Made by a program: the position numbers and the translations under genes. Positions 1 through 64,000 of a stretch of DNA of 64,000 nt are shown one piece after another. Positions within the stretch are counted from its first letter, which is position 1. Every line of letters starts with the position of its first letter. The notes beneath the pieces are model-generated. The model did not search any database. It worked only from the letters and a program-made list of their open reading frames with translations, and was not told the origin of the DNA. The stretch comes from Plazaster borealis (taxonomy: Eukaryota > Echinodermata > Asteroidea > Forcipulatida > Labidiasteridae), in the NCBI GenBank assembly GCA_021014325.1, contig CM037474.1:3724488-3788487 (forward strand), written 5' to 3'.

Positions 1-2619
1 AGAAAAAAGAAACTCCAGTTTTGCCGTCTTAAATGATTCTTGCATTGTCTTATTTTTGTGGTCTAAGGAAGTTCAATAGAGAAGGAGGGGGTAAGAGGTA
101 ATGGGGCAAGGGTAGTGGGCGTTTTTTGTTGTTTTTATTTCTCTCTTTTTAATTAGATATTTTTATTTTTTGAGGTAAAACTGCAAGGCTTACCCTCTAC
201 GATTTCGAGTAAACACTGAAACGTTTACCCCTTAGATCTTGTGTTCAAAGCATTGCAGTTTTTGATCAAAACCAAAAAGAAAACCTTGAAGTTTCTGCTA
301 AAAATTGAAAGCGTTGCAGTTTTCGATCACAATAGGGCATTTCCTGTCCGAATGATTATTATTTATTAATTTGTTTGGGGGTATAGGGGGGTTGAAGTAT
401 GTATTGAGGTCTTTAACAGTTAGATTATTTTGTATTTTGACGCAATTTTCGTTTGAAAATTTCAACATTAAAATAATGTCACCTTCAAAACATAAAATTT
501 ATTCCTACAAAATACTAATTTGAGAAACGAAACAAAAAACAAAAACCTATACCGTTTTTGGTTAGTTCTGATTAAATTTCACCGTTGCGTTAAATGATCT
601 CACATTAAACAAACATTAATTGGTTTATTTTAACCACCATTTAATAAACTTTATGTGTTTATTTATCATTACATATTATTCCACCCTTGAGTCGCATTTC
701 TGTTCATTACCGCGGGATCTTGCGGGAGCCAGTTGCGTATCCCTGTGGTCTTTGACAGGCACAGGTGATTGGAACCAGCCAAAGAAAACGACAGGTACCC
801 GATTACCGCTGCACACCAGATAAACATATAGGCCTAGTAGGGGTCGGGGTACTCGACGGCTTGATGCCGTGACGCGATATTCAAAATGGCCATCAGCCAG
901 GCATGTTCGGTATGTTTACACTGTGGACGTATTACCATCATTTTGATGTGATTTAATCAGATCTGGATTTATTGTATCTAGAGGTAAGCTTTATCTTGTA
1001 GTTCATTTAAGTTTAAAATGTAGAATAGGAATATGGCTCGTGGGAACCCGTGTTTAAACACTTAAATTGTCATAAAACGGGTAATGTTGTGGCATTTCTA
1101 TGTCCACCTTCATGCCCCTACGTAAACAACGGCACTTGACAACAGCCGGAAGTAGCTGTCGTTGGGCCCATTGTATGTGATTGTATTGTGCAATGGCGAC
1201 TTGCCGTCAATCAAATGAAACAATCGACATTTCTGTTTAGAGAATATGGGTTACGTAATCTCTAACCACTTGTAGTTTTCATAAATTGTATTTCTACCTC
1301 AATGCGTGGATGGTTGTATCTGAGATCAATGTGTGGGCCAACATGTTTCTAAAATGGAAAAAAGGGGAATTGCATGTAACGTGAGCTGTTGTAAACTGGG
1401 AAACTGCTTACCAAAAAAAGAAAGACCTGTGCTGTGGTGTCATCAAAATAATTATAATGGTCTCACGTGAATGAGGGGGGTTGGGTGGGTATCTGTTTGA
1501 AAATGAATTTGCTGATTTTAAGTTGTGATTTCCTTGAAACAATTACCGAATACAGAGAACGACGATACTGTGTAATTTTATTTCTGGTTGATAATGATAT
1601 TCAATGTTGTGTGTATTCGAAACTTGCCCAATTCACTATAAATAAATAAAATAAATAAATGAAAACAAGTGCAGTTATTCATAATCTAGGAACTTGGGTA
1701 ACAGTTTAAATTTGAGGACATTTTAATCGTTCATCTTTGGTTTAAAATGGTAGAATTTCAATATGAGCTCTTCGATAAAGGAACGTGTACGACCCATCAA
1801 TGTTTTAAAGACTTTTTGCCTTTTTTTCTTTGACGCAAATAATTAAAGTTTGAAGTAATTTTTTGAAATCGAAAATCGGGTTGTGCGGGCGTTTCAACAA
1901 AATTGTATAATTTTTGTATTATTAAAAAAAATTAACAGTGGTAATTCTGAGTTAGCACCTGAAAAAAAAATTGCCGCACAATCACTGCACATTAATTTAA
2001 AAAAGAGGATTCATGCAACGGCAAAATCCTCCTCAAAGACGCTTAATGCCCTTTGCAAAATAACAATTAGAAGCATGGCTATTGTACACAGCAAAAACAA
2101 ATCCTACGATTGTTACTATTGATGCTTTAGACAAATACGTAGGTATGAACAACATGAAGCAAAATTATTTTAAAAAACTAAAATTAGTGTTAATTCTAAA
2201 ACGAATTTATTTAAACAAAACAAAAGACAATGTCAATGAATTATTGTACCAAAAACCCTACCTGGAAAAAAAAAGAATTCCCCATATCGACCATTTAAAG
2301 AAACAGAATCCTTGGCTGAATTTATTTTCACAGTGTAAACAATTATGTATTTAACTCCCCAGGGTAAAAAAAACAACACCCGTAGGACTTGTTCCTAACG
2401 TATCATACAACAATCCAAATGAATTTTGCCTCATTGTCATCATCCCCCAAACAACTCTATCCGATTACCCTTTTGTAGTCCCCCCAAAAAAACAAAATTA
2501 ATAAATACCCCCCATCCAATATGATGGGGGTGCTGGAGTACTATAGCACCCCCTACCTTTCAAACGTAAGGCGAATCTAGCCGTCAAGTTGATGCACATT
2601 AGGAATTAGTTCGGCCATA

Positions 2620-4440
2620 AGTAAGAACTTATCTGTCGATGCTGTTTTGAACAAGAACAATTTTTCTTGAATATACAGTGCTGAATTTCCTTAGTGTTAT
2701 TTATGTTTAAAACAAAACGTTTTGTGGGGTAATTAAAAGAAAAATATGCCGATAAAATCCCACCTCCAGAAGGGACATTTAAGTGCCAAATAGTGGCTCA
2801 GATTTCACGACAGAGCATCTAGGACCCCGACACTTCCGGGGCCCTTAAGCGGGCCCCGGACCGCACGCCGTAATGGCTCGCGCTCCCCGCTCGCCGATTC
2901 TCTTGAAAATCCAGCAACCTTTGTCAAAAATGTGCTCTCGCGGGCCTGTTTAGTTCAATCCAGTCCATGGCCAAACCCGGTCTCTTTTTTTCAAGCCCTA
3001 ACGAAACCTCAACCGAACATGCCAAATCTAAAGAGATCACCGGTGAAATGTTTACTGCTAGCCCTTGCTACTTTCCACTGACCACGGCATGAGCCTCTAA
3101 AACCCTTTATATTCCAGCTCTAGCTAGGCATATTCCTTCATTCCACAACGAGTACTACCGAATCAGACACTCAAATATTATCCAACAAAAACACATGTGA
3201 AATTACGGCATGGCCCTTCGCTACAATTCATGTCCTTGGTGGTCACAATCCACCCATGGTCGTCAATCCGGCTCACCAGCCCACTGACCCTCTCCAATTC
3301 AATGCATCATCTCAGACTATACCGGTACCGTACCACGGAGAGTACCCACCAATCAACGCTGTTATTCCCGCCGTCATGTTGATCCCAGCTAGCCTTCTTG
3401 AGACCCGCCACCCTCCCCCGCAACCCCCCCCCGCAACAACCCCAGATGTATTCCCATCAGTAGTCAGACCAGTAATTCCCAATACCGTTTCCTATAAAAA
3501 TTATGAACTAATTTGCTATATCTACAGCTTGTGCCAAACTCAAATATTTTTTAAGTTCGAACGCAGCAGCGTAACTAGGCTAAAATTTCAGGGGGGCACA
3601 AGGGGGGTGCACCCTTTTTTCAAGGGGGGGCACTCCTGGCCAAGTTTCCCTTTGCTTTTTTCTTTAAAACAAGCCCATGCCCGTAAACGGGGGGGGGGGG
3701 GGTCGGACGGCCCCCTAAAAAAAGTAAACATAAAAATAAAATAAACCAATCAGCTATAAGAAATAAAGAATAAAAAAGTCTGCAAACAAAATTCTAATTA
3801 AAAAAGTCTGCAGCGTAACTGTGCAACTAATAAATAACACACTTAGCAAAACGTTTGTTCAGTCTGCTCATTATCGTTAAATTATGACATTTATAACATA
3901 CAATGATATACAAAGATGTAAATAGAGGACGCAATGGGTGGCATACGCAGTCTGAGCATTAAATATGCAGAAATAATATTGATACAAAGCTGTAATTGAG
4001 TTGTTTTCAGATATAATAACCAATATCATAGCGCAAAAATGGTGCACCAAATGGCTTGAAATGGGCATTCTTTTTTACAAAATTTCGAACTTCTGAGAGG
4101 GGGGCACATCCTCCTCCCACTTTCTCCTGCGTCGCAAAGGGTCCCCTGTTACCACTCACAAATGATTTATTAAGTATATAAAGCAAGGGTTTCCCATGCC
4201 GTAGTACACTGCGTACTAGGATACCAATATTAACTGTTACACTATGCCCCTTTTCAGTCATGGCTTCGGCTTGGCTCTGGCTTAGGCTCCACCCACTTGT
4301 TTGAAACCCTATACCGTATGTGCACGTTTTCAAAATAACTGACAGAGTCTAAGCCAGAACCCAAGCTGAAGCTGTGGTTTTGAAAAGGCCTGGATGTTAA
4401 AGTAAATATAAACATCCGATAATTGTTTTACTTTGTTGTT
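2620..4440. other. Left-arm-specific segment, partly GC-rich
   Basis: Mirror homology breaks near 2,615 (right-arm partner near 31,172) and resumes near 4,405 (partner near 30,545). The intervening sequence is about 1.8 kb here but about 0.6 kb, and unrelated, in the right arm. Positions 2,820-3,500 are richer in G+C than their surroundings. They hold a proline-rich open frame running from about 3,124 to 3,744 with no domain I recognise. Positions 3,575-3,720 and 4,080-4,150 contain G-rich tracts of dispersed-repeat character. The segment may be a remnant of a retroelement or other insertion. Confidence 0.6.
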
Positions 4441-4448
4441 TTTTACAG

Positions 4449-4500
4449 CCTGCTGGCAGAACAAAGATCTACAAAATAAACATCCTTATTTCATCTATTG
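4449..4500 (+). other. Exon-like 52-nt block, left copy
   Basis: A T-rich tract ending in TTTTTTACAG precedes the block, and GTAAGT follows it directly. An equally long copy (30,447-30,498, minus strand) keeps both splice signals. One frame is open (AGRTKIYKI within it), but 52 nt is not a multiple of three and the peptide is too short to assign. It could be a real internal exon of a duplicated gene or a non-coding transcript exon. The pairing of both splice sites in both arms is what supports it. Confidence 0.4.
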
Positions 4501-4844
4501 GTAAGTAAACATGTTACACAATAATTCATATTGGACGCTTATGGGTGCATCGTTGCAAACGCTTCCATTTCATGAGCAGAGTGAAATGGAAAAGCCAGAT
4601 TTCAGATCCTTGTAATTTGAATTGAAAAGATTTTTACAATAAACACGAATGAGACACGGAAACTCCTTTGTGTGAGTTCAATGTATTTCATTCGGGAATT
4701 GTCACAGAATACAATCACTCAATGAAATCTGGCTTTTCATTCACCTTGAGAAATGGAATAGTCCAAGTTTCACCTGAAATATTATTTTCTGGGAAATGCA
4801 CTCGAATGCAACCAATCTTTGTATAAACACAGGCTTGGATTTTC

Positions 4845-5010
4845 ATCTTTGGGAGGGCAAGGCCATTTACATTTTGCAAAGGGCAGTTGTATTGGAAAAT
4901 CTTAAGGTCTATGGGAAACTTTTGAAGGGACATCAAGGCCAAGACCAGGGGCAACAGAGGCCAAAGCCTCCGTGTAATTCCAGCCCTGTTAACATTGGTT
5001 GGCCATGAGG
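4845..5010 (+). repeat. Dispersed repeat, GGGCAAGG family
   Basis: This copy carries the family's characteristic pieces: 'gggcaaggcc', a block resembling 'ggaaaatcttaa', then 'gggacatcaaggcca'. Mirror copy at 29,945-30,125. Related copies lie near 10,130, 25,130, 46,110, 53,260, 56,985 and 59,225. The overlapping short open frames are by-products of the repeat. Confidence 0.6.
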
Positions 5011-5049
5011 TAGCAGACGCAAATCGAGTTGTGCGGGAAGACAAGGGGA

Positions 5050-6100
5050 GACTCCGGAAGGCACTTTTTTTCCTTTTTTTAATTACTGAAAAATGTTTGG
5101 GCCAATTCCGCTGAAACTACATGTAATCCTCAATGAAACCCTCTAGTTTGACATTCTAAAGTCACCTTTAACATTGAGCGCTGTACATACAGGTCAGGCA
5201 TATTGTGGGATAGCTTGGGCTCCAGCCGAAGCTTATTCATTTGTGTACAGTGTATAAGCCCATTGTGTTGTGTGCAGATCTAATCCCCTTGAGTTTCACC
5301 ACTGCCAAGCTAGCAAAGCTCAATGCTATGAGTCTAGCGACAGGTTGTAAATAAACAGAGAAGGGATTGTGTCAACCAAACAATGTTATATACGCGTAAT
5401 AGAAACTGCCTTCCGTGAGCTCCCCTTTGGCTACGCGTGTAATTTGAAGGGGGGTGCAGCTCGCAGCCGGGTTTCTTAAGGCTCATTGATCCTGTACTAT
5501 AATGGCTGTAGACATCTAACTTGATACACCCATCTTTTTTAAATTTTATGTATGTAACACCCTTGTAAACTAATTCCTAAAATTAATAAAAGAAAATCTT
5601 TCTATAAGGCCACATAAAAATAAAAAATTGTTGATCGTCCTTTTTTGATGGGAAGTGGGAGAGGGAGGGCGTTTTTTTTTTTTTTGACATGGCAAAATAT
5701 GAAATAAAGAATAAAGATATCATCATAATCACTATAAAACAAATGGTTTGTGTGATTTTGATGTTTTCAAATGTTTTGTTAAACCCTTTCAAATCCTAGA
5801 TGACATTTTCTGTAAACATTTTCAAAAAACTAAATTGCAGCCTAAGTAAATATTTGAAGAATTTTTCTTGTTTTGCGAACATGAATAATCTTTCTTCAAT
5901 CATCTGTTTCCGACCTACGGATTTTGAAAAAAATATCAGCTAAACAAAATTCTGGGAGCCAAGTTTGACTGAAAAGATCATTAAAAATACCGTTTTTTAT
6001 GATTAAAAAAAAAAATTGGGGTCGGGGGGTTTTGTAGGGTCGGGTGGGGACGATCAACAATTTTATTTTCTTATGTGGCCTAAGATCACTGCTCTTTTTT
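5050..6100. other. Arm sequence without recognisable features
   Basis: AT-rich arm sequence without a convincing frame. It contains a T homopolymer near 5,671-5,685. Confidence 0.4.
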
Positions 6101-6109
6101 TTACTGGAT

Positions 6110-6370
6110 CAAAACTTCAGTTCAAACCCAAAGCCTAACCCTAACCCCATTTCCAAATTTAACCCTAACCCCTTTTTTTACTGGATCAAAACTTCAGTTC
6201 AAACCCAAAGCCTAACCCTAACCCCATTTCCAAATCTTACCCTAACCCCTTTTCAAATCTAACCCTAACCCCTTTTCAAATCTAACCCTAACCCCTTTTC
6301 AAATCAAACCCTAACCCCATTTTCCACCAAAACTCTAACCCCGTTTTCCACCCTAACCCTAACCTCGTTT
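6110..6370 (+). repeat. Telomere-like 23-bp tandem repeat, short left copy
   Basis: The core is AACCCTAACCCC followed by TTTTCAAATCT, in roughly eight to ten imperfect units. The first part includes a longer direct duplication of the flank (about 6,100-6,165 and 6,175-6,235). This is the C-rich complement of the much longer right-arm array at 28,985-29,790. The CCCTAA cores resemble metazoan telomere repeats, but the regular non-telomeric spacer marks an interstitial satellite. Confidence 0.85.
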
Positions 6371-6659
6371 CAAAATCTAACGATTTTTTTCAGTTTGAAA
6401 AATAAATTAAAAATCTCACTTCTGTTTAAATTTCATTATTGAGAAACGCAATTTTTTTCAGGACATTTTCAGTTTAATGCCAACTGAAAATAGACAAAAG
6501 TTTGGCCGTGATTCAAAATTGAATGTTGTTTTAATATTATTATGGTTTCATTTTTGTGTGCAGATCTCATGTGGATATTTGGAATCTATTATTAGACGAG
6601 CCGCACGCGCGACAAAACAACCCAGCTCTGAGAACAAGTTGGACAAGTTGATTCCTACA

Positions 6660-7265
6660 TGGACAGCAACGTCTGCTGATTCCTACAACGTCTGATTCCT
6701 ACATGGACAGCAACGTCTGATTCCTACATGGACAGCAACATCTGATTCCTACATGGACGGCAATATCTGATTCCTACATGGACAATCTGATTCCTACATC
6801 GACAGCAACGTCTGATTCTTACATGGACAGCAATATCTGATTCCTACATGGACAGAAACGTCTGATTCCTACATGGACAGTAACGTCTGATTCCTACATG
6901 GACAGCAATGTCTGATTCATACATGGACAGCAATATCTGATTCCTACATGGACAATCTGATTCCTACATTGACAGCAATATCTGATTCTTACATGGACAG
7001 CAATATCTTATTCCTACATGGACAGCAACGTCTGATTCCTACATGGACAGTAACATCTGATTCCTACATGGACAGCAATGTCTGATTCCTACATGGACAG
7101 CAATATCTGATTCCTACATGGACAATCTGATTCCTACATTGACAGCAATATCTGATTCTTACATGGACAGCAATATCTGATTCCTAGAGGACAGCAACGT
7201 CTGATTCCTACATTGACAGTAACATCTGATTCCTACATGGACAGCAATGTCTGATTCCTACATTA
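6660..7265 (+). repeat. 25-bp tandem repeat, left array
   Basis: About 24 units of a 25-bp motif containing TCTGATTCCTACATGGACAG. Some units are shortened (for example GGACAATCTGATTCC), and variants AACG, AATA and AATG follow the CAG. The mirror array is at 28,020-28,665 in the opposite orientation. There are no unique spacers, so it is not a CRISPR array. Confidence 0.92.
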
Positions 7266-7269
7266 AGAG

Positions 7270-7905
7270 ACTCATGTGAGGCTATGGTTACCTCAAGAAT
7301 GATCATCACAAACATCCGTTTTAAGAGAGTACTCGGTTTGAAGGGTGTGCTCAATTTTTCTTTTGTCATGTTTTTTTGTGTTGCAAAACAATAAATAATC
7401 AATTTTTTCATATTTAGTTTTCCGTTTCAAACTTGCATAATCAAAAGACAGTGTGCAAGACTTTGAAATGATTATGTTTAAAACTGAAGAATTTTACAGT
7501 TATTCATGATCCATATCATCAGTTTTGGCATCTACATCAAAAGGTTAAAATAATTGATATGCAAAAAAATGACATGTCAATGATTTTCTGATAAAAAGTA
7601 TTGTCAAAGTAACAACCAATATTCTAGGTTTACTTTAAATACTGATAAGTAAAGTTATTGATGTAATTTAAAAAACAATTGTAAATAAAATGGTAAACTT
7701 TAAGAATCTAAATTTTCTTTCTGTCTGATTGTCATCTTTTTGTGTCATACATGTATTAGTTGAGAAAGATTAGTATGCGAAATGGAAACTTAAAAAAAAG
7801 GAAACAAACATGTAAAAATATCTTCACAAGTTTTTAAATTTTATTTAATCAAAAAGCAAACAAGTTATTTTTTTCTGGTGGCGATACAATTTTAAAATAA
7901 ATAAA
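7270..7905. other. AT-rich arm sequence, nothing assignable
   Basis: The segment is mirrored at about 27,500-28,015. I see no convincing frame or repeat unit in it. Confidence 0.4.
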
Positions 7906-7913
7906 TAATGTCA

Positions 7914-8005
7914 ACAGAGGGCGCCCTTTAAGGTACAATCGAGCAAGGCATTCTGGGAAAGAAAACAAAATGGCGCGGCGAGATCGTACACCATGGGAAC
8001 GAGGT
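7914..8005 (+). promoter_or_regulatory. Promoter-like block conserved in both arms
   Basis: The block has GAGGGCGCCC (CTCF-like core), then GCATTCTGGGAAA (resembles a ZNF143-type element), then AAAATGGCGCGGCG (YY1-like). The mirror block at 27,415-27,500 keeps the motifs. Such clusters mark metazoan promoters, but no transcript start can be shown from sequence. A dispersed repeat carrying these words is the alternative. Confidence 0.25.
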
Positions 8006-8104
8006 TGTTATATTATAGATACTGTACAGTGTACATGCACGTACATTAGTGCATCACATTTCGTTCTAATATTCATCAGGTCCAAAAATGTATGCTCCAA
8101 CCCG

Positions 8105-8455
8105 GAACAAGCGGTGGTCCAGTGGATAAGCGCACGCAAATGAAGGGACAAGATCGGAAGACCTGCATGGTTCGAACCCCGGCCAGGACAAGCAAAGACA
8201 AGACCAAGAGATCAAGACAAGAAGAGGACACGCAAGAGGAACGCACACGGACCCCACGAGACGCAAAGAAGAGGAGGCAACACGGAGGAGATACACAGGA
8301 GGGACAAGTGGACACGGAGAGGACGATGGAGGGGAGAGAGAGAGAGAGAGAGAGAGGGGTGGTGGAGGTGGACCGGGCAGGAAAGGGAAGACGAAAATTT
8401 ATTTAATTTATTTAATTTTTTATTTTTTATTTAAAAAAAAAAAAAAAAAAAAATT
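8105..8455 (+). mobile_element. tRNA-derived SINE, left copy
   Basis: The 5' part has pol III promoter boxes: A box TGGTCCAGTGGATAAG near 8,116 and B box GGTTCGAACCCC at 8,169-8,180. The body is purine-rich with a (GA)n run near 8,337-8,356, and the element ends in an A-rich tail. It cannot be a working tRNA gene because the sequence between the boxes does not form a normal anticodon arm and the 3' half is missing. Mirror copy at 26,965-27,307. The open frames across it come from the purine-rich body. Confidence 0.75.
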
Positions 8456-8610
8456 AACGGTCTTTCATTTTCTTAAAATCGCCTGAAACGTGTGCTCGTT
8501 AATTATTTTCATTTTTCATTAAAAAAAAAAAAAAAAAAAAAAAATCCAAATTTTTTTTAATTAATGGTCTTTCATTTTCTTAAAATCACCTGAAACGCAT
8601 GCTCGTTAAT
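8453..8610 (+). repeat. Short tandem duplication behind the SINE
   Basis: The string GGTCTTTCATTTTCTTAAAA followed by 'cgcctgaaacg' or 'cacctgaaacg' and GCTCGTTAATTA occurs at about 8,459 and again at about 8,565, separated by a poly-A run. The right arm has the same duplication at about 26,805-26,965. Confidence 0.7.
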
Positions 8611-8614
8611 TATT

Positions 8615-9580
8615 TTTCAAAAAAATTTTTTTGTTGAAATTTTACACCTAAAAATCATTAAAAACGAACATTTTTTTAAATTATAACCTCCAAAACACCC
8701 TTAAACGGTGCAGAACACACTTCCTAATGTTCTTTTTAACATTCTACATGACTAATGCATTCTGGTGACAAACAATTTCACAGGAAAGTGTCATTTGTAA
8801 TAAATTAATGCTTATTTACAACTCTATGACGTTATTTGTAAGTGCTATACACAATTTCATTGCACAGAATCACGTATTTGTGACTATCCCTTCAAACTAC
8901 TTCTTATTTAAGGGCCTAAAACGTTATTTTCATTCAAAACATCTTTAAAAATGGTCAGTGTAAGTACCAAGAACATCTGCATTAACTGTACTATGTTAAT
9001 TACACCAAATAACATTCCATTTCTTAATTGATTTCAATAATTAACTAAGAATTGTTAAGCTGTCATATTAAAAGCTTGTAAAAGGCCCATGAGAAAACAC
9101 GTGATTTGCAGTTAATATTGTCCTTGATAACACATTAGCCAAGTGTTACAAGTAAATCAAAACAAGTGAGTGAAGAAATTAGTCTGGCACCTACATGTAT
9201 CATTGATATTTAAGGTTGTATTAGCACTTGGAGACAGGGAATTAGACAATAAAAGTTGTCCAGAGTAAAGTCAAAATTAGAAGCTTAAAAGGACCATTCG
9301 CATTTTCAAGTTTCCAAGTTAAATGTATCAAAGAAACATAAAAATAAGATAACTATGCATTTTGGGGTTCTCATAGATTTGCAGAATCTAGTTTTCAAGA
9401 TAAAACTGTGGAAAGATAAAGTACTACAAGTTTAACTTAGATTTATGCAAATGCAGACATTCACTCTGAGCTTCCATATTTGGATTCTGTTAAAACTGAA
9501 GGCCCTGTTGGTTTGTACGATGTTTTGCTGATAAATATCATCATGCATAATATAAAGACATCAAATTTGTCAAGCACTCA
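8615..9580. other. AT-rich arm sequence, nothing assignable
   Basis: Closely mirrored at about 25,780-26,800. No persuasive coding frame or RNA structure is visible, although the similarity is continuous over about 1 kb. Confidence 0.4.
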
Positions 9581-9584
9581 GCTG

Positions 9585-9866
9585 GGGCCAATTTCATAGA
9601 GCTGCTTAACGGCCGATTTTGTGCTAACTGCGCGAGTTTCCATTTCAAAGCACTGCCAACCATAAGCTCACGAAAAGGCATGCTAACCTTCTGGTGCATA
9701 CTGTAGGAAAATGAGTGACGTAACAAGGCAAATCCACGCTGAAAGCGCAAGCTTGACTGCCAATTTTCTTCCTGTTAAATAAAGTTACGCCTTAAAGCAA
9801 ATTCTTCTGCTATAGTTAGCACGAAAATTTGCTTACCGCTAACCAGCGCTATGAAATTGGCCCCCG
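9585..9866. mobile_element. MITE with GGGGCCAATTTCATAG termini, left copy
   Basis: It begins GGGGCCAATTTCATAGAGCTG and ends as the complement, CAGCGCTATGAAATTGGCCCC. The termini are inverted repeats of about 25 bp around a non-coding core. The mirror copy is at 25,546-25,774. Related ends occur at about 34,797, 35,152, 37,686 and 59,300. Confidence 0.75.
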
Positions 9867-10129
9867 ATCTGTTTACAAGTCCTGTTTAACTTTACATACG
9901 TACAATAAGATTGCAAGATTTTCACTACATTGTATGCCGAACATTATAAAGTAATACAATTTTAGTCTGAAAACACTGCTTTGACACAAATATGAGGCAA
10001 TTCTTAATCTATACTTGTGTATATTTTGAAAAGAATCCTTGGTGTAACAATGTGATGCATTGACGAGTTAGGAACAAGATTGATTTCTTCTTTTCAGATT
10101 ACGCATGATTCAGGCCTGATATTTCGTTC

Positions 10130-10290
10130 TTGTTAGGGCAAGGCAGCTTTTCCTCAGTTAAATGGAAGACTATGATTGGAAATTTAAATTAGTACTGGAA
10201 CATTTCAATGGACACCAAGGCAATGAACCAGACCGAGTGCATGGAGGTAGTTGCGCCATTGGGCTTCTTGAAGTATCAGGCCTGATGATT
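10130..10290 (+). repeat. Dispersed repeat, GGGCAAGG family
   Basis: Contains 'gggcaaggca', 'ttttcctcagttaaa', 'cacccaaggcaatg'-like and 'ttgaagtatcaggcctgat' pieces seen in other family copies. The open frame starting MEDYDWKFK is present in both arms, but its sequence is the repeat itself. Confidence 0.6.
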
Positions 10291-10543
10291 CAAAGGAATT
10301 ACAAAATATATACAAAAATACTCAGCAAACATTTAACAACAAAAGGACCAAGATATACTCGCTACATTACAAAATCAGTCCCATAGGACCGCAGACGACA
10401 AAGATCTGTTTACGCAGTAAAAAGCTTTGAATTGAAATCATAGCTTTGGTGTAAACAACAAACAATCTCATGTCTGAGAGGTTTTAAGAGTCCATGTAAA
10501 CAGATCTTTTTACAATAAGTAAAACTCACTACGTGAGACGTAC

Positions 10544-10705
10544 CTTAATATCCTAGTATTGAATGAATTACAAAGTTGAACTGAAGTAGCTTGAGACGGT
10601 GAGAAGATGATGTACTTGAATTCATGATGATGCTGCATCTCATGGGCTCTCTTCAGTCAAGCTAGCGCGACTTTCATACCAAGGTTCGTCATCATCTTGA
10701 GTGTT
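10544..10705 (-). other. Exon-like block A, left arm
   Basis: On the minus strand the block follows an acceptor tract ending TTTACAG and runs into a GTACGT donor at 10,543-10,538; it is 162 nt long. Its first 21 codons read as an open peptide including QDDDEPWYES and SLTEESP, then a TGA at 10,640-10,642. The cysteine found in the other three copies is an arginine here. It lies just distal to the 81-bp array. It may be a terminal coding exon of an unrecognised gene, or a decayed copy. Confidence 0.45.
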
Positions 10706-10789
10706 CTGTAAACAGAAATTCAAAGGAGAAAATTAATGCATAAATTAAAAAAACCAAGTGGAGAACAGATTGCATACATTTTATACAGT

Positions 10790-13700
10790 TTGTAGAAGGG
10801 GCTGATGATTGGTGGTGGAAATAGATTGGTAGAAAAGTGTTGTACATTCCAAGGGGTAAGAATATTGGGGATGGGTCAAGAACGGCATAATGGGGGCGTG
10901 TCCTGATTTGCAGAAAAGTGGGTTGCAAGTTTTGGATTGATACAGATTTGAAGTAAAAGGGGAAACATAATGGGGTGGGTATTGAACGACAGAAAAATGG
11001 GGTACATGTTTGGGGATATATACAGATTTGAAGTAGAAGGGGTAAGATAATGGGGGTGGGTCCTGAATGGCAGAAAAGTGTGGTGTATGTTTTGGAAGGA
11101 TACAGATCTGAAATAAAATACATTTTTGGGGTGGGTCATGAATGGCAAACAACTGGCGTGCATGATTGAAATTGAGACAGATTTGAAGTAGAAACATAAT
11201 GGGGGCGGTCCTGAACGACAGAAATATGGGGTACATGTTTGGGGATTGATACTGATTTGAAGTAGAAGGGGTAACATAATGGGGGCGGGTCCTTAATGAC
11301 AGAAAAATGGGGTACATGTTTGGGGATTGATACAGATTTGAAGTAGAGGGGGTAACATAATGGGGGCGGGTCCTGAATGACAGAAAAATGGGGTACATGT
11401 TTGGGGATTGATACAGATTTGAAGTAGAAGGGGTAACATAATGGGGGGCGGGTCCTGAATGACAGAAAAATGGGGTACATGTTTGGGGATTGATACAGAG
11501 TTGAAGTACAAGGGGTAACATAATGGGGGCGGGTCCTGAATGACAGAAAAATGGGGTACATTTTGGAGATTGATACAGATTTGAAGTAGAAGGAGTACTA
11601 GAATAGGGGCGAGTCCTGAATGACAGAAAAATGGGTACATGATTGGGGATTGATACTGATTGAAAGTAGAAGGGGTAAGATAATGGGGGCGGGTCCTGAA
11701 TGACAGAAAAATGGGGTACATTTTGGGGATTGATACACATTTGTAGTAGAAGAGGTAACATAATGGGGGTGGGTCCTCAATGGCAGAAAAATGGGTACAT
11801 GTTTGGGGATTGATACAGATTGAAAGTAGAAGGGGTAAGATAATGGGGGCGGGTCCTGAATGACAGAAAAATGGGGTACATTTTGGGGATTGATACACAT
11901 TTGTAGTAGAAGAGGTAACATAATGGGGGTGGGTCCTCAATGGCAGAAAAATGGGGTACATGTTTGAGATTGATACAGATTGGAAGTAAAAGGGGTAACA
12001 AATGGGGGCGGGTCCTGAATGGCAGAAAAGTGGGGTACATGTTTGGGGAATGATACAGAGTTGAAGTAGAAGGGGTTACATAATGGGGGCGGGTCCTGAA
12101 TGACAGAAAAATGGGGTACATGTTTGGGGATTGACACAGATTGGAAGTAGAAGGAGTAACAGAATAGGGGCGAGTCCTGAATGACAGAAAAATGGGGTAC
12201 ATGATTGGGGATTGATACAGATTGGAAGTAGAAGGGGTAAGATAATGGGGGTGGGTCCTGATTGGCAGAAAAATGGGGTACATGTTTGGGGATTGATACA
12301 GATTTGAAGTAGAAGGGGTAACATTATGGGGGCGGGTCCTGAACGACAGAAATATGGGGTACATGTTTGGGGATTGATACAGATTTGAAGTACAAGGGGT
12401 AACATAATGGGGGCGGGTCCTGAATGACAGAAAAATGGGGTACATGTTTGGGGATTGATACTGACTGGAAGTACAAGGGGTAACATAATGGGGGCGGGTC
12501 CTCAATGACAGAAAAATGGGGTACATGTTTGGGGAATGATACAGATTTGAAGTACAAGGGGTAACATAATGGGGGCGGGTCCTCAATGACAGAAAAATGG
12601 GGTACATGTTTGGGGATTGATATAGATTTGAAGTAGAAGGGGTAACATAATGGGGGCGGGTCCTGAATGACAGAAAAATGGGTACATGTTTGGGGATTGA
12701 TACAGATTTGAAGTAGAAGGAGTACTAGAATAGGGGCGAGTCCTGAATGACAGAAAACTGGGGTACATGATTGGGGATTGATACAGATTGGAAGTAGAAG
12801 GGGTATGATGATGGGGGTGGGTCCTGAATGGCAGGAAAATGGGGTACATGTTTGGGGATTGATACAGAGTTGAAGTAGAAGGGGAAACATAATAAGGGGA
12901 GGTCCTGAACGACAGAAAAATGGGGTACATTTTGGGGATTGATACACATTTGTAGTAGAAGAGGTAACATAATGGGGGTGGGTCCTCAATGGCAGAAAAA
13001 TGGGTACATGTTTGGGGATTGATACAGATTGAAAGTAGAAGGGGTAAGATAATGGGGGCGGGTCCTGAATGACAGAAAAATGGGGTACATTTTGGGGATT
13101 GATACACATTTGTAGTAGAAGAGGTAACATAATGGGGGTGGGTCCTCAATGGCAGAAAAATGGGGTACATTTTGGGGATTGATACACATTTGTAGTAGAA
13201 GAGGTAACATAATGGGGGTGGGTCCTCAATGGCAGAAAAATGGGGTACATTTTGGGGATTGATACACATTTGTAGTAGAAGAGGTAACATAATGGGGGTG
13301 GGTCCTCAATGGCAGAAAAATGGGGTACATGTTTGAGACTGATACTGATTGGAAGTAAAAGGGGTAACAGAATAGGGGCGAGTCCTGAATGACAGAAAAA
13401 TGGGGTATATGATTGGGGATTGATACAGTTTGGAAGTAGAAGGGGTAACATAATGGGGGCGGGTCCTGATTGGCAGAAAAATGGGGTAAATGTTTGGGGA
13501 TTGATACAGATTTGAAGTAGAGGGGGTAACATAATGGGGGCGGGTCCTGAATGACAGAAAAATGGGGTACATGTTTGGGGATTGATACAGATTTGAAGTA
13601 CAAGGGGTAACATAATGGGGGCGGGTCCTCAATGACAGAAAAATGGGGGAACATGTTTGGGGATTGATACAGATTTGAAGTAGAAGGGGTAACATAATGG

Positions 13701-13880
13701 GGGCGGGTCCTGAATGACACAGATTTGAAGTACAAGTTCAAGGAGTAATAATACTGGGGGTGGGTCTAACATAGCAGAAAAGTGGGGTGCATGTTTAGGC
13801 TTGATAAGGCCTACAGATTTAAAGTTGAAGGGGTAAAATGTTGGGGTTTGGTTGGTGCTGGGTACCAAATGGCATACAAT
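10790..13880 (+). repeat. 81-bp minisatellite, left array
   Basis: About 36 units of 81 bp. On the plus strand each unit contains ATGGGGTACATGTTTGGGG, GATACAGATTTGAAGTA and AGGGGTAACATAATGGGGGC. Edge units (10,790-11,200 and 13,740-13,870) are degenerate and central units are more uniform. A recurrent sub-variant has TACATTTTGGGGATTGATAC and ACACATTTGTAGTAGAAGAG. The array is the reverse complement of the right array (18,760-24,545) but only a little over half its length. Minus-strand open frames follow from the stop-free 81-bp period. Confidence 0.95.
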
Positions 13881-13933
13881 TTTGCTGCATATTTTGGATT
13901 GAAAAACTTAAAGGTAGTGTATGATTTACATAC

Positions 13934-14055
13934 CTCTCCATTCTAGTTTTGAATAAACAACAAAGTTGAACTGTAGCTTGAGGCAGTGAGAAGATGAAGT
14001 CTTCGGTCGAGTTGGCGCATCTTTTGTACCAAGGCTTGCCATCATCTTGAGTGTA
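13934..14055 (-). other. Exon-like block B, left arm (open throughout)
   Basis: The minus strand shows a strong acceptor (pyrimidine tract, then TTTTTAG), 122 nt, then GTATGT. The frame starting TAC ACT CAA GAT stays open for the whole block: TQDDGKPWYKRCANSTEDF, then IFSLPQ and onward. The other three copies contain an extra segment with an in-frame TGA. The position is just proximal to the array, so the 81-bp repeat would sit in the intron between block B and block A. I do not recognise the protein. Confidence 0.45.
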
Positions 14056-14095
14056 CTAAAAACAGGGGGAAAAAACAAATAATTGCATGAATTAG

Positions 14096-14492
14096 GGTCT
14101 GCATACGTTTGGTAATGACACTGAATATTAATGGCAATAAAAACTTACTTGGTGAGAAGTACGACAGCTTTGGATATAATGCATTTTGAGAAACTATTCA
14201 CTTCGAAGTACTGCGGTTACGGAAAAAGATATCTCTTTTTATCCCCAAAAATTTGAATCTAAGGAAGGGTTACTGCAGTAACGTTTCTCAGATAGCGTAT
14301 TCCAATTGCAGATTAAATTCTTCATGTGTGGACATAACCGCTCCAGATTTTTGGCAATATCTCAAAAATTCTACCACCTTGAAATGAAATTTTCACAGGT
14401 TACATTGTAGTTTTATGGTATGTATCTACAACTATATAGGATTGAAACAAACAGTGGGTTCCATATACCAAACGTATACAATCCCTTTAATT
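14096..14492. mobile_element. MITE with ATACGTTTGGTA termini
   Basis: The left end reads AGGGTCTGCATACGTTTGGTA. The right end TACCAAACGTATACAATCCCTT is its approximate complement. The interior is non-coding. The element at 30,772-30,968 has related ends. Confidence 0.55.
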
Positions 14493-14574
14493 CATAATGA
14501 AACAGTGTATACACTGCTTACTTATTCTAAGGTAAAACAATTATCATCAATTTTGGGTGTAATACATTTTAAGC

Positions 14575-14790
14575 TGAGGTAATAATAACGGGAGTGGATC
14601 CAGGTTGAAAGTTAATTGGGATGAATACAGATTTAGAGTACACATAAAAGTAGCAACATGTCTGATGCGGGCCCAGAATGGTTGAAAAAAAAATGGGGGA
14701 TTTAAAAAGACATTTACACATTTGAAATAAAGTGTTGGGACAGAGTCCAGAGTGGCCGATAAGCTGGGTGCATGTTCGGACAGGTCAGTT
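14575..14790 (+). repeat. Degenerate outliers of the 81-bp repeat
   Basis: Pieces such as 'gaatacagatttagagta', 'agaatggttgaaaa' with 'aatgggggatt', and 'agctgggtgcatgttcgg' follow the order of the 81-bp unit but are highly diverged. They lie on the spacer side of block B, which suggests the ancestral array extended across that block. Confidence 0.5.
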
Positions 14791-14824
14791 GTGAATGGCT
14801 AGAATAATTTTGTTTTTACACTTG

Positions 14825-14998
14825 TGGAAGTGTGCTCTGGTGTTTCTGATCAGCAGAGTGTGACACTTGTGTCCTCTCATAATTCATAACTTCAATAACC
14901 CATCTTTCTGTTTAAAAAGTATATACTAAGCGCCTTGAGTACCTTGTTTGGTAGATACGTGCGCTATATAAGACTTCGATATTATCGATATTATTATA
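14825..14998 (+). mobile_element. SINE remnant
   Basis: A fragment of the SINE family seen whole at 44,972-45,398. It has 'gtgctctggtgtttctgatcagcagagtgtg', 'tgacacttgtgtcc', then the shared tail GCGCCTTGAGTACC ... TGCGCTATATAAG and an AT-rich end. The central body is deleted. Confidence 0.65.
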
Positions 14999-15094
14999 TT
15001 ACTCCTTTGGTATGAGTAGCCCCAAGAATGAAAAAGTGTGGTAAAAATTCTTCGCAGTGACAAAGTATGTGAGAAAATCAGTGTTAGTCAAATA

Positions 15095-15270
15095 CTTTTC
15101 AGTCGAGTATCAAGTATGGAAGAGTATTAAGTTGGCCGAGTAGTACTCGAGTAGGAGTACTTGGGTCATCAAGTACGAGTACAGTGTCCGAGTACTGAAT
15201 ATTCTGATATCCGAGTAACAAGTCCAGCAGCTGATTACCAAGTACTTGCACCGTCGAGTAAGAGTATGAG
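15095..15270. repeat. Degenerate GAGTA-rich repeat
   Basis: There are many copies of CGAGTA, AAGTA and GAGTACT in both orientations over about 170 bp, suggesting decayed short-period repeats or a transposon terminus. No coding potential. Confidence 0.45.
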
Positions 15271-16418
15271 CACACACATTTAAGAAAAGACATTCTCTAA
15301 AATGAGGTAAAAACATATATGTTTTTTGACTAATTTCTAGGCGACACTGTGTGCTAGCGCTTGTTTTGAATGTCAAAGAACAAAAAATATATCCTTTTTT
15401 GGGCTCAAAGAACCGATCAAAGTTAATTTACTTGATAATACGCAATTAAAATCTGAAGAAATAGCCCCCTCCCCCAATGAATACACCAAAAGGCCACTGA
15501 CATGACTGATGCTGAACGAGTTTGGGCTGCAAACAACGTTATTCATCATATTTTATGTCATGTCAGTCGTCCAAGTTTGCACAAACCATGGAGGAAGGTT
15601 CTTCCTCCATGCACAAACGTTGTCGCCAAAAAAACAAAACCGACCAGAAAATCTTCCTTTTTAAACATTCCAATTAAAGAGGTACACGTCGGGTTATACG
15701 CTATGCTATTTATACACCATTTTGGATAAAAATGTGCACTTACATGAAATGTTTTGTGGTGTAAACATTTGATTTTGAAGACGATGTGAGCAGACGACAT
15801 TCGATGTATATTGCACTTTTGGTGGACGCCGATGCATCTGTTGTTAAAAATGAAAGGGCGACCTCTTTCTTCTTCTGGCACTATTCCGAATGAAAGTCTC
15901 GTGAATGTTTTTATAAAGAAAGTTTGTGATTCAAACTGTGGAGCATGGGAAGTCTAATATAGATGGGAATTAGGAAAACATTATGGTGTGACATCTGACA
16001 ATTTAGAAAAGTATACAACTATAATATCGTACATTTCAGTCTGATCTAATTTCCTTCCTCCAAATAATGCCCCGTCAAAAAAAAATAACACGGTGTATAA
16101 ATAATTTTGTTGTTGTTTTGGAGTGCGCCCTCTCTAGTTAGTTTTAGGCAGTATCAACAATAGTCAAAATGGCGTTGGACACACACGTGGATATGAATGA
16201 CTTGAAACTTCAGAAAAATTGTTTCGTACAAGACCATAAGATTTCATATTTAATATAGCTGTTCATCAAACCCGGAGTATCAATCCATACCCTCAGGGTA
16301 AGTTCCAGTTATTATTAATAACTGTAAGAATTTTTGTTGTTGTTACCATGTTGTTTACAAAATAATTTCCTTCTCGACTCTGTTGTTGCCACTGTGTCAG
16401 GACAGAGTCATGGATTGG

Positions 16419-17010
16419 TAGTGTTGTTCCGCTCCAACTTGACAATCGCATCAACTATAGTTGGGACTGGTCCCAACTTGAGTGTTCAAGTTGGGGTGTC
16501 CTAACTGTAGTTGGGACAGTAATAATTGTTACAGGGTTCTAGGACTAGAAGCAAGCAGGGGAGATAAATTATCTCATCTGCATTTGCAGGGCGGTTGTTT
16601 GTGATTGCAGAATCCCAGAAAAAAAAGAAGGTTTAAGGTCGATCAAAACGGTAGACTTTTTCAGGGTAAATAAGGTGGAGTAATTATTCCCACCTTTTTT
16701 TTGAAAAGGTCCTCCATGATTGGCACCAAAACTACAGGCACATAATAATGACATTCACACTCCTCTACTATTCTTAGGCCAAAGCTGGGCTCAATACCCA
16801 CAGAATTAATGAACAAGTTGTTGAGGGGGAGATCCACGCCTGCATGTTGCAGTCCCAACACACAATCGATCATCCGACACGGCTCCTGTCGCGGATGCTA
16901 TCCTTTACAGCCTGTACTGTAGAGTTCTATGGGTGATCCCAACTACAGTTTTGGGACCAGTCCCAACTATAGTCGGGACGATTGTCAATTTGGGACGGAA
17001 CAGTGTCACC
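16419..17010. mobile_element. MITE with GTTGGGACTGGTCCCAAC termini
   Basis: The left end (GTTCCGCTCCAACTTGACAATCG, then AACTATAGTTGGGACTGGTC) pairs with the right end (GACCAGTCCCAACTATAGTC, then CGATTGTCAATTTGGGACGGAAC). The inverted repeats are about 60 bp around a core of about 0.47 kb. Half-copies of the motif occur at 48,735-48,822. Confidence 0.75.
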
Positions 17011-17404
17011 GTCTTACTCTGAACGTTAAGGGGTTGCTACGGTAATCATTGCGTTGTTATGGCTAGTCTACTACTACTCTAGAACTATAAATAAAGGCTC
17101 CTGTCATGCCTGTGCTGTGAGCCTTACGAGTCACACATTTTGGGCATGTTGGGCCTCCGTAACGCTATACGTTTTCAAAATGGTCTTTTCTGGTCGTTAG
17201 CCTGCACTAACTTCAGTTTCCTTTGTACTTCTCACTTAAATCTTTCCCGCCCAAAACATTATTACCCCCTGACATGTACTTTAAAAATCAAAACCGTGTC
17301 CCAATCATACCCTTTTTTCTGAATCCACCCCCAATTGCATAAACCTTTTTTACAAACTTTATTACACCCAAACATGATGATAATAGTTGGAGAGGCAATA
17401 GCCC

Positions 17405-17450
17405 TGGTAGGACGTCAGTCAGTGCCACTGCACTGACGTCCTGGGTATAA
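17405..17450. repeat. Short palindrome
   Basis: AGGACGTCAGTCAGTG and CACTGCACTGACGTCCT are nearly perfect complements separated by a couple of bases, so the segment can form a hairpin. A second small hairpin (GGACTCCGTCGCGTTG / CAACGGAGGAGTCC) lies at about 17,937-17,972. Confidence 0.6.
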
Positions 17451-18009
17451 AGATCCTTTACAATGCGAACAAAATTTTGAGTAACATTTTAAAATATTTT
17501 TACCTATTTTGAGAAGCTGAAACTCGATTCACTTATTATTGGTGCCTTTAATTACACTTTTGCTGAGTTCAAAACCTATCAAATACATCCATGAATGACA
17601 TTATTTCCGAAAATAAATCCAAGTTGTGCACTGGCGCTGTGACTCCATCGTGTTGCCGCCCGGAAGAAAAAGTGTTCAGTGTTACGGGTTAGACAGCGCC
17701 CTCTTTTGTGGACTTGGTTCCATGTCAGTTGAGGTTGTCGCAACGAATGCGTCAATTTCCATTTTATTTTCACAATAATGTCATCCAAGGATAAAATTGG
17801 CAATTCTGAATAGAGCAGGCGTAAGGTTTAGGACACAAGGAACATGTGAGTCACGTTTCAGCTTCCTCAAAAAAGTAAAAATATGATAAAAAATGGTTAT
17901 AAATTTTGTTGCAATGCCTGAGGACCTTTATACCCTGGACTCCGTCGCGTTGTATGCAACGGAGGAGTCCAACCTGGGCTAGAGAGGCAAGTGTAATGTT
18001 TGCTGGTTC

Positions 18010-18570
18010 ATTATGGGTGGGATTAGCTTCCCTGTGTGTACCAGGGACTTACACTCGTGGTAGCCAGGAAACGAGGCTAATTGAACGCTGCAGTGTTTTC
18101 GATTGGCACTCTGGGAAAATTAAGATCAAAGGTTGCAGCATAGCAGCGCGGCTTAAAAAAGTGTTAACAGACAGCTCCATTATTCCCGTCGTCTGCTCAA
18201 TTGGAAAATGTTGATGTGCGTGACGAAACAATTTAATTATATCATTCATAATTTGTACACACTCACCAACTGTTTGTTTTTCAGGAAATACATTTCCTTT
18301 CCAGTGGCCCTAATTGTTTCATAGACGATAAATCTGTGTATTAATTTGTAGTTTTGAACTCGCGTCGAATTCAACATGTCCCCCGCCATCTTGGTATGAT
18401 ACACCTGCAGCCGGAAACTACGTCATTACACCCGGGCATCCACCAGAGACCCGCTCGCAAGCTGGGGCTGTGGTGGCTGACACCGGGACAGACACGAATA
18501 TCGTGTGATGGCTAATCGAACGCTCTCGTGTCAGTTTTACTTACACGAGTAAGCTAATCGAACGCACCCT
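18010..18570. mobile_element. MITE-like cluster with ATTAGCTT/AAGCTAAT ends
   Basis: GTGGGATTAGCTTCCC near 18,017 and AAGCTAATCGAACGCACCC near 18,550 form the ends. Further partial copies (GGCTAATTGAACGC, GGCTAATCGAACGC) lie inside. The termini match the element at 33,191-34,117. A CCGCCATCTTGG word (YY1-like, reverse) occurs near 18,386. Confidence 0.45.
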
Positions 18571-18622
18571 ATGACGAAATGTAATTCGTTAAATTATTTG
18601 TTCTTTTAATTTTTGTTTATAG

Positions 18623-18756
18623 ATCACTCGAGATAAGGACAAGCTTCGATACGAAAGTTGCGCCAGCTTGACTGAAGAGAGCCCATGAGATGCAGCATCA
18701 TCATGAATTCAAATACGTCATCTTCTCACCTACTCAAGCTACTTCAGTTCATTAAG
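18623..18756 (+). other. Exon-like block B, right arm
   Basis: TTTTGTTTATAG precedes it and GTATGT follows it. The frame reads ITRDKDKLRYESCASLTEES and stops at TGA (18,686-18,688). The cysteine and the SLTEESP end match block A at 24,700. It is more diverged from its left-arm mirror (13,934-14,055) than the two A copies are from each other. Confidence 0.4.
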
Positions 18757-18759
18757 GTA

Positions 18760-21700
18760 TGTACCCTATTCCACTTTTTTTGTCTACCATTCTGGACCAG
18801 CCCCAAACATGTAACCCCCATCTACTTCAAACCTGTAGGAATGCCAAACATGCACCCCATTTCCTTGACATTTTACCCCTTCTTCACCTCAAGTCTAAAT
18901 CAATCCCAAAAATGCACCCAACTTGTATGCCATTCAGAACCAACCCCAAAAGTGTTACCCCTTCTACTTCAAATCCATATCAATCCTAGTCTTGATTGGC
19001 GACACTGTTTTTTTGTATTAGTCACTGATAGAGGGCACAATTCAACTGTTTGGGAGGCTGACTCGGAGGGACTGGGCAAGTCTATAAATCTGGATCGAAA
19101 CAGCATCTTGACGATTTTGGCAAAAAACAGGCAGATCAAAACGAGGCTACTTCCAATCTGTATCAATCCCCAAACATGTACCCCATTTTTCTGTCATTCA
19201 GGACCCGCCCCCATTATCTTACCCCTTCTACTTCCAAACTGTATCAATGCCCGAACATGTACCCCGTTTTTCTGTCATTCAGGACCCGCCCCAATAATGT
19301 TATCCCTTCTACTTCAAATCTGTATCAATCCCCAAACATGCACCCCATTTTTCTGTCATTCAGGACCCACTCCCATTATGTTACCTCTTCTACTTCAAAT
19401 CTGTATCAATCCCCAAATATGTACCCCATTTTTCTGTCATTCAGGACCCGCCCCCATTATGTTACCCCTTGTACTTCCAATCTGTATCAATCCCCAAACA
19501 TGTACCCCATTTTTCTGTCATTCAGGACCCGCCCCCATTATGTTATCCCTTCTACTTCCAAACTGTATCAATCCCCAAATATGTACCCCACTTTTCTGTC
19601 ATTCAGGACCCACTCCCATTATGTTACCCCTTGTACTTCAAATCTATATCAATCCTCAAACATGTACCCCATTTTTCTGTCATTCAGGACCCGCCCCCAT
19701 TATGTTACCCCTTCTACTTCAAATGTGTATCAATCCCCAAACATGTATCCCATTTTTCTGTCATTCAGGACCCGCCCCCATTATCTTACCCCTTCTACTT
19801 CAAATGTGTATCAATCCCCAAACATGTACCCCATTTTTCTGTCATTCAGGACCCACCCCCATTATCTTACCCCTTCTACTTCCAATCAGTATCAATCCTC
19901 AAACATGTACCCCATTTTTCTGTCATTGAGGACCCGCCCCCATTATGTTACCCCTTCTACTTCAAATGTGTATCAATCCCCAAACATGTACCCCATTTTT
20001 CTGTCATTCAGGACCCACCCCCATTATCTTACCCCTTCTACTTCCAATCAGTATCAATCCTCAAACATGTACCCCATTTTCCTGTCATTGAGGACCCGCC
20101 CCCATTATCTTACCCCTTCTACTTCCAATCTGTATCAATCCCCAAACATGTACTCCATTTTTCTGTCATTGAGGACCTGCCCCCATTATGTTACCCCTTC
20201 TACTTCCAATCTGTATCAATCCCCAAACATGCACCCCATTTTTCTGTCATTCAGAACCCACCCCCATTATGTTACCCCCTCTACTTCAAATCTGTATCAA
20301 TCCCCAAACATGTACCCCATTTTTCTGTCATTGAGGACCCGCCCCCATTATGTTACCCCTTCTACTTCAAATCTGTATCAATCCCCAAACATGTACCCCA
20401 TTTTTCTGTCATTGAGGACCCGCCCCCATTATGTTACCCCTTCTACTTCCAATCAGTATCAATCCCCAAACATGTACCCCATTTTTCTGTCATTGAGGAC
20501 CCGCCCCCATTATGTTACCCCTTGTACTTCCAGTCTGTATCAATCCCCAAACATGTACCCCATTTTTCTGTCATTCAGGACCCGCCCCCATTATGTTACC
20601 CCTTCTACTTCAAATCTGTATCAATCCCCAAACATGTACCCCATTTTTCTGTCATTGAGGACCCGCCCCCATTATGTTACCCCTTCTACTTCCAATCAGT
20701 ATCAATCCCCAAACATGTACCCCATTTTTCTGTCATTGAGGACCCGCCCCCATTATGTTACCCCTTCTACTTCAAATCTGTATCAATCCCCAAACATGTA
20801 CCCCATTTTTCTGTCATTCAGGACCCGCCCCCATTATGTTACCCCTTCTACTTCAAATCTGTATCAATCCCCAAACATGTACCCCATTTTTCTGTCATTG
20901 AGGACCCGCCCCCATTATGTTACCCCTTGTACTTCAAATCTGTATCAATCCCCAAACATGTACCCCATTTTTCTGTCATTCAGGACCCGCCCCCATTATG
21001 TTACCCCTTCTACTTCAAATCTGTATCAATCCCCAAACATGTACCCCATTTTTCTGTCATTCAGGACCCGCCCCCATTATGTTACCCCTTCTACTTCCAA
21101 TCAGTATCAATCCCCAAACATGTACCCCATTTTTCTGTCATTGAGGACCCGCCCCCATTATGTTACCCCTTGTACTTCAAATCTGTATCATTCCCCAAAC
21201 ATGTACCCCATTTTTCTGTCATTCAGGACCCGCCCCCATTATGTTACCCCTTCTACTTCAAATCTGTATCAATCCCCAAACATGTACCCCATTTTTCTGT
21301 CATTCAGGACCCGCCCCCATTATGTTACCCCTTGTACTTCAAATCTGTATCAATCCCCAAACATGTACCCCATTTTTCTGTCATTGAGGACCCGCCCCCA
21401 TTATGTTTCCCCTTCTACTTCAAATCTGTATCAATCCCCAAACATGTACCCCATTTTTTTGTCATTCAGGACCCGCCCCCATTATGTTACCCCTTGTACT
21501 TCAAATCTGTATCAATCCCCAAACATGTACCCCATTTTTCTGTCATTGAGGACCCGCCCCCATTATGTTACCCCTTGTACTTCAAATCTGTATCAATCCC
21601 CAAACATGTACCCCATTTTTCTGTCATTGAGGACCCGCCCCCATTATGTTACCCCTTGTACTTCAAATATGTATCAATCCCCAAACATGTACCCCATTTT

Positions 21701-24545
21701 TTTGTCATTCAGGACCCGCCCCCATTATGTTTCCCCTTGTACTTCAAATCTGTATCAATCCCCAAACATGTACCCCATTTTTCTGTCATTGAGGACCCGC
21801 CCCCATTATGTTACCCCTTGTACTTCAAATATGTATCAATCCCCAAACATGTACCCCATTTTTCTGTCATTGAGGACCCGCCCCCATTATGTTTCCCCTT
21901 CTACTTCAAATCTGTATCAATCCCCAAACATGTACCCCATTTTTTTGTCATTCAGGACCCGCCCCCATTATGTTACCCCTTGTACTTCAAATCTGTATCA
22001 ATCCCCAAACATGTACCCCATTTTTCTGTCATTGAGGACCCGCCCCCATTATGTTACCCCTTGTACTTCAAATATGTATCAATCCCCAAACATGTACCCC
22101 ATTTTTCTGTCATTGAGGACCCGCCCCCATTATGTTTCCCCTTCTACTTCAAATCTGTATCAATCCCCAAACATGTACCCCATTTTTCTGTCATTCAGGA
22201 CCCGCCCCCATTATGTTACCCCTTCTACTTCCAATCAGTATCAATCCCCAAACATGTACCCCATTTTTCTGTCATTGAGGACCCGCCCCCATTATGTTAC
22301 CCCTTCTACTTCAAATCTGTATCAATCCCCAAACATGTACCCCATTTTTCTGTCATTCAGGACCCGCCCCCATTATGTTACCCCTTCTACTTCAAATCAG
22401 TATCAATCCCCAAACATGTACCCCATTTTTCTGTCATTGAGGACCCGCCCCCATTATGTTACCCCTTCTACTTCAAATCTGTATCAATCCCCAAACATGT
22501 ACCCCATTTTTCTGTCATTCAGGACCCGCCCCCATTATGTTACCCCTTCTACTTCAAATCTGTATCAATCCCCAAACATGTACCCCATTTTTCTGTCATT
22601 CAGGACCCGCCCCCATTATGTTACCCCTTCTACTTCCAATCAGTATCAATCCCCAAACATGTACCCCATTTTTCTGTCATTGAGGACCCGCCCCCATTAT
22701 GTTACCCCTTGTACTTCAAATCTGTATCATTCCCCAAACATGTACCCCATTTTTCTGTCATTCAGGACCCGCCCCCATTATGTTACCCCTTCTACTTCAA
22801 ATCTGTATCAATCCCCAAACATGTACCCCCATTTTTCTGTCATTCAGGACCCGCCCCCATTATGTTACCCCTTGTACTTCAAATCTGTATCAATCCCCAA
22901 ACATGTACCCCATTTTTCTGTCATTGAGGACCCGCCCCCATTATGTTTCCCCTTCTACTTCAAATCTGTATCAATCCCCAAACATGTACCCCATTTTTTT
23001 GTCATTCAGGACCCGCCCCCATTATGTTACCCCTTGTACTTCAAATCTGTATCAATCCCCAAACATGTACCCCATTTTTCTGTCATTGAGGACCCGCCCC
23101 CATTATGTTACCCCTTCTACTTCAAATCTGTATCAATCCCCAAACATGTACCCCATTTTTCTGTCATTGAGGACCCGCCCCCATTATGTTACCCCTTGTA
23201 CTTCAAATATGTATCAATCCCCAAACATGTACCCCATTTTTTTGTCATTCAGGACCCGCCCCCATTATGTTTCCCCTTGTACTTCAAATCTGTATCAATC
23301 CCCAAACATGTACCCCATTTTTCTGTCATTGAGGACCCGCCCCCATTATGTTACCCCTTGTACTTCAAATATGTATCAATCCCCAAACATGTACCCCATT
23401 TTTCTGTCATTGAGGACCCGCCCCCATTATGTTTCCCCTTCTACTTCAAATCTGTATCAATCCCCAAACATGTACCCCATTTTTTTGTCATTCATGACCC
23501 TGACCCATTATGTTACCCCTTGTACTTCAAATCTGTATCAATCCCCAAACATGTACCCCATTTTTCTGTCATTGAGGACCCGCCCCCATTATGTTACCCC
23601 TTGTACTTCAAATATGTATCAATCCCCAAACATGTACCCCATTTTTCTGTCATTGAGGACCCGCCCCCATTATGTTTCCCCTTCTACTTCAAATCTGTAT
23701 CAATCCCCAAACATGTACCCCATTTTTCTGTCATTCAGGACCCGCCCCCATTATGTTACTCCTTCTACTTCCAATCAGTATCAATCCCCAAACATGCACC
23801 CCATTTTTCTGTCATTCAGGACCCGCCCCCATTATGTTACCCCTTCTACTTCCAATCAGTATCAATCCCCAAACATGCACCCCATTTTTCTGTCATTCAG
23901 GACCCGCCCCCATTATGTTTCCCCTTCTACTTCCAGTCTGTATCAATCCCCAAACATATACCCCATTTTTCTGTCATTCAGGACCCGCCCCCATTATGTT
24001 ACCCCCTCTACTTCAAATCTGTATCAATCCCCAAACATGTACCCCATTTTTCTGTCATTCAGGACCCGCCCCCATTATGTTACCCCCTCTACTTAAAATC
24101 TGTATCAATCCCCAAACATGTACCCCATTTTTCTGTCATTCAGGACCCGCCCCCATTATGTTACCCCTTCTACTTCAAATCTGTATCAATCCCCAAACAT
24201 GTACCCCATTTTCTGTCATTGAGGACCCGCCCCCATTATGTTACCCCTTCTACTTCAAATCTGTATCAATCCCAAACATGTACCCCACTCGTCTGGCGTT
24301 CAGGACCCGCCCCCATTATGTTACCCCTTCTACTTCCAATCAGTATCAATCCCCAAACATGTACCCCATTTTTCTGTCATTGAGGACCCGCCCCATCATG
24401 TTTCCACTTTTACTTCAAATCTGTGCAAATCCAAAACTTGCAACCCACTTTTCTGCAATTCAGGACCCACCCCCATTATGTTACCCCTTTGACTTGCCAA
24501 ACATGCACCCTAATGTCTGCTGTTCTTGACCCATCCCCAATATTC
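18760..24545 (+). repeat. 81-bp minisatellite, right array
   Basis: About 66 regular units (19,150-24,540) plus degenerate edge units (18,765-18,985). Each contains CATGTACCCCATTTTTCTGT, CATTCAGGACCCGCCCCCAT or its CATTGAGG variant, ATGTTACCCCTTCTACTT and CAAATCTGTATCAATCCCC. The period is 81 bp = 27 codons with no stop in two forward frames. A third frame stops only in units with the CATTGAGG variant. Single-base indels (extra C near 22,826, one base lost near 24,211) shift the frame without interrupting the array. This favours non-coding satellite DNA over protein. Confidence 0.96.
18985..19150 (+). other. Non-repeat insertion at the head of the right array
   Basis: Between degenerate unit remnants ending near 18,985 and the regular array starting near 19,150 lie about 165 bp with no resemblance to the 81-bp unit. 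I saw no counterpart in the left array. I do not recognise the sequence. Confidence 0.5.
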
Positions 24546-24699
24546 TTACCCCTTGGAATGTACAACACTTTTCTACCAATCTATTTCCACCACTATAATC
24601 ATCAGCCCCTTCTACAAATTGTATTACATGTATGCAATCTGTTTTCCACTTGGTTTTTAACTCATGCATTAATTTTCTCCTTTGAATTTCTGTTTATAG

Positions 24700-24861
24700 A
24701 ACACTCAAGATGATGACGAACCTTGGTATGAAAGTTGCGCCAGCTTGACTGAAGAAAGCCCATGAGATGCAGCATCATCATGAATTCAAGTTCATCATCT
24801 TCTCACCGTCTCAAGCTACTTCAGTTCAACTTTGTAATTCATTCAATACTAGGATATTAAG
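24700..24861 (+). other. Exon-like block A, right arm
   Basis: The acceptor tract ends TTCTGTTTATAG and the donor is GTACGT at 24,862. The length is 162 nt, identical to the left copy. The opening frame reads TQDDDEPWYESCASLTEE, then SP and TGA at 24,763-24,765. The frame closely matches the left copy, with one clear coding change (C to R in the left copy). The downstream 96 nt is non-coding in this frame. Confidence 0.45.
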
Positions 24862-25129
24862 GTACGTCTCACGTAGTAAGTTTTACATATTGTAAAAAGA
24901 TCTGTTTACATGGACTCTTAAAACCTCTCAGACATGAGATTGTTTGTTGTTTACACCAAAGCTATGAGTTCAATTCAAAGCTTTTTACTGCGTAAACAGA
25001 TCTTTGTTGTCTGCGGTCCTATGGGGCTGTTTTTGTAATGTAGCGAATAGCGAGTATATCTTGGTCCTTTTTTTGTTAAAAGTTTGCTGAGTATTTTTGT
25101 ATATATTTTGTAATTCCTTTGAATCATCA

Positions 25130-25290
25130 GGCCTGATACCTCAAGAAGCCCAATGGCGCAACTACCTCCATGCACTCGGTCTGGTTCATTGCCTTGGTGT
25201 CCATTGAAATGTTCCAGTACTAATTTAAATTTCCAATCATAGTCTTCCATTTAACTGAGGAAAAGCTGCCTTGCCCTAACAAGAACGAAG
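25130..25290 (-). repeat. Dispersed repeat, GGGCAAGG family
   Basis: Mirror of 10,130-10,290, including the terminal 'atcaggcctgat' words and TTGCCCTAACAAGAACGAAG. Confidence 0.6.
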
Positions 25291-25545
25291 TATCAGGCCT
25301 GAATCATGCGTAATCTGAAAAGAAGAAATCAATCTTGTTCCTAACTCGTCAATGCATCACATTGTTACACCTAGGATTCTTTTCAAAATATACACAAGTA
25401 GATTAAGAATTGCCTCATATTTGTGTGAAAGCAGTTTTTCAGACTAAAATTGTATTACTTTATAATGTTCGGCATACAATGTAGTGAAAATCTTGCAATC
25501 TTATTGTACGTATGTAAAGTTAAACAGGACTTTTAAACAGATCGG

Positions 25546-25774
25546 GGGCCAATTTCATAGCGCTGGTTAGCGGTAAGCAAAACCATAGCAGAAGAATTTG
25601 TTTTAAGGCGTAACCGTATTTAACAGGAAGAAAATTGTCACTCATTTTCCTACAGTATGCAACCGGAAGGTTAGCATGCCTTTTCGTTAGCTTATGGTTG
25701 GCAGTGCTTTGAAATGGAAACTCGCACAGTTAGCACAAAATCGGCCGTAAGGCAGCTCTATGAAATTGGCCCCA
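25546..25774. mobile_element. MITE with GGGGCCAATTTCATAG termini, right copy
   Basis: Mirror of 9,585-9,866. The termini GGGGCCAATTTCATAGCGCTG and CTCTATGAAATTGGCCCC are intact, and the core is shorter than in the left copy. Confidence 0.75.
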
Positions 25775-25779
25775 GCTGA

Positions 25780-26960
25780 GTGCTTGACATGCTATAGATA
25801 CTTATTTTGGTTTTCATATGCGGTAAATTTGATGTCTTTATATTATGCATGATGATATTTATCAGCAAAACATTGTACAAACCGAGCAGGGCCTTCAGTT
25901 TTAACAGAATCCAAATATGGAAGCTCAGAGTGAACGTCTGCATTTGCATAAATGTAAGTTAAACTTGTAGTACCGGTACCGGTACTTTATCTTTCCACAG
26001 TTTTATCTTGAAAACTAGATTCTGCAAATCTATGAGAACCCCAAAATGCAGTTATCTTATTCTTATGTTTCTCTTTGATACATTTAACTTGGAAACTTGA
26101 AAATGTGAATGGTCCTTTTAAGCTTCCATACAATTTTGACTTTACTCTGGACAACTTTTATTGTCTAATTCCCTGTCTCCAAGTGCTAATACAACCTTAA
26201 TTATCAATGATACATGTAGGTGCCAGACTAATTTCTTCACTTACTCGTTTTGATTTACTTGTAACACTTGGCTGATATGTTATCAAGGACAATATTAACT
26301 GCAAATCAAGTGTTTTCTCATGGGCCTTTAACAAGCTTTTAATATGACAGCTTAACAATTCTTAGTTAATTATTGAAATCAATTAAGAAATGGAATGTTA
26401 TTTGGTGTAATTAACATTGTACAGTTAATGCAGATGTTCTTGGTACTTTACATTGACCATTTTAAAAGATGTTTTGAATGAAAATAACGTTTTAGGCCCT
26501 TAAATAAGAAGTAGTTTGAAGGGATAGTCACAAATACGTGATTCTGTGCAATTAAATTGTGTATAGCACTTACAAATAACGTCAGAGCTGTTTAGAGTCG
26601 TAAATAAGCATTAATTTATTACAAATGACACTTTCCTGTGAAATTGTTTGTCACCAGAATGCGTTAGTCATGTAGAATGTTAAAGAGGACACTAGGAAGT
26701 GTGTTCTGCACCGTTTAAGGGTGTTCTGGAGGTTATAATTTAAAAAAATGTTCGTTTTTAATGATTTTTAGGTGTAAAATTTCAACAAAAAAATTTTTTT
26801 GAAAAATAATTAACGAGCATGCGTTTCAGGTGATTTTAAGAAAATGAAAGACCATTAATTAAAAAAAATTTGGATTTTTTTTTTATTTTATTTATTTTTT
26901 TATGAAAAATGAAAATAATTAACGAGCACACGTTTCAGGCGATTTTAAGAAAATGAAAGA
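25780..26960. other. AT-rich arm sequence, nothing assignable
   Basis: Closely mirrors about 8,460-9,580. A CGGTACCGGTAC insertion near 25,973-25,985 is a small arm-specific difference. Confidence 0.4.
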
Positions 26961-26964
26961 CCGT

Positions 26965-27307
26965 TAATTTTTTTTTTTTTTAAATAAAAAATAAAAAATA
27001 AAATAAATTAAATAAATTTTCGTCTTCCCTTTCCTGCCCGGTCCACCTCCACCACCTCTCTCTCTCTCTCTCCCCTCCATCGTCCTCTCCGTGTCCACTT
27101 GTCCCTCCCGTGTGTCTCCTCCGTGTTGCCTCCTCTTCTTTGCGTCTCGTGGGGTCCGTGTGCGTTCCTCTTGCGTGTCCTCTTCTTGTCTTGATCTCTT
27201 GGTCTTGTCCTTGCTTGTCCTGGCCGCCGGGGTTCGAACCATGCTGGTCTTCCGATCTTGTCCCTTCATTTGCGTGCGCTTATCCACTGGACCACCGCTT
27301 GTTCCGG
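26965..27307 (-). mobile_element. tRNA-derived SINE, right copy
   Basis: Minus-strand copy of the 8,105-8,455 element. The B box reads GGTTCGAACCCC in reverse near 27,230-27,241 and the A box lies near 27,285-27,296. The (TC)n run and A-rich tail are retained. Confidence 0.75.
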
Positions 27308-27414
27308 GTTGGAGCATACATTTTTGGACCTGATGAATATTAGAACGAAATGTGATGCACTAATGTACGTGCATGTACACTGTACAGTATCTATAATATA
27401 ACAACCTCGTTCCC

Positions 27415-27500
27415 ATGGTGTACGATCTCGCCGCGCCATTTTGTTTTCTTTCCCAGAATGCCTTGCTCGATTGTGCCTTAAAGGGCGCCCTCTGTTGACA
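27415..27500 (-). promoter_or_regulatory. Promoter-like block, right-arm mirror
   Basis: CGCCGCGCCATTTT, TTTCCCAGAATGC and GGGCGCCCTC are retained in the order expected from 7,914-8,005 reversed. Retention in two diverged arms is suggestive only. Confidence 0.25.
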
Positions 27501-28019
27501 TTATTTATTTATTTTAAAAATTGTATCGCCACCAGAAAAAAATAACTTGTTTGCTTTTTGATTAAATAAAATTTAAAAACTTTTGAAGACATTTTTAATG
27601 TGCACATGTTTGTTTCCTTTTTTTTAAAGTTTCCATTTCGCACACTAATCTTTCTCAACTAAATACATGTATGACAACAAAAGATGACAAGTAGACAGAA
27701 AGAAAATTAAGAATCTAAAAGTTTACCATTTTATTTACAATTGTTTTTTAAATTACATCAATAACTTTACTTATCAGTATTTAAAGTAAACCTAGAATAT
27801 TGGTTGTATACTTTGACAGTACTTTTTATCAGAAAATCATTGACATGTCATTTTTTGCATATCAATTAATTTAACCTTTTGGTGTGGATGCCAAAACTGA
27901 TGATATGTGTCATGAATAACTGTAAAATTCTTCAGTTTTAAACATAATCATTTCAAAGTCTTTCACAGTGTCATTTGATTATGCAAGTTTGAAACGGAAA
28001 ACTTAATAATATTTGCTGA

Positions 28020-28665
28020 TAATAATATTTGCTGTCCATGTAGGAATAAGATGTTACTGTCCATGTAGGAATCAGATGTTACTGTCCATGTAGGAATTAG
28101 ACGTTACTGTCCATGTAGGAATCAGATATTGATGTCGATGTAGGAATCAGATGTTACTGTCCATGTACGAATCAGATATTGCTGTATGTAAGAATCAGAT
28201 ATTGCTGTCCATGTAAGAATCAGATATTGCTGTCGATGTAGGAATCAGATGTTACTGTCCATGTAGGAATCAGACGTTGCTGTCCATGTAGGAATCAGAC
28301 GTTGCTGTCCATGTAGGAATCAGATATTGCTGTCCATGTAAGAATCAGATATTAGTGCTGTCGATGTGGGAATCAGTCGTTGCTGTCGATGTAGGAATCA
28401 GATGTTACTGTCCATGTAGGAATCAGACGTTGCTGTCTATGTAAGAACAAGGGGTTGCTTTCATGTAGGAATCAGATGTTACTGTCCTGTGTCCATGTAG
28501 GAATCAGACAATTCTGTCCATGTAGGAACCAGACAATGCTGTCCATGTAGGAATCAGATGTTACTGTCCATAAAACAATCAGATATTGCTGTCCATGTAG
28601 GAATCAGATGGTACTGTCCATGTAGGAATCAGACGTTGCTGTCCATGTAGGAATCGGACACAACT
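28020..28665 (-). repeat. 25-bp tandem repeat, right array
   Basis: About 25 units containing CTGTCCATGTAGGAATCAGA. Several units are irregular (for example near 28,360, 28,445 and 28,485), making this copy noisier than the left one. Confidence 0.92.
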
Positions 28666-28984
28666 TGTTCTCAGAGCTTGGTTGTTTTGTCGCTCGTCTA
28701 ATAATAGATTCAAAATATCCAGATCAGATCTGCACACAAAAATGAAACCATAATAATATTAAAACAACATTTAATCTCAATACTATGTTTGAGTCACGGC
28801 GGCCAAAATTTTGTCTTTTTTCAGTTGGCATTAAACTGAAAATGTCCTGAAAAAAATTGCGTTTCTCAAAAAGATATAATGAAATTTAAACAGAAGTGAG
28901 ATTTTTATTTTATTTTTAAAACTGAAAAAAATCGTTGATCTCAAAGGAACAAAATTATGTTTTTTATGTTTCTCAAAAAATCAT

Positions 28985-29790
28985 TTGAAATGGTGGTAGG
29001 GTTAGGAATTAGGGTTTGGTTAGATTTTGAAACGGGGTTAGGGTTAGGGTTAGGGTGGAAAACGGTGTTAGAATTTTGGTGGAAAATGGGGTTAGGGTTT
29101 GATTTGAAAAGGGGTTAGGGTTAGATTTGAAAAGGGGTTAGGGTTAGATTTGAAAAAGGGGTTAGAGTTAGATTTGAAAAGGGGTTAGGGTTAGATTTGA
29201 AAAAGGGGTTAGGGTTAGATTTGAAAAGGGGTTAGGGTTAGATTTGAAAAGGGGTTAGGGTTAGATTTGAAAAAAGGGGTTAGGGTTAGATTTGAAAAGG
29301 GGTTAGGGTTAGATTTGAAAAGGGGTTAGATTTGAAAAGGGGTTAGGGTTAGATTTGAAAAGGGGTTAGGGTTAGATTTGAAAAGGGGTTAGGGTTAGAT
29401 TTGAAAAAAAAGGGTTAGGGTTAGATTTGAAAAGGGGTTAGGGTTAGATTTGAAAAGGGGTTAGGGTTAGATTTGAAAAGGGGTTAGGGTTAGATTTGAA
29501 AAAGGGGTTAGAGTTAGATTTGAAAAAGGGGTTAGGGTTAGATTTGAAAAGGGGTTAGGGTTAGATTTGAAAAGGGGTTAGGGTTAGATTTGAAAAGGGG
29601 TTAGGGTTAGATTTGAAAAGGGGTTAGGGTTAGATTTGAAAAAGGGGTTAGGGTTAGATTTGAAAAGGGGTTAGGGTTAGATTTGAAAAGGGGTTAGGGT
29701 TAGATTTGAAAAGGGGTTAGGGTTAGATTTGAAAAAAGGAGTTAGGGTTAGATTTGGAAAGGGGGTTAGGGTTAGGCTCTGGGTTTGAAC
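28985..29790 (-). repeat. Telomere-like 23-bp tandem repeat, expanded
   Basis: More than 30 units of GGGGTTAGGGTTAGATTTG plus AAAA, with A-run length varying from 4 to 8. The plus strand is G-rich, with runs able to support G-quadruplexes. The left copy has only about eight to ten units, so this array expanded, or the other contracted, after the arms separated. Confidence 0.93.
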
Positions 29791-29944
29791 TGTTAGAGAA
29801 TGTTTTTCTTTAATTAATTTTAGGAATTAGTTTACAAGGGTGTTACATATATACATAAAGTTTCTAAAAAGTTGGGTGTATCAAGTTAGATGTCTACAGC
29901 TATTTTATTACAGGATCAATGAGCCCTAACGACTCGATTTCCGT

Positions 29945-30125
29945 CTGCTACCTCATGGCCAAGCAATGTTAACAGGGCTGGAATTACACGGAGGCCTTGG
30001 CCTCTGTTGCCCCTGGCCTTGGCCTTGTTGTCCCTTCAAAAGTTTCTCATAGACTTTAAGATTTTCCAATAGAACTGCCCTTTGCAAAATGTAAATGGCC
30101 TTGCCCTCCCAAAGATGAAAATCCA
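29945..30125 (-). repeat. Dispersed repeat, GGGCAAGG family
   Basis: Mirror of 4,845-5,010. It reads through GGCCTTGGCCTCTG and TTGTCCCTTCAAAAG on the plus strand. Confidence 0.6.
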
Positions 30126-30446
30126 AGCCTGTGTTTATACTGCAAATATTGGTTGCATTCGAGTGCATTTCCCAGAAAATAATATTTCAGGTGAAACCTG
30201 GACTATTCCATTTCTCAAGGTGAATGAAAAGCCAGATTTCATTGAGTGATTGTATTCTGTGACAATTCCCGAATGAAATACATTGAACTCACACAAAGGA
30301 GTTTCTGTGTCTCATTCGTGTTTGTTGTAAAAATCTTTTCAAATTACAAGGATCTGAAATCTGGCTCATGAAATGGAAGCTTATGCAACGATGCACACAT
30401 AAGCATCCAATATAAATATGAATTATTGTATAACATGTTTACTTAC

Positions 30447-30498
30447 CAATAGATGAAATAAAGACGTTTATTTTGTAGATCTTTGTTCTGCCAGCAAG
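30447..30498 (-). other. Exon-like 52-nt block, right copy
   Basis: Minus-strand partner of 4,449-4,500. The acceptor TTTTTTACAG and donor GTAAGT are both conserved and the length is identical. The few differences inside change one open-frame peptide slightly (INILIS to INVFIS). Confidence 0.4.
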
Positions 30499-30549
30499 CT
30501 GTAAAAAAACAACAAAGTAAAACAATTATCGGGTGTTTATAATTACTTT

Positions 30550-31170
30550 AAAACATTGTGTAAAAAAATTAAAATGTTGTTTGAAAAACTTCAGAAAATT
30601 TACCACATTTTGTGTTAAATAACTAAAGGTCATTTTGAGAGAAACTTGAGCATTTTAAAAGTAAAACAAACAATTAGCGCTTGACCTAGAAAAAATAAAA
30701 CGATTCAAATTTAAAGAATATGGAAGGGGAACAAGATAAATAAAATTATACCAGAACTCTTTTCCATTTGGTTAAAGGCATTGAACACGTAAGAAGTTTT
30801 TATTATTTTAGTGAGAAATTACCTCTTTCTCAAAAACTACGTTACTTCAGAGAGTCGTTTCCTACAATGTTTTATACTATCAACAGCTCTCCGTTGCTTG
30901 TTACCAAGGAAGTTTTTGTGCCAATATTTGTTTTGAGACATTACCAAACGTGTACGATACCTTTAAGTTGTTTATTTATGTTAGGTTACATGTATATAAG
31001 CAGTGTTTTCGTATGTTAAAAAATTGATTCATCATGTCCCTGTCACCACATTATCCCAATTAGGATTTCCTTTTATATCCAGTTTGCAGTCACAATGAGT
31101 AAATAAAAAGTCCCCATCCAAAAACATTTTCTCTATTGCAACAGATGCCCTCTCAGACAAAATCACGGGG
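30550..31170. other. Right-arm-specific segment
   Basis: Occupies the place of the left-arm segment 2,620-4,440 without similarity to it. It includes the MITE listed next. Confidence 0.5.
30772..30968. mobile_element. Short MITE, TTAAAGG termini
   Basis: Begins TTAAAGGCATTGAACACGTAAG and ends TACCAAACGTGTACGATACCTTTAA, which are imperfect complements. Words such as 'tactatcaacagctctccgttgcttgttaccaa' suggest a very abundant echinoderm repeat family (recollection, not a search). Confidence 0.6.
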
Positions 31171-33190
31171 CCGAACTAATTCCTAGGTGCATCAACTTGA
31201 CGGCTAGCTTCGCCTTACTTTTGAAAAGTATAGGGGGTGCTATATAGTATTCCAGCACCCCCCCCCCCCATCATACTGGATGGATATTGATATTGGATGA
31301 GGGGGGACTACAAAAGGGTAATCGGATAGAAGAGTTGTTTGGGGGATGATGACAATGAGGCAAAATTCATTTGGATTGTTGTATGATACGTTAGGAACAA
31401 ATCACACGGGTGTTGTTTTTTACACTGGGGAGTTAAATGCATTAAATTGCACACTGTGAAAATAAATTCAGCCAAGGATTCTGTTTCTTTAAATGGTCGA
31501 TATGGGGGATTCTTTTTTTTCAGGTAGGATTTTCGGTACAATAATTCATCGGACATCGTCTTTTGTTTTGTTTAAATAAATTCGTTTTAGAATTAATACT
31601 AATTTTAGTTTCTTTATAATTTTGCTTAATGTATTTGTTCATACCTACGTGTTTATCTGAAGCATCAATAGAAATAATCGTATGATTTTTTTTCTGTGTA
31701 CAAATTGTAAAAATGTTCTTATTTATAAATAATTTTATAGCCATGCTTCTAATTGTTATTTTGCGAAGCGCATTAAGCGTCTTTGAGGAGGATTTTGCCG
31801 TTGCATAAATCCTCTTTTTTAATAATACAAAAATTCTACAATTTTGTTGAAACGCCCGCACAACCCGATTTTCGATTTCAAAAAATTACTTCAAACTTTA
31901 CTTATTTACGTCAAAGAAAAAGGCGAAAAATCTTTAAAACATTGATGGGTCGTACACATTCCTTTATCGAAGAGCTCATATTGAAATTCTAACATTTTAA
32001 ACCAAAGATGAACGATTAAAATGTCAAACAAAAATTAAACTGTTACCCAAGTTCCTAGATTATGAATAACTACACTTGTTTTCATTTATTTATTGTATTT
32101 ATTTACAGTGAATTGGGCAAGGTTCGAATACACACAACATTGAATATCATTATAAACCAGAAATATAAATACATGAGTATCGTCGTTCTCTTTATTCGGT
32201 AATTGTTTCAAGGAAATCACAAGTTAAAATCAGCAAATTTATTTTTCAAATAGATGCCCACTCAACCCCTTTCATTAAAACTACGGTGTCTTAAAAAGAC
32301 AAACAATTTGGTACGTTCAGGGTAAAGGACCGTAGGTGCCAAACTTTAACCCGTTTTAGAACGTCAACCTCTGAGAAAGACGATCTGCAAAGGTCGAAAC
32401 GCGAGACCATTATAAATTGTTTTGATGATACCACAGCACAGGTGATTTTGTTTGGTAAGCAGTTTACAACAGCTCACGTTACATGCAATTCCCCTTTTTT
32501 CCATTTTAGAAACAATGTAGGCCCACTGATCTCAGATACAACCATCCGCGCATTGAGGTAGAAATACAATTTATGAAAACTACAAGTACATGATAAAAGA
32601 TTACGTAACCCATGTACTCTAAACAGAAAAGTCGATTGTTTCATTCATAGAGCAAGGACCATTTGAGTGACGGCCAGACGCCATTGACTGGCACAATACA
32701 ATCACATACAATGGGATGGGCCCAACGTTACAGCTACTTCCGGCGTTGTCAAATGCCGTTGTTTACGTGGGAGCATGAAGGTGGACAGAGAAATGCCACA
32801 ACATTCCCCGTTTTATGTCAATCTTAGTGTTTACACGGGTTCCCACGAGCCCTATTCCTATTCTACATTTTAAACTTAATAAAGCTTACCTCTAGATACA
32901 ATAAGTCCAGATCTGATTAAGTCACATCAAAATGATCGTAATACATCCACAGTGTAAACATACCGAGCATGCCTGGCTGCTGGCCATTTTGAATATCGCG
33001 TCACGGCATCAAGCCGTCGAGTACCCCGACCCCTACTAGGCCTATATGTTTATCTGGTGTGCAGCGGTAATCGGGTACCTGTCGTTTTTTCTTTGGCTGG
33101 TTCCAATTACCTGTGCCTGTCAAAGACCACAGGGGTACGCAACTGGCTCCCGCAGAAATGCGATAGTCTGTATATTCAAGGCTGGAATTA

Positions 33191-34117
33191 TGGGTGCGTT
33201 CGATTAGCTTCCCCGGGTCGACCCAGGGGTGCGTTTTGGCGACCCCGACCAGAAACATGCTTGAGCTTTGGTCATTGGTTGAGCGTTTTCGTGTGTTCGT
33301 TTGAACCACGGTGACGCGGCTGTTCCGACCAAACCGTAACCATAGGCTTGGTTTCAAGATGGCGAACTCTAAAAAATGTCAATGAAATTCTTTTAAAAAT
33401 GAAATAACTTCAAGCATAACAATTAAATAATGTTGATAAAATTGCAAAGACTAAGTTCCCGTATACTAATAGACTGAAGGTTTTATATTTTAAGAACATG
33501 AATTTTCAAGAGATGTACCTATAACGTCATGAACTGTTTCTGGTTACCGACCCGTTTTTGCGTAGCTCTCGGAAATTGTTTCGGTCAGTGAACTTGTTTC
33601 CGGTCATGGTCGCCAAAACACGCCCCATCGGTCTCCCCGGTGCGTTCGAATAGCTTTGACGTCATTTTCGGGGCTCACCCGGGTCAGCCCCTATGTAACG
33701 TGCTTGTTGAGCGGGTCACTTGGGGCTGACCGAGGTGCATGAATGATGTCACGACGAAAATATTTCTCAATGGCCACCATTAATATGTTTTCACCCTTAA
33801 AACAGCGACTTTGTGGGCAATAAGTATTTTTATATTCGAGGACGAGACCCAACTTGTGTATCAACGTGGGCTTTTACATAAATTAACGCTGCAGTTTTAC
33901 CTTGAGAATAATTATTTTAAGATCTTTTCGTGAATCCACGGACGTAATGCACACACATGGGAAATAGTTTCGGTCGGTTGTCCGACTGATGCATCGTGTG
34001 AATGCTGGAGGGGGGGGGGGGGGGGGGGGGGTTGGCGTTTGATTAGCTCATCTCAGGGGCTCACCCGGATGAGCACACCTGGATCGACCCGGGGAAGTTA
34101 ATCGAACGCGCGCAAAC
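33191..34117. mobile_element. MITE inserted in the right arm only
   Basis: The ends are inverted repeats of about 33 bp: GGTGCGTTCGATTAGCTTCC onward at the left and GGAAGTTAATCGAACGCGCG at the right. Both sides are flanked by CTGTATATTCAAGGCTGGAA, followed by TTA or TAA (33,168-33,190 and 34,118-34,140). The left arm has a single uninterrupted site (about 680-705, reverse complement). The element contains a nested second MITE, internal copies of similar ends near 33,648, and a G homopolymer near 34,013-34,031. Confidence 0.8.
33226..33626. mobile_element. Nested MITE, GGGGTGCGTTTTGGCG termini
   Basis: GGGGTGCGTTTTGGCGACC pairs with GGTCGCCAAAACACGCCCC. The same family is found at 60,263-60,661 and as a fragment at 44,835-44,966. 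Confidence 0.75.
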
Positions 34118-34796
34118 CTGTATATTCAAGGCTGGAATAATCTTTAATGATAAATAAACACATAAAGTTTAATAAATGGTGGTTAAAATAAACCAATTAA
34201 CGTTTGTTTAATGTGAGATCATTTAAGGCAACGGTGAAATTGATTAAGAACTCAAAATAGGGTCTAGATTTTTTGTGTCGTTTCTCAATTTGTGGAATAA
34301 ATTTTATATTTATTTTTGAAAGTGACATTATTTTATTGTTCAAATTTTCAAACGTAAATTGCGTCAAAATACAAAATAACTGTTAAAGACCTCAATGCAC
34401 CCCAATAAAAAGAGAGAAAGAAACAATGTGGTAATTGTGATACAAACTAAAAGTTTTCGGCCACGAAATGCCCTTTTGTGATCGAAAACTGCAAGGCATA
34501 CAATATTTAGTAGAAACTACAAGGCTCTTACCCCTTTTGGTTTTGATCAAAAACTGCCTTTGAACACAAGATCATAAGGGGTAAACGTTGCAGTGCTACC
34601 TCAAAAAATAAATAATTAAAAAAGAAGAAAAAAAACCAACAAAAAACGCCCACTATATACCCTTGCCCCAAAAAAGAGACAATGCAAGAGTCATTTAAGA
34701 CGGCAAAACTGGAGTTTCTTTTTATTACACATGGGTTTTAACTCACGTCACATGCAGTACACAGTCGTTCCTGCCAGGCCTACCAAAGGTTACATT

Positions 34797-35160
34797 CTGC
34801 TGACAACTGTACCCAATTTCAGAGCTGCTTAGTGCAGAAAATATTGCTTAATAATTTTCTGCTCAGCAGAAATGAGCAGGATATAAGTCACAAATTGTAC
34901 ACGTGACATGGTAGTTTGGCTGGTAACCTCAGTCTGGAAAGCATAATTTTGTTGTGCTTAGCTACTTTTTGTGCTTAGGCAGCTTAACAAATATTGCTTA
35001 ACAATTTTCTGCAATAAAGCACAAATGAGCAAGATACCAGTCACAGATGGTAGATCCATGTGACAAGGTATTTTAGCTGGCAACTGTTTTCTGTAAAGCG
35101 TAATTTTGTTTTCAAGTATAGCTACTTTGTGTGCTTAAGCATGAAATTGGGCCAGTCACT
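34797..35160. repeat. MITE-like element with an internal duplication
   Basis: CCCAATTTCAGAGCTGCTTA at the left and TTAAGCATGAAATTGGGCC at the right are inverted termini. The interior contains two similar blocks of about 150 bp, each with 'ttgcttaa...aattttctgc' and 'gagcaaga...agtcaca'. Confidence 0.6.
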
Positions 35161-35884
35161 CAAGAAGTTACATTGATTACATCAGCCTGAAGATGATTGT
35201 TTTCTTATCGAATGCCATAATTACTATAATTTCCAAGTCTAAATGTCGGAAAACAGGTTCAAAACTAATTATGATGTGATTGCCCGTTGACGGGCCTTGT
35301 CAATCAGGATAATTGTTACCTGCAACTTGGAGGGCAACCAACCAACCAACTGCAATCAAAAGGAACACTTCGGGAGTACAACATTGTTCTCTTGGTATCT
35401 TTACTGTCCCCAAGACAATTATGTGGAAATTGACATTTGTTTCTTCTTTATGGAGATTGCCTGGAAGTGTCCCTTTAATTTAAATCACGAAAATTAATCA
35501 ATAATGAAATTCAGCAAGGCCTCCATCTAAGCAACATTTCTATGAACAGGGCAATTCAGGCGGTCTTACACATGCTCGTCTGAGTGTCCAAACATGAGTT
35601 ACTGTGTGCATCAGTCTTCCACAACAACAAAACAATCAAAACCGTCTTTGGTATTTTAATACAAAGCTTATTAATTCATAATTAATCTATCTACAATATC
35701 AACATCCTTCTCTTTGTAGGCCTACCCTCCATGGTATGGAGAGGAACAATTTGATCTCTTTTTTTTAAATATAAAAACATAGATGTTTTTAAAAATTGTT
35801 TATTTTATTGCAGGCTTGTTCAAATTCAAATTCGCATTAGGAAACCTTATTTTGGTTTGAAATAAGCCCTTGATGTCAGAGTCA

Positions 35885-36265
35885 GCACTGTTTCCAGGCT
35901 TTATATGTAGTTAAAACCCTAAAGATGAGACCTCACAGTCTGAGACTTAGACTCGAGACTCCATACAGAGACCTGAAAGTCCCATAGCAAGACTTAAACG
36001 TCCCTCAACAAGAACTTTAAATCACTGAACAATACCTTAATGTCCAAGAACAAGACCTTAAAGTACCAGAACAATACATTAAAGTCCAAGACTATAAAGT
36101 CCAAGACTATAAAGTCCTAGACAAGACCTTAATGTCCAAGAAGAAGACAAAGTCCCAGTCAAGATCTTTAAGTGCCAGAATACCGTAAAGTGCCGGAATT
36201 AAAGCCACAGAACAAGGCCTTGAAGTCACAGATAGACCTTAAAGCTGGACATGTAGACTTTTAAG
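35885..36265 (+). repeat. Degenerate AAGTCC/AAGACC short repeats
   Basis: Imperfect units of roughly 20-25 bp built on 'aacaagaccttaaagtcc' recur for about 380 bp. The CAAGACTGAGACC repeat at 58,219-58,795 has similar words. Confidence 0.6.
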
Positions 36266-36299
36266 TCAGTAGATAGTGTACCTGTCCTTAATATTCTTC

Positions 36300-39200
36300 T
36301 AGGCTCTGAAAATTAGTGCAAATTTTAAAACAACTTTTACATTTTGTTTCTCCCACATGCACAATTGGTTAAAAAAGAGCTGTTCTTGCCTTTTCCTCTT
36401 CCCTTTTGATGCATGAATGAAATCGGATTTTTTTTTTGTTTCAGTTCATGGGTACAATTTGAACGACACACTTGTGTGACCTTCCTGTCTTTAGAAATAC
36501 ATTTTCTGGAAATTTTGAACAAACCTTTCCACTTTAAAAAACAATTGCGTAACACAATAAAATGAACTTGTTCTTTGTGAACAGCTTCACAACTGCAATC
36601 TTGGATGGAACTATTGATAATACTTTCAAAGCTTCCTCTCTCTCTTTGCATTTTTTTAATTGTATTTTTTTTCTTCAAGTCAAGAATTGGAATACAAAAT
36701 CACATTTTCCAGAAAAAAAGAAGAAGAAAGAAAGCATTTACTGGGTTGAACACTGCATACAGTAAAATAATACCAGAATTGCAAGTTGGCGGACAAATCT
36801 GAGAAATCATATTTCAAATTTTTGCTTGCAGATCTCCCTCCCCAACCCTAGAAAAAAAACCTCCACGTTCCTGACCATCTCCAAGACTTGATAAAGTTTT
36901 TTCTCTCATAATAAAACCAAATCTGCATGCCACTCTACGCTTGAAAACCTTTGAAGTAACCTACAAATAAATAAAAACCGAATCATGTACAAAGAGACCG
37001 AGAGATTATATAAATCAAAAATTAACATTCTGCCAAGTAACATAGCTTCTATATTTTGCACAGAGAAAATGCCCATCGCGAGGTGCGGAGTAATGTTTGT
37101 TTTAACAACAAGATTAACAAATTGCTTAAATATTCTGACTGGTCAGCAATAATTTATCTTCCTGGGAAAACATGTGCCTCAACTGTTTAACATTGAATAA
37201 TAAATTAACCAAATCAATAGTACGAGAGTTGCAATCCATTTTTTTTTATGGATACATAATTCCATTTTCAAGATGCAAAAAACTGTAAAAAAAAGTTTGG
37301 GCATTTATTCTTCAATGTTTCCTTCTAAGAATTTCAACCACTGGGACACTGACTCTCTATGTTAAAACCTACACCTTGAACACTGAACATCAGGTACCAC
37401 ACAAGTTAGAGTGTCACAAATCAACCTAGGGTTTGATGCCTTGGCAGTGGCTGTATTGCTGAAAAATCCTATACTGCAACTTTGTCATTCCGGCTAACAG
37501 CCATAGCCGACAGCCATAGCCGACAGCCATAGCCGTAGCAGAATTTGCTTGATTCAGACAGGTCGATTCTGAATTAGCGGCTGTGGCTGCAGCTGGATCA
37601 CTATATCAACACACACTGAACCAAAGGCTGCCCTGAGCAACACCATTAGCCACAGCCGCCAATTGAGACAAAGCCTCGTTAGGGCCCAATATCTCAAAGC
37701 AACTGATAACAAATATTCGCTAAGCACATACACATCTTACTTAGTCAGAGAATCATGTCACCAGCTAAAAAAGGCCATTCAGTGTACCTTTCTTGTAATA
37801 ACTGGTTCCCTGCTTATGCATGCTAAGCCACCGAATGTGTCGAGCGTTGTTTCTAATTAACAGCTGTATGAAATTGGAGCATAAACATCCTTCCCGGCAT
37901 CTTGACAATCCTTTCTTTAACTCCTTCAGCTACACCCCACACCTCCACTGAATCATTGTCAAATTCTTTTTGCAAGTAAACCTTTCAGCACCTTGGGCAA
38001 TTCAAGCTTGCATGACTAAACCAACTACATCCTACCATCTAACTCATCCTGTATTCATTTTTTTGATATAATGTATATATATACTTTTTTTACAATAGTT
38101 TAAACTGGATTAATATTATTTTTACACAAAAATATTAACAATAGTAAATGGTGGAAGGAAGGGATTCCATTGACAATAGTTTAAATACTGTTTTCTGTTT
38201 TACAATTATATATTAGTGCTATTGGGAGCACATATCTCTATGCTTGGAGAGTCAAGGAAGTTTCTTCTACAAAACTTGTTATCAGGACGTTTGAGTGATG
38301 CTCTAAGTTTAGGTTGGGAACAATTCAAATTTTGCTATTTAAAAGCATCTGGCCAAAAGTATGATTTGAGGAGAAAGTTGAACATTCATTCCAGTCTTCC
38401 AGGATTTAGAAAATATTTCAACAAAATAAACAGTGACAAATCTTCAATTGGTTCTCACATTTTTAGAAAACGGCATCAAATGGTTTGTTGAATTGTCATG
38501 CTATGTTAAGTGCTAAGCACGGTGCTAAGTTAAGACTGATTTTATACAGAATATTCTTAAAGTGGCAGCATTTCAGATGGAAATGAATGGTTCAACTTCC
38601 CATCAACTTCATACCGAGTAAGTAAGCGGATTTGAATTCAACATTTCACCTTTTTGATAATCACTTATATCCGGTATCGGAAAACATCAATCTGGTTTGG
38701 CTGACAAGTGGTCTAAACTCTGAGGGTAACACAAAAGCCGGTAATGTTTCAGAGCTACGCCATTGAGGGGCAAAAACTGAAATCAACATTCAAGTTCTTC
38801 TCAGTACTTGGTATTCAAAATGGAAAACACAAAAAAATTATAATAATTATTTTGTGACTTTGTCTTAGGCCGACTTTCCATATCTCTTCCTATTATTAGT
38901 AGAAATAAAAAAATGCTACAATTTCCTATGTATTATTTGCATGATTTGGACAAATACATAAATTATAAACGAATGCCATTAAAAAATAAATTAAGAATGT
39001 CTAAAAAACTTGGGTCAGGAGGCAATAATTTAGGTTGTATTTGGGGTTGCATTATTAAGCTAGAAGGGAACTAAGTTCTTTTGGTTCACTTTGCTACTTG
39101 CTTTCACTGGAGTCTATGTTCAAACATTCTAGTCATATCCAATCATCCAGCATGAAAGATTTGAATATTTTGTTCCATGTCATACGTTTCCCATTTTGGC

Positions 39201-40181
39201 AATTTTCAATGTGAAACCTTTTCCTATGACATTCTCCCAGAATGGACCTTTCCCCATTTCAGATTTTCCCCATTTTACACTTTCCAACAAGAAATTTTGA
39301 AGAGATAACTTTGTCCATTTTAATACACTAGCATTATGGGTTTTGAATATCAAAACTCCTGGAAATTCCAACATTTCAATTGAACTGCAGTACATTTTTG
39401 GTCTCACCTATTTCTAGAACTAACAACAAGACAGATTCCTTGATTGATTTCAACTCTCAAGAAAACTTGAATTCATACTTTCAAAATTAAAGAGCAGCAA
39501 TTGACAATCTTATTCACGCTTACCAAACTATGTCAAATGGGTAATCTATGCCAACTAATGAGTCATTTTTATTTATAAAATGATGTTTTCAGCAGTTAAA
39601 CCAACATTAACGTAATCTACCGTTTCTTTGGGTATGGCGGTTGGGAGAGGGCGATTGGTCCAGAAGAAAACTTCTTTATCAATAAGAGTGACCATAAAAC
39701 TTTCATGGCCAGTCATCCATGCTGCATAGATATACTTTGCCTTACGAAAAAAATTCCTTCTGCAACAACCATTGATACATTGCAGTTCTCATTGCAATGG
39801 TTATTTTCTGCAGTAAATCATTCTGCAGTAAATCATTCTGCAGGAAATCATTCTGCAGTCGAAATCATACTGCAGAATGAGATCAGAACTTTTTCATCTG
39901 ACTCTTCTTGTTGCAAAAAAATGACAAAGACTGGGACCCAATTAAAACTGGCACACTGAGATTACCATTCCCAGAAAAAGAAAAAAAGAAAAAAAGATAA
40001 ACAGAAGGGTATAGATTAGGGAACTTCAATAAATAATTTAAAACGTTGGACTATGGTAGTTTCTTCATAATATACGTTGACAAACTGAAGACCTACCCTT
40101 CCTCCAAACAGTATAAAAAATGCTCCCACATAAATACACTATGTTTAAAAATATAAAAAAATAGCGGAGTTACAGTACATG
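36300..40181 (-). other. UBE2H 3' UTR and downstream flank
   Basis: AT-rich sequence after the UBE2H stop. Several AATAAA signals occur on the minus strand (one at 39,573-39,568), so the true 3' end cannot be chosen from sequence. It contains three ACAGCCATAGCCG units (37,496-37,540), a MITE-like copy at about 37,685-37,880 and a 15-bp tandem repeat (ATTCTGCAGTAAATC, about 39,812-39,880). The short open frames here, including a 91-codon one at 38,216, show no recognisable domain. Confidence 0.5.
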
Positions 40182-40300
40182 CTATAGCTCCATGCCTTGT
40201 GTTTCATCTTCAGAGAAATCACTCATAGAGCTTTCGCTAGACGACGACTGGGCGTCTTGTTCTCTTAACGCTTCTTCGGTTGCGTATTTCTGCACGTATT
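40182..40300 (-). CDS. UBE2H: UBE2H last coding exon
   Basis: Encodes [17 protein letters not shown], then the tail [15 protein letters not shown] and TQGMEL, then TAG at 40,184-40,182. The tail is one or two residues shorter than the vertebrate form in the linker before the serines. Confidence 0.96.
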
Positions 40301-43300
40301 CTGTATGGAAGATCAAGACAAGATGGAGATGAGTATAAATGGATGTTTATAATGGTTCAACCATCTTGGGTTTCTTTCATTGCAACAAAACTGAGGCGCT
40401 ATGGACAAAATAGACAGGTCCCTTTTTTTGAAATGTAAATCAGAATTATCAACCTCAGTATTGAAAAGGGAACCTGACCAAAAACTTTCTTTTAACAAAC
40501 CTTTTTTTAAACAATCTAGTAAGGTTTGCAGTAACACCATGTGCATGAGTAGGATTTGAAACTTTGCTAGGTGAGGTACAATCTAGTAAGGTTTGCAGTA
40601 ACACCATGTACATGAGTAGGATTTGAAATTTTGCATGGGGGAATACAATCTAGTCGGATTTGCAGTAACACCATGTACATGAGTAGGATTTGAAACTTTG
40701 CATGGTGGAGATACAATCTAGTAAGGATTGCGGTAACACCATGTACATGAGTAGGATTTGAAACTTTGCATGGTGGAGATACAATCTAATAAGGATTGTG
40801 GTAACACCATGAGTAGGAATTGAAACTTTGCATGGTGGAGATACAATCTAGTAAGGTTTGCAGTAACACCATGTACATGCGTAGGAATTGAAACTTTGTA
40901 CGGTGGAGTTACAATCTAGTAAGGTTTGCAGTAATACAAAGTACATGAATCTCTCTTGAGTCGTGGTGGTTCTGAAAAGAACCAGTGGTGTAACAACTCA
41001 AAGTTTCAATCAGTATGCTCTGATGGTCTTCAGGAGAAAGCTGTAAGACAACCAGCGCACACTGCTGTAACATCGAATTGTTACACCACGGGTTCTTTTC
41101 AGAACCATCACAACTCATTTAAGAGATTTATGTACAAGGTGTTACTGCAAACTTCAATAATAATGAAGGAAATAATAACAAAAGACAACAAAAACGAAAC
41201 CTACCCCTGATTTTTTTCTTGTATTCTTCTGGTTTATGCAGATACATAGCTGCAGCGTCTCCGTTCAGGGGGTCCCCTGGGTTGGGGTATGCCAATAATT
41301 GGGGTAGGAATGACTCAAAAATGTTTGATAAATCTGGAGAGATAAAAATATATAGACACTGAAAATGTTAAAGTGGTGAGGAACGAAGATTTGCCCTAGA
41401 ATGACAATATTAAAATATTAAATTTCCATAATAACAACTTATAACAATTTTCTTCAGGGAAGAGAAAGCATCATAATAATAACAATAATAACTGGATTTA
41501 TATAGCGCCAAATTACCAAAGGATGCAAGGCGCTTAAGGGAGACAGAAAGACCAAAGAAATGGGGACAACCAGCTACAAGTTGGAGAACAGGTGAGTCTT
41601 GAGACCCTTTTTGAAGGACAAAACAGTCTTGGCGTTTTTAATTGGGACAGGAAGACCGCTCCATAGGCGGGAGGCAGCAGTGGAAAAAGCTCTCTCACCG
41701 CCTCGTTTGCGTGACTTGTTCACCATGAGGGAGATAGCATCAAAGCTTCGAAGGGAGTACGGGCAGTCGTGGATTTTGAAAAGTGAAGAGAGATAATCTG
41801 GAGCACTGTGGTTTAATGATTTGTAGGTATGGACCAGTGTGCAAAACTCAATACGTTGGGCTATGTTGTAGCTTCTTGACAATCCACTTAACAGTGCGTG
41901 CTAACCAGCAACATGCTTAAGTAAGATTTGAAAATAAGCAATGTGCTTAATGCCTTGAGATTAAGAACTATGGACTCTGGTAAGCACAAAAAGGTTTGAT
42001 GGAAGATGTATATTACCAACCAAATTATCATCCCACCATAATCAGAGTACAATAGTTTGTGTGTTGAGTTACTGAATGGTGTTGGACTGAGGACTGCACT
42101 AGTAAACTGATCATGCTTTACATGGGATCTGGGCTCGATTTCGCAAAGAGCTAAGATTGATCTTAAGATGTGTATCAATCTTAATTGCCAAGCAAGTGTG
42201 ATATCACAATACAAATCACTATGGTTATTTTGACAGCTTATCTTAAGACGAAGATTAGTGTGTTGTGTAATCGAGCCCTGGCGTGCCACCATAATCAGAA
42301 GTTGGATGTTGAATTATCATATGGCATTGGATTTTGTTTGAGTGACTAGGAAGGATCCTAGTAAATCACTCAAGGGAGTTCAGGTAAATATAGTTAAATA
42401 CTACACAATTTATGGTGTATGGATTGGTGACCTACTTCTGCTTAGCAGTATATCTGCCGGGCTAAGCAATAATAATAATAATAATAGTAATAAATAGTTC
42501 TTATAGCACATTTTACAATAACGTATCAATGAACTTTACATTAGTGCCCTGGTCATTGGGCCAATAACATTCCTTTAATCTTTCTCAGCTCCCTGGGGAG
42601 CATACAGCCCTGAGCTGCCATGGCGCTCCGAAGGCTTTTCAAACACAATATCAACCTCTACCCTTGCAGGTACCCATTTATACCCCCGGGTGAAGAGAAG
42701 CAATTATAGTAAAGTATCTTGCTCAAAGATACAAGTGTCATGACCGGGATCCGAACCCACATCCCAAAGACTTAACCATTGGAACCTGAATTCGATGCTC
42801 TAAACCACTTGGCCACATGACACCCCGATAAATCATACCCCGATAAATCATACTCAATGCTTAGCTGAGGTTTGTGAAGCCTGGGTTTCAGTCCAACATG
42901 TTGTGATTTTCTACGAGCGCTATTTTAGAAACAAGGGGAGAGCAGAACAAAATGACTCACCATATAACGCTGACCATGTTTGATTAATTACATCGAGGCA
43001 TACCGTCCCTGAGCTGTGTAGAGGAAAAGAACAACATTTCCTGAGATGTAAGGTTTTAATAAAAAAAACGTGTAGTTATTCAAACGAAAGAAATCGGAGC
43101 AAGATGATTTGGTCTACATTGTTTAAAGCATACTTCTGTTGATCAGGGTTGTTTTGTAAATTTACTTGGGCGGTGTTTGTTTGTTTGATTGTATTTTTGT
43201 TTATTTTAACTTTTAACCATTTGCTCACTCGACCTTGTTACTTTATGATTGTTTGTGTGTGTTTTATGATAATGGCCGAATAAAGAATAAGAATAACGAA

Positions 43301-46300
43301 TAAGAGATGTACGAACTCCAAACTGGGTTGTAATTTACTTGGGTAAATAAAAAGCCCAAGGTTCATTTAATCTGTCTTTTTATCAATGCCAATAAAAACT
43401 TTGGACTAAAACAAAACCCAGGGGTGAGAGTCATGGCTGACAACAAATATCTGAAACAAGGGTTCAAGTGTTAGTAGGTACATGTACACATGTATTCTGA
43501 AATGATGGAACATTAAACAGTGTTGTAGAATCCAAAGAACTTTTCTGAAAAGTATCAACGTAACACTGTAGAAGTAGATTAAGAGTATGATTTATCTATA
43601 TGAACAGAAAACAACAGCTATTTATTTCACCGGGCGGTCATAAAGTAGTCTGAATTCAGATAAAAGTCTGGAATTTCCTGAAAAAAGGGGTATTGGTTGC
43701 CGAAGGTAAATTAAAAGGCAAATGCTTTCAAAACGAAGTTCAAAACGAATGTATGACAGCTGTTTGTTTGTTTCTGATTAAGTGCATAGGGCAATGGGAA
43801 ATCAAGGCGTACGATCACTCCTTTCAGGGTTTCCTTAATGCTGATTTATTACAGTACAACTGAACACCAACACAGTCAAATGCTGATAAAAGATTGTCAT
43901 TGAGTGCAGTCAGAAAGACATAGTTATGTAAACTTAACAGAATAACAAAATGATATTGGGGAAACTGTTGTGTTTGGGAATTTTCTTGAAAGCTTTGAAG
44001 GGCTTGGGCTGTTTTAGTTGGGAGGGACGATTCTAAAAAGAAAAGGACAGAAATACAGACCAAGGGTATACTTACGCTTCATCTATGTTTGGATGGTAGA
44101 TTTTGTTCAGAAAACCTGTATTAAAAAAAAAGAAATTCAAATAAAATATTAAAAACTTACAAACCCACTAAAGTTCTCTTCAATTAAGCTTTCAATGGTG
44201 TGTAGTTCGTGTCTACGAATGAATACTTACCTGTGGACCAAGTAAATGTTTTGAGCACCATGCATAGGCACCATGTTATCTTCGTCTTTTGGGCGTTTAA
44301 AGAATGGTCATGCCCAAAATCATCGGAGCCCCACTCTGGCCCCTGAACAGCACTGTACACTCAGGAGATTGAACGAGTGTGTCACAGCATGTCTGCCAGG
44401 ACAGGAGCTTATCCCGAGCCCCCTGTGGCGAGTACCAGGGAGCCTGGAGGGAACATTTGTTGAGCAGCGTTCACGATGGGTAAAACAGGGCCCAGATATT
44501 GGTCAGGTTTGCCCTGCCAACATTTCTTTTTGGAGCTAGATCCGGCGCTGGAGGATTTTTTTGATTTACCCTTGCCGGGACAACTCCTTTGTTGTTGGTG
44601 GCCCATTGCGCCTAATACACTGGCCGGGACTGAAGACTGGATAGTGTCTCCTTCCTGACCCACGGAACTGCCAGCACTTCGGGCCTCCCCCCCTGTTACT
44701 CCACCCATTACGGACAGATTCATTCCTCGCCAATTGTTGGCCATTAGAATAAACTGGCTGAAACTCTACAATATTTTTTTAACATAAATTTTAACGAGAA
44801 ATCTTATAGGTAGACATTTCTTGTTAGTTTGTGAAATTTGCCATCTTGAATCCAAGCCTGACTGAGAAAACAACTTTGTTACGGTTTGGTCGGAACAGCT
44901 GCATCGAAAAATCAACCAATGACCAAAGCTCAAACTCATTTCTGGTCAGGGCACCTAAACACACCTCTTGTGGCGTGTCGTGGCCGAGCGGATAAGAGCA
45001 CCGGACTCAAGCTCTGGTGTTTCTGTCCAGCAGAGTGTGGGTCCCGGTCGTGACACTTGTGCCCTTAAGCGAGACAATTAACCATTATTGCTGCATCCTT
45101 CGGATGGGACGTCAAGCCGTTGGTCCTGTGTGTTGTGTAATGCACGTAAAAGAACCCAGTGGACTTATCGAAAAGAAAAGGGACTCGCCCCGGTGTTCCT
45201 GGTTTGATCGGCAGCATATTGCGCCACAACAACTTGGAAAATAACCATTACATGGTGCTATGTAAAGGAATTGATCTCATACTTCAAAAACGTAGCTCCA
45301 CAATACCTTGCAGGAAAATAATGAATGTTGAAGCGCCTTGAGCGTCACTGAGTGACGGATATGTGCGCTATATAAGAAGCGACTATTATTATTATCAAGC
45401 ACTCTGCAAATTCTTACTCACCAATTGAAGGCGATTTAAATGGATATTTATCAGGTAGATCAACTCGCACTTTCCATACACCGCCATCATAAGGAGCTGC
45501 AGAAAAAGAAGAAAAAAATACAGAGTAATGTGACGAGAAAGACAAATGTCTGATTTAAAACTTGAGATAGTTAGTAAAAGTACGTAGCGTACAAAATCTT
45601 GGTGCAGGAGTCAACATGGACAAGCCCTTGGAAAGATTTTCAAACGTTTTCTGGTTTATTAATAATAACAATGTGTTTTTATTATTAATCACTTTTTCAA
45701 GCCCAGGCCTCTCAAAGCGCCCTACATTACTCCTTTTCATCGGACACTATGCATTCCTGAAACCATCCTAACTCTTTTGGAGTATGCAGCACCGGTAGAC
45801 AAACGGGCGCACAGGTTGCTAATAAATCACATTTACAATTTCTACCCTCGCAGGTACCCATTTGCTCCTGGGTGAAGTGAACCAATTGTGGTCTTGCTCA
45901 AGTACAAAAGCGCCTCAACCTAGAGCTGAACCCACACCTCGAAGTCTCAGCCATCAGAACTTGAGTTCGGTGCTCCAGAACCCTTGGCCATGACATGCTT
46001 TTCTTAAAATTGTAATAGTACATGTACATGTGTGCTAATTCCTCATAATTTTGTGTGCGTGTGTGTTGAAATTTTTTGCAGAATAATTAATAACAGGCTT
46101 TTGAACCTTAGTGGCTGGCCTGATACTTCTGGGAGGCAATAGAGGCAATTGCCACAATGTCCCTCCTCATTACCTTGGTGCCTTTAAATCCTCCAGTAGA
46201 AACCTAAATATCCCTCACAGAGGTGCACTTTTACCAAGGAAAAAATGCCTTGCCCTTACAAGAACGAAGTACCGGGCTTGTAGTGGTGCATGTAAGTTCA

Positions 46301-49300
46301 CTTTGATTAATCATGGCAATCTTAGAATGGTTTGTCTTGTGGTCTACATTCAAATTTTGTCTTCTTTACTTGTTTTATAGAACGTATGCACATTGAGAAG
46401 AGCGCCCTCCGCTAGAGGCCAAAAGAAGGTAGCTCATTGGCTGATCCTGTGCGTCGCGCGTACATGCGTCTTCCATTGTTTGACCCTAAGATGGCGGCTT
46501 GAGATTGACGACCTCAATGCATAATGTCCATTGGTTTAATATTCCTTTTCTGATTCCTGGTGTACAGTTGTACTACTTTTCATAAAGTTTTTAATTGTAC
46601 AATTTAATTCCTCTTACTGTATGCATGTGTGTGTGGGTAGGTATCCACATTCAAACCAAGGACCAACAAAAGGGACAAAAGGTCCACGGTTGCTATCACA
46701 AAGGAAAACATTGTGGTCCATGGTTGCTATCACAAAGAGTTGAACAAAGGAGGGTCCATGATTGCCGGTGTTTACACACGTGTATGTGGGTAGGTGTTCA
46801 CATTCAAACCGTGGACCTATAACAAAAGGGACAATAGGTCCACGGTTGCTATCACAAAGGAAAGCATTGTGGTCAACGGTTGCTAACACAAAGGGTTGAA
46901 CAAAGGAGAGTCCACGATTGCCGGTATTTACGACCCGTTATGGTGCAGCGTTGTGCCCGCGTCTTCTCCGTCTTCGATGACCCCTCCTTCTCCACCAATG
47001 GATCGTGGCCAAGAGTGACCTACCGGACTCTGGTCTGTCGTGGCTTCCGAGCTGAACTCCCGAGTTGACCTGTGACTGTGGGCTGATCTACTGTGGGCTA
47101 CTCTTCGAGATGCTGGGCCTAACGTCTGCACTATATAAATCTTGTTAGGGGACTGACTGGGCGGGGGCATATTCAGCCTCCTTAAGGTAAATATTACCTA
47201 GTTTGCTTTAATTTATCTTTGCCGGCTTACCATTCATTTTGCCTCTGTTTGCTTTAATCCTGCTTTGTTAACTGCTTTGTAATTTATGTGGCTTTACCGC
47301 TATTAATGTTGCTTTAACTCATTGTTCTGCTTCTTGATTTATGTATTAAATATCATTCTGAATGTATTTCATTGACTGCTTCTGTGCTTTTGCTTACAAG
47401 GTCTTTGTTCTTGTCCCGTTTTATATAAATATCGCTGTCGTGCTTTTCAGTACGTAACACACACGTATGTGTGTGTTGACATTTTTGGCAGAACAATTAA
47501 TAATAAAAATAACATTTGTGTCATATCCTCCAAACCGAAATTGAAAGGAAAAAATAATCTGACCCCTTTTTTGGTGTGATAATTAGTATTCATTACTGCT
47601 CTTGTACGCAGGGAACATGACGTCCACGCAGGTTGCTATGCATAGCGTCTTGCCTGTGGCATGCACTGAACAATTACATCAAGATTCCACTTATCACATG
47701 ATCCACATGGCTACATTTCCACAGTAGAAGATCAATCACAACTACGTTGAACATTAGTGCAATGACCCCAGTATGAATCTGAAAGACTAGACAGCCGGAT
47801 AGCAATCTCTGTAAGCTAGATACGTTTACCAGTGCAGCAGAAAAACTGTGCAGTGCAATTGAACCCCATTGGATATTATAAGTGATCCTGTACAACTCCA
47901 AACGGTGCTGATAATATGATTTTTGGAGTTAAAGGATCATCTGCATGACACATCTACTTTCTCTACTTCCTACATTCCTACTTGCATGAACCTCTACCTC
48001 TGTCATGTCACCTGCATGCCATCACAAATACTGTATTCTGTTTTTAGACACAATAAAAGGGACCCTGACTATATCCCCCCTCCCCACATCACAATTGGGC
48101 CAGAGTGATTATGGCTATGTGAATTTTTCTGCATGACGTGTGCATTAAACCGGTCACACATATGCTGGCTGTACTCGCGCCTTAATAGATAAAATGTTGA
48201 TCATATTGATCATCGCGCCAAATCGACCATGTCAACTTCCAAAGAGGATAGATTTTTAGCTGTTTATGTGCACAGCACACCATCATGACGCACATGTGTC
48301 ACCATTATGACGTAATTACTATGGGTCTATACAGCCACTTGACACGGCAACGCTTGCAACAAAGAGATCCTTTTTGTTTTTTTCTCTCTCTCTTCATACG
48401 TCTGAAGATTTTAATGGTCTGACAGCCTCATCATGAGGTGATGTCTTACGTATGTTGTTAAGAGCCAGATTAAATGGAAAGAGCAGAGCATGACTGCGTC
48501 TTGAATCATGTAAAAGGACTTGAAGAGTTGAACGATTCAATCTAAAAGAAAAAGAGGATAGCATTTGCTTTGAAAAAAATATATAATTTTGTACGTGAGG
48601 CCAGAGATTATTTTGGGTAAAACAACATGGAGCTTGAGAGCTGGATGGAGCCGAAGAAAGGTTCTGCAAAATGTTCAGAAATATAACTAACTTCTTGTTC
48701 GAAATAAGAAGGGACAATTTCCATTTCATGCAAATGTCCCAACTGTAGTTGAGCCAGCCAAATTTATAATGTATACATGAAGGGAGAGATTAAATTTGAG
48801 TGTACTCTAGTTGGGACAAGCCCAATTGTTGATTTTCTCTACTTCAGGCAATGATATCAAGTTTTGCCCCTAAGATTTGACTGTAACCAGTTAATAAAAA
48901 AAAGCATAGCCATGGGCTAAAAGGAAGCTATGTTGACATAGCTGACATGTAAATTTGTTTTCTCCAGAATGATATTAATTTTTACTATTGCAAAGAAAGC
49001 GAGACATTTCCATCCTTCAATATCCCATCACACTATCTCCATTACATCAGAAACTGCAAGTTACAGGACATGGGAACACAACCTCAATTCTTGTTAAAAA
49101 TACATACTTGATGGAAAATTGCCAACAGAACAAGGAAGCCACATCAAGGTTACATGGAAGTAAATATTCAAACTAAACATCCACCAGACTGTGTAGTTAC
49201 AGTAAGAATGTTTTAAAATATAAACCCAATAAAAGAGGAGTTAATAGTCGGAGTGCTGAGTCAGACAATGTTTTTAAGGCGAATTCTACAGATAACATTG

Positions 49301-52300
49301 TTTTATTTTATTTATGTACACATTAAAGCCCATGCAAATGTTCCAATAACAGGATGAATAGAAGACAATGAAGAAATGTTCATTTTCAGATGTGGGAGGG
49401 AAAAGAACCAAAAACACACACAATACTAAAATCATAATCAACTAAAAGCGTAGTGCGAAGTTATAGCGGGGGCAGAATGAACAAAACTTGAAATAAACAC
49501 TTAACTCAAGGAGTTTTGTGAATGGATGAACAAAAGATTGCAGTCTATTTATATATCAGGAGTGTTTTGTTCATGGTACGCAGAACCTATGCCAGAACGG
49601 TTTTAAACAAAGCAGTGGAAGAGGGGGGCGGGGGCTGGATAGTACTGAAGACTTAAGAATGTTTGTCCTGAGAGTAACAATTAGTTCTGCTAAATCTCTG
49701 CACCACGATTGTTCTCCTTTGCTTACTTCCTTAAAAATATCAGATTTATGTACATTGTATATTTCCACTTGATGGTAAAAGATGCCAAACTGTGTACAAA
49801 TGACAATCTGTAACATGCTCTTCTTGTTATCGATCTTACTCCCCTCTAATGAGTGAAAGACAGTAGAAGACAGCAGGTGATGCGGATCAAGAAGCAATTA
49901 TCTGATCCCATCCATCAAAATCACCCCTCGGCCTCAACACTCCCCAAGCCCTATTTAGACTGCACTGGACAGCATGCTTCATTAAGCCTTCCTGGGACAT
50001 GTCATCCTTAAGGGGATCTGTTCTAATTCTCCCAGGTTCAATTTCTTTATTTACAGCATCCACTAGAGAAGTACTGGGTTTTTCATTCCGGTGGAAGTTA
50101 CAAAATTTTATCCACAAGTAAAATTTGAAGCTCTGTACCCAAAAAGCTTTATCAAAATGTAAGTGTTATTAATCTAATGTAGCTTCTTGTGGATAACACC
50201 ACAGCAATCGACAGGGCACATTATAGCCCTCCAAACTATGCTAAAAATAGAAGCTCAGTACCTGGATCTCAGACCATGGTCAAAGTTCACTAACGCACGC
50301 ACACGTATGTGTCTAAGCTTTATGTTTACATTTGCATGTACTGACTGTACTACTGCGGTCTGGCGCGTCGATGCGGTAATTGCATGAGAGCTAGTATGGG
50401 TGGTAGAATGTTTGTCTGACATACAGGCATTTTGAGCAAAAGTGAAGCCATTCATGCAGAGTGCTATTTCATTGCTCTGCTTTACGCAGAGTTCTGGGCT
50501 TCCAGTCAGCTCTCCACTTACAGGGTTATAGCGCCAATTTCTGTGCTAGCTGCATTGAGCGAAGAATGCTAATAGTGACACGCAAGCCCAAAAGCAACAA
50601 TTATTTTCAAAACCTGTGAAACATACAAAGAGGAAGTGTAAGAGTCATAAAATGAGGACCATCATAGAAATTTTGTAACTTCTCAGAACTCAGGTAGACA
50701 CGTACATATTTTTCTGAGATGAACAAGAGATGTCCAGAGTGTTGACTTTTCAAAAGAGATTCACACATGATTGAATTCCCGAAAGTTTACTCATCAATAG
50801 TCGCTTTCTACTCAATCTCTAATCACACATTGGTATGAATACAACATTCATGAAAATGCAAGCATGCAGTCGTAGTTTGTATTTAAACATATTCAATTGG
50901 TGTTTTCTAAGCTGTGCATGATGGCATCTGCATACTGTCTTCTTTGGGGGGGGGGGGAAGGGGTTACAAGTGACAAATAAACCACATATAGTCCTAAAGG
51001 TAGATCTGCATGTTCAATATGCATAATCCTCATTACCGCCTCCGGGGATGCGCAAACATGAACGGCATCCTCTCAAAAGAAAATTGCGCTTGAATTAATA
51101 CCTTGGTATCAAAAATGTCAACATGTTAGATGGGTTTGATTTAGCCTTAAGCAACGGAATAATTGCATTACAAGACTATACGGCCATTGATGTCCACTCA
51201 ACATAATGAAGACTTATACGCAATCCAATAACAATATTGAGCCGTGACGGTGAGCAGGTGAACACAGGGACAGAATAATAACAACTCGATTGTCAACAAT
51301 TTATGGCCTCAATGGATGAGTGGCAGTAAAGTCCATGACAACAATATCATGATTATAAATGACCGATTATGTGGATTTCGTCCCAAGTTCTCCCCATGCA
51401 CGAGCTAGCGTATCGGGCGGATACATGCGAATTGCGTGCTGATATGCGCACATTTTTTTAAAATACCATAGTTTCACAAAACACATAAAGAGCCAACCAT
51501 ATAGAATGCTTCAGATTGCATAGTAGGGCTTTGAAAACCAAGAAGAAAAGTTTCAATTCAGCGCGCTTCAGCCAAACATCCCCAAATTTCAAATTTTGGC
51601 CCAGAATGCCCCACAGTTTTGAAAAAACCTTGGGAGAACCCTGCGTCCTAAAAACTATTTTTTGAATTTATTCGAAATGACGACTCCTTTGTAAGCAACA
51701 TCACTTTCTGGGCCCAACGTCTGGCACTGTTTACCACAGATTTTTGCTCTTACCTCACCCACTAATGCTAAAAATACTGTGGACTGTGATGGTAATGAAG
51801 AAGTCTAATTGCCTTGGAACTGGGCCTTGCTGTGCTACTTCTACCAAGTCTATTGACCCAATTCACCTGACGTCATCATCACAATCATCTTGGTTGCTCC
51901 ATTTTGGAAGTCAATGTCCCTGTGTGTTATACAGTGTAGTACGCATGTTCAGCAACGCAGCATTTACACGCTATATAACATAGATTTTATGTGCAATTTT
52001 ACTCCCAAAAATGGCGAGCGTGGTGGACAGTAGCCTTGTGTGATGTTGGTGCAAGGGGGTCACTATCAACATGTACACAGTTAGTTATGTACACAGTTGT
52101 GCCACCACACGCAATCCATGCAGTTGAATGGTTTCAACTGGTTGGTCAACTCGCTGGAGAATGTTCCAAAGAGTAGAAGAGTTAAAAATTAAATCATGTT
52201 GAGTCAAACCTTTATTAAATTGCTCCAGTCAGGCAATTCAAATAACCGTTATTAGTGTTGAAGTTTATCATCCAAAGAAAACCACAAATTGACACAATTT

Positions 52301-54698
52301 CAAAACACCAGTAAGTTAAAAGGACGTGAATTCTTTGAGTATAAAGTAAAATATGTGTAGGTGTAACCAGTCCTTAGACATGCACAGCCAGTTCTATTGA
52401 AAACTATACACGGCCGTGAAAGAATGACAATGTTGAAGGGCATGACGTGGTGATATTAAATCATAGTCAGGTATGCCATTCATGAGTCACAAGTAATCTT
52501 ATCACACAGAAACTGTGGGTGTGATCACGATCCACTTACAATATTTTTGAAGAGACGAGATCAAATTGTGGTGTTAGGGCCTATTTAAAGGGAAAGTACA
52601 TCATTGTTTGTTTTGTTCAGTTATATTCATTCCTTCCCGTGAAAATTTCATCAAATTCTATGATCAATCTTATTAGTCAATCGATCTTGTTTTGGAGTTT
52701 CCAGAGTCATTGTTTTCCTTTGAAAATATCATTGTCACAATGAAAGCCTGACTTGACAAAGGAAAGACAACAAAGGTTCTCATAATAAGCATCGGGATTG
52801 GTTGTTCTCTTTTGAAAAAAATATGTGTACCATTCACCGTGAATCGCCAAACCTCAGACATAAGCAACGGTCGATAATCTGCCATGGTATGCTAGAATCT
52901 CGGAATGCTCGGCCAAAAACAATGATAAACAATTGCGGCAGCCTGTCCATTCATGCCACATTTGTACAACAAAAGGACAAAATGACTGGAATTGTGAATT
53001 TCCATCCAATGACCCCCGGAAAAAGGGAGATTACCAGCATAAATTCCAGTACCTTGTGTACTGTAACTTAATTTCTTTAATCGAACAACTAAAACATCAG
53101 GCAATTCCCTTTAAAAGTACAACCTTCGTTTGTTACATGCAGCCTGACTCCTCACTCAAAAAGAAACGAAAATGACAACAGATATGGCTGTTAGAAACAG
53201 CTGTTGAACCAAACTGATGTGGTATATATGCAAAAAAGTAGTAATGCAGACTAGATCTTCACGGAGGCAATGCCCTTGGTCATCATTGCCTTAGTGCCCC
53301 TTGAAGTCTTACAGCAGAAATTTAAATTTCCCTCAAAGTGGGGCCCTTTTACAATGGAACACAACAAAGTAATGTATATCAGCTGGTAATGGCCCCTCCG
53401 ATTCCGACCCTAGCAGAGTCAATCTCAAAATCAAAACACAAAAACCAATTAATCAACTATAGGTTTAAATGCACCGGTTGATTGTAAGTTTCCTGATTGT
53501 AATAACGTGTGGACCATCAGTTCTTGGTAAAAGAAAGAAAAACAATGTCTAGCCTGGTCTTGTCGAATGCAAAAGTTAAATAAATACTAGGTTTACAAAA
53601 ACTAAAACACAAAATGCAGATGGTGGTGTTCTTTGGAGAAGGAATTAATACACCAATTCAGCCTCAAAATTATTTGATACTTGCTCCAGATAATTGCTAC
53701 TCAGCACCAACTTTGTACTGAATGCATTTTAATTAAACAAAATGCTGACGTTTTTATGAGTTACTTAAACCATAAAGCATGCAGTGTTTATTTTTGCACA
53801 GATGATACAATTCTGAGAAGCCGGGCCGAGTTGTGCGCTGTCACGTTAGTGTCAAGTACTGACCGTAGCTTGACATCTTTTCAACATGCACACTTGTAGA
53901 CGTAAAGGTCAACTTCACAGTCTTCCTCTTGTCATTGGGGGAGGTTCTTAATAAGGAGTGACACTGGAGGATTCATGTAAGGTACACTGACCCTCGCAAG
54001 ATGTCTTCAGAGAGTTGTTAAGAAAATACAGTTTTTAAAGATCAGCACAGTACCCAACATATACAGTGTATATTTTTAAATTATTGGTATGCGTGTTTGT
54101 GTAGCAGTCTCCATGCAGGCTCTATTCATGAAGCCCTATAGATTCACACTACCATGTCAATCCCGGGATATAAAAATCCAGGGCTCGGTCTCACAAAATG
54201 CTAAGATTTATCTTAAGATATGAGTTGTCAATAGTGATTTTTTATGATGCCATCACATTTTGCGTCAGCAGTTATGATTGATACACATCTTAAGATCAAT
54301 CTTAGCTCAGTTAGTGAAACTGCAGGAAATTCCTGGGGAATCTTATCCCCGACCCATGTGGCGTGTCGTGGTCGAGCGGTTTACTGCATCGGACTCAAGT
54401 TCTGGTTGCTGAGTCATCAGGGTGTGGGTTCGAATCCCAGTCATGACGCTTGTGTCCTTGAGCAAGACACTTAACTATAATTGCTTCTCATCACCCAGGG
54501 GTAAATGGGTACCTTTGAGGGCAGAGATGGTTCTTGTGATTGATTTATCTTAGTGCGCTACAAACTTGGCAGCACAGGCTGTATACTCCCAAGGGAGCTG
54601 AGATGGTTTAAGGAAGGAAATATATGGCCCATTGACCAGGGGTAAACATTTTTGAAGCGCAATGATCATTCTTTGGAATTGTGCTATAAAAGAGTCAA

Positions 54699-54755
<57 letters not shown>

Positions 54756-55773
54756 GTTCCCTCCACACTTATTGCGATTTTCCTAGGGAATATGAATTTA
54801 CTCGGTATAATAACCCCGGGGTTATCTCGATTTAAACCCAACTCCCGCTCAGGGGTTTCCCCAGAAACAGCCATTTCCCAGGAGTTTACCAAAGTCAGCA
54901 ATTCAAGTTTAAAACGTTCAACCAAATTTTCACAGGAAATTTGTCCAAGTGCAAAAGGAGCATTAAAAAGAGAATTTGACTGAGGATTTTAGCCGTTGAG
55001 TTAGTGAACTGAGCACTATCCATGTAAATGTAACATAACACCTCATTGCGGAATTGAATGAAACATATGAAATGAGTCGGCCTCAAAATTGAATGAATGA
55101 TGACTGCATATGAGTGCACTTCAATTCAATTCACTGATTTATTTAGAGTGAAATTTATTTAATCCTCTCCACTACCCTTCCATCACAGAGAATGTTAACC
55201 TACTCCAGCTGTGTTATCCACATAATGTTATCACATACATCAATTATGAGATGCATATAATAAAAAAACCGGCACGCTCGGTTTGTATGTGGAATAATTC
55301 CAATCCGTTTTATTCAGAGAGTATGTATGTTTGTGAGAAATTACCCTGGACAGGTACGAACCCCCCATACATCTATGATCTCCCCGAACGTATTCCATCT
55401 CATAAGCGAAGATATGGAGCAGAGCTATAATGAAAAGCCGTTTGGGCAGCGCAAGAATTAAATTTTCATCATCCTCAGGTACTGGGCCTTCGCTTATTGC
55501 CGAGTGTGAACGGCAATTATTTAGATATCAAAGCGTGCTGTATTTGTTTACATAAGAATGCACTATAAGACGTTAGTAATTACACCTCCACAAAAATCAG
55601 CTTCTGGGAATTAATGTCTGCAATAAGAAGTGAATAATTTACAGCATAATGAAAGTCATTTTCTACAATGGATTACAAACTGAATGTTATACTTACTTCC
55701 TTTAGGCCCGTAAAACTTCACCATTAGCTCGTTCAGTCCTTTGAGTATCGTTACTTCATGTTTACTTTCGATT
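40182..55773 (-). CDS. UBE2H: Ubiquitin-conjugating enzyme E2 H, exons 2-7 (5' partial)
   Basis: Six minus-strand coding exons join in phase into 163 residues: 55,773-55,697; 45,496-45,422; 44,115-44,076; 43,013-42,961; 41,333-41,205; 40,300-40,182. The protein reads [10 protein letters not shown] at the start, then the UBC fold with YHPNIDEA (HPN motif), [12 protein letters not shown] (active-site Cys, expected residue 87 by analogy to the family), LLAYPNP and an acidic end [14 protein letters not shown]. The family length is about 183 residues, so only the first exon of about 18 residues (MSSP...-type start) is missing, presumably beyond 64,000. The E2 accepts ubiquitin from E1 by thioester. 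In animals UBE2H works with the CTLH (GID-type) E3 complex in cytosol and nucleus, and the serine-rich acidic tail is the feature typical of this E2. All introns are GT-AG with consistent phases and no frame damage, so the gene appears functional. Confidence 0.97.
40511..40945 (+). repeat. 67-68-bp tandem repeat in UBE2H last intron
   Basis: Seven units start with ACAATCTAGT at about 40,511, 40,578, 40,645, 40,713, 40,781, 40,843 and 40,911. Each contains TTTGCAGTAACACCATGTAC and GAAACTTTGCATGGTGGAG. One unit has a 6-bp deletion. Confidence 0.92.
40957..41117. mobile_element. Small MITE/foldback element
   Basis: GTCGTGGTGGTTCTGAAAAG plus AACCAGTGGTGTAACAA pairs with TTGTTACACCACGGGTTC plus TTTTCAGAACCATCACAAC. 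The terminal inverted repeats are about 38 bp around a core of about 85 bp. A diverged half-copy lies at 56,610-56,700, sharing the CGTCTTCAGGAGA-like core. Confidence 0.8.
41205..41333 (-). CDS. UBE2H: UBE2H coding exon 6
   Basis: Encodes [20 protein letters not shown], then [20 protein letters not shown] and IR, the C-terminal helices of the UBC domain. Acceptor CTCCAG. The donor is GTAGGT, the weakest of the set. Confidence 0.95.
41467..41890 (-). mobile_element. 5'-truncated LINE, RT C-terminus
   Basis: The minus-strand frame 41,882-41,574 ends with a LINE ORF2 C-terminal pattern: [46 protein letters not shown] and [11 protein letters not shown] 3' tail GGCGCTATATAAATCC and (TTA/TTG)n microsatellite follow. 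I cannot fix the exact clade (CR1/Jockey-like). It is a dead fragment lying in the UBE2H intron on the gene's own strand. Confidence 0.85.
42030..42375. repeat. Older dispersed repeat split by a MITE
   Basis: The flanks GGACTGAGGACTGCACTAGT and GCCACCATAATCAGA ... AAATCACTCAAG match a continuous copy at 55,950-56,110. That copy lacks the element at 42,127-42,275. Confidence 0.7.
42127..42275. mobile_element. MITE with GGGCTCGATTTCGCAAAG termini
   Basis: GGGCTCGATTTCGCAAAGAG then CTAAGATTGATCTTAAGA at the left. TCTTAAGACGAAGATTAGTG then TAATCGAGCCC at the right. The family also occurs at 54,181-54,320. Confidence 0.75.
42468..42826 (-). mobile_element. tRNA-derived SINE
   Basis: On the minus strand the head has A box TGGCCAAGTGGTTTAGAGC and B box GGTTCGGATCC, followed by the 'cttgtatctttgagcaagatac' segment, GGTACCTGCAAGGGTAGAGG and an (ATT)n tail at 42,468-42,489. 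Confidence 0.85.
42961..43013 (-). CDS. UBE2H: UBE2H coding exon 5, catalytic cysteine
   Basis: Encodes [17 protein letters not shown]. The cysteine in TVCLD is the thioester-forming residue. Acceptor CTACACAG, donor GTGAGT. Confidence 0.95.
43130..43310 (+). mobile_element. Probable retroelement 3' end
   Basis: Low-complexity GTTTGTTTGATTGTATTTTT leads into ATGGCCGAATAAAGAATAAG and an imperfect (GAATAA)n tail, as at many non-LTR retrotransposon 3' ends. No coding part remains. Confidence 0.45.
44076..44115 (-). CDS. UBE2H: UBE2H coding exon 4 (40 nt)
   Basis: Encodes [12 protein letters not shown] with split Gly and Ala codons. It contains the conserved His-Pro-Asn motif that stabilises the E2 active site. 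Acceptor ATACAG, donor GTAAGT. Confidence 0.95.
44233..44744 (-). other. Unidentified GC-rich open frame beside a splice donor
   Basis: The frame 44,744-44,409 (111 codons) starts [15 protein letters not shown]. It has a basic serine stretch ([18 protein letters not shown]) and ends [13 protein letters not shown] then TAA. An overlapping frame continues the coding-like composition ([19 protein letters not shown] to MTIL), and a third ([20 protein letters not shown]) runs to a consensus CAG|GTAAGT donor at 44,233. It lies in the intron between UBE2H exons 3 and 4, on the same strand. It could be a frameshifted retrocopy, the first exon of a nested gene, or retroelement ORF1. No family recognised. 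Confidence 0.35.
44835..44966. mobile_element. Fragment of GGGGTGCG-family MITE
   Basis: Matches the reverse complement of about 33,235-33,365. Shared words include GCCATCTTGAA/ATCCAAGCCT, GTTACGGTTTGGTCGGAACA and CAACCAATGACCAAAGCTCA. It sits directly upstream of the unidentified open frame. Confidence 0.65.
44972..45398 (+). mobile_element. tRNA-derived SINE, near full length
   Basis: The head GTGTCGTGGCCGAGCGGATA (A box) is followed by a degraded B box. The conserved middle is CTTCGGATGGGACGTCAAGC then GTGCACGTAAAAGAACCCA-like sequence. The 3' end is GCGCCTTGAGCGTCAC ... GTGCGCTATATAAG with (ATT)n. Its end lies about 24 bp from UBE2H exon 3. Confidence 0.87.
45422..45496 (-). CDS. UBE2H: UBE2H coding exon 3
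   Basis: Encodes [19 protein letters not shown], then KSPSI, between a CTGCAG acceptor and GTGAGT donor. This is the beta-sheet core of the UBC domain. The preceding intron is about 10.2 kb and full of repeats. Confidence 0.95.
45640..45997 (-). mobile_element. Degraded tRNA-derived SINE
   Basis: The clear part is 45,830-45,997: GCAGGTACCCATTTGCTCCT, GTCTTGCTCAAGTAC, then a weak B box (GCTGAACCCACACC) and GGCCATGACAT in reverse order to the plus-strand SINEs. The upstream limit is uncertain. Confidence 0.6.
46110..46290 (-). repeat. Dispersed repeat, GGGCAAGG family
   Basis: GAGGCAATTGCCACAATGTC, CATTACCTTGGTGCC, CCTCACAGAGGTGCACTTTT and ATGCCTTGCCCTTACAAG follow the family order, with short 'gcctgatac' and 'gtaccgggct' ends. 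Confidence 0.65.
46395..46500 (+). promoter_or_regulatory. Weak promoter-like words
   Basis: GAGCGCCCTCCGCTAGAGG (CTCF-like) and AAGATGGCGGC (YY1-like) lie within about 90 bp, similar to the pair at 7,914-8,005. No adjacent open frame supports a transcript. Confidence 0.15.
46620..46930 (+). repeat. Tandem duplication of about 155 bp
   Basis: Two units, about 46,630-46,785 and 46,786-46,930. Each contains GTGGGTAGGT, CACATTCAAACC, GGTCCACGGTTGCTATCACA and GTTGAACAAAGGAG, then GATTGCCGGT. Confidence 0.85.
46931..49560. other. Intron sequence without assignable features
   Basis: Positions 46,931-47,180 are GC-richer and include CTATATAAATC with short frames, possibly a retroelement fragment. 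A half-copy of the 16,419-type MITE motif lies at 48,735-48,822. The 111-codon minus frame at 48,394 has no recognisable domain. Confidence 0.4.
49571..50117 (-). other. Two adjacent open frames, possible fossil gene
   Basis: Frames 50,117-49,887 (76 codons; includes [19 protein letters not shown] and [16 protein letters not shown]) and 49,897-49,571 (108 codons; includes [19 protein letters not shown]) overlap by about 10 nt in different frames. The peptides look less random than most here, but I recognise neither. It could be a single frame broken by a frameshift or chance. No clear splice sites bound the pair. Confidence 0.2.
50120..51380. other. Intron sequence, nothing assignable
   Basis: AT-rich intron sequence with a G12 run near 50,947. 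No convincing coding or repeat structure is seen. Confidence 0.4.
51381..51645. mobile_element. MITE with GTTCTCCC/GGGAGAAC termini
   Basis: AGTTCTCCCCATGCACGAGC then TAGCGTATC at the left and CTTGGGAGAACCCTG at the right. Alignable with 57,157-57,435. Confidence 0.65.
51650..53255. other. Intron sequence, nothing assignable
   Basis: No known repeat or frame recognised. The short frames at 51,744-53,175 lack domains. Confidence 0.4.
53260..53360 (-). repeat. Dispersed repeat, GGGCAAGG family
   Basis: ACGGAGGCAATGCCC, CATTGCCTTAGTGCCCCTTG, AATTTAAATTTCCCTCA and GGGGCCCTTTTACAATGGA follow the family order. Confidence 0.6.
54181..54320. mobile_element. MITE with GGGCTCGGTCTCAC termini
   Basis: GGGCTCGGTCTCACAAAATG then CTAAGATTTATCTTAAGAT at the left, and ATCTTAAGATCAATCTTAGC onward at the right. 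Same family as 42,127-42,275. Confidence 0.7.
54361..54755 (+). mobile_element. tRNA-derived SINE with long (ATT)n tail
   Basis: A box TGGTCGAGCGGTTTAC near 54,369 and a perfect B box GGTTCGAATCC at 54,427-54,437. The body carries CTTGAGCAAGACACTTAACT and GGGTAAATGGGTACC. The tail is about 19 ATT units (54,699-54,755). The poly-Asn frame across the tail is an artefact. Confidence 0.9.
55697..55773 (-). CDS. UBE2H: UBE2H coding exon 2
   Basis: Acceptor TTCTGCAG and donor GTAAGT. It encodes [15 protein letters not shown], then [10 protein letters not shown], with one base completing a split codon at each end. The leading A implies that exon 1 ends with two bases of a Leu codon. No exon-1 candidate was found in 55,774-64,000. 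Confidence 0.95.
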
Positions 55774-55949
55774 CTGCAGAAGGAAATCTTAGTCAAGGAA
55801 TCCAAATAAATTTGTATCATAATAACCACCTTGATAATTCCCTAACAGAAAAAAGCTATCATAAACTATGTCCTGTTTAGGTTATGAGTTTTTTTTTAAC
55901 CCGAACCATCCCCAATCCTTCAAAATCCAATCTGCGTTTTTGGTTTGAT

Positions 55950-56110
55950 TCTGTTATGGACTGAGGACTGCACTAGTAAGCTGATCATGCTTGATCTGGC
56001 CACATCTGGCATACTGCCATAATCAGAGTCCAGTAATTTGGGTGTTAAATTACCATGGTGTTGGTTTTTGCAAGAGTAATGAAGGAACCTAGAAAATCAC
56101 TCAAGAGAAA
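55950..56110. repeat. Dispersed repeat, uninterrupted copy
   Basis: GGACTGAGGACTGCACTAGT, GCTGATCATGCTT, GCCATAATCAGAGTC and AAATCACTCAAGAG match 42,030-42,375 but lack its MITE, giving an empty-site reference. Confidence 0.7.
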
Positions 56111-56599
56111 TGTTAATGTTACACTGCAGTGTACATACTGAAAGTGTCTGTGGAACTACCATTCAAACACCATCGATGTGTAATGCAGATTCAGCAAAGG
56201 GAAAATCCAGAACTAGCACCCAAGTTTATCTTTCGCAAAATTTGTACAGTAATTGACAGTGAAACTCGATACTAGATTTAGACCTACAATAAACTAAAAC
56301 AAACTGGAAAAATGGCCGGCGTTTTTTATGGCAAGTCTCCAATTAACCTTTGCATATTAAAGACTGTTTTCGTTATTTTATGGAAAAGTAGATTCTCTTT
56401 TGGGATTAATAATAAATGATACAAAGGAACGTTTCCATTTTGTCCCCTCACCTTTTTCCAATTACATTTAATTAATTTTAATTCTCTATTTCCACTCCAA
56501 AGGACAGGTATGAATAGTTGGCGAAGAGAATGTAAAATACAATGACATAATTAATCATTAATGAATTGAGAAAATATGACCCAAGGAGTTCTACGGCTA

Positions 56600-56700
56600 G
56601 CAACAATGCATCGGTGGTTCTGGGAAGAACTAAGGTTGAGATAAAGTAGAATTTAAATATTACGAGCAGTGTGCTCTGCTCGTCTTCAGGAGACAATGCA
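56600..56700. mobile_element. Partial copy of the 40,957-type MITE
   Basis: GGTGGTTCTGGGAAGAAC and GTGCTCTGCTCGTCTTCAGG then AGAC correspond to one terminus and the core of the 40,957 element. The other terminus is not recognisable. Confidence 0.5.
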
Positions 56701-56984
56701 AAGCTTCACATAATTTTTAACAAAAATAAGATGTACACCAGTGATCATATCAGAGAATTCTGTCCAACTAGCCCTGCTGGCTAGTATATTGCTGAAGTCC
56801 CATCGCTACATGTAAACCACTTCATATTACAAGTTCAAATTACAAGTCCCATGTTAATGAGTAATGACAATGTTGAAAGAAAACCTTAAACTATGGACGA
56901 GTGAAAAAGCTGGCGGCCTAGTGAAATGACAAGCTGACTGATCCTGCTGGCTAAAAGGGCAAACCCTGTGCACAGGTTGGAGGT

Positions 56985-57125
56985 AACATGTAATTGCTTC
57001 CATGCCCCTCGTCATTGCATAGGTGCCCCTTGGAATGTTCCAGTTGAAACTTTAGTTTCACTCAATCATTGAGGCGCCCTTTAGGCTTTACTAAGAAATG
57101 TTTCCTTGCCCTGGGGTGGGGAGGC
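56985..57125 (-). repeat. Dispersed repeat, GGGCAAGG family
   Basis: ATTGCTTCCATGCCCCTCGT, CATTGCATAGGTGCCCCTTG, AGTTTCACTCAATCATTGAG and CCTTGCCCTGG match other copies. Confidence 0.6.
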
Positions 57126-57156
57126 AAAGATGTGGAGGGGGTTTACAGACAGCAAT

Positions 57157-57435
57157 CAGGGTTCTCCCCATGCACAAGCTAGCGTATTTGGCCAAAATGC
57201 ACAAATACGTGCGAAGTACAGACCATATAGATTTAAGATCAAATTCACAAAGATCATAAAACAAAAACTATTTCAAGTTTTTCATATTGCACAGTAGAGC
57301 TTTTAAAAACAAAAAAGACCATCAAATGAAAACAATTCCGAGGACCGCGTTTCAATTCAGCATGCTTCGGCCGAACTTGTTTAAGTCCAGAGAATGCACC
57401 ATAGGTTCAAAAGATCCTGGGGGAAAAACCCTGGC
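57157..57435. mobile_element. MITE with GGGTTCTCCCC / GGGGAAAAACCCTG termini
   Basis: Second copy of the 51,381 family. Shared interior words include AAGCTAGCGTATT, TTCAATTCAGCATGCTTCGG and AGAATGCACCATAG. Confidence 0.65.
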
Positions 57436-58218
57436 AATGCTGAAACAGTACAAACCCCCCTCATTATACATTCTTTGTACTTTACAATGCAAGTTTATCC
57501 TTGAGTAATGGCTAGTAGATGAGAGGCTTCATTAGGGTAGCTGGTGTTTGATTCACATTTGTAATTACACCTGCTATATGATCGTGCAGTTTTCATGCAG
57601 TTTTCATTATTTTAATCAAAGTCTACACTGAGTGTCTTGACTACAAATCATAATGCAGAGTAGGCTCATTATTATAAGGTATTTGCTTCAGCTCGATGGT
57701 GTTTATGGCACTGACATGTTTTTGATCAAAAAACGTCTAAAAATAATTGCTTTCAATATCTGGACAGTGTTCACCCTAAACAGATGTCTGCTGGCCAAAT
57801 GCCAGTTAAACACCTGAGGACCAGTCAAAATTCTGTCCACATAGAGTCCGGCTGACTAGTTCATTGCTTCCCACTGCTAAATGTATACCACTGCATGATC
57901 GTTCATAGCACTACAAATTACAAGTACCATGCAAAAAATGTCAATATTGGAAGTCAACCTTAATAAAATATGGACTAGTAAAAAAGGTGGCAGACCAGCT
58001 AATGGAAAATCTAACTGGTCCCACTTGCAAGTCAATGAGAAATTAAGGGCAAATTCTGTTTTAGGTGCAGTGAAATAAACACTGGTGTTGATTTGTTGAT
58101 ATTTACTCCGACAAAGAAAAATGAAAACAAGAAACAATACATTTTTTTGAGACCTCTCAAAATTAAAGTGGCCATGTAGATCGCATCCAACAAACTTTAA
58201 TGGTTTGTTTCCTTGGTA

Positions 58219-58795
58219 GCAGTGTTGTTGTCAAGACCACATAGCTCAAGACCCCGAGAATGAAACCTTCCCTCTAAGACTGAGATCAAGACTGAGACCT
58301 CAATAGCCAAGACTGATACCAAGACTGAGACCAGCCAATCAAGAACTAGACCCAGACCGAGACCTCAGACAAATCTGTACTGCAAACAATAAAACATCTT
58401 CAAAGCCAACTTTCTTTATTTCAATGGATTTTTAATGCTGAAGCACTGCTTTTTCCCTGTATGATGGCTTCACTCAGCCATGGTTGTCACATACACAACT
58501 GTAGCCACTATGTGGTACAGCGAAAAACATGCAACAGCGCTGCACCACACTCCAAGAAAAACAAAACAAAACAAAACACTGCACTGCGAGCTTGAAAATT
58601 ACGCTTGTTCTTTTTGGGTCCTTTTTCTATTTTTAAAAATGTTTTAAGACAATTATGAAATTAAGGTCTCATTATGAGACCCCACTAAGACCTTTGCTTC
58701 AAGACTGAGACCAAGTCTTAAAAGTTGAGATCTGGAAACAGCCGAGACCTCAACAAAATGGGTCTCAAGACCTGTCTCGGTAACACTGCAAGTTG
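58219..58795. repeat. CAAGACTGAGACC repeat with inverted ends
   Basis: CAGTGTTGTTGTCAAGACC at the left and GGTCTCAAGACCTGTCTCGG then TAACACTG at the right. CAAGACTGAGACC-like units lie inside both ends around a core of about 280 bp. Possibly a short inverted-repeat transposon. Confidence 0.55.
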
Positions 58796-59224
58796 GTAGT
58801 AATAAATTTATCCTTTTTTGTATGGACACGTTTCACAGTCAGGAATCTCAACAACAGTGAATAATGAAACTGATTATAAGCAGACTCCACTCTATTAGGG
58901 CTTATTAGGGACGATAATAGTGCAATTAACATGGCAAGCCGTGACGAACCAAATCTTACTCACAAACCATGATGAAGGATATCCCTGTCATGGAGAATGT
59001 GACATATGTTAAGATTAATCCACAGAGGTGATTCACAACTCAAACATTTCTACGCAATGTAGCGCGTTGAATTGAAACTGTGAAGGCTGGGAACACCACC
59101 ACTACTACCCAAAATGGTTCTTGGGAAAACCAGTAATAATTAAACCCAAATAAAATGCCTGGCCTTACACTTCATTGCTGGACGGTAGTTTGTCCTTACT
59201 TAAAGGGCATTTAAAAAGGGTTTT

Positions 59225-59510
59225 TACTATAACAGCTTAAAGGTCCCAAAGGCAATGGACCAAGGGCTTGGAGGCAATTGCCTCAGTAAAACATATGGGC
59301 CCAATTTCACAAAGCTGTTTACCAGGGCCCAATTTCATAAAGCACGTAAACTTGTACAAAAAATTGCTAAGCAAAGAAAACTCTTGCTTAAGAAAAATAG
59401 GTTACCAGCCAAAATGCCATACAGTTACCATTGCTGTGACTGGTACCCCACTCATTTCTTGCTCAGCAAAAACATTTGCTGAGCAGAATTTTTCTGCTGT
59501 TTGTCCTAGT
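59225..59510 (+). repeat. CCCAATTTCA-type MITE copies
   Basis: Positions 59,225-59,285 carry a GGGCAAGG-family fragment (AAAGGCAATGGACCAAGGGC). GGGCCCAATTTCACAAAGCT at 59,299 and GGGCCCAATTTCATAAAGCA at 59,326 then begin a GCTTAAG/TGCTTAG-rich body like 34,797-35,160. The right terminus is not clear. Confidence 0.5.
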
Positions 59511-60262
59511 GCTATCATATTTCTTGAAGCAACTTTTGTCCTCCCAATAAAAGCTCAGAAAAATTGTAACAGGTCTGCAAACTGAGTATCATGAAGTCGT
59601 CAACTAAATAACTTGAAACAAAAATTTGCCCAGATTCCTGTGAACTTTTGATTGAAAGAACCTCATCCTAATTCCCATGGCTGACTTATAAATACTAACA
59701 TCAATTTGAAACCAGAGAGGAAGGCCGTGGGACTGAAATCAAAAGAAAGGTGGTGATTTCATTTGGGATGATGTCTACACTGGAAAAGCCATCATGAGGG
59801 TTTGAGTGGAAATTGACGGGTTTTGCTTAGGATAGTCTCGTCCATCATACTTGATAAGATTGAAATTATCCTTTGGCTATGAAAACGTCCACAAAAAAAT
59901 CATCAAACTTGATCTGCATGAAGGCATGGAGTGGTCTGTTTCCCTACTTGAAGCCTGTGGGAATTTGACAATTTCAATCATAGCAGCTCTCAGCAGAGTG
60001 GTCGAATTCGAGAGTTGAACGTGTTCAAATCAGGTTTTTGTCAGCTGTGCAGAATCAGGCCTGCAGAAGAGATACGATAAAGATTCTACAGCGCAAGTAT
60101 CAGCCAGAATTTGGTAAAATGCATAAGCGAGTTTGAATAATGTCTGGTACACTGCCTTATTGTTCGGTCACAAGTGAATGCTCACTTTGAATTCCTCAGA
60201 CTATAGCATCCAGTGTTGCTATGTCACATGGTTTGAGGCAAGCTTTTGCACTGCAACCACCA

Positions 60263-60661
60263 GGGGTGCGTTTTGGCGGTCGTAACCAATACTAATAATA
60301 ATACGAGACATTTATATAGTGCATAATGCAGGAGCCTCTATGCGCAACACAAAACATAAAACAATGAAATGTTAATTGTTACAAAAATTGAAAATCTGAA
60401 GAGAGTCAGCTTAGTGAATATGAAGAGGTAAGTCGTTCCATAACGAAGGTGCAATGAAGTTGAAGGCTCTTTGACCATAGAATTTAGTGGAAAAAGTAGT
60501 TTGATCAGAAGGGTTTGGCCAGCAGAACAAAGAAGACAAACAGGAATATTTTTAAGGAGAAAATCAAATATTCAATAACTGTTTCGGTCAATGGCCAGTG
60601 ATTTAACCATTGTCCAATTCAACCAAAACAGTTATTGGTTACGACCACCAAAACGCACCCC
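60263..60661. mobile_element. MITE with GGGGTGCGTTTTGGCGGTCG termini
   Basis: GGGGTGCGTTTTGGCGGTCG then TAACCAAT at 60,263. ATTGGTTACGACCACCAAAA then CGCACCCC ends at 60,661. The termini match the nested element at 33,226-33,626, but the interior here is a LINE fragment. Confidence 0.8.
60286..60560 (-). mobile_element. LINE 3' fragment inside the MITE
   Basis: The minus strand reads TKFYGQRAFNFIAPSLWNDL then PLHIH and a stop, then DSLQIFNF. This matches the RAF..AAP.LWN.LP pattern of LINE ORF2 C-termini. The 3' end at about 60,286 is an (ATT)-type tail. At least one stop interrupts it. Confidence 0.7.
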
Positions 60662-60984
60662 AGATCAGCAAAGACTAGTATGGATCCTTGTTACACTATA
60701 TGTCATCGTTATGCTCCCAGCATATTGAAATTTGAATGATAATAATAACAGTAACTGGTATGAATCATACCAGACTCATCAAACTCTAATCATGCACGAC
60801 AGCATTTAATTGGCTATGAAAATGCAATTAGACAGCACGTTTGTATGTAATGAATATGGATTAATTAAACTATTTTGCACTTTAGTGAAAAACAAAATAG
60901 CTGATTGCAAATTGTTTACCAACCAATAATAAAAGCAGTAATGACGTTATGTTTTGACCCTAGTAGATGATGTACTAGATGTAT

Positions 60985-61040
60985 TTTGTTGTTTTTGTGG
61001 TTTTTTTTTTTTTTTTTTATTTTTTTTTTGGGGGGGGGCT
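60985..61040 (+). repeat. Long T run followed by G run
   Basis: About 18 T, an A, 11 T, then 9 G. Low-complexity and prone to sequencing-length error. Confidence 0.8.
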
Positions 61041-61066
61041 CTTTTTTAGCATTTGGGTGTTCAGTT

Positions 61067-61410
61067 ACCATACATCAGTAGATAACTTGAATTTGAAATA
61101 CAAGTGCATGTAGTTGTTTAACACATGTTTAATATGAGGATCAGGGTATGGATTAAGTCAGATCAGTATCTGGATTTGAATTAGGATCAATATTAGGATC
61201 GGGATCACAATATTGATCAACTTGGGATTACCCTACATCAGTAGATTACATAAGTTTGAAACAGAAATAGTTATGGTTAACAAAAAATGTTTTCATTAAC
61301 AAGTTAATCAGGGTTAATGAGGATCAGGGTATGGATTAAGTCAGATCAGTATCTGGATTTGGATCAGGACCAGCAATAAGGGTCAAGATTGGGATCACAA
61401 TTCATTTTTG
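61067..61410 (+). repeat. Tandem duplication, 182-bp offset
   Basis: AGGATCAGGGTATGGATTAA then GTCAGATCAGTATCTGGATTT occurs at 61,137 and 61,319, and 'cctacatcagtagat' occurs at both unit starts. GGATCA-rich filler lies between. Confidence 0.85.
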
Positions 61411-61529
61411 GATCAGCATGATTTTGTGGGCTCCTCATTTTTTTCTGAAAACTGCAGACGATCAGTTTTAAAATCTAACTGATTATTATAATCCACAAAG
61501 GAAACTGACTGAGTAAGTTTTAAATAATT

Positions 61530-61722
61530 TTGGGTTTGAACAAGGAAAAATTGACTACAGCGGGACTTGAACCTGTGACCTCCGTATTAATGTGCCCTAT
61601 ACCAACTGAGCTATCTAGCCCTAATGCATATCTTTGTTCGAGGGTGCCAGTCAGAAGCCATTCAACCTGTTTACAATACAACCTGGGAAGCTCTAAACAA
61701 TTTTTCCTTGTTCAACCCATGA
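61530..61722 (-). mobile_element. tRNA-derived SINE with inverted ends
   Basis: The minus strand contains TAGCTCAGTTGGTATAGGGC (A box) and GGTTCAAGTCCCGC (B box) with a tRNA-like spacing of about 72 nt. GGTTTGAACAAGGAAAAATT at 61,531 and AATTTTTCCTTGTTCAACCC at 61,701 are inverted copies enclosing it. The loop region does not give a clean cloverleaf, so I call a SINE or tRNA pseudogene, not a tRNA gene. Confidence 0.6.
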
Positions 61723-62189
61723 TTATTATTGTGGTGCTTACTGCAAAGCAACAGCAGAGGGTTCTGTCCTTGCACCAACAGCTACAAATGCTACAAATGC
61801 TAGAGACTCAACAGTCCGCTGGGATCTACTGGCTCGGCTCTTTAACACGATCCAGGTGAATATGCTTGAACAAGGTGTGTATTGCACTAGCATGGTCTTA
61901 TTAAGTGACGTTCATGTGTGCCACGATGAGGAGTTTTTATTGATATTATTCTAGGGCAAGGTCAGTGAGAATCTCACCACAAATGCAGGTGGAGTAAATG
62001 TTCACTCTACTGTCAGTTTTCTACATAAATATATATAGCTTATCTTTGTATCACTACAATAATTTAATGGAATACAAATAAACAACCCCCCCCCCCAATT
62101 AAGGAAATGCTTCCTTGCTAACCACTTTGAGAAGGAAGTTCTTGAAAAGAAAAGCAACTAAATATGTACATGGTTGCTTGAATGATCTA

Positions 62190-62770
62190 CACTAAACCTT
62201 CAGCTATTAACCCTAACTCCCAACCGACCTTTGTTAAAAACTTTCCCCAATCCATCAAATTCCAACATGAATAGTGCTACTGCTAATTCACTGGACCTAA
62301 CCCATCAAACTCCAACAGTGCAGTTGTAATAACAGTACCTAGTCCAACTGTTGGATATTGGTGGAGTGTGTATCCTTGGTCCTGTTCAAAGTATGAAGAG
62401 GGGGGTTTGGCATAACCCAACCCAGCAAAATCCAACAACTGTTACTGCACCATGGTTGAATGGTTGGGTCTGCCATTGTAAGAAACAATGGGATCAACAA
62501 TGCACCACATACATACAATAACATCACATGCCTTTATCAATTGTTTATTCCTCCTCCTTGCGCTTACAACAAAGGGATCAACAATGCACCACATGTACAT
62601 CATATGCCTTTGTCAGTTGTTTATTCCTCCTCCTTGCAATTCACCATACCCAATCCAACAAAGTCCAACAGAGAACTGCAAGTCTACAGTACCCATTCCA
62701 TCGCATTCCATCACTTTATCTATAGTACACAGTACCCAACCCATCATATCCCAACAAAACGAACTGTTGG
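62190..62770 (+). repeat. CCAACCCATCAAACTCCAACA-type short repeats
   Basis: Variants of CCCATCAAACTCCAAC recur at irregular spacing on both strands. An 86-bp-scale tandem duplication (GGGATCAACAATGCACCAC ... TTGTTTATTCCTCCTCCTTG) occupies about 62,489-62,638. Confidence 0.7.
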
Positions 62771-62822
62771 AGTTTGAGGGGATAAGGACTGTTAGGGTTT
62801 TAAAGTGAAAATCTTAGTCTGT

Positions 62823-63005
62823 GATTATTTTTGTATTTGTTAATACAAAAATAAAAAATATGTTCATTGATAAGGTAACTTGTCAGAACTAATTCATGAA
62901 CTCATAATTTGATGACATTACTCTCGAACACCTTGTTTTTGTGATGTCACAAAAACTGAATCTCTAGTTTTTGTATTTGTTAATACAAAAATAAAAAATC
63001 TGTTC
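62823..63005 (+). repeat. Duplicated palindromic AT-rich motif
   Basis: TTTTTGTATTTGTTAATACA then AAAATAAAAAAT occurs at about 62,828 and 62,966. Each copy is itself a hairpin (TTTTTGTATT/AATACAAAAA). Confidence 0.75.
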
Positions 63006-63009
63006 ATAT

Positions 63010-64000
63010 GATAATAATATGAAGAAAAGCAACAATAGTCAACAACCTCTTGTGACATTCAGTGGGGCTGGGCATTAGTCATAATGTGTAAACAAACATG
63101 AATTGTTAATCACTTAGTTTTGCAGAACTTACACAATATCCTGATATTAAATTAAACATTCCCAACCTCTCAATGAAATTCCATCAAACAACAATAAGTC
63201 ATTAATTGATAACAAGCTCTGAAACTATGATCCAAATTTTAGGAGGTATAGTATGTCAAAATGATGGCATTTCCACAGTTTGGTATTACCCCTTAAGTTG
63301 CTAACACAATTATGGGCTGTTTCTAGGCAACTATTCCATAAGGGAGATATATTTATAACATTATTGATATTGGTTATTAAAGGTCCTTCAAGCAGATTAC
63401 TGTGGTGAATGGAAAGTGTCACCTCGCTCCACAGACCTCGGTGTTAAAGTGTCATTATGAACTCTGACATAATAAACATCAGATAACCATGACGGACAGC
63501 TGGCAGAAATTACCTCGTGGCGTTAGTGTGTGTTATCTTTTTTTTCTTCAAATTAAGCAGGATTAAAATTAGATATCTCTATTACAAATGTATCATTCTG
63601 ATGAAACAAAGCATGGGTCTTATCTTATCTTATTTTGCTTCAGTTATTATTATTAAGGCAAAACCATAATGATAATTTAGTAATCTGAAAATAAAAGTAG
63701 TATTCCAAATCAAAATGGTGGAAACTGAAAAATATTCTTTTTTCTATACACCCCCTTAATAAAAAAATACATAAAGCAAATAAATCACATGTTATCTTAT
63801 GAATTATTCATAATCACAGGCCAAAACCACCCCGATATTTATCTGCATTGGATGAGTAAAGTAATAAATAGGGTAACATTTGCACAATTACTGTTGTTGA
63901 TGTTTTTGATATGCAATGGAAAATGTCACGGACCAATTAGCCTTCACTCAATCCAACCACAAGGCAACATACCTCAGCTCATTAAACATGTAGTTTAAAA
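63010..64000. other. Intron sequence, nothing assignable
   Basis: AT-rich sequence. No UBE2H exon 1, promoter or recognisable repeat was found up to the window edge. Confidence 0.4.

Follow-up and report, generated by a model that had tools for sequence, protein, structure and literature searches.

A dispersed family of palindromic duplications in a sea star genome, with one locus at which the right arm was probably copied over the left and into local DNA

The window analysed here, a 64,000-nucleotide stretch of the Plazaster borealis genome, probably contains one locus (C20) of a dispersed set of palindromic segmental duplications (duplicons), with a left arm overwritten by a copy of the right in a tract that ran into local DNA. 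Each unit comprises an arm, a spacer and an inverted arm, with the same satellites and relic exon-like modules in every arm, plus a single tRNA-like module. The arm core has at least 40 copies in the assembly, and six pairs among the 40 scored lie on opposite strands no more than 20 kb apart, the minus copy first in each. These six pair loci lie on three chromosome-scale contigs (C20; C12a and C12b; C21x, C21y and C21z), and all six have the same architecture of arm, spacer and inverted arm, with a conserved spacer block (15000-16374 in the window) between the arms of each. Arm cores at the five other loci, on two other contigs, are 84-89% identical to the C20 arms. The unit spans ~24 kb at C20, measured from 23-bp array to 23-bp array, and this locus lies next to UBE2H. 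Among the papers listed in literature searches, none described this palindrome family, which is no proof of absence.

Inverted alignments confirmed the mirrored order of the two arms that an initial annotation had described. Positions 7411-13846 and 28008-21477 form a single inverted match (9156 bits, 90.7% identity), and collinear mirrored order reaches window position 4 against 34723. The arm end previously placed at 34724 is merely the mirror of window position 1; the proposed upstream self-comparison, run with 40 kb of added DNA, extended the arms to -179 (negative coordinates lie upstream of window position 1) and 34895. The left arm thus occupies 1-13719 and upstream to -179 on the plus strand, and the right arm, the presumptive donor, occupies 19147-34895 on the minus strand. 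Larger arm segments are 88-97.5% identical in gapped alignments with gaps left out, and there are many length differences of at least 30 bases; left 2673-4393 and right 30555-31115 allow no proper alignment. With gaps excluded, the C20 core is 97.4% identical between arms (3404 aligned bases) and the outer flank 93.4-93.9% (about 2450 aligned bases).

All three tandem arrays are present in both arms, as the initial annotation had it: a 23-bp array (6096-6381, plus; 29082-29775, minus, with a unit containing GGGGTTAGGGTTAG), a 25-bp array (6691-7263, plus; 28029-28655, minus) and an 81-bp array (10886-13719, plus; 19147-24489, minus). Open reading frames as long as 1735 aa within the 81-bp arrays were rejected as genes, since the array period is divisible by three. 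The exon-like modules likewise occur as one set per arm. Namely, E2' (10577-10731, minus) and E2 (24674-24828, plus) both have broken frames, as do most outer E copies read, and on the inner sides lie E1' (13933-14055, minus), which keeps an open 41-codon reading, and E1 (18597-18757, plus). Within the spacer, a first-exon-like reading (15735-15800, minus) runs into GTAAGT and has similar counterparts at other loci; a second, on the opposite strand (16160-16305, plus), is frame-broken at C20. Inspection of 24.65-28.05 kb by eye showed no clear codon periodicity, and a PDB search found no relative for the E1' reading. Outside the element, a LINE-like frame had ten relatives in a protein search.

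The inner region (13720-19146) holds the diverged E1'/E1 modules and the spacer. The segment 13722-14094, directly inward of the left 81-bp array, still resembles its counterpart on the right: identity is 60% across 410 alignment columns when gaps are counted, and reaches 74% in an 87-column piece. The 4.5-kb spacer first proposed between the arms is therefore present but partly mirrored, with inner modules 60-74% alike. The one MITE that could be defined, with TAGCCC ends, lies once, inserted in this spacer at 17399-17981 between 9-bp direct repeats (17390-17398 and 17982-17990); the initial annotation had suggested a MITE in each arm. Its own inverted ends account for an inverted match (17438-17617 with 17763-17940) that had pointed to a palindrome centre near 17690. 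A flipped spacer at C21z suggested internal inversion by arm-arm recombination, which we rejected: the left C21z arm is closest to the right C21x arm (94.7%) and the right C21z arm to the left C21x arm (96.3%), so the whole C21z unit is reversed.

Arm types differ among loci. The pair on contig C21 is heterotypic, joining an A arm with flank alpha to a B arm with flank beta. Among 11 arms, a beta probe matched three (both C20 arms and the right C21x arm), and alpha probes matched the other eight, including all five other left arms in the set. The beta outer flank (29790-30552, minus) is common to the right C21x arm and mirrored in the C20 left arm. By sequence, both C20 arms appear B-like and carry beta. 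They are nearer B by identity (88.5-89.8%, vs 84.3-87.3% for A) and fall outside the group of A plus C12 arms (support 0.996 in one tree, 1.000 in another); since they do not branch from within the B arms of C21, 'B-like' is the strongest label for them. The C12 right arms are also A-like, with an alpha-like flank, so the A/B scheme holds for C21 only. Four single minus-strand copies (L004, L005, L006 and L008) are B-type.

Homogenization within loci is uneven. Within-locus arm identities are 97.5% at C20, 97.4% at C21y, 91.3% at C21z, 89.0% at C21x, 88.5% at C12b and 86.6% at C12a. The C20 arms form a sister pair, and so do the C21y arms (support 1.000 each); at both loci the two arms resemble each other more closely than they resemble any arm of another locus. 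This is not so at C21x, C21z or C12a, and each C21x or C21z arm joins arms from elsewhere in the tree rather than its own partner. The C12b arms are sisters at 0.822 in one tree but not in another, with 88.5% identity to each other and 90.2% between C12b+ and C12a3. C21y looks homotypic in the opposite sense (A-A) to C20.

At C20, divergence between the arms rises outward, from 2.64% in the core to 4.82% in the beta flank (p 0.0025 against the core) and 6.1-6.6% in the outer flank (p 3e-13 against the core). A faster-evolving beta flank was considered as the source of this rise and dropped, because beta flank and core differ alike from the right C21x arm (11.2% and 9.3%, p 0.19, gap-free on both). 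Faster evolution of the outer flank may lie behind its 6.1-6.6%. That flank (30553-34895, minus) begins beyond the stretch shared with the right C21x arm; 31116-34895 is mirrored in the left arm, apart from 33155-34125, which occurs on the right only. In the C12 and C21 DNA examined, it matches only as scattered short pieces.

We propose that at C20 the B-like right arm overwrote the left one during repair between the two inverted arms, through long-tract gene conversion or break-induced replication. Copying would have started inside the 81-bp array and proceeded outward; the inner boundary of the tract probably falls in the left 81-bp array, and the inner modules are still diverged, so the copied tract is one-sided. 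It would then have overrun the shared unit by ~4.3 kb into local DNA and ended within a dispersed repeat, with end joining at -179. The copied flank is now more diverged than the core, from which we infer that arm-to-arm conversion later acted on the core again, at least once. For scale, the sections of PMC3723533 on human palindrome P6 describe long directional conversion tracts with minimum lengths up to 9023 bp.

The outer ends of C20 are consistent with such a termination. A dispersed repeat (34812-34989) is whole on the right, and the left arm's copy breaks off at the equivalent of 34895. The repeat is also whole at six further places in the DNA examined (79-83% alike). Counting against this reading, further copies also break near the same point, with two C21x pieces stopping at the equivalent of 34905. 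No direct word of at least 4 bp occurs at the C20 boundaries (±3 bp), and the best nearby direct word, of 5 bp, is at chance level. The junctions thus lie in arbitrary sequence with no target-site duplication, as for an inverted segmental duplication or palindrome, whose usual yardstick of at least 1 kb and ~90% identity, including non-satellite DNA, the C20 core and outer flank both exceed. These results support the inverted segmental duplication that the initial annotation had listed as its main alternative. Across the 11 arms, the point beyond the 23-bp array at which homology ends varies from locus to locus, so there are no common termini.

C20 might instead have had no prior left arm, a one-armed unit having been duplicated in inverted orientation by fold-back or template switching that took arm and flank in one step. 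A single founding event would be enough, C20 flank and core are both mirrored, and fold-back priming near inverted repeats yields inverted duplications in yeast, according to the parts of PMC10622511 on that process. We nevertheless regard this origin as unlikely: the five other loci read are all two-armed around the same spacer, the left inner module E1' is present and old, and one event leaves the lower divergence of core than flank unexplained.

Sea urchin TU elements are foldback transposons, and the initial annotation had favoured a giant element of this type. A non-autonomous foldback transposon with satellite-bearing inverted ends would account for multiple copies on several contigs and for long inverted arms with three tandem arrays each; foldback elements do bear tandem repeats in inverted ends, as the account of Tetris in PMC4079207 describes. 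Against it stand the missing target-site duplication, ends that vary by locus and an alpha flank that continues past the 23-bp array for kilobases at both C12 and C21 and is absent at C20. A Pfam scan of 140 stop-free frames (left arm, spacer and right-only stretches) also gave no convincing match and no convincing transposase domain. Ten families matched in one frame each, the best being HTH_33 (E 0.008), which we take as about chance level for 140 scans. The HTH_33 domain also occurs in some transposases. In aggregate, these observations make a transposon quite improbable. Less credible still is an assembly artefact joining two haplotypes or repeat copies head to head. In a polymorphic marine invertebrate, alleles could differ as much as these arms do (2.6-6.6%), and assemblers can be misled by satellites; however, five more loci, on two further contigs, show the identical architecture, the inner modules share no more than 60-74% identity, core and flank are diverged to different degrees, and the C20 sequence is unbroken, with no N.

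Each C20 arm also carries the SINE-like element reported earlier, a tRNA-like module with an A box, a B box, a purine-rich body and a T-run just beyond (8044-8384, plus; 27030-27365, minus). tRNA-derived SINEs and Pol III RNA genes have internal A and B boxes. Boxes, body and T-run are kept in all 17 arms scanned, using motif patterns drawn up after inspection of the alignment and leaving out L007 and L008; the A-box-like and B-box-like motifs are 55-56 bases apart, and the first T-run (at least 4) falls at +265 to +304. Between C12 and other arms the module is 93-94% alike and its flanks 81-84%. In the 314 kb examined, module matches comprise the 11 arms present and nothing else. Rfam matched nothing, this module included, and two-sided changes occurred in none of 28 predicted pairs (17 sequences of the module head), giving no compensatory changes for a fold. 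The module may be a Pol III RNA gene. More speculatively, and with considerable doubt, selection on a putative Pol III-type non-coding RNA gene in each arm could sustain the scattered palindromes, with repeated arm-to-arm copying, in opposite directions by locus, homogenizing arms and sometimes drawing local flank into the family, in an ampliconic-Y-like but RNA-gene-centred system.

The best-documented cases of arm-to-arm conversion are sex-chromosome palindromes. Separate loci in heterotypic (A-spacer-B) or homotypic (A-A, B-B) states would serve as natural replicates that reveal, without pedigrees, which way copying ran, how long its tracts were and how they spilled into flank. Overrun at the edge would be a route by which a duplicon gains local DNA and grows, and function could be put to a concrete test in the conserved tRNA-like module.

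The module resembles tRNA-derived SINEs and Pol III RNA genes in its A/B-box-like motifs followed by a body ending in a T-run, but differs in occurring once per arm at a fixed place and in being better kept than its flanks between C12 and the other arms. Tetris of Drosophila virilis, as presented in the relevant text of PMC4079207, is similar in its inverted tandem-repeat-bearing arms, its middle domain and the lack of a conserved ORF; its TIRs reach 1,735 bp with 8-10 bp TSDs, whereas C20 has ~14-16 kb arms, no TSD and variable ends. Fold-back inverted duplications, in the portions of PMC10622511 that treat them, likewise invert a copied segment together with its flank and leave a junction without target duplication, but at C20 an arm that was already there seems to have been replaced by the copy. 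Human Y P6 and other sex-chromosome palindromes, as characterized in the pertinent sections of PMC3723533, share large inverted arms around a spacer, homogenization within a locus and inferred long directional tracts. Their arms are >99.9% alike, whereas arm cores here are 86-97.5% alike within loci, and the present family is multi-locus, with pairs on three chromosome-scale contigs, satellite-filled arms and a tract that appears to overrun the arm into local DNA.

Self-comparison of the window bears out the large inverted repeat described in the initial annotation: a chain of inverted matches runs from the first bases to ~34.7 kb, and the three mirrored tandem arrays, of 23-, 25- and 81-bp units, are present in both arms. 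The repeat end placed at 34724 merely mirrors the window's own edge. With 40 kb of upstream DNA added, the mirror terminates at −179 (upstream of the window) on the left and 34895 on the right. No target-site duplication was found at these outer ends, and the idea of a giant foldback transposon is without support; the alternative offered at the time, an inverted segmental duplication, proved right. Most likely the locus is a palindromic duplicon of a dispersed family: one of its arms replaced the other, bringing local DNA along, and the arm core was later retouched.

Outside the 81-bp arrays, gapped alignment of the two arms gives 88–97.5% identity in the larger segments (gaps left out), with many indels and one non-aligning stretch (left 2673–4393 versus right 30555–31115). 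In the right arm only, 971 bases at 33155–34125 are bounded by direct repeats (TGTATATTCAAGGCTGGAAT), representing either a right-side insertion or a left-side deletion. The 23-bp satellite unit (6096–6381 and 29082–29775) includes GGGGTTAGGGTTAG, two telomere-like repeats in a chromosome-internal position. Because just two among left units 2–36 of the 81-bp array have an exact right-hand partner, and the right array is the more homogeneous, the two arrays have undergone separate turnover. Within the right array (20.4–23.8 kb), a block of units appears repeated in the same unit order ~19 units (1.54 kb) on, a sign of recent turnover.

The proposed search for further copies, using a 2.5-kb query from the right arm against the assembly (560.6 Mb, 717 contigs), returned at least 40 scored places, each matched over ~1.5 kb or more and 38 of them outside the window; this count is a lower bound, since scoring covered just the best 40 of 4038 first-look candidates, a set that does not include the arm C12a1. 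They fall on contigs C21 (15), C12 (6), C20, on which the window occupies 3724488–3788487 (2), and C18 (1), with 16 on small contigs. Some small-contig copies (99.1–99.9% alike) are, by their similarity, probably second haplotypes. Two pairs of single arm copies on different contigs, L006 (C21:14.897 Mb) with L007 (C652) and L005 (C612) with L008 (C562), are 99.9% and 99.7% alike, respectively; these are likely unmerged haplotypes, so arm-copy counts may be inflated. Opposite-strand neighbours <20 kb apart occur six times among the scored places, every one minus then plus: the window locus (C20), C12a and C12b (C12 at 2.56 and 3.31 Mb), and C21x, C21z and C21y (C21 at 16.62, 17.53 and 19.17 Mb). 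In the inter-arm DNA read, the spacer block (window 15.0–16.37 kb) lies between the arms at all six pair loci, and C12a has an additional tandem arm-plus-spacer copy, C12a1.

Core trees group C21x-left, C21z-right and both C21y arms as type A, adjoined by all five C12 arms; the type B side comprises C21x-right, C21z-left and the six single copies L003–L008. C21z proved to be the whole C21x unit in reverse orientation, and a spacer flip there was dropped. Both C20 arms fall outside the A-plus-C12 group (support 0.996 and 1.000 in two core trees), and we call them B-like because they are nearer by identity to B arms (88.5–89.8%) than to A arms (84.3–87.3%). Arms within a locus are 97.5% identical at C20, 97.4% at C21y, 91.3% at C21z, 89.0% at C21x, 88.5% at C12b and 86.6% at C12a. 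The C20 pair and the C21y pair are each sister arms with support of 1.000; the C12b arms are sisters at 0.822 in one core tree and not in the other.

The most conserved core part between C12 and other arms is a tRNA-like module, one per arm (window 8044–8384 and 27030–27365), at 93.1–93.8% against 81.0–83.6% in its flanks; it ranked top of 101 sliding windows, whose median is 81.9%. The right C20 arm compared with B arms shows less of an excess (93.4% versus 86.0–89.9%). Each of the 17 arms in the scan, which left out L007 and L008, contains motifs 55–56 bases apart that we take to be A-box-like and B-box-like, using patterns written after viewing the alignments. The module body is 201–240 nt and 75–81% purine in these arms, and the first T-run of 4 or more lies at +265 to +304. 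Within the 314 kb of DNA examined, only the 11 arms present matched the module, which had no match in Rfam and showed no compensatory changes supporting a fold; it is possibly an arm-specific Pol III RNA gene, with a SINE as the alternative.

The E modules resemble an exon, window 14055–13933 reading 41 codons; both outer copies at C20 are broken, as are most others read. On opposite strands of the spacer, ~370 bases apart, lie two readings that resemble a first exon, both of which continue into GTAAGT. The minus-strand reading is similar at C20, C12a and C21y; C21x and C21z retain the similarity in part, and C12b has an altered version. For the plus-strand reading, C12a2 has an open frame and C20, C21x and C21z a broken one, with no match at C21y. 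A divergent promoter belonging to an old pair of genes is one possible reading.

A MITE at 17399–17981, which we take to be Mutator-like, has TAGCCC ends, inverted ends of ~180 bp and 9-bp direct repeats; its 39 other scored copies are 97–98% identical over ~585 bp and it was thus recently active. On the minus strand at 41577–41900, a frame with ten relatives lacking names in a protein search and no match in Pfam resembles the terminal part of a LINE reverse transcriptase. Two tRNA-Leu predictions (42734–42823 and 54360–54449) lie within a dispersed repeat and are probably SINE copies. Two minus-strand exons of UBE2H (ubiquitin-conjugating enzyme E2 H), at 41131–41367 and 55659–55841, match PDB 2z5d at E values of 3.5e-21 and 1.5e-8, which places UBE2H in the right flank of the inverted repeat.

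Two flank types, alpha and beta, occur past the 23-bp array. In a set of 11 arms, from C20, C12, C21x and C21y, the beta probe (window 29790–30552) matches three, both C20 arms and C21x-right, and alpha probes match the remaining eight; among left arms, alpha is found on five of six and beta on C20-left only. C12 right arms also bear an alpha-like flank, counter to a tidy A-alpha/B-beta scheme, so beta may be a state limited to the C21/C20 lineage. The C20 arms diverge by 2.64% over the 3404 aligned bases of the core. The stretch separating the 23- and 25-bp arrays shows 3.7% (271 bases), the beta flank 4.82% (747 bases) and the outer flank 6.1–6.6% (two alignments, of 2444 and 2496 bases, after dropping short poor blocks); the core differs from the beta flank at p 0.0025 and from the outer flank at p 3e-13. 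A faster-evolving flank does not account for the beta step: from C21x-right, the right C20 arm differs alike in core (9.3%) and beta flank (11.2%; no significant difference, p 0.19). A putative later conversion of the core does account for the step. At C21y, core (2.55%) and alpha flank (2.92%) diverge alike (p 0.75), the pattern expected of a single event.

The outermost left-arm sequence at C20 breaks off inside a ~175-bp dispersed repeat whose right-arm copy is complete (34812–34989). The repeat is also complete over 34813–34984 at six other places in the DNA examined (79–83%); two shorter pieces at C21x terminate near the equivalent of 34905, so breakpoints in this part are not unique. Because the left end is broken in a repeat that is whole on the right, and because of the flank type, the sequence evidence says that the right arm was copied to the left. 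The right arm shares homology with C21x-right up to 30552, so 4.3 kb of mirrored flank lies beyond the shared unit; the inner modules of the two C20 arms are only 60–74% alike. The copied tract would start within the 81-bp array and reach −179, a left-arm length of 13.9 kb. C21y, whose arms are both type A and both carry alpha, would represent copying in the opposite direction. As mechanism, we infer inverted-arm repair, either by long-tract conversion or by break-induced replication, closed by end joining. For the human palindrome P6, one report infers directional conversion over tracts of 9 kb or more (PMC3723533).
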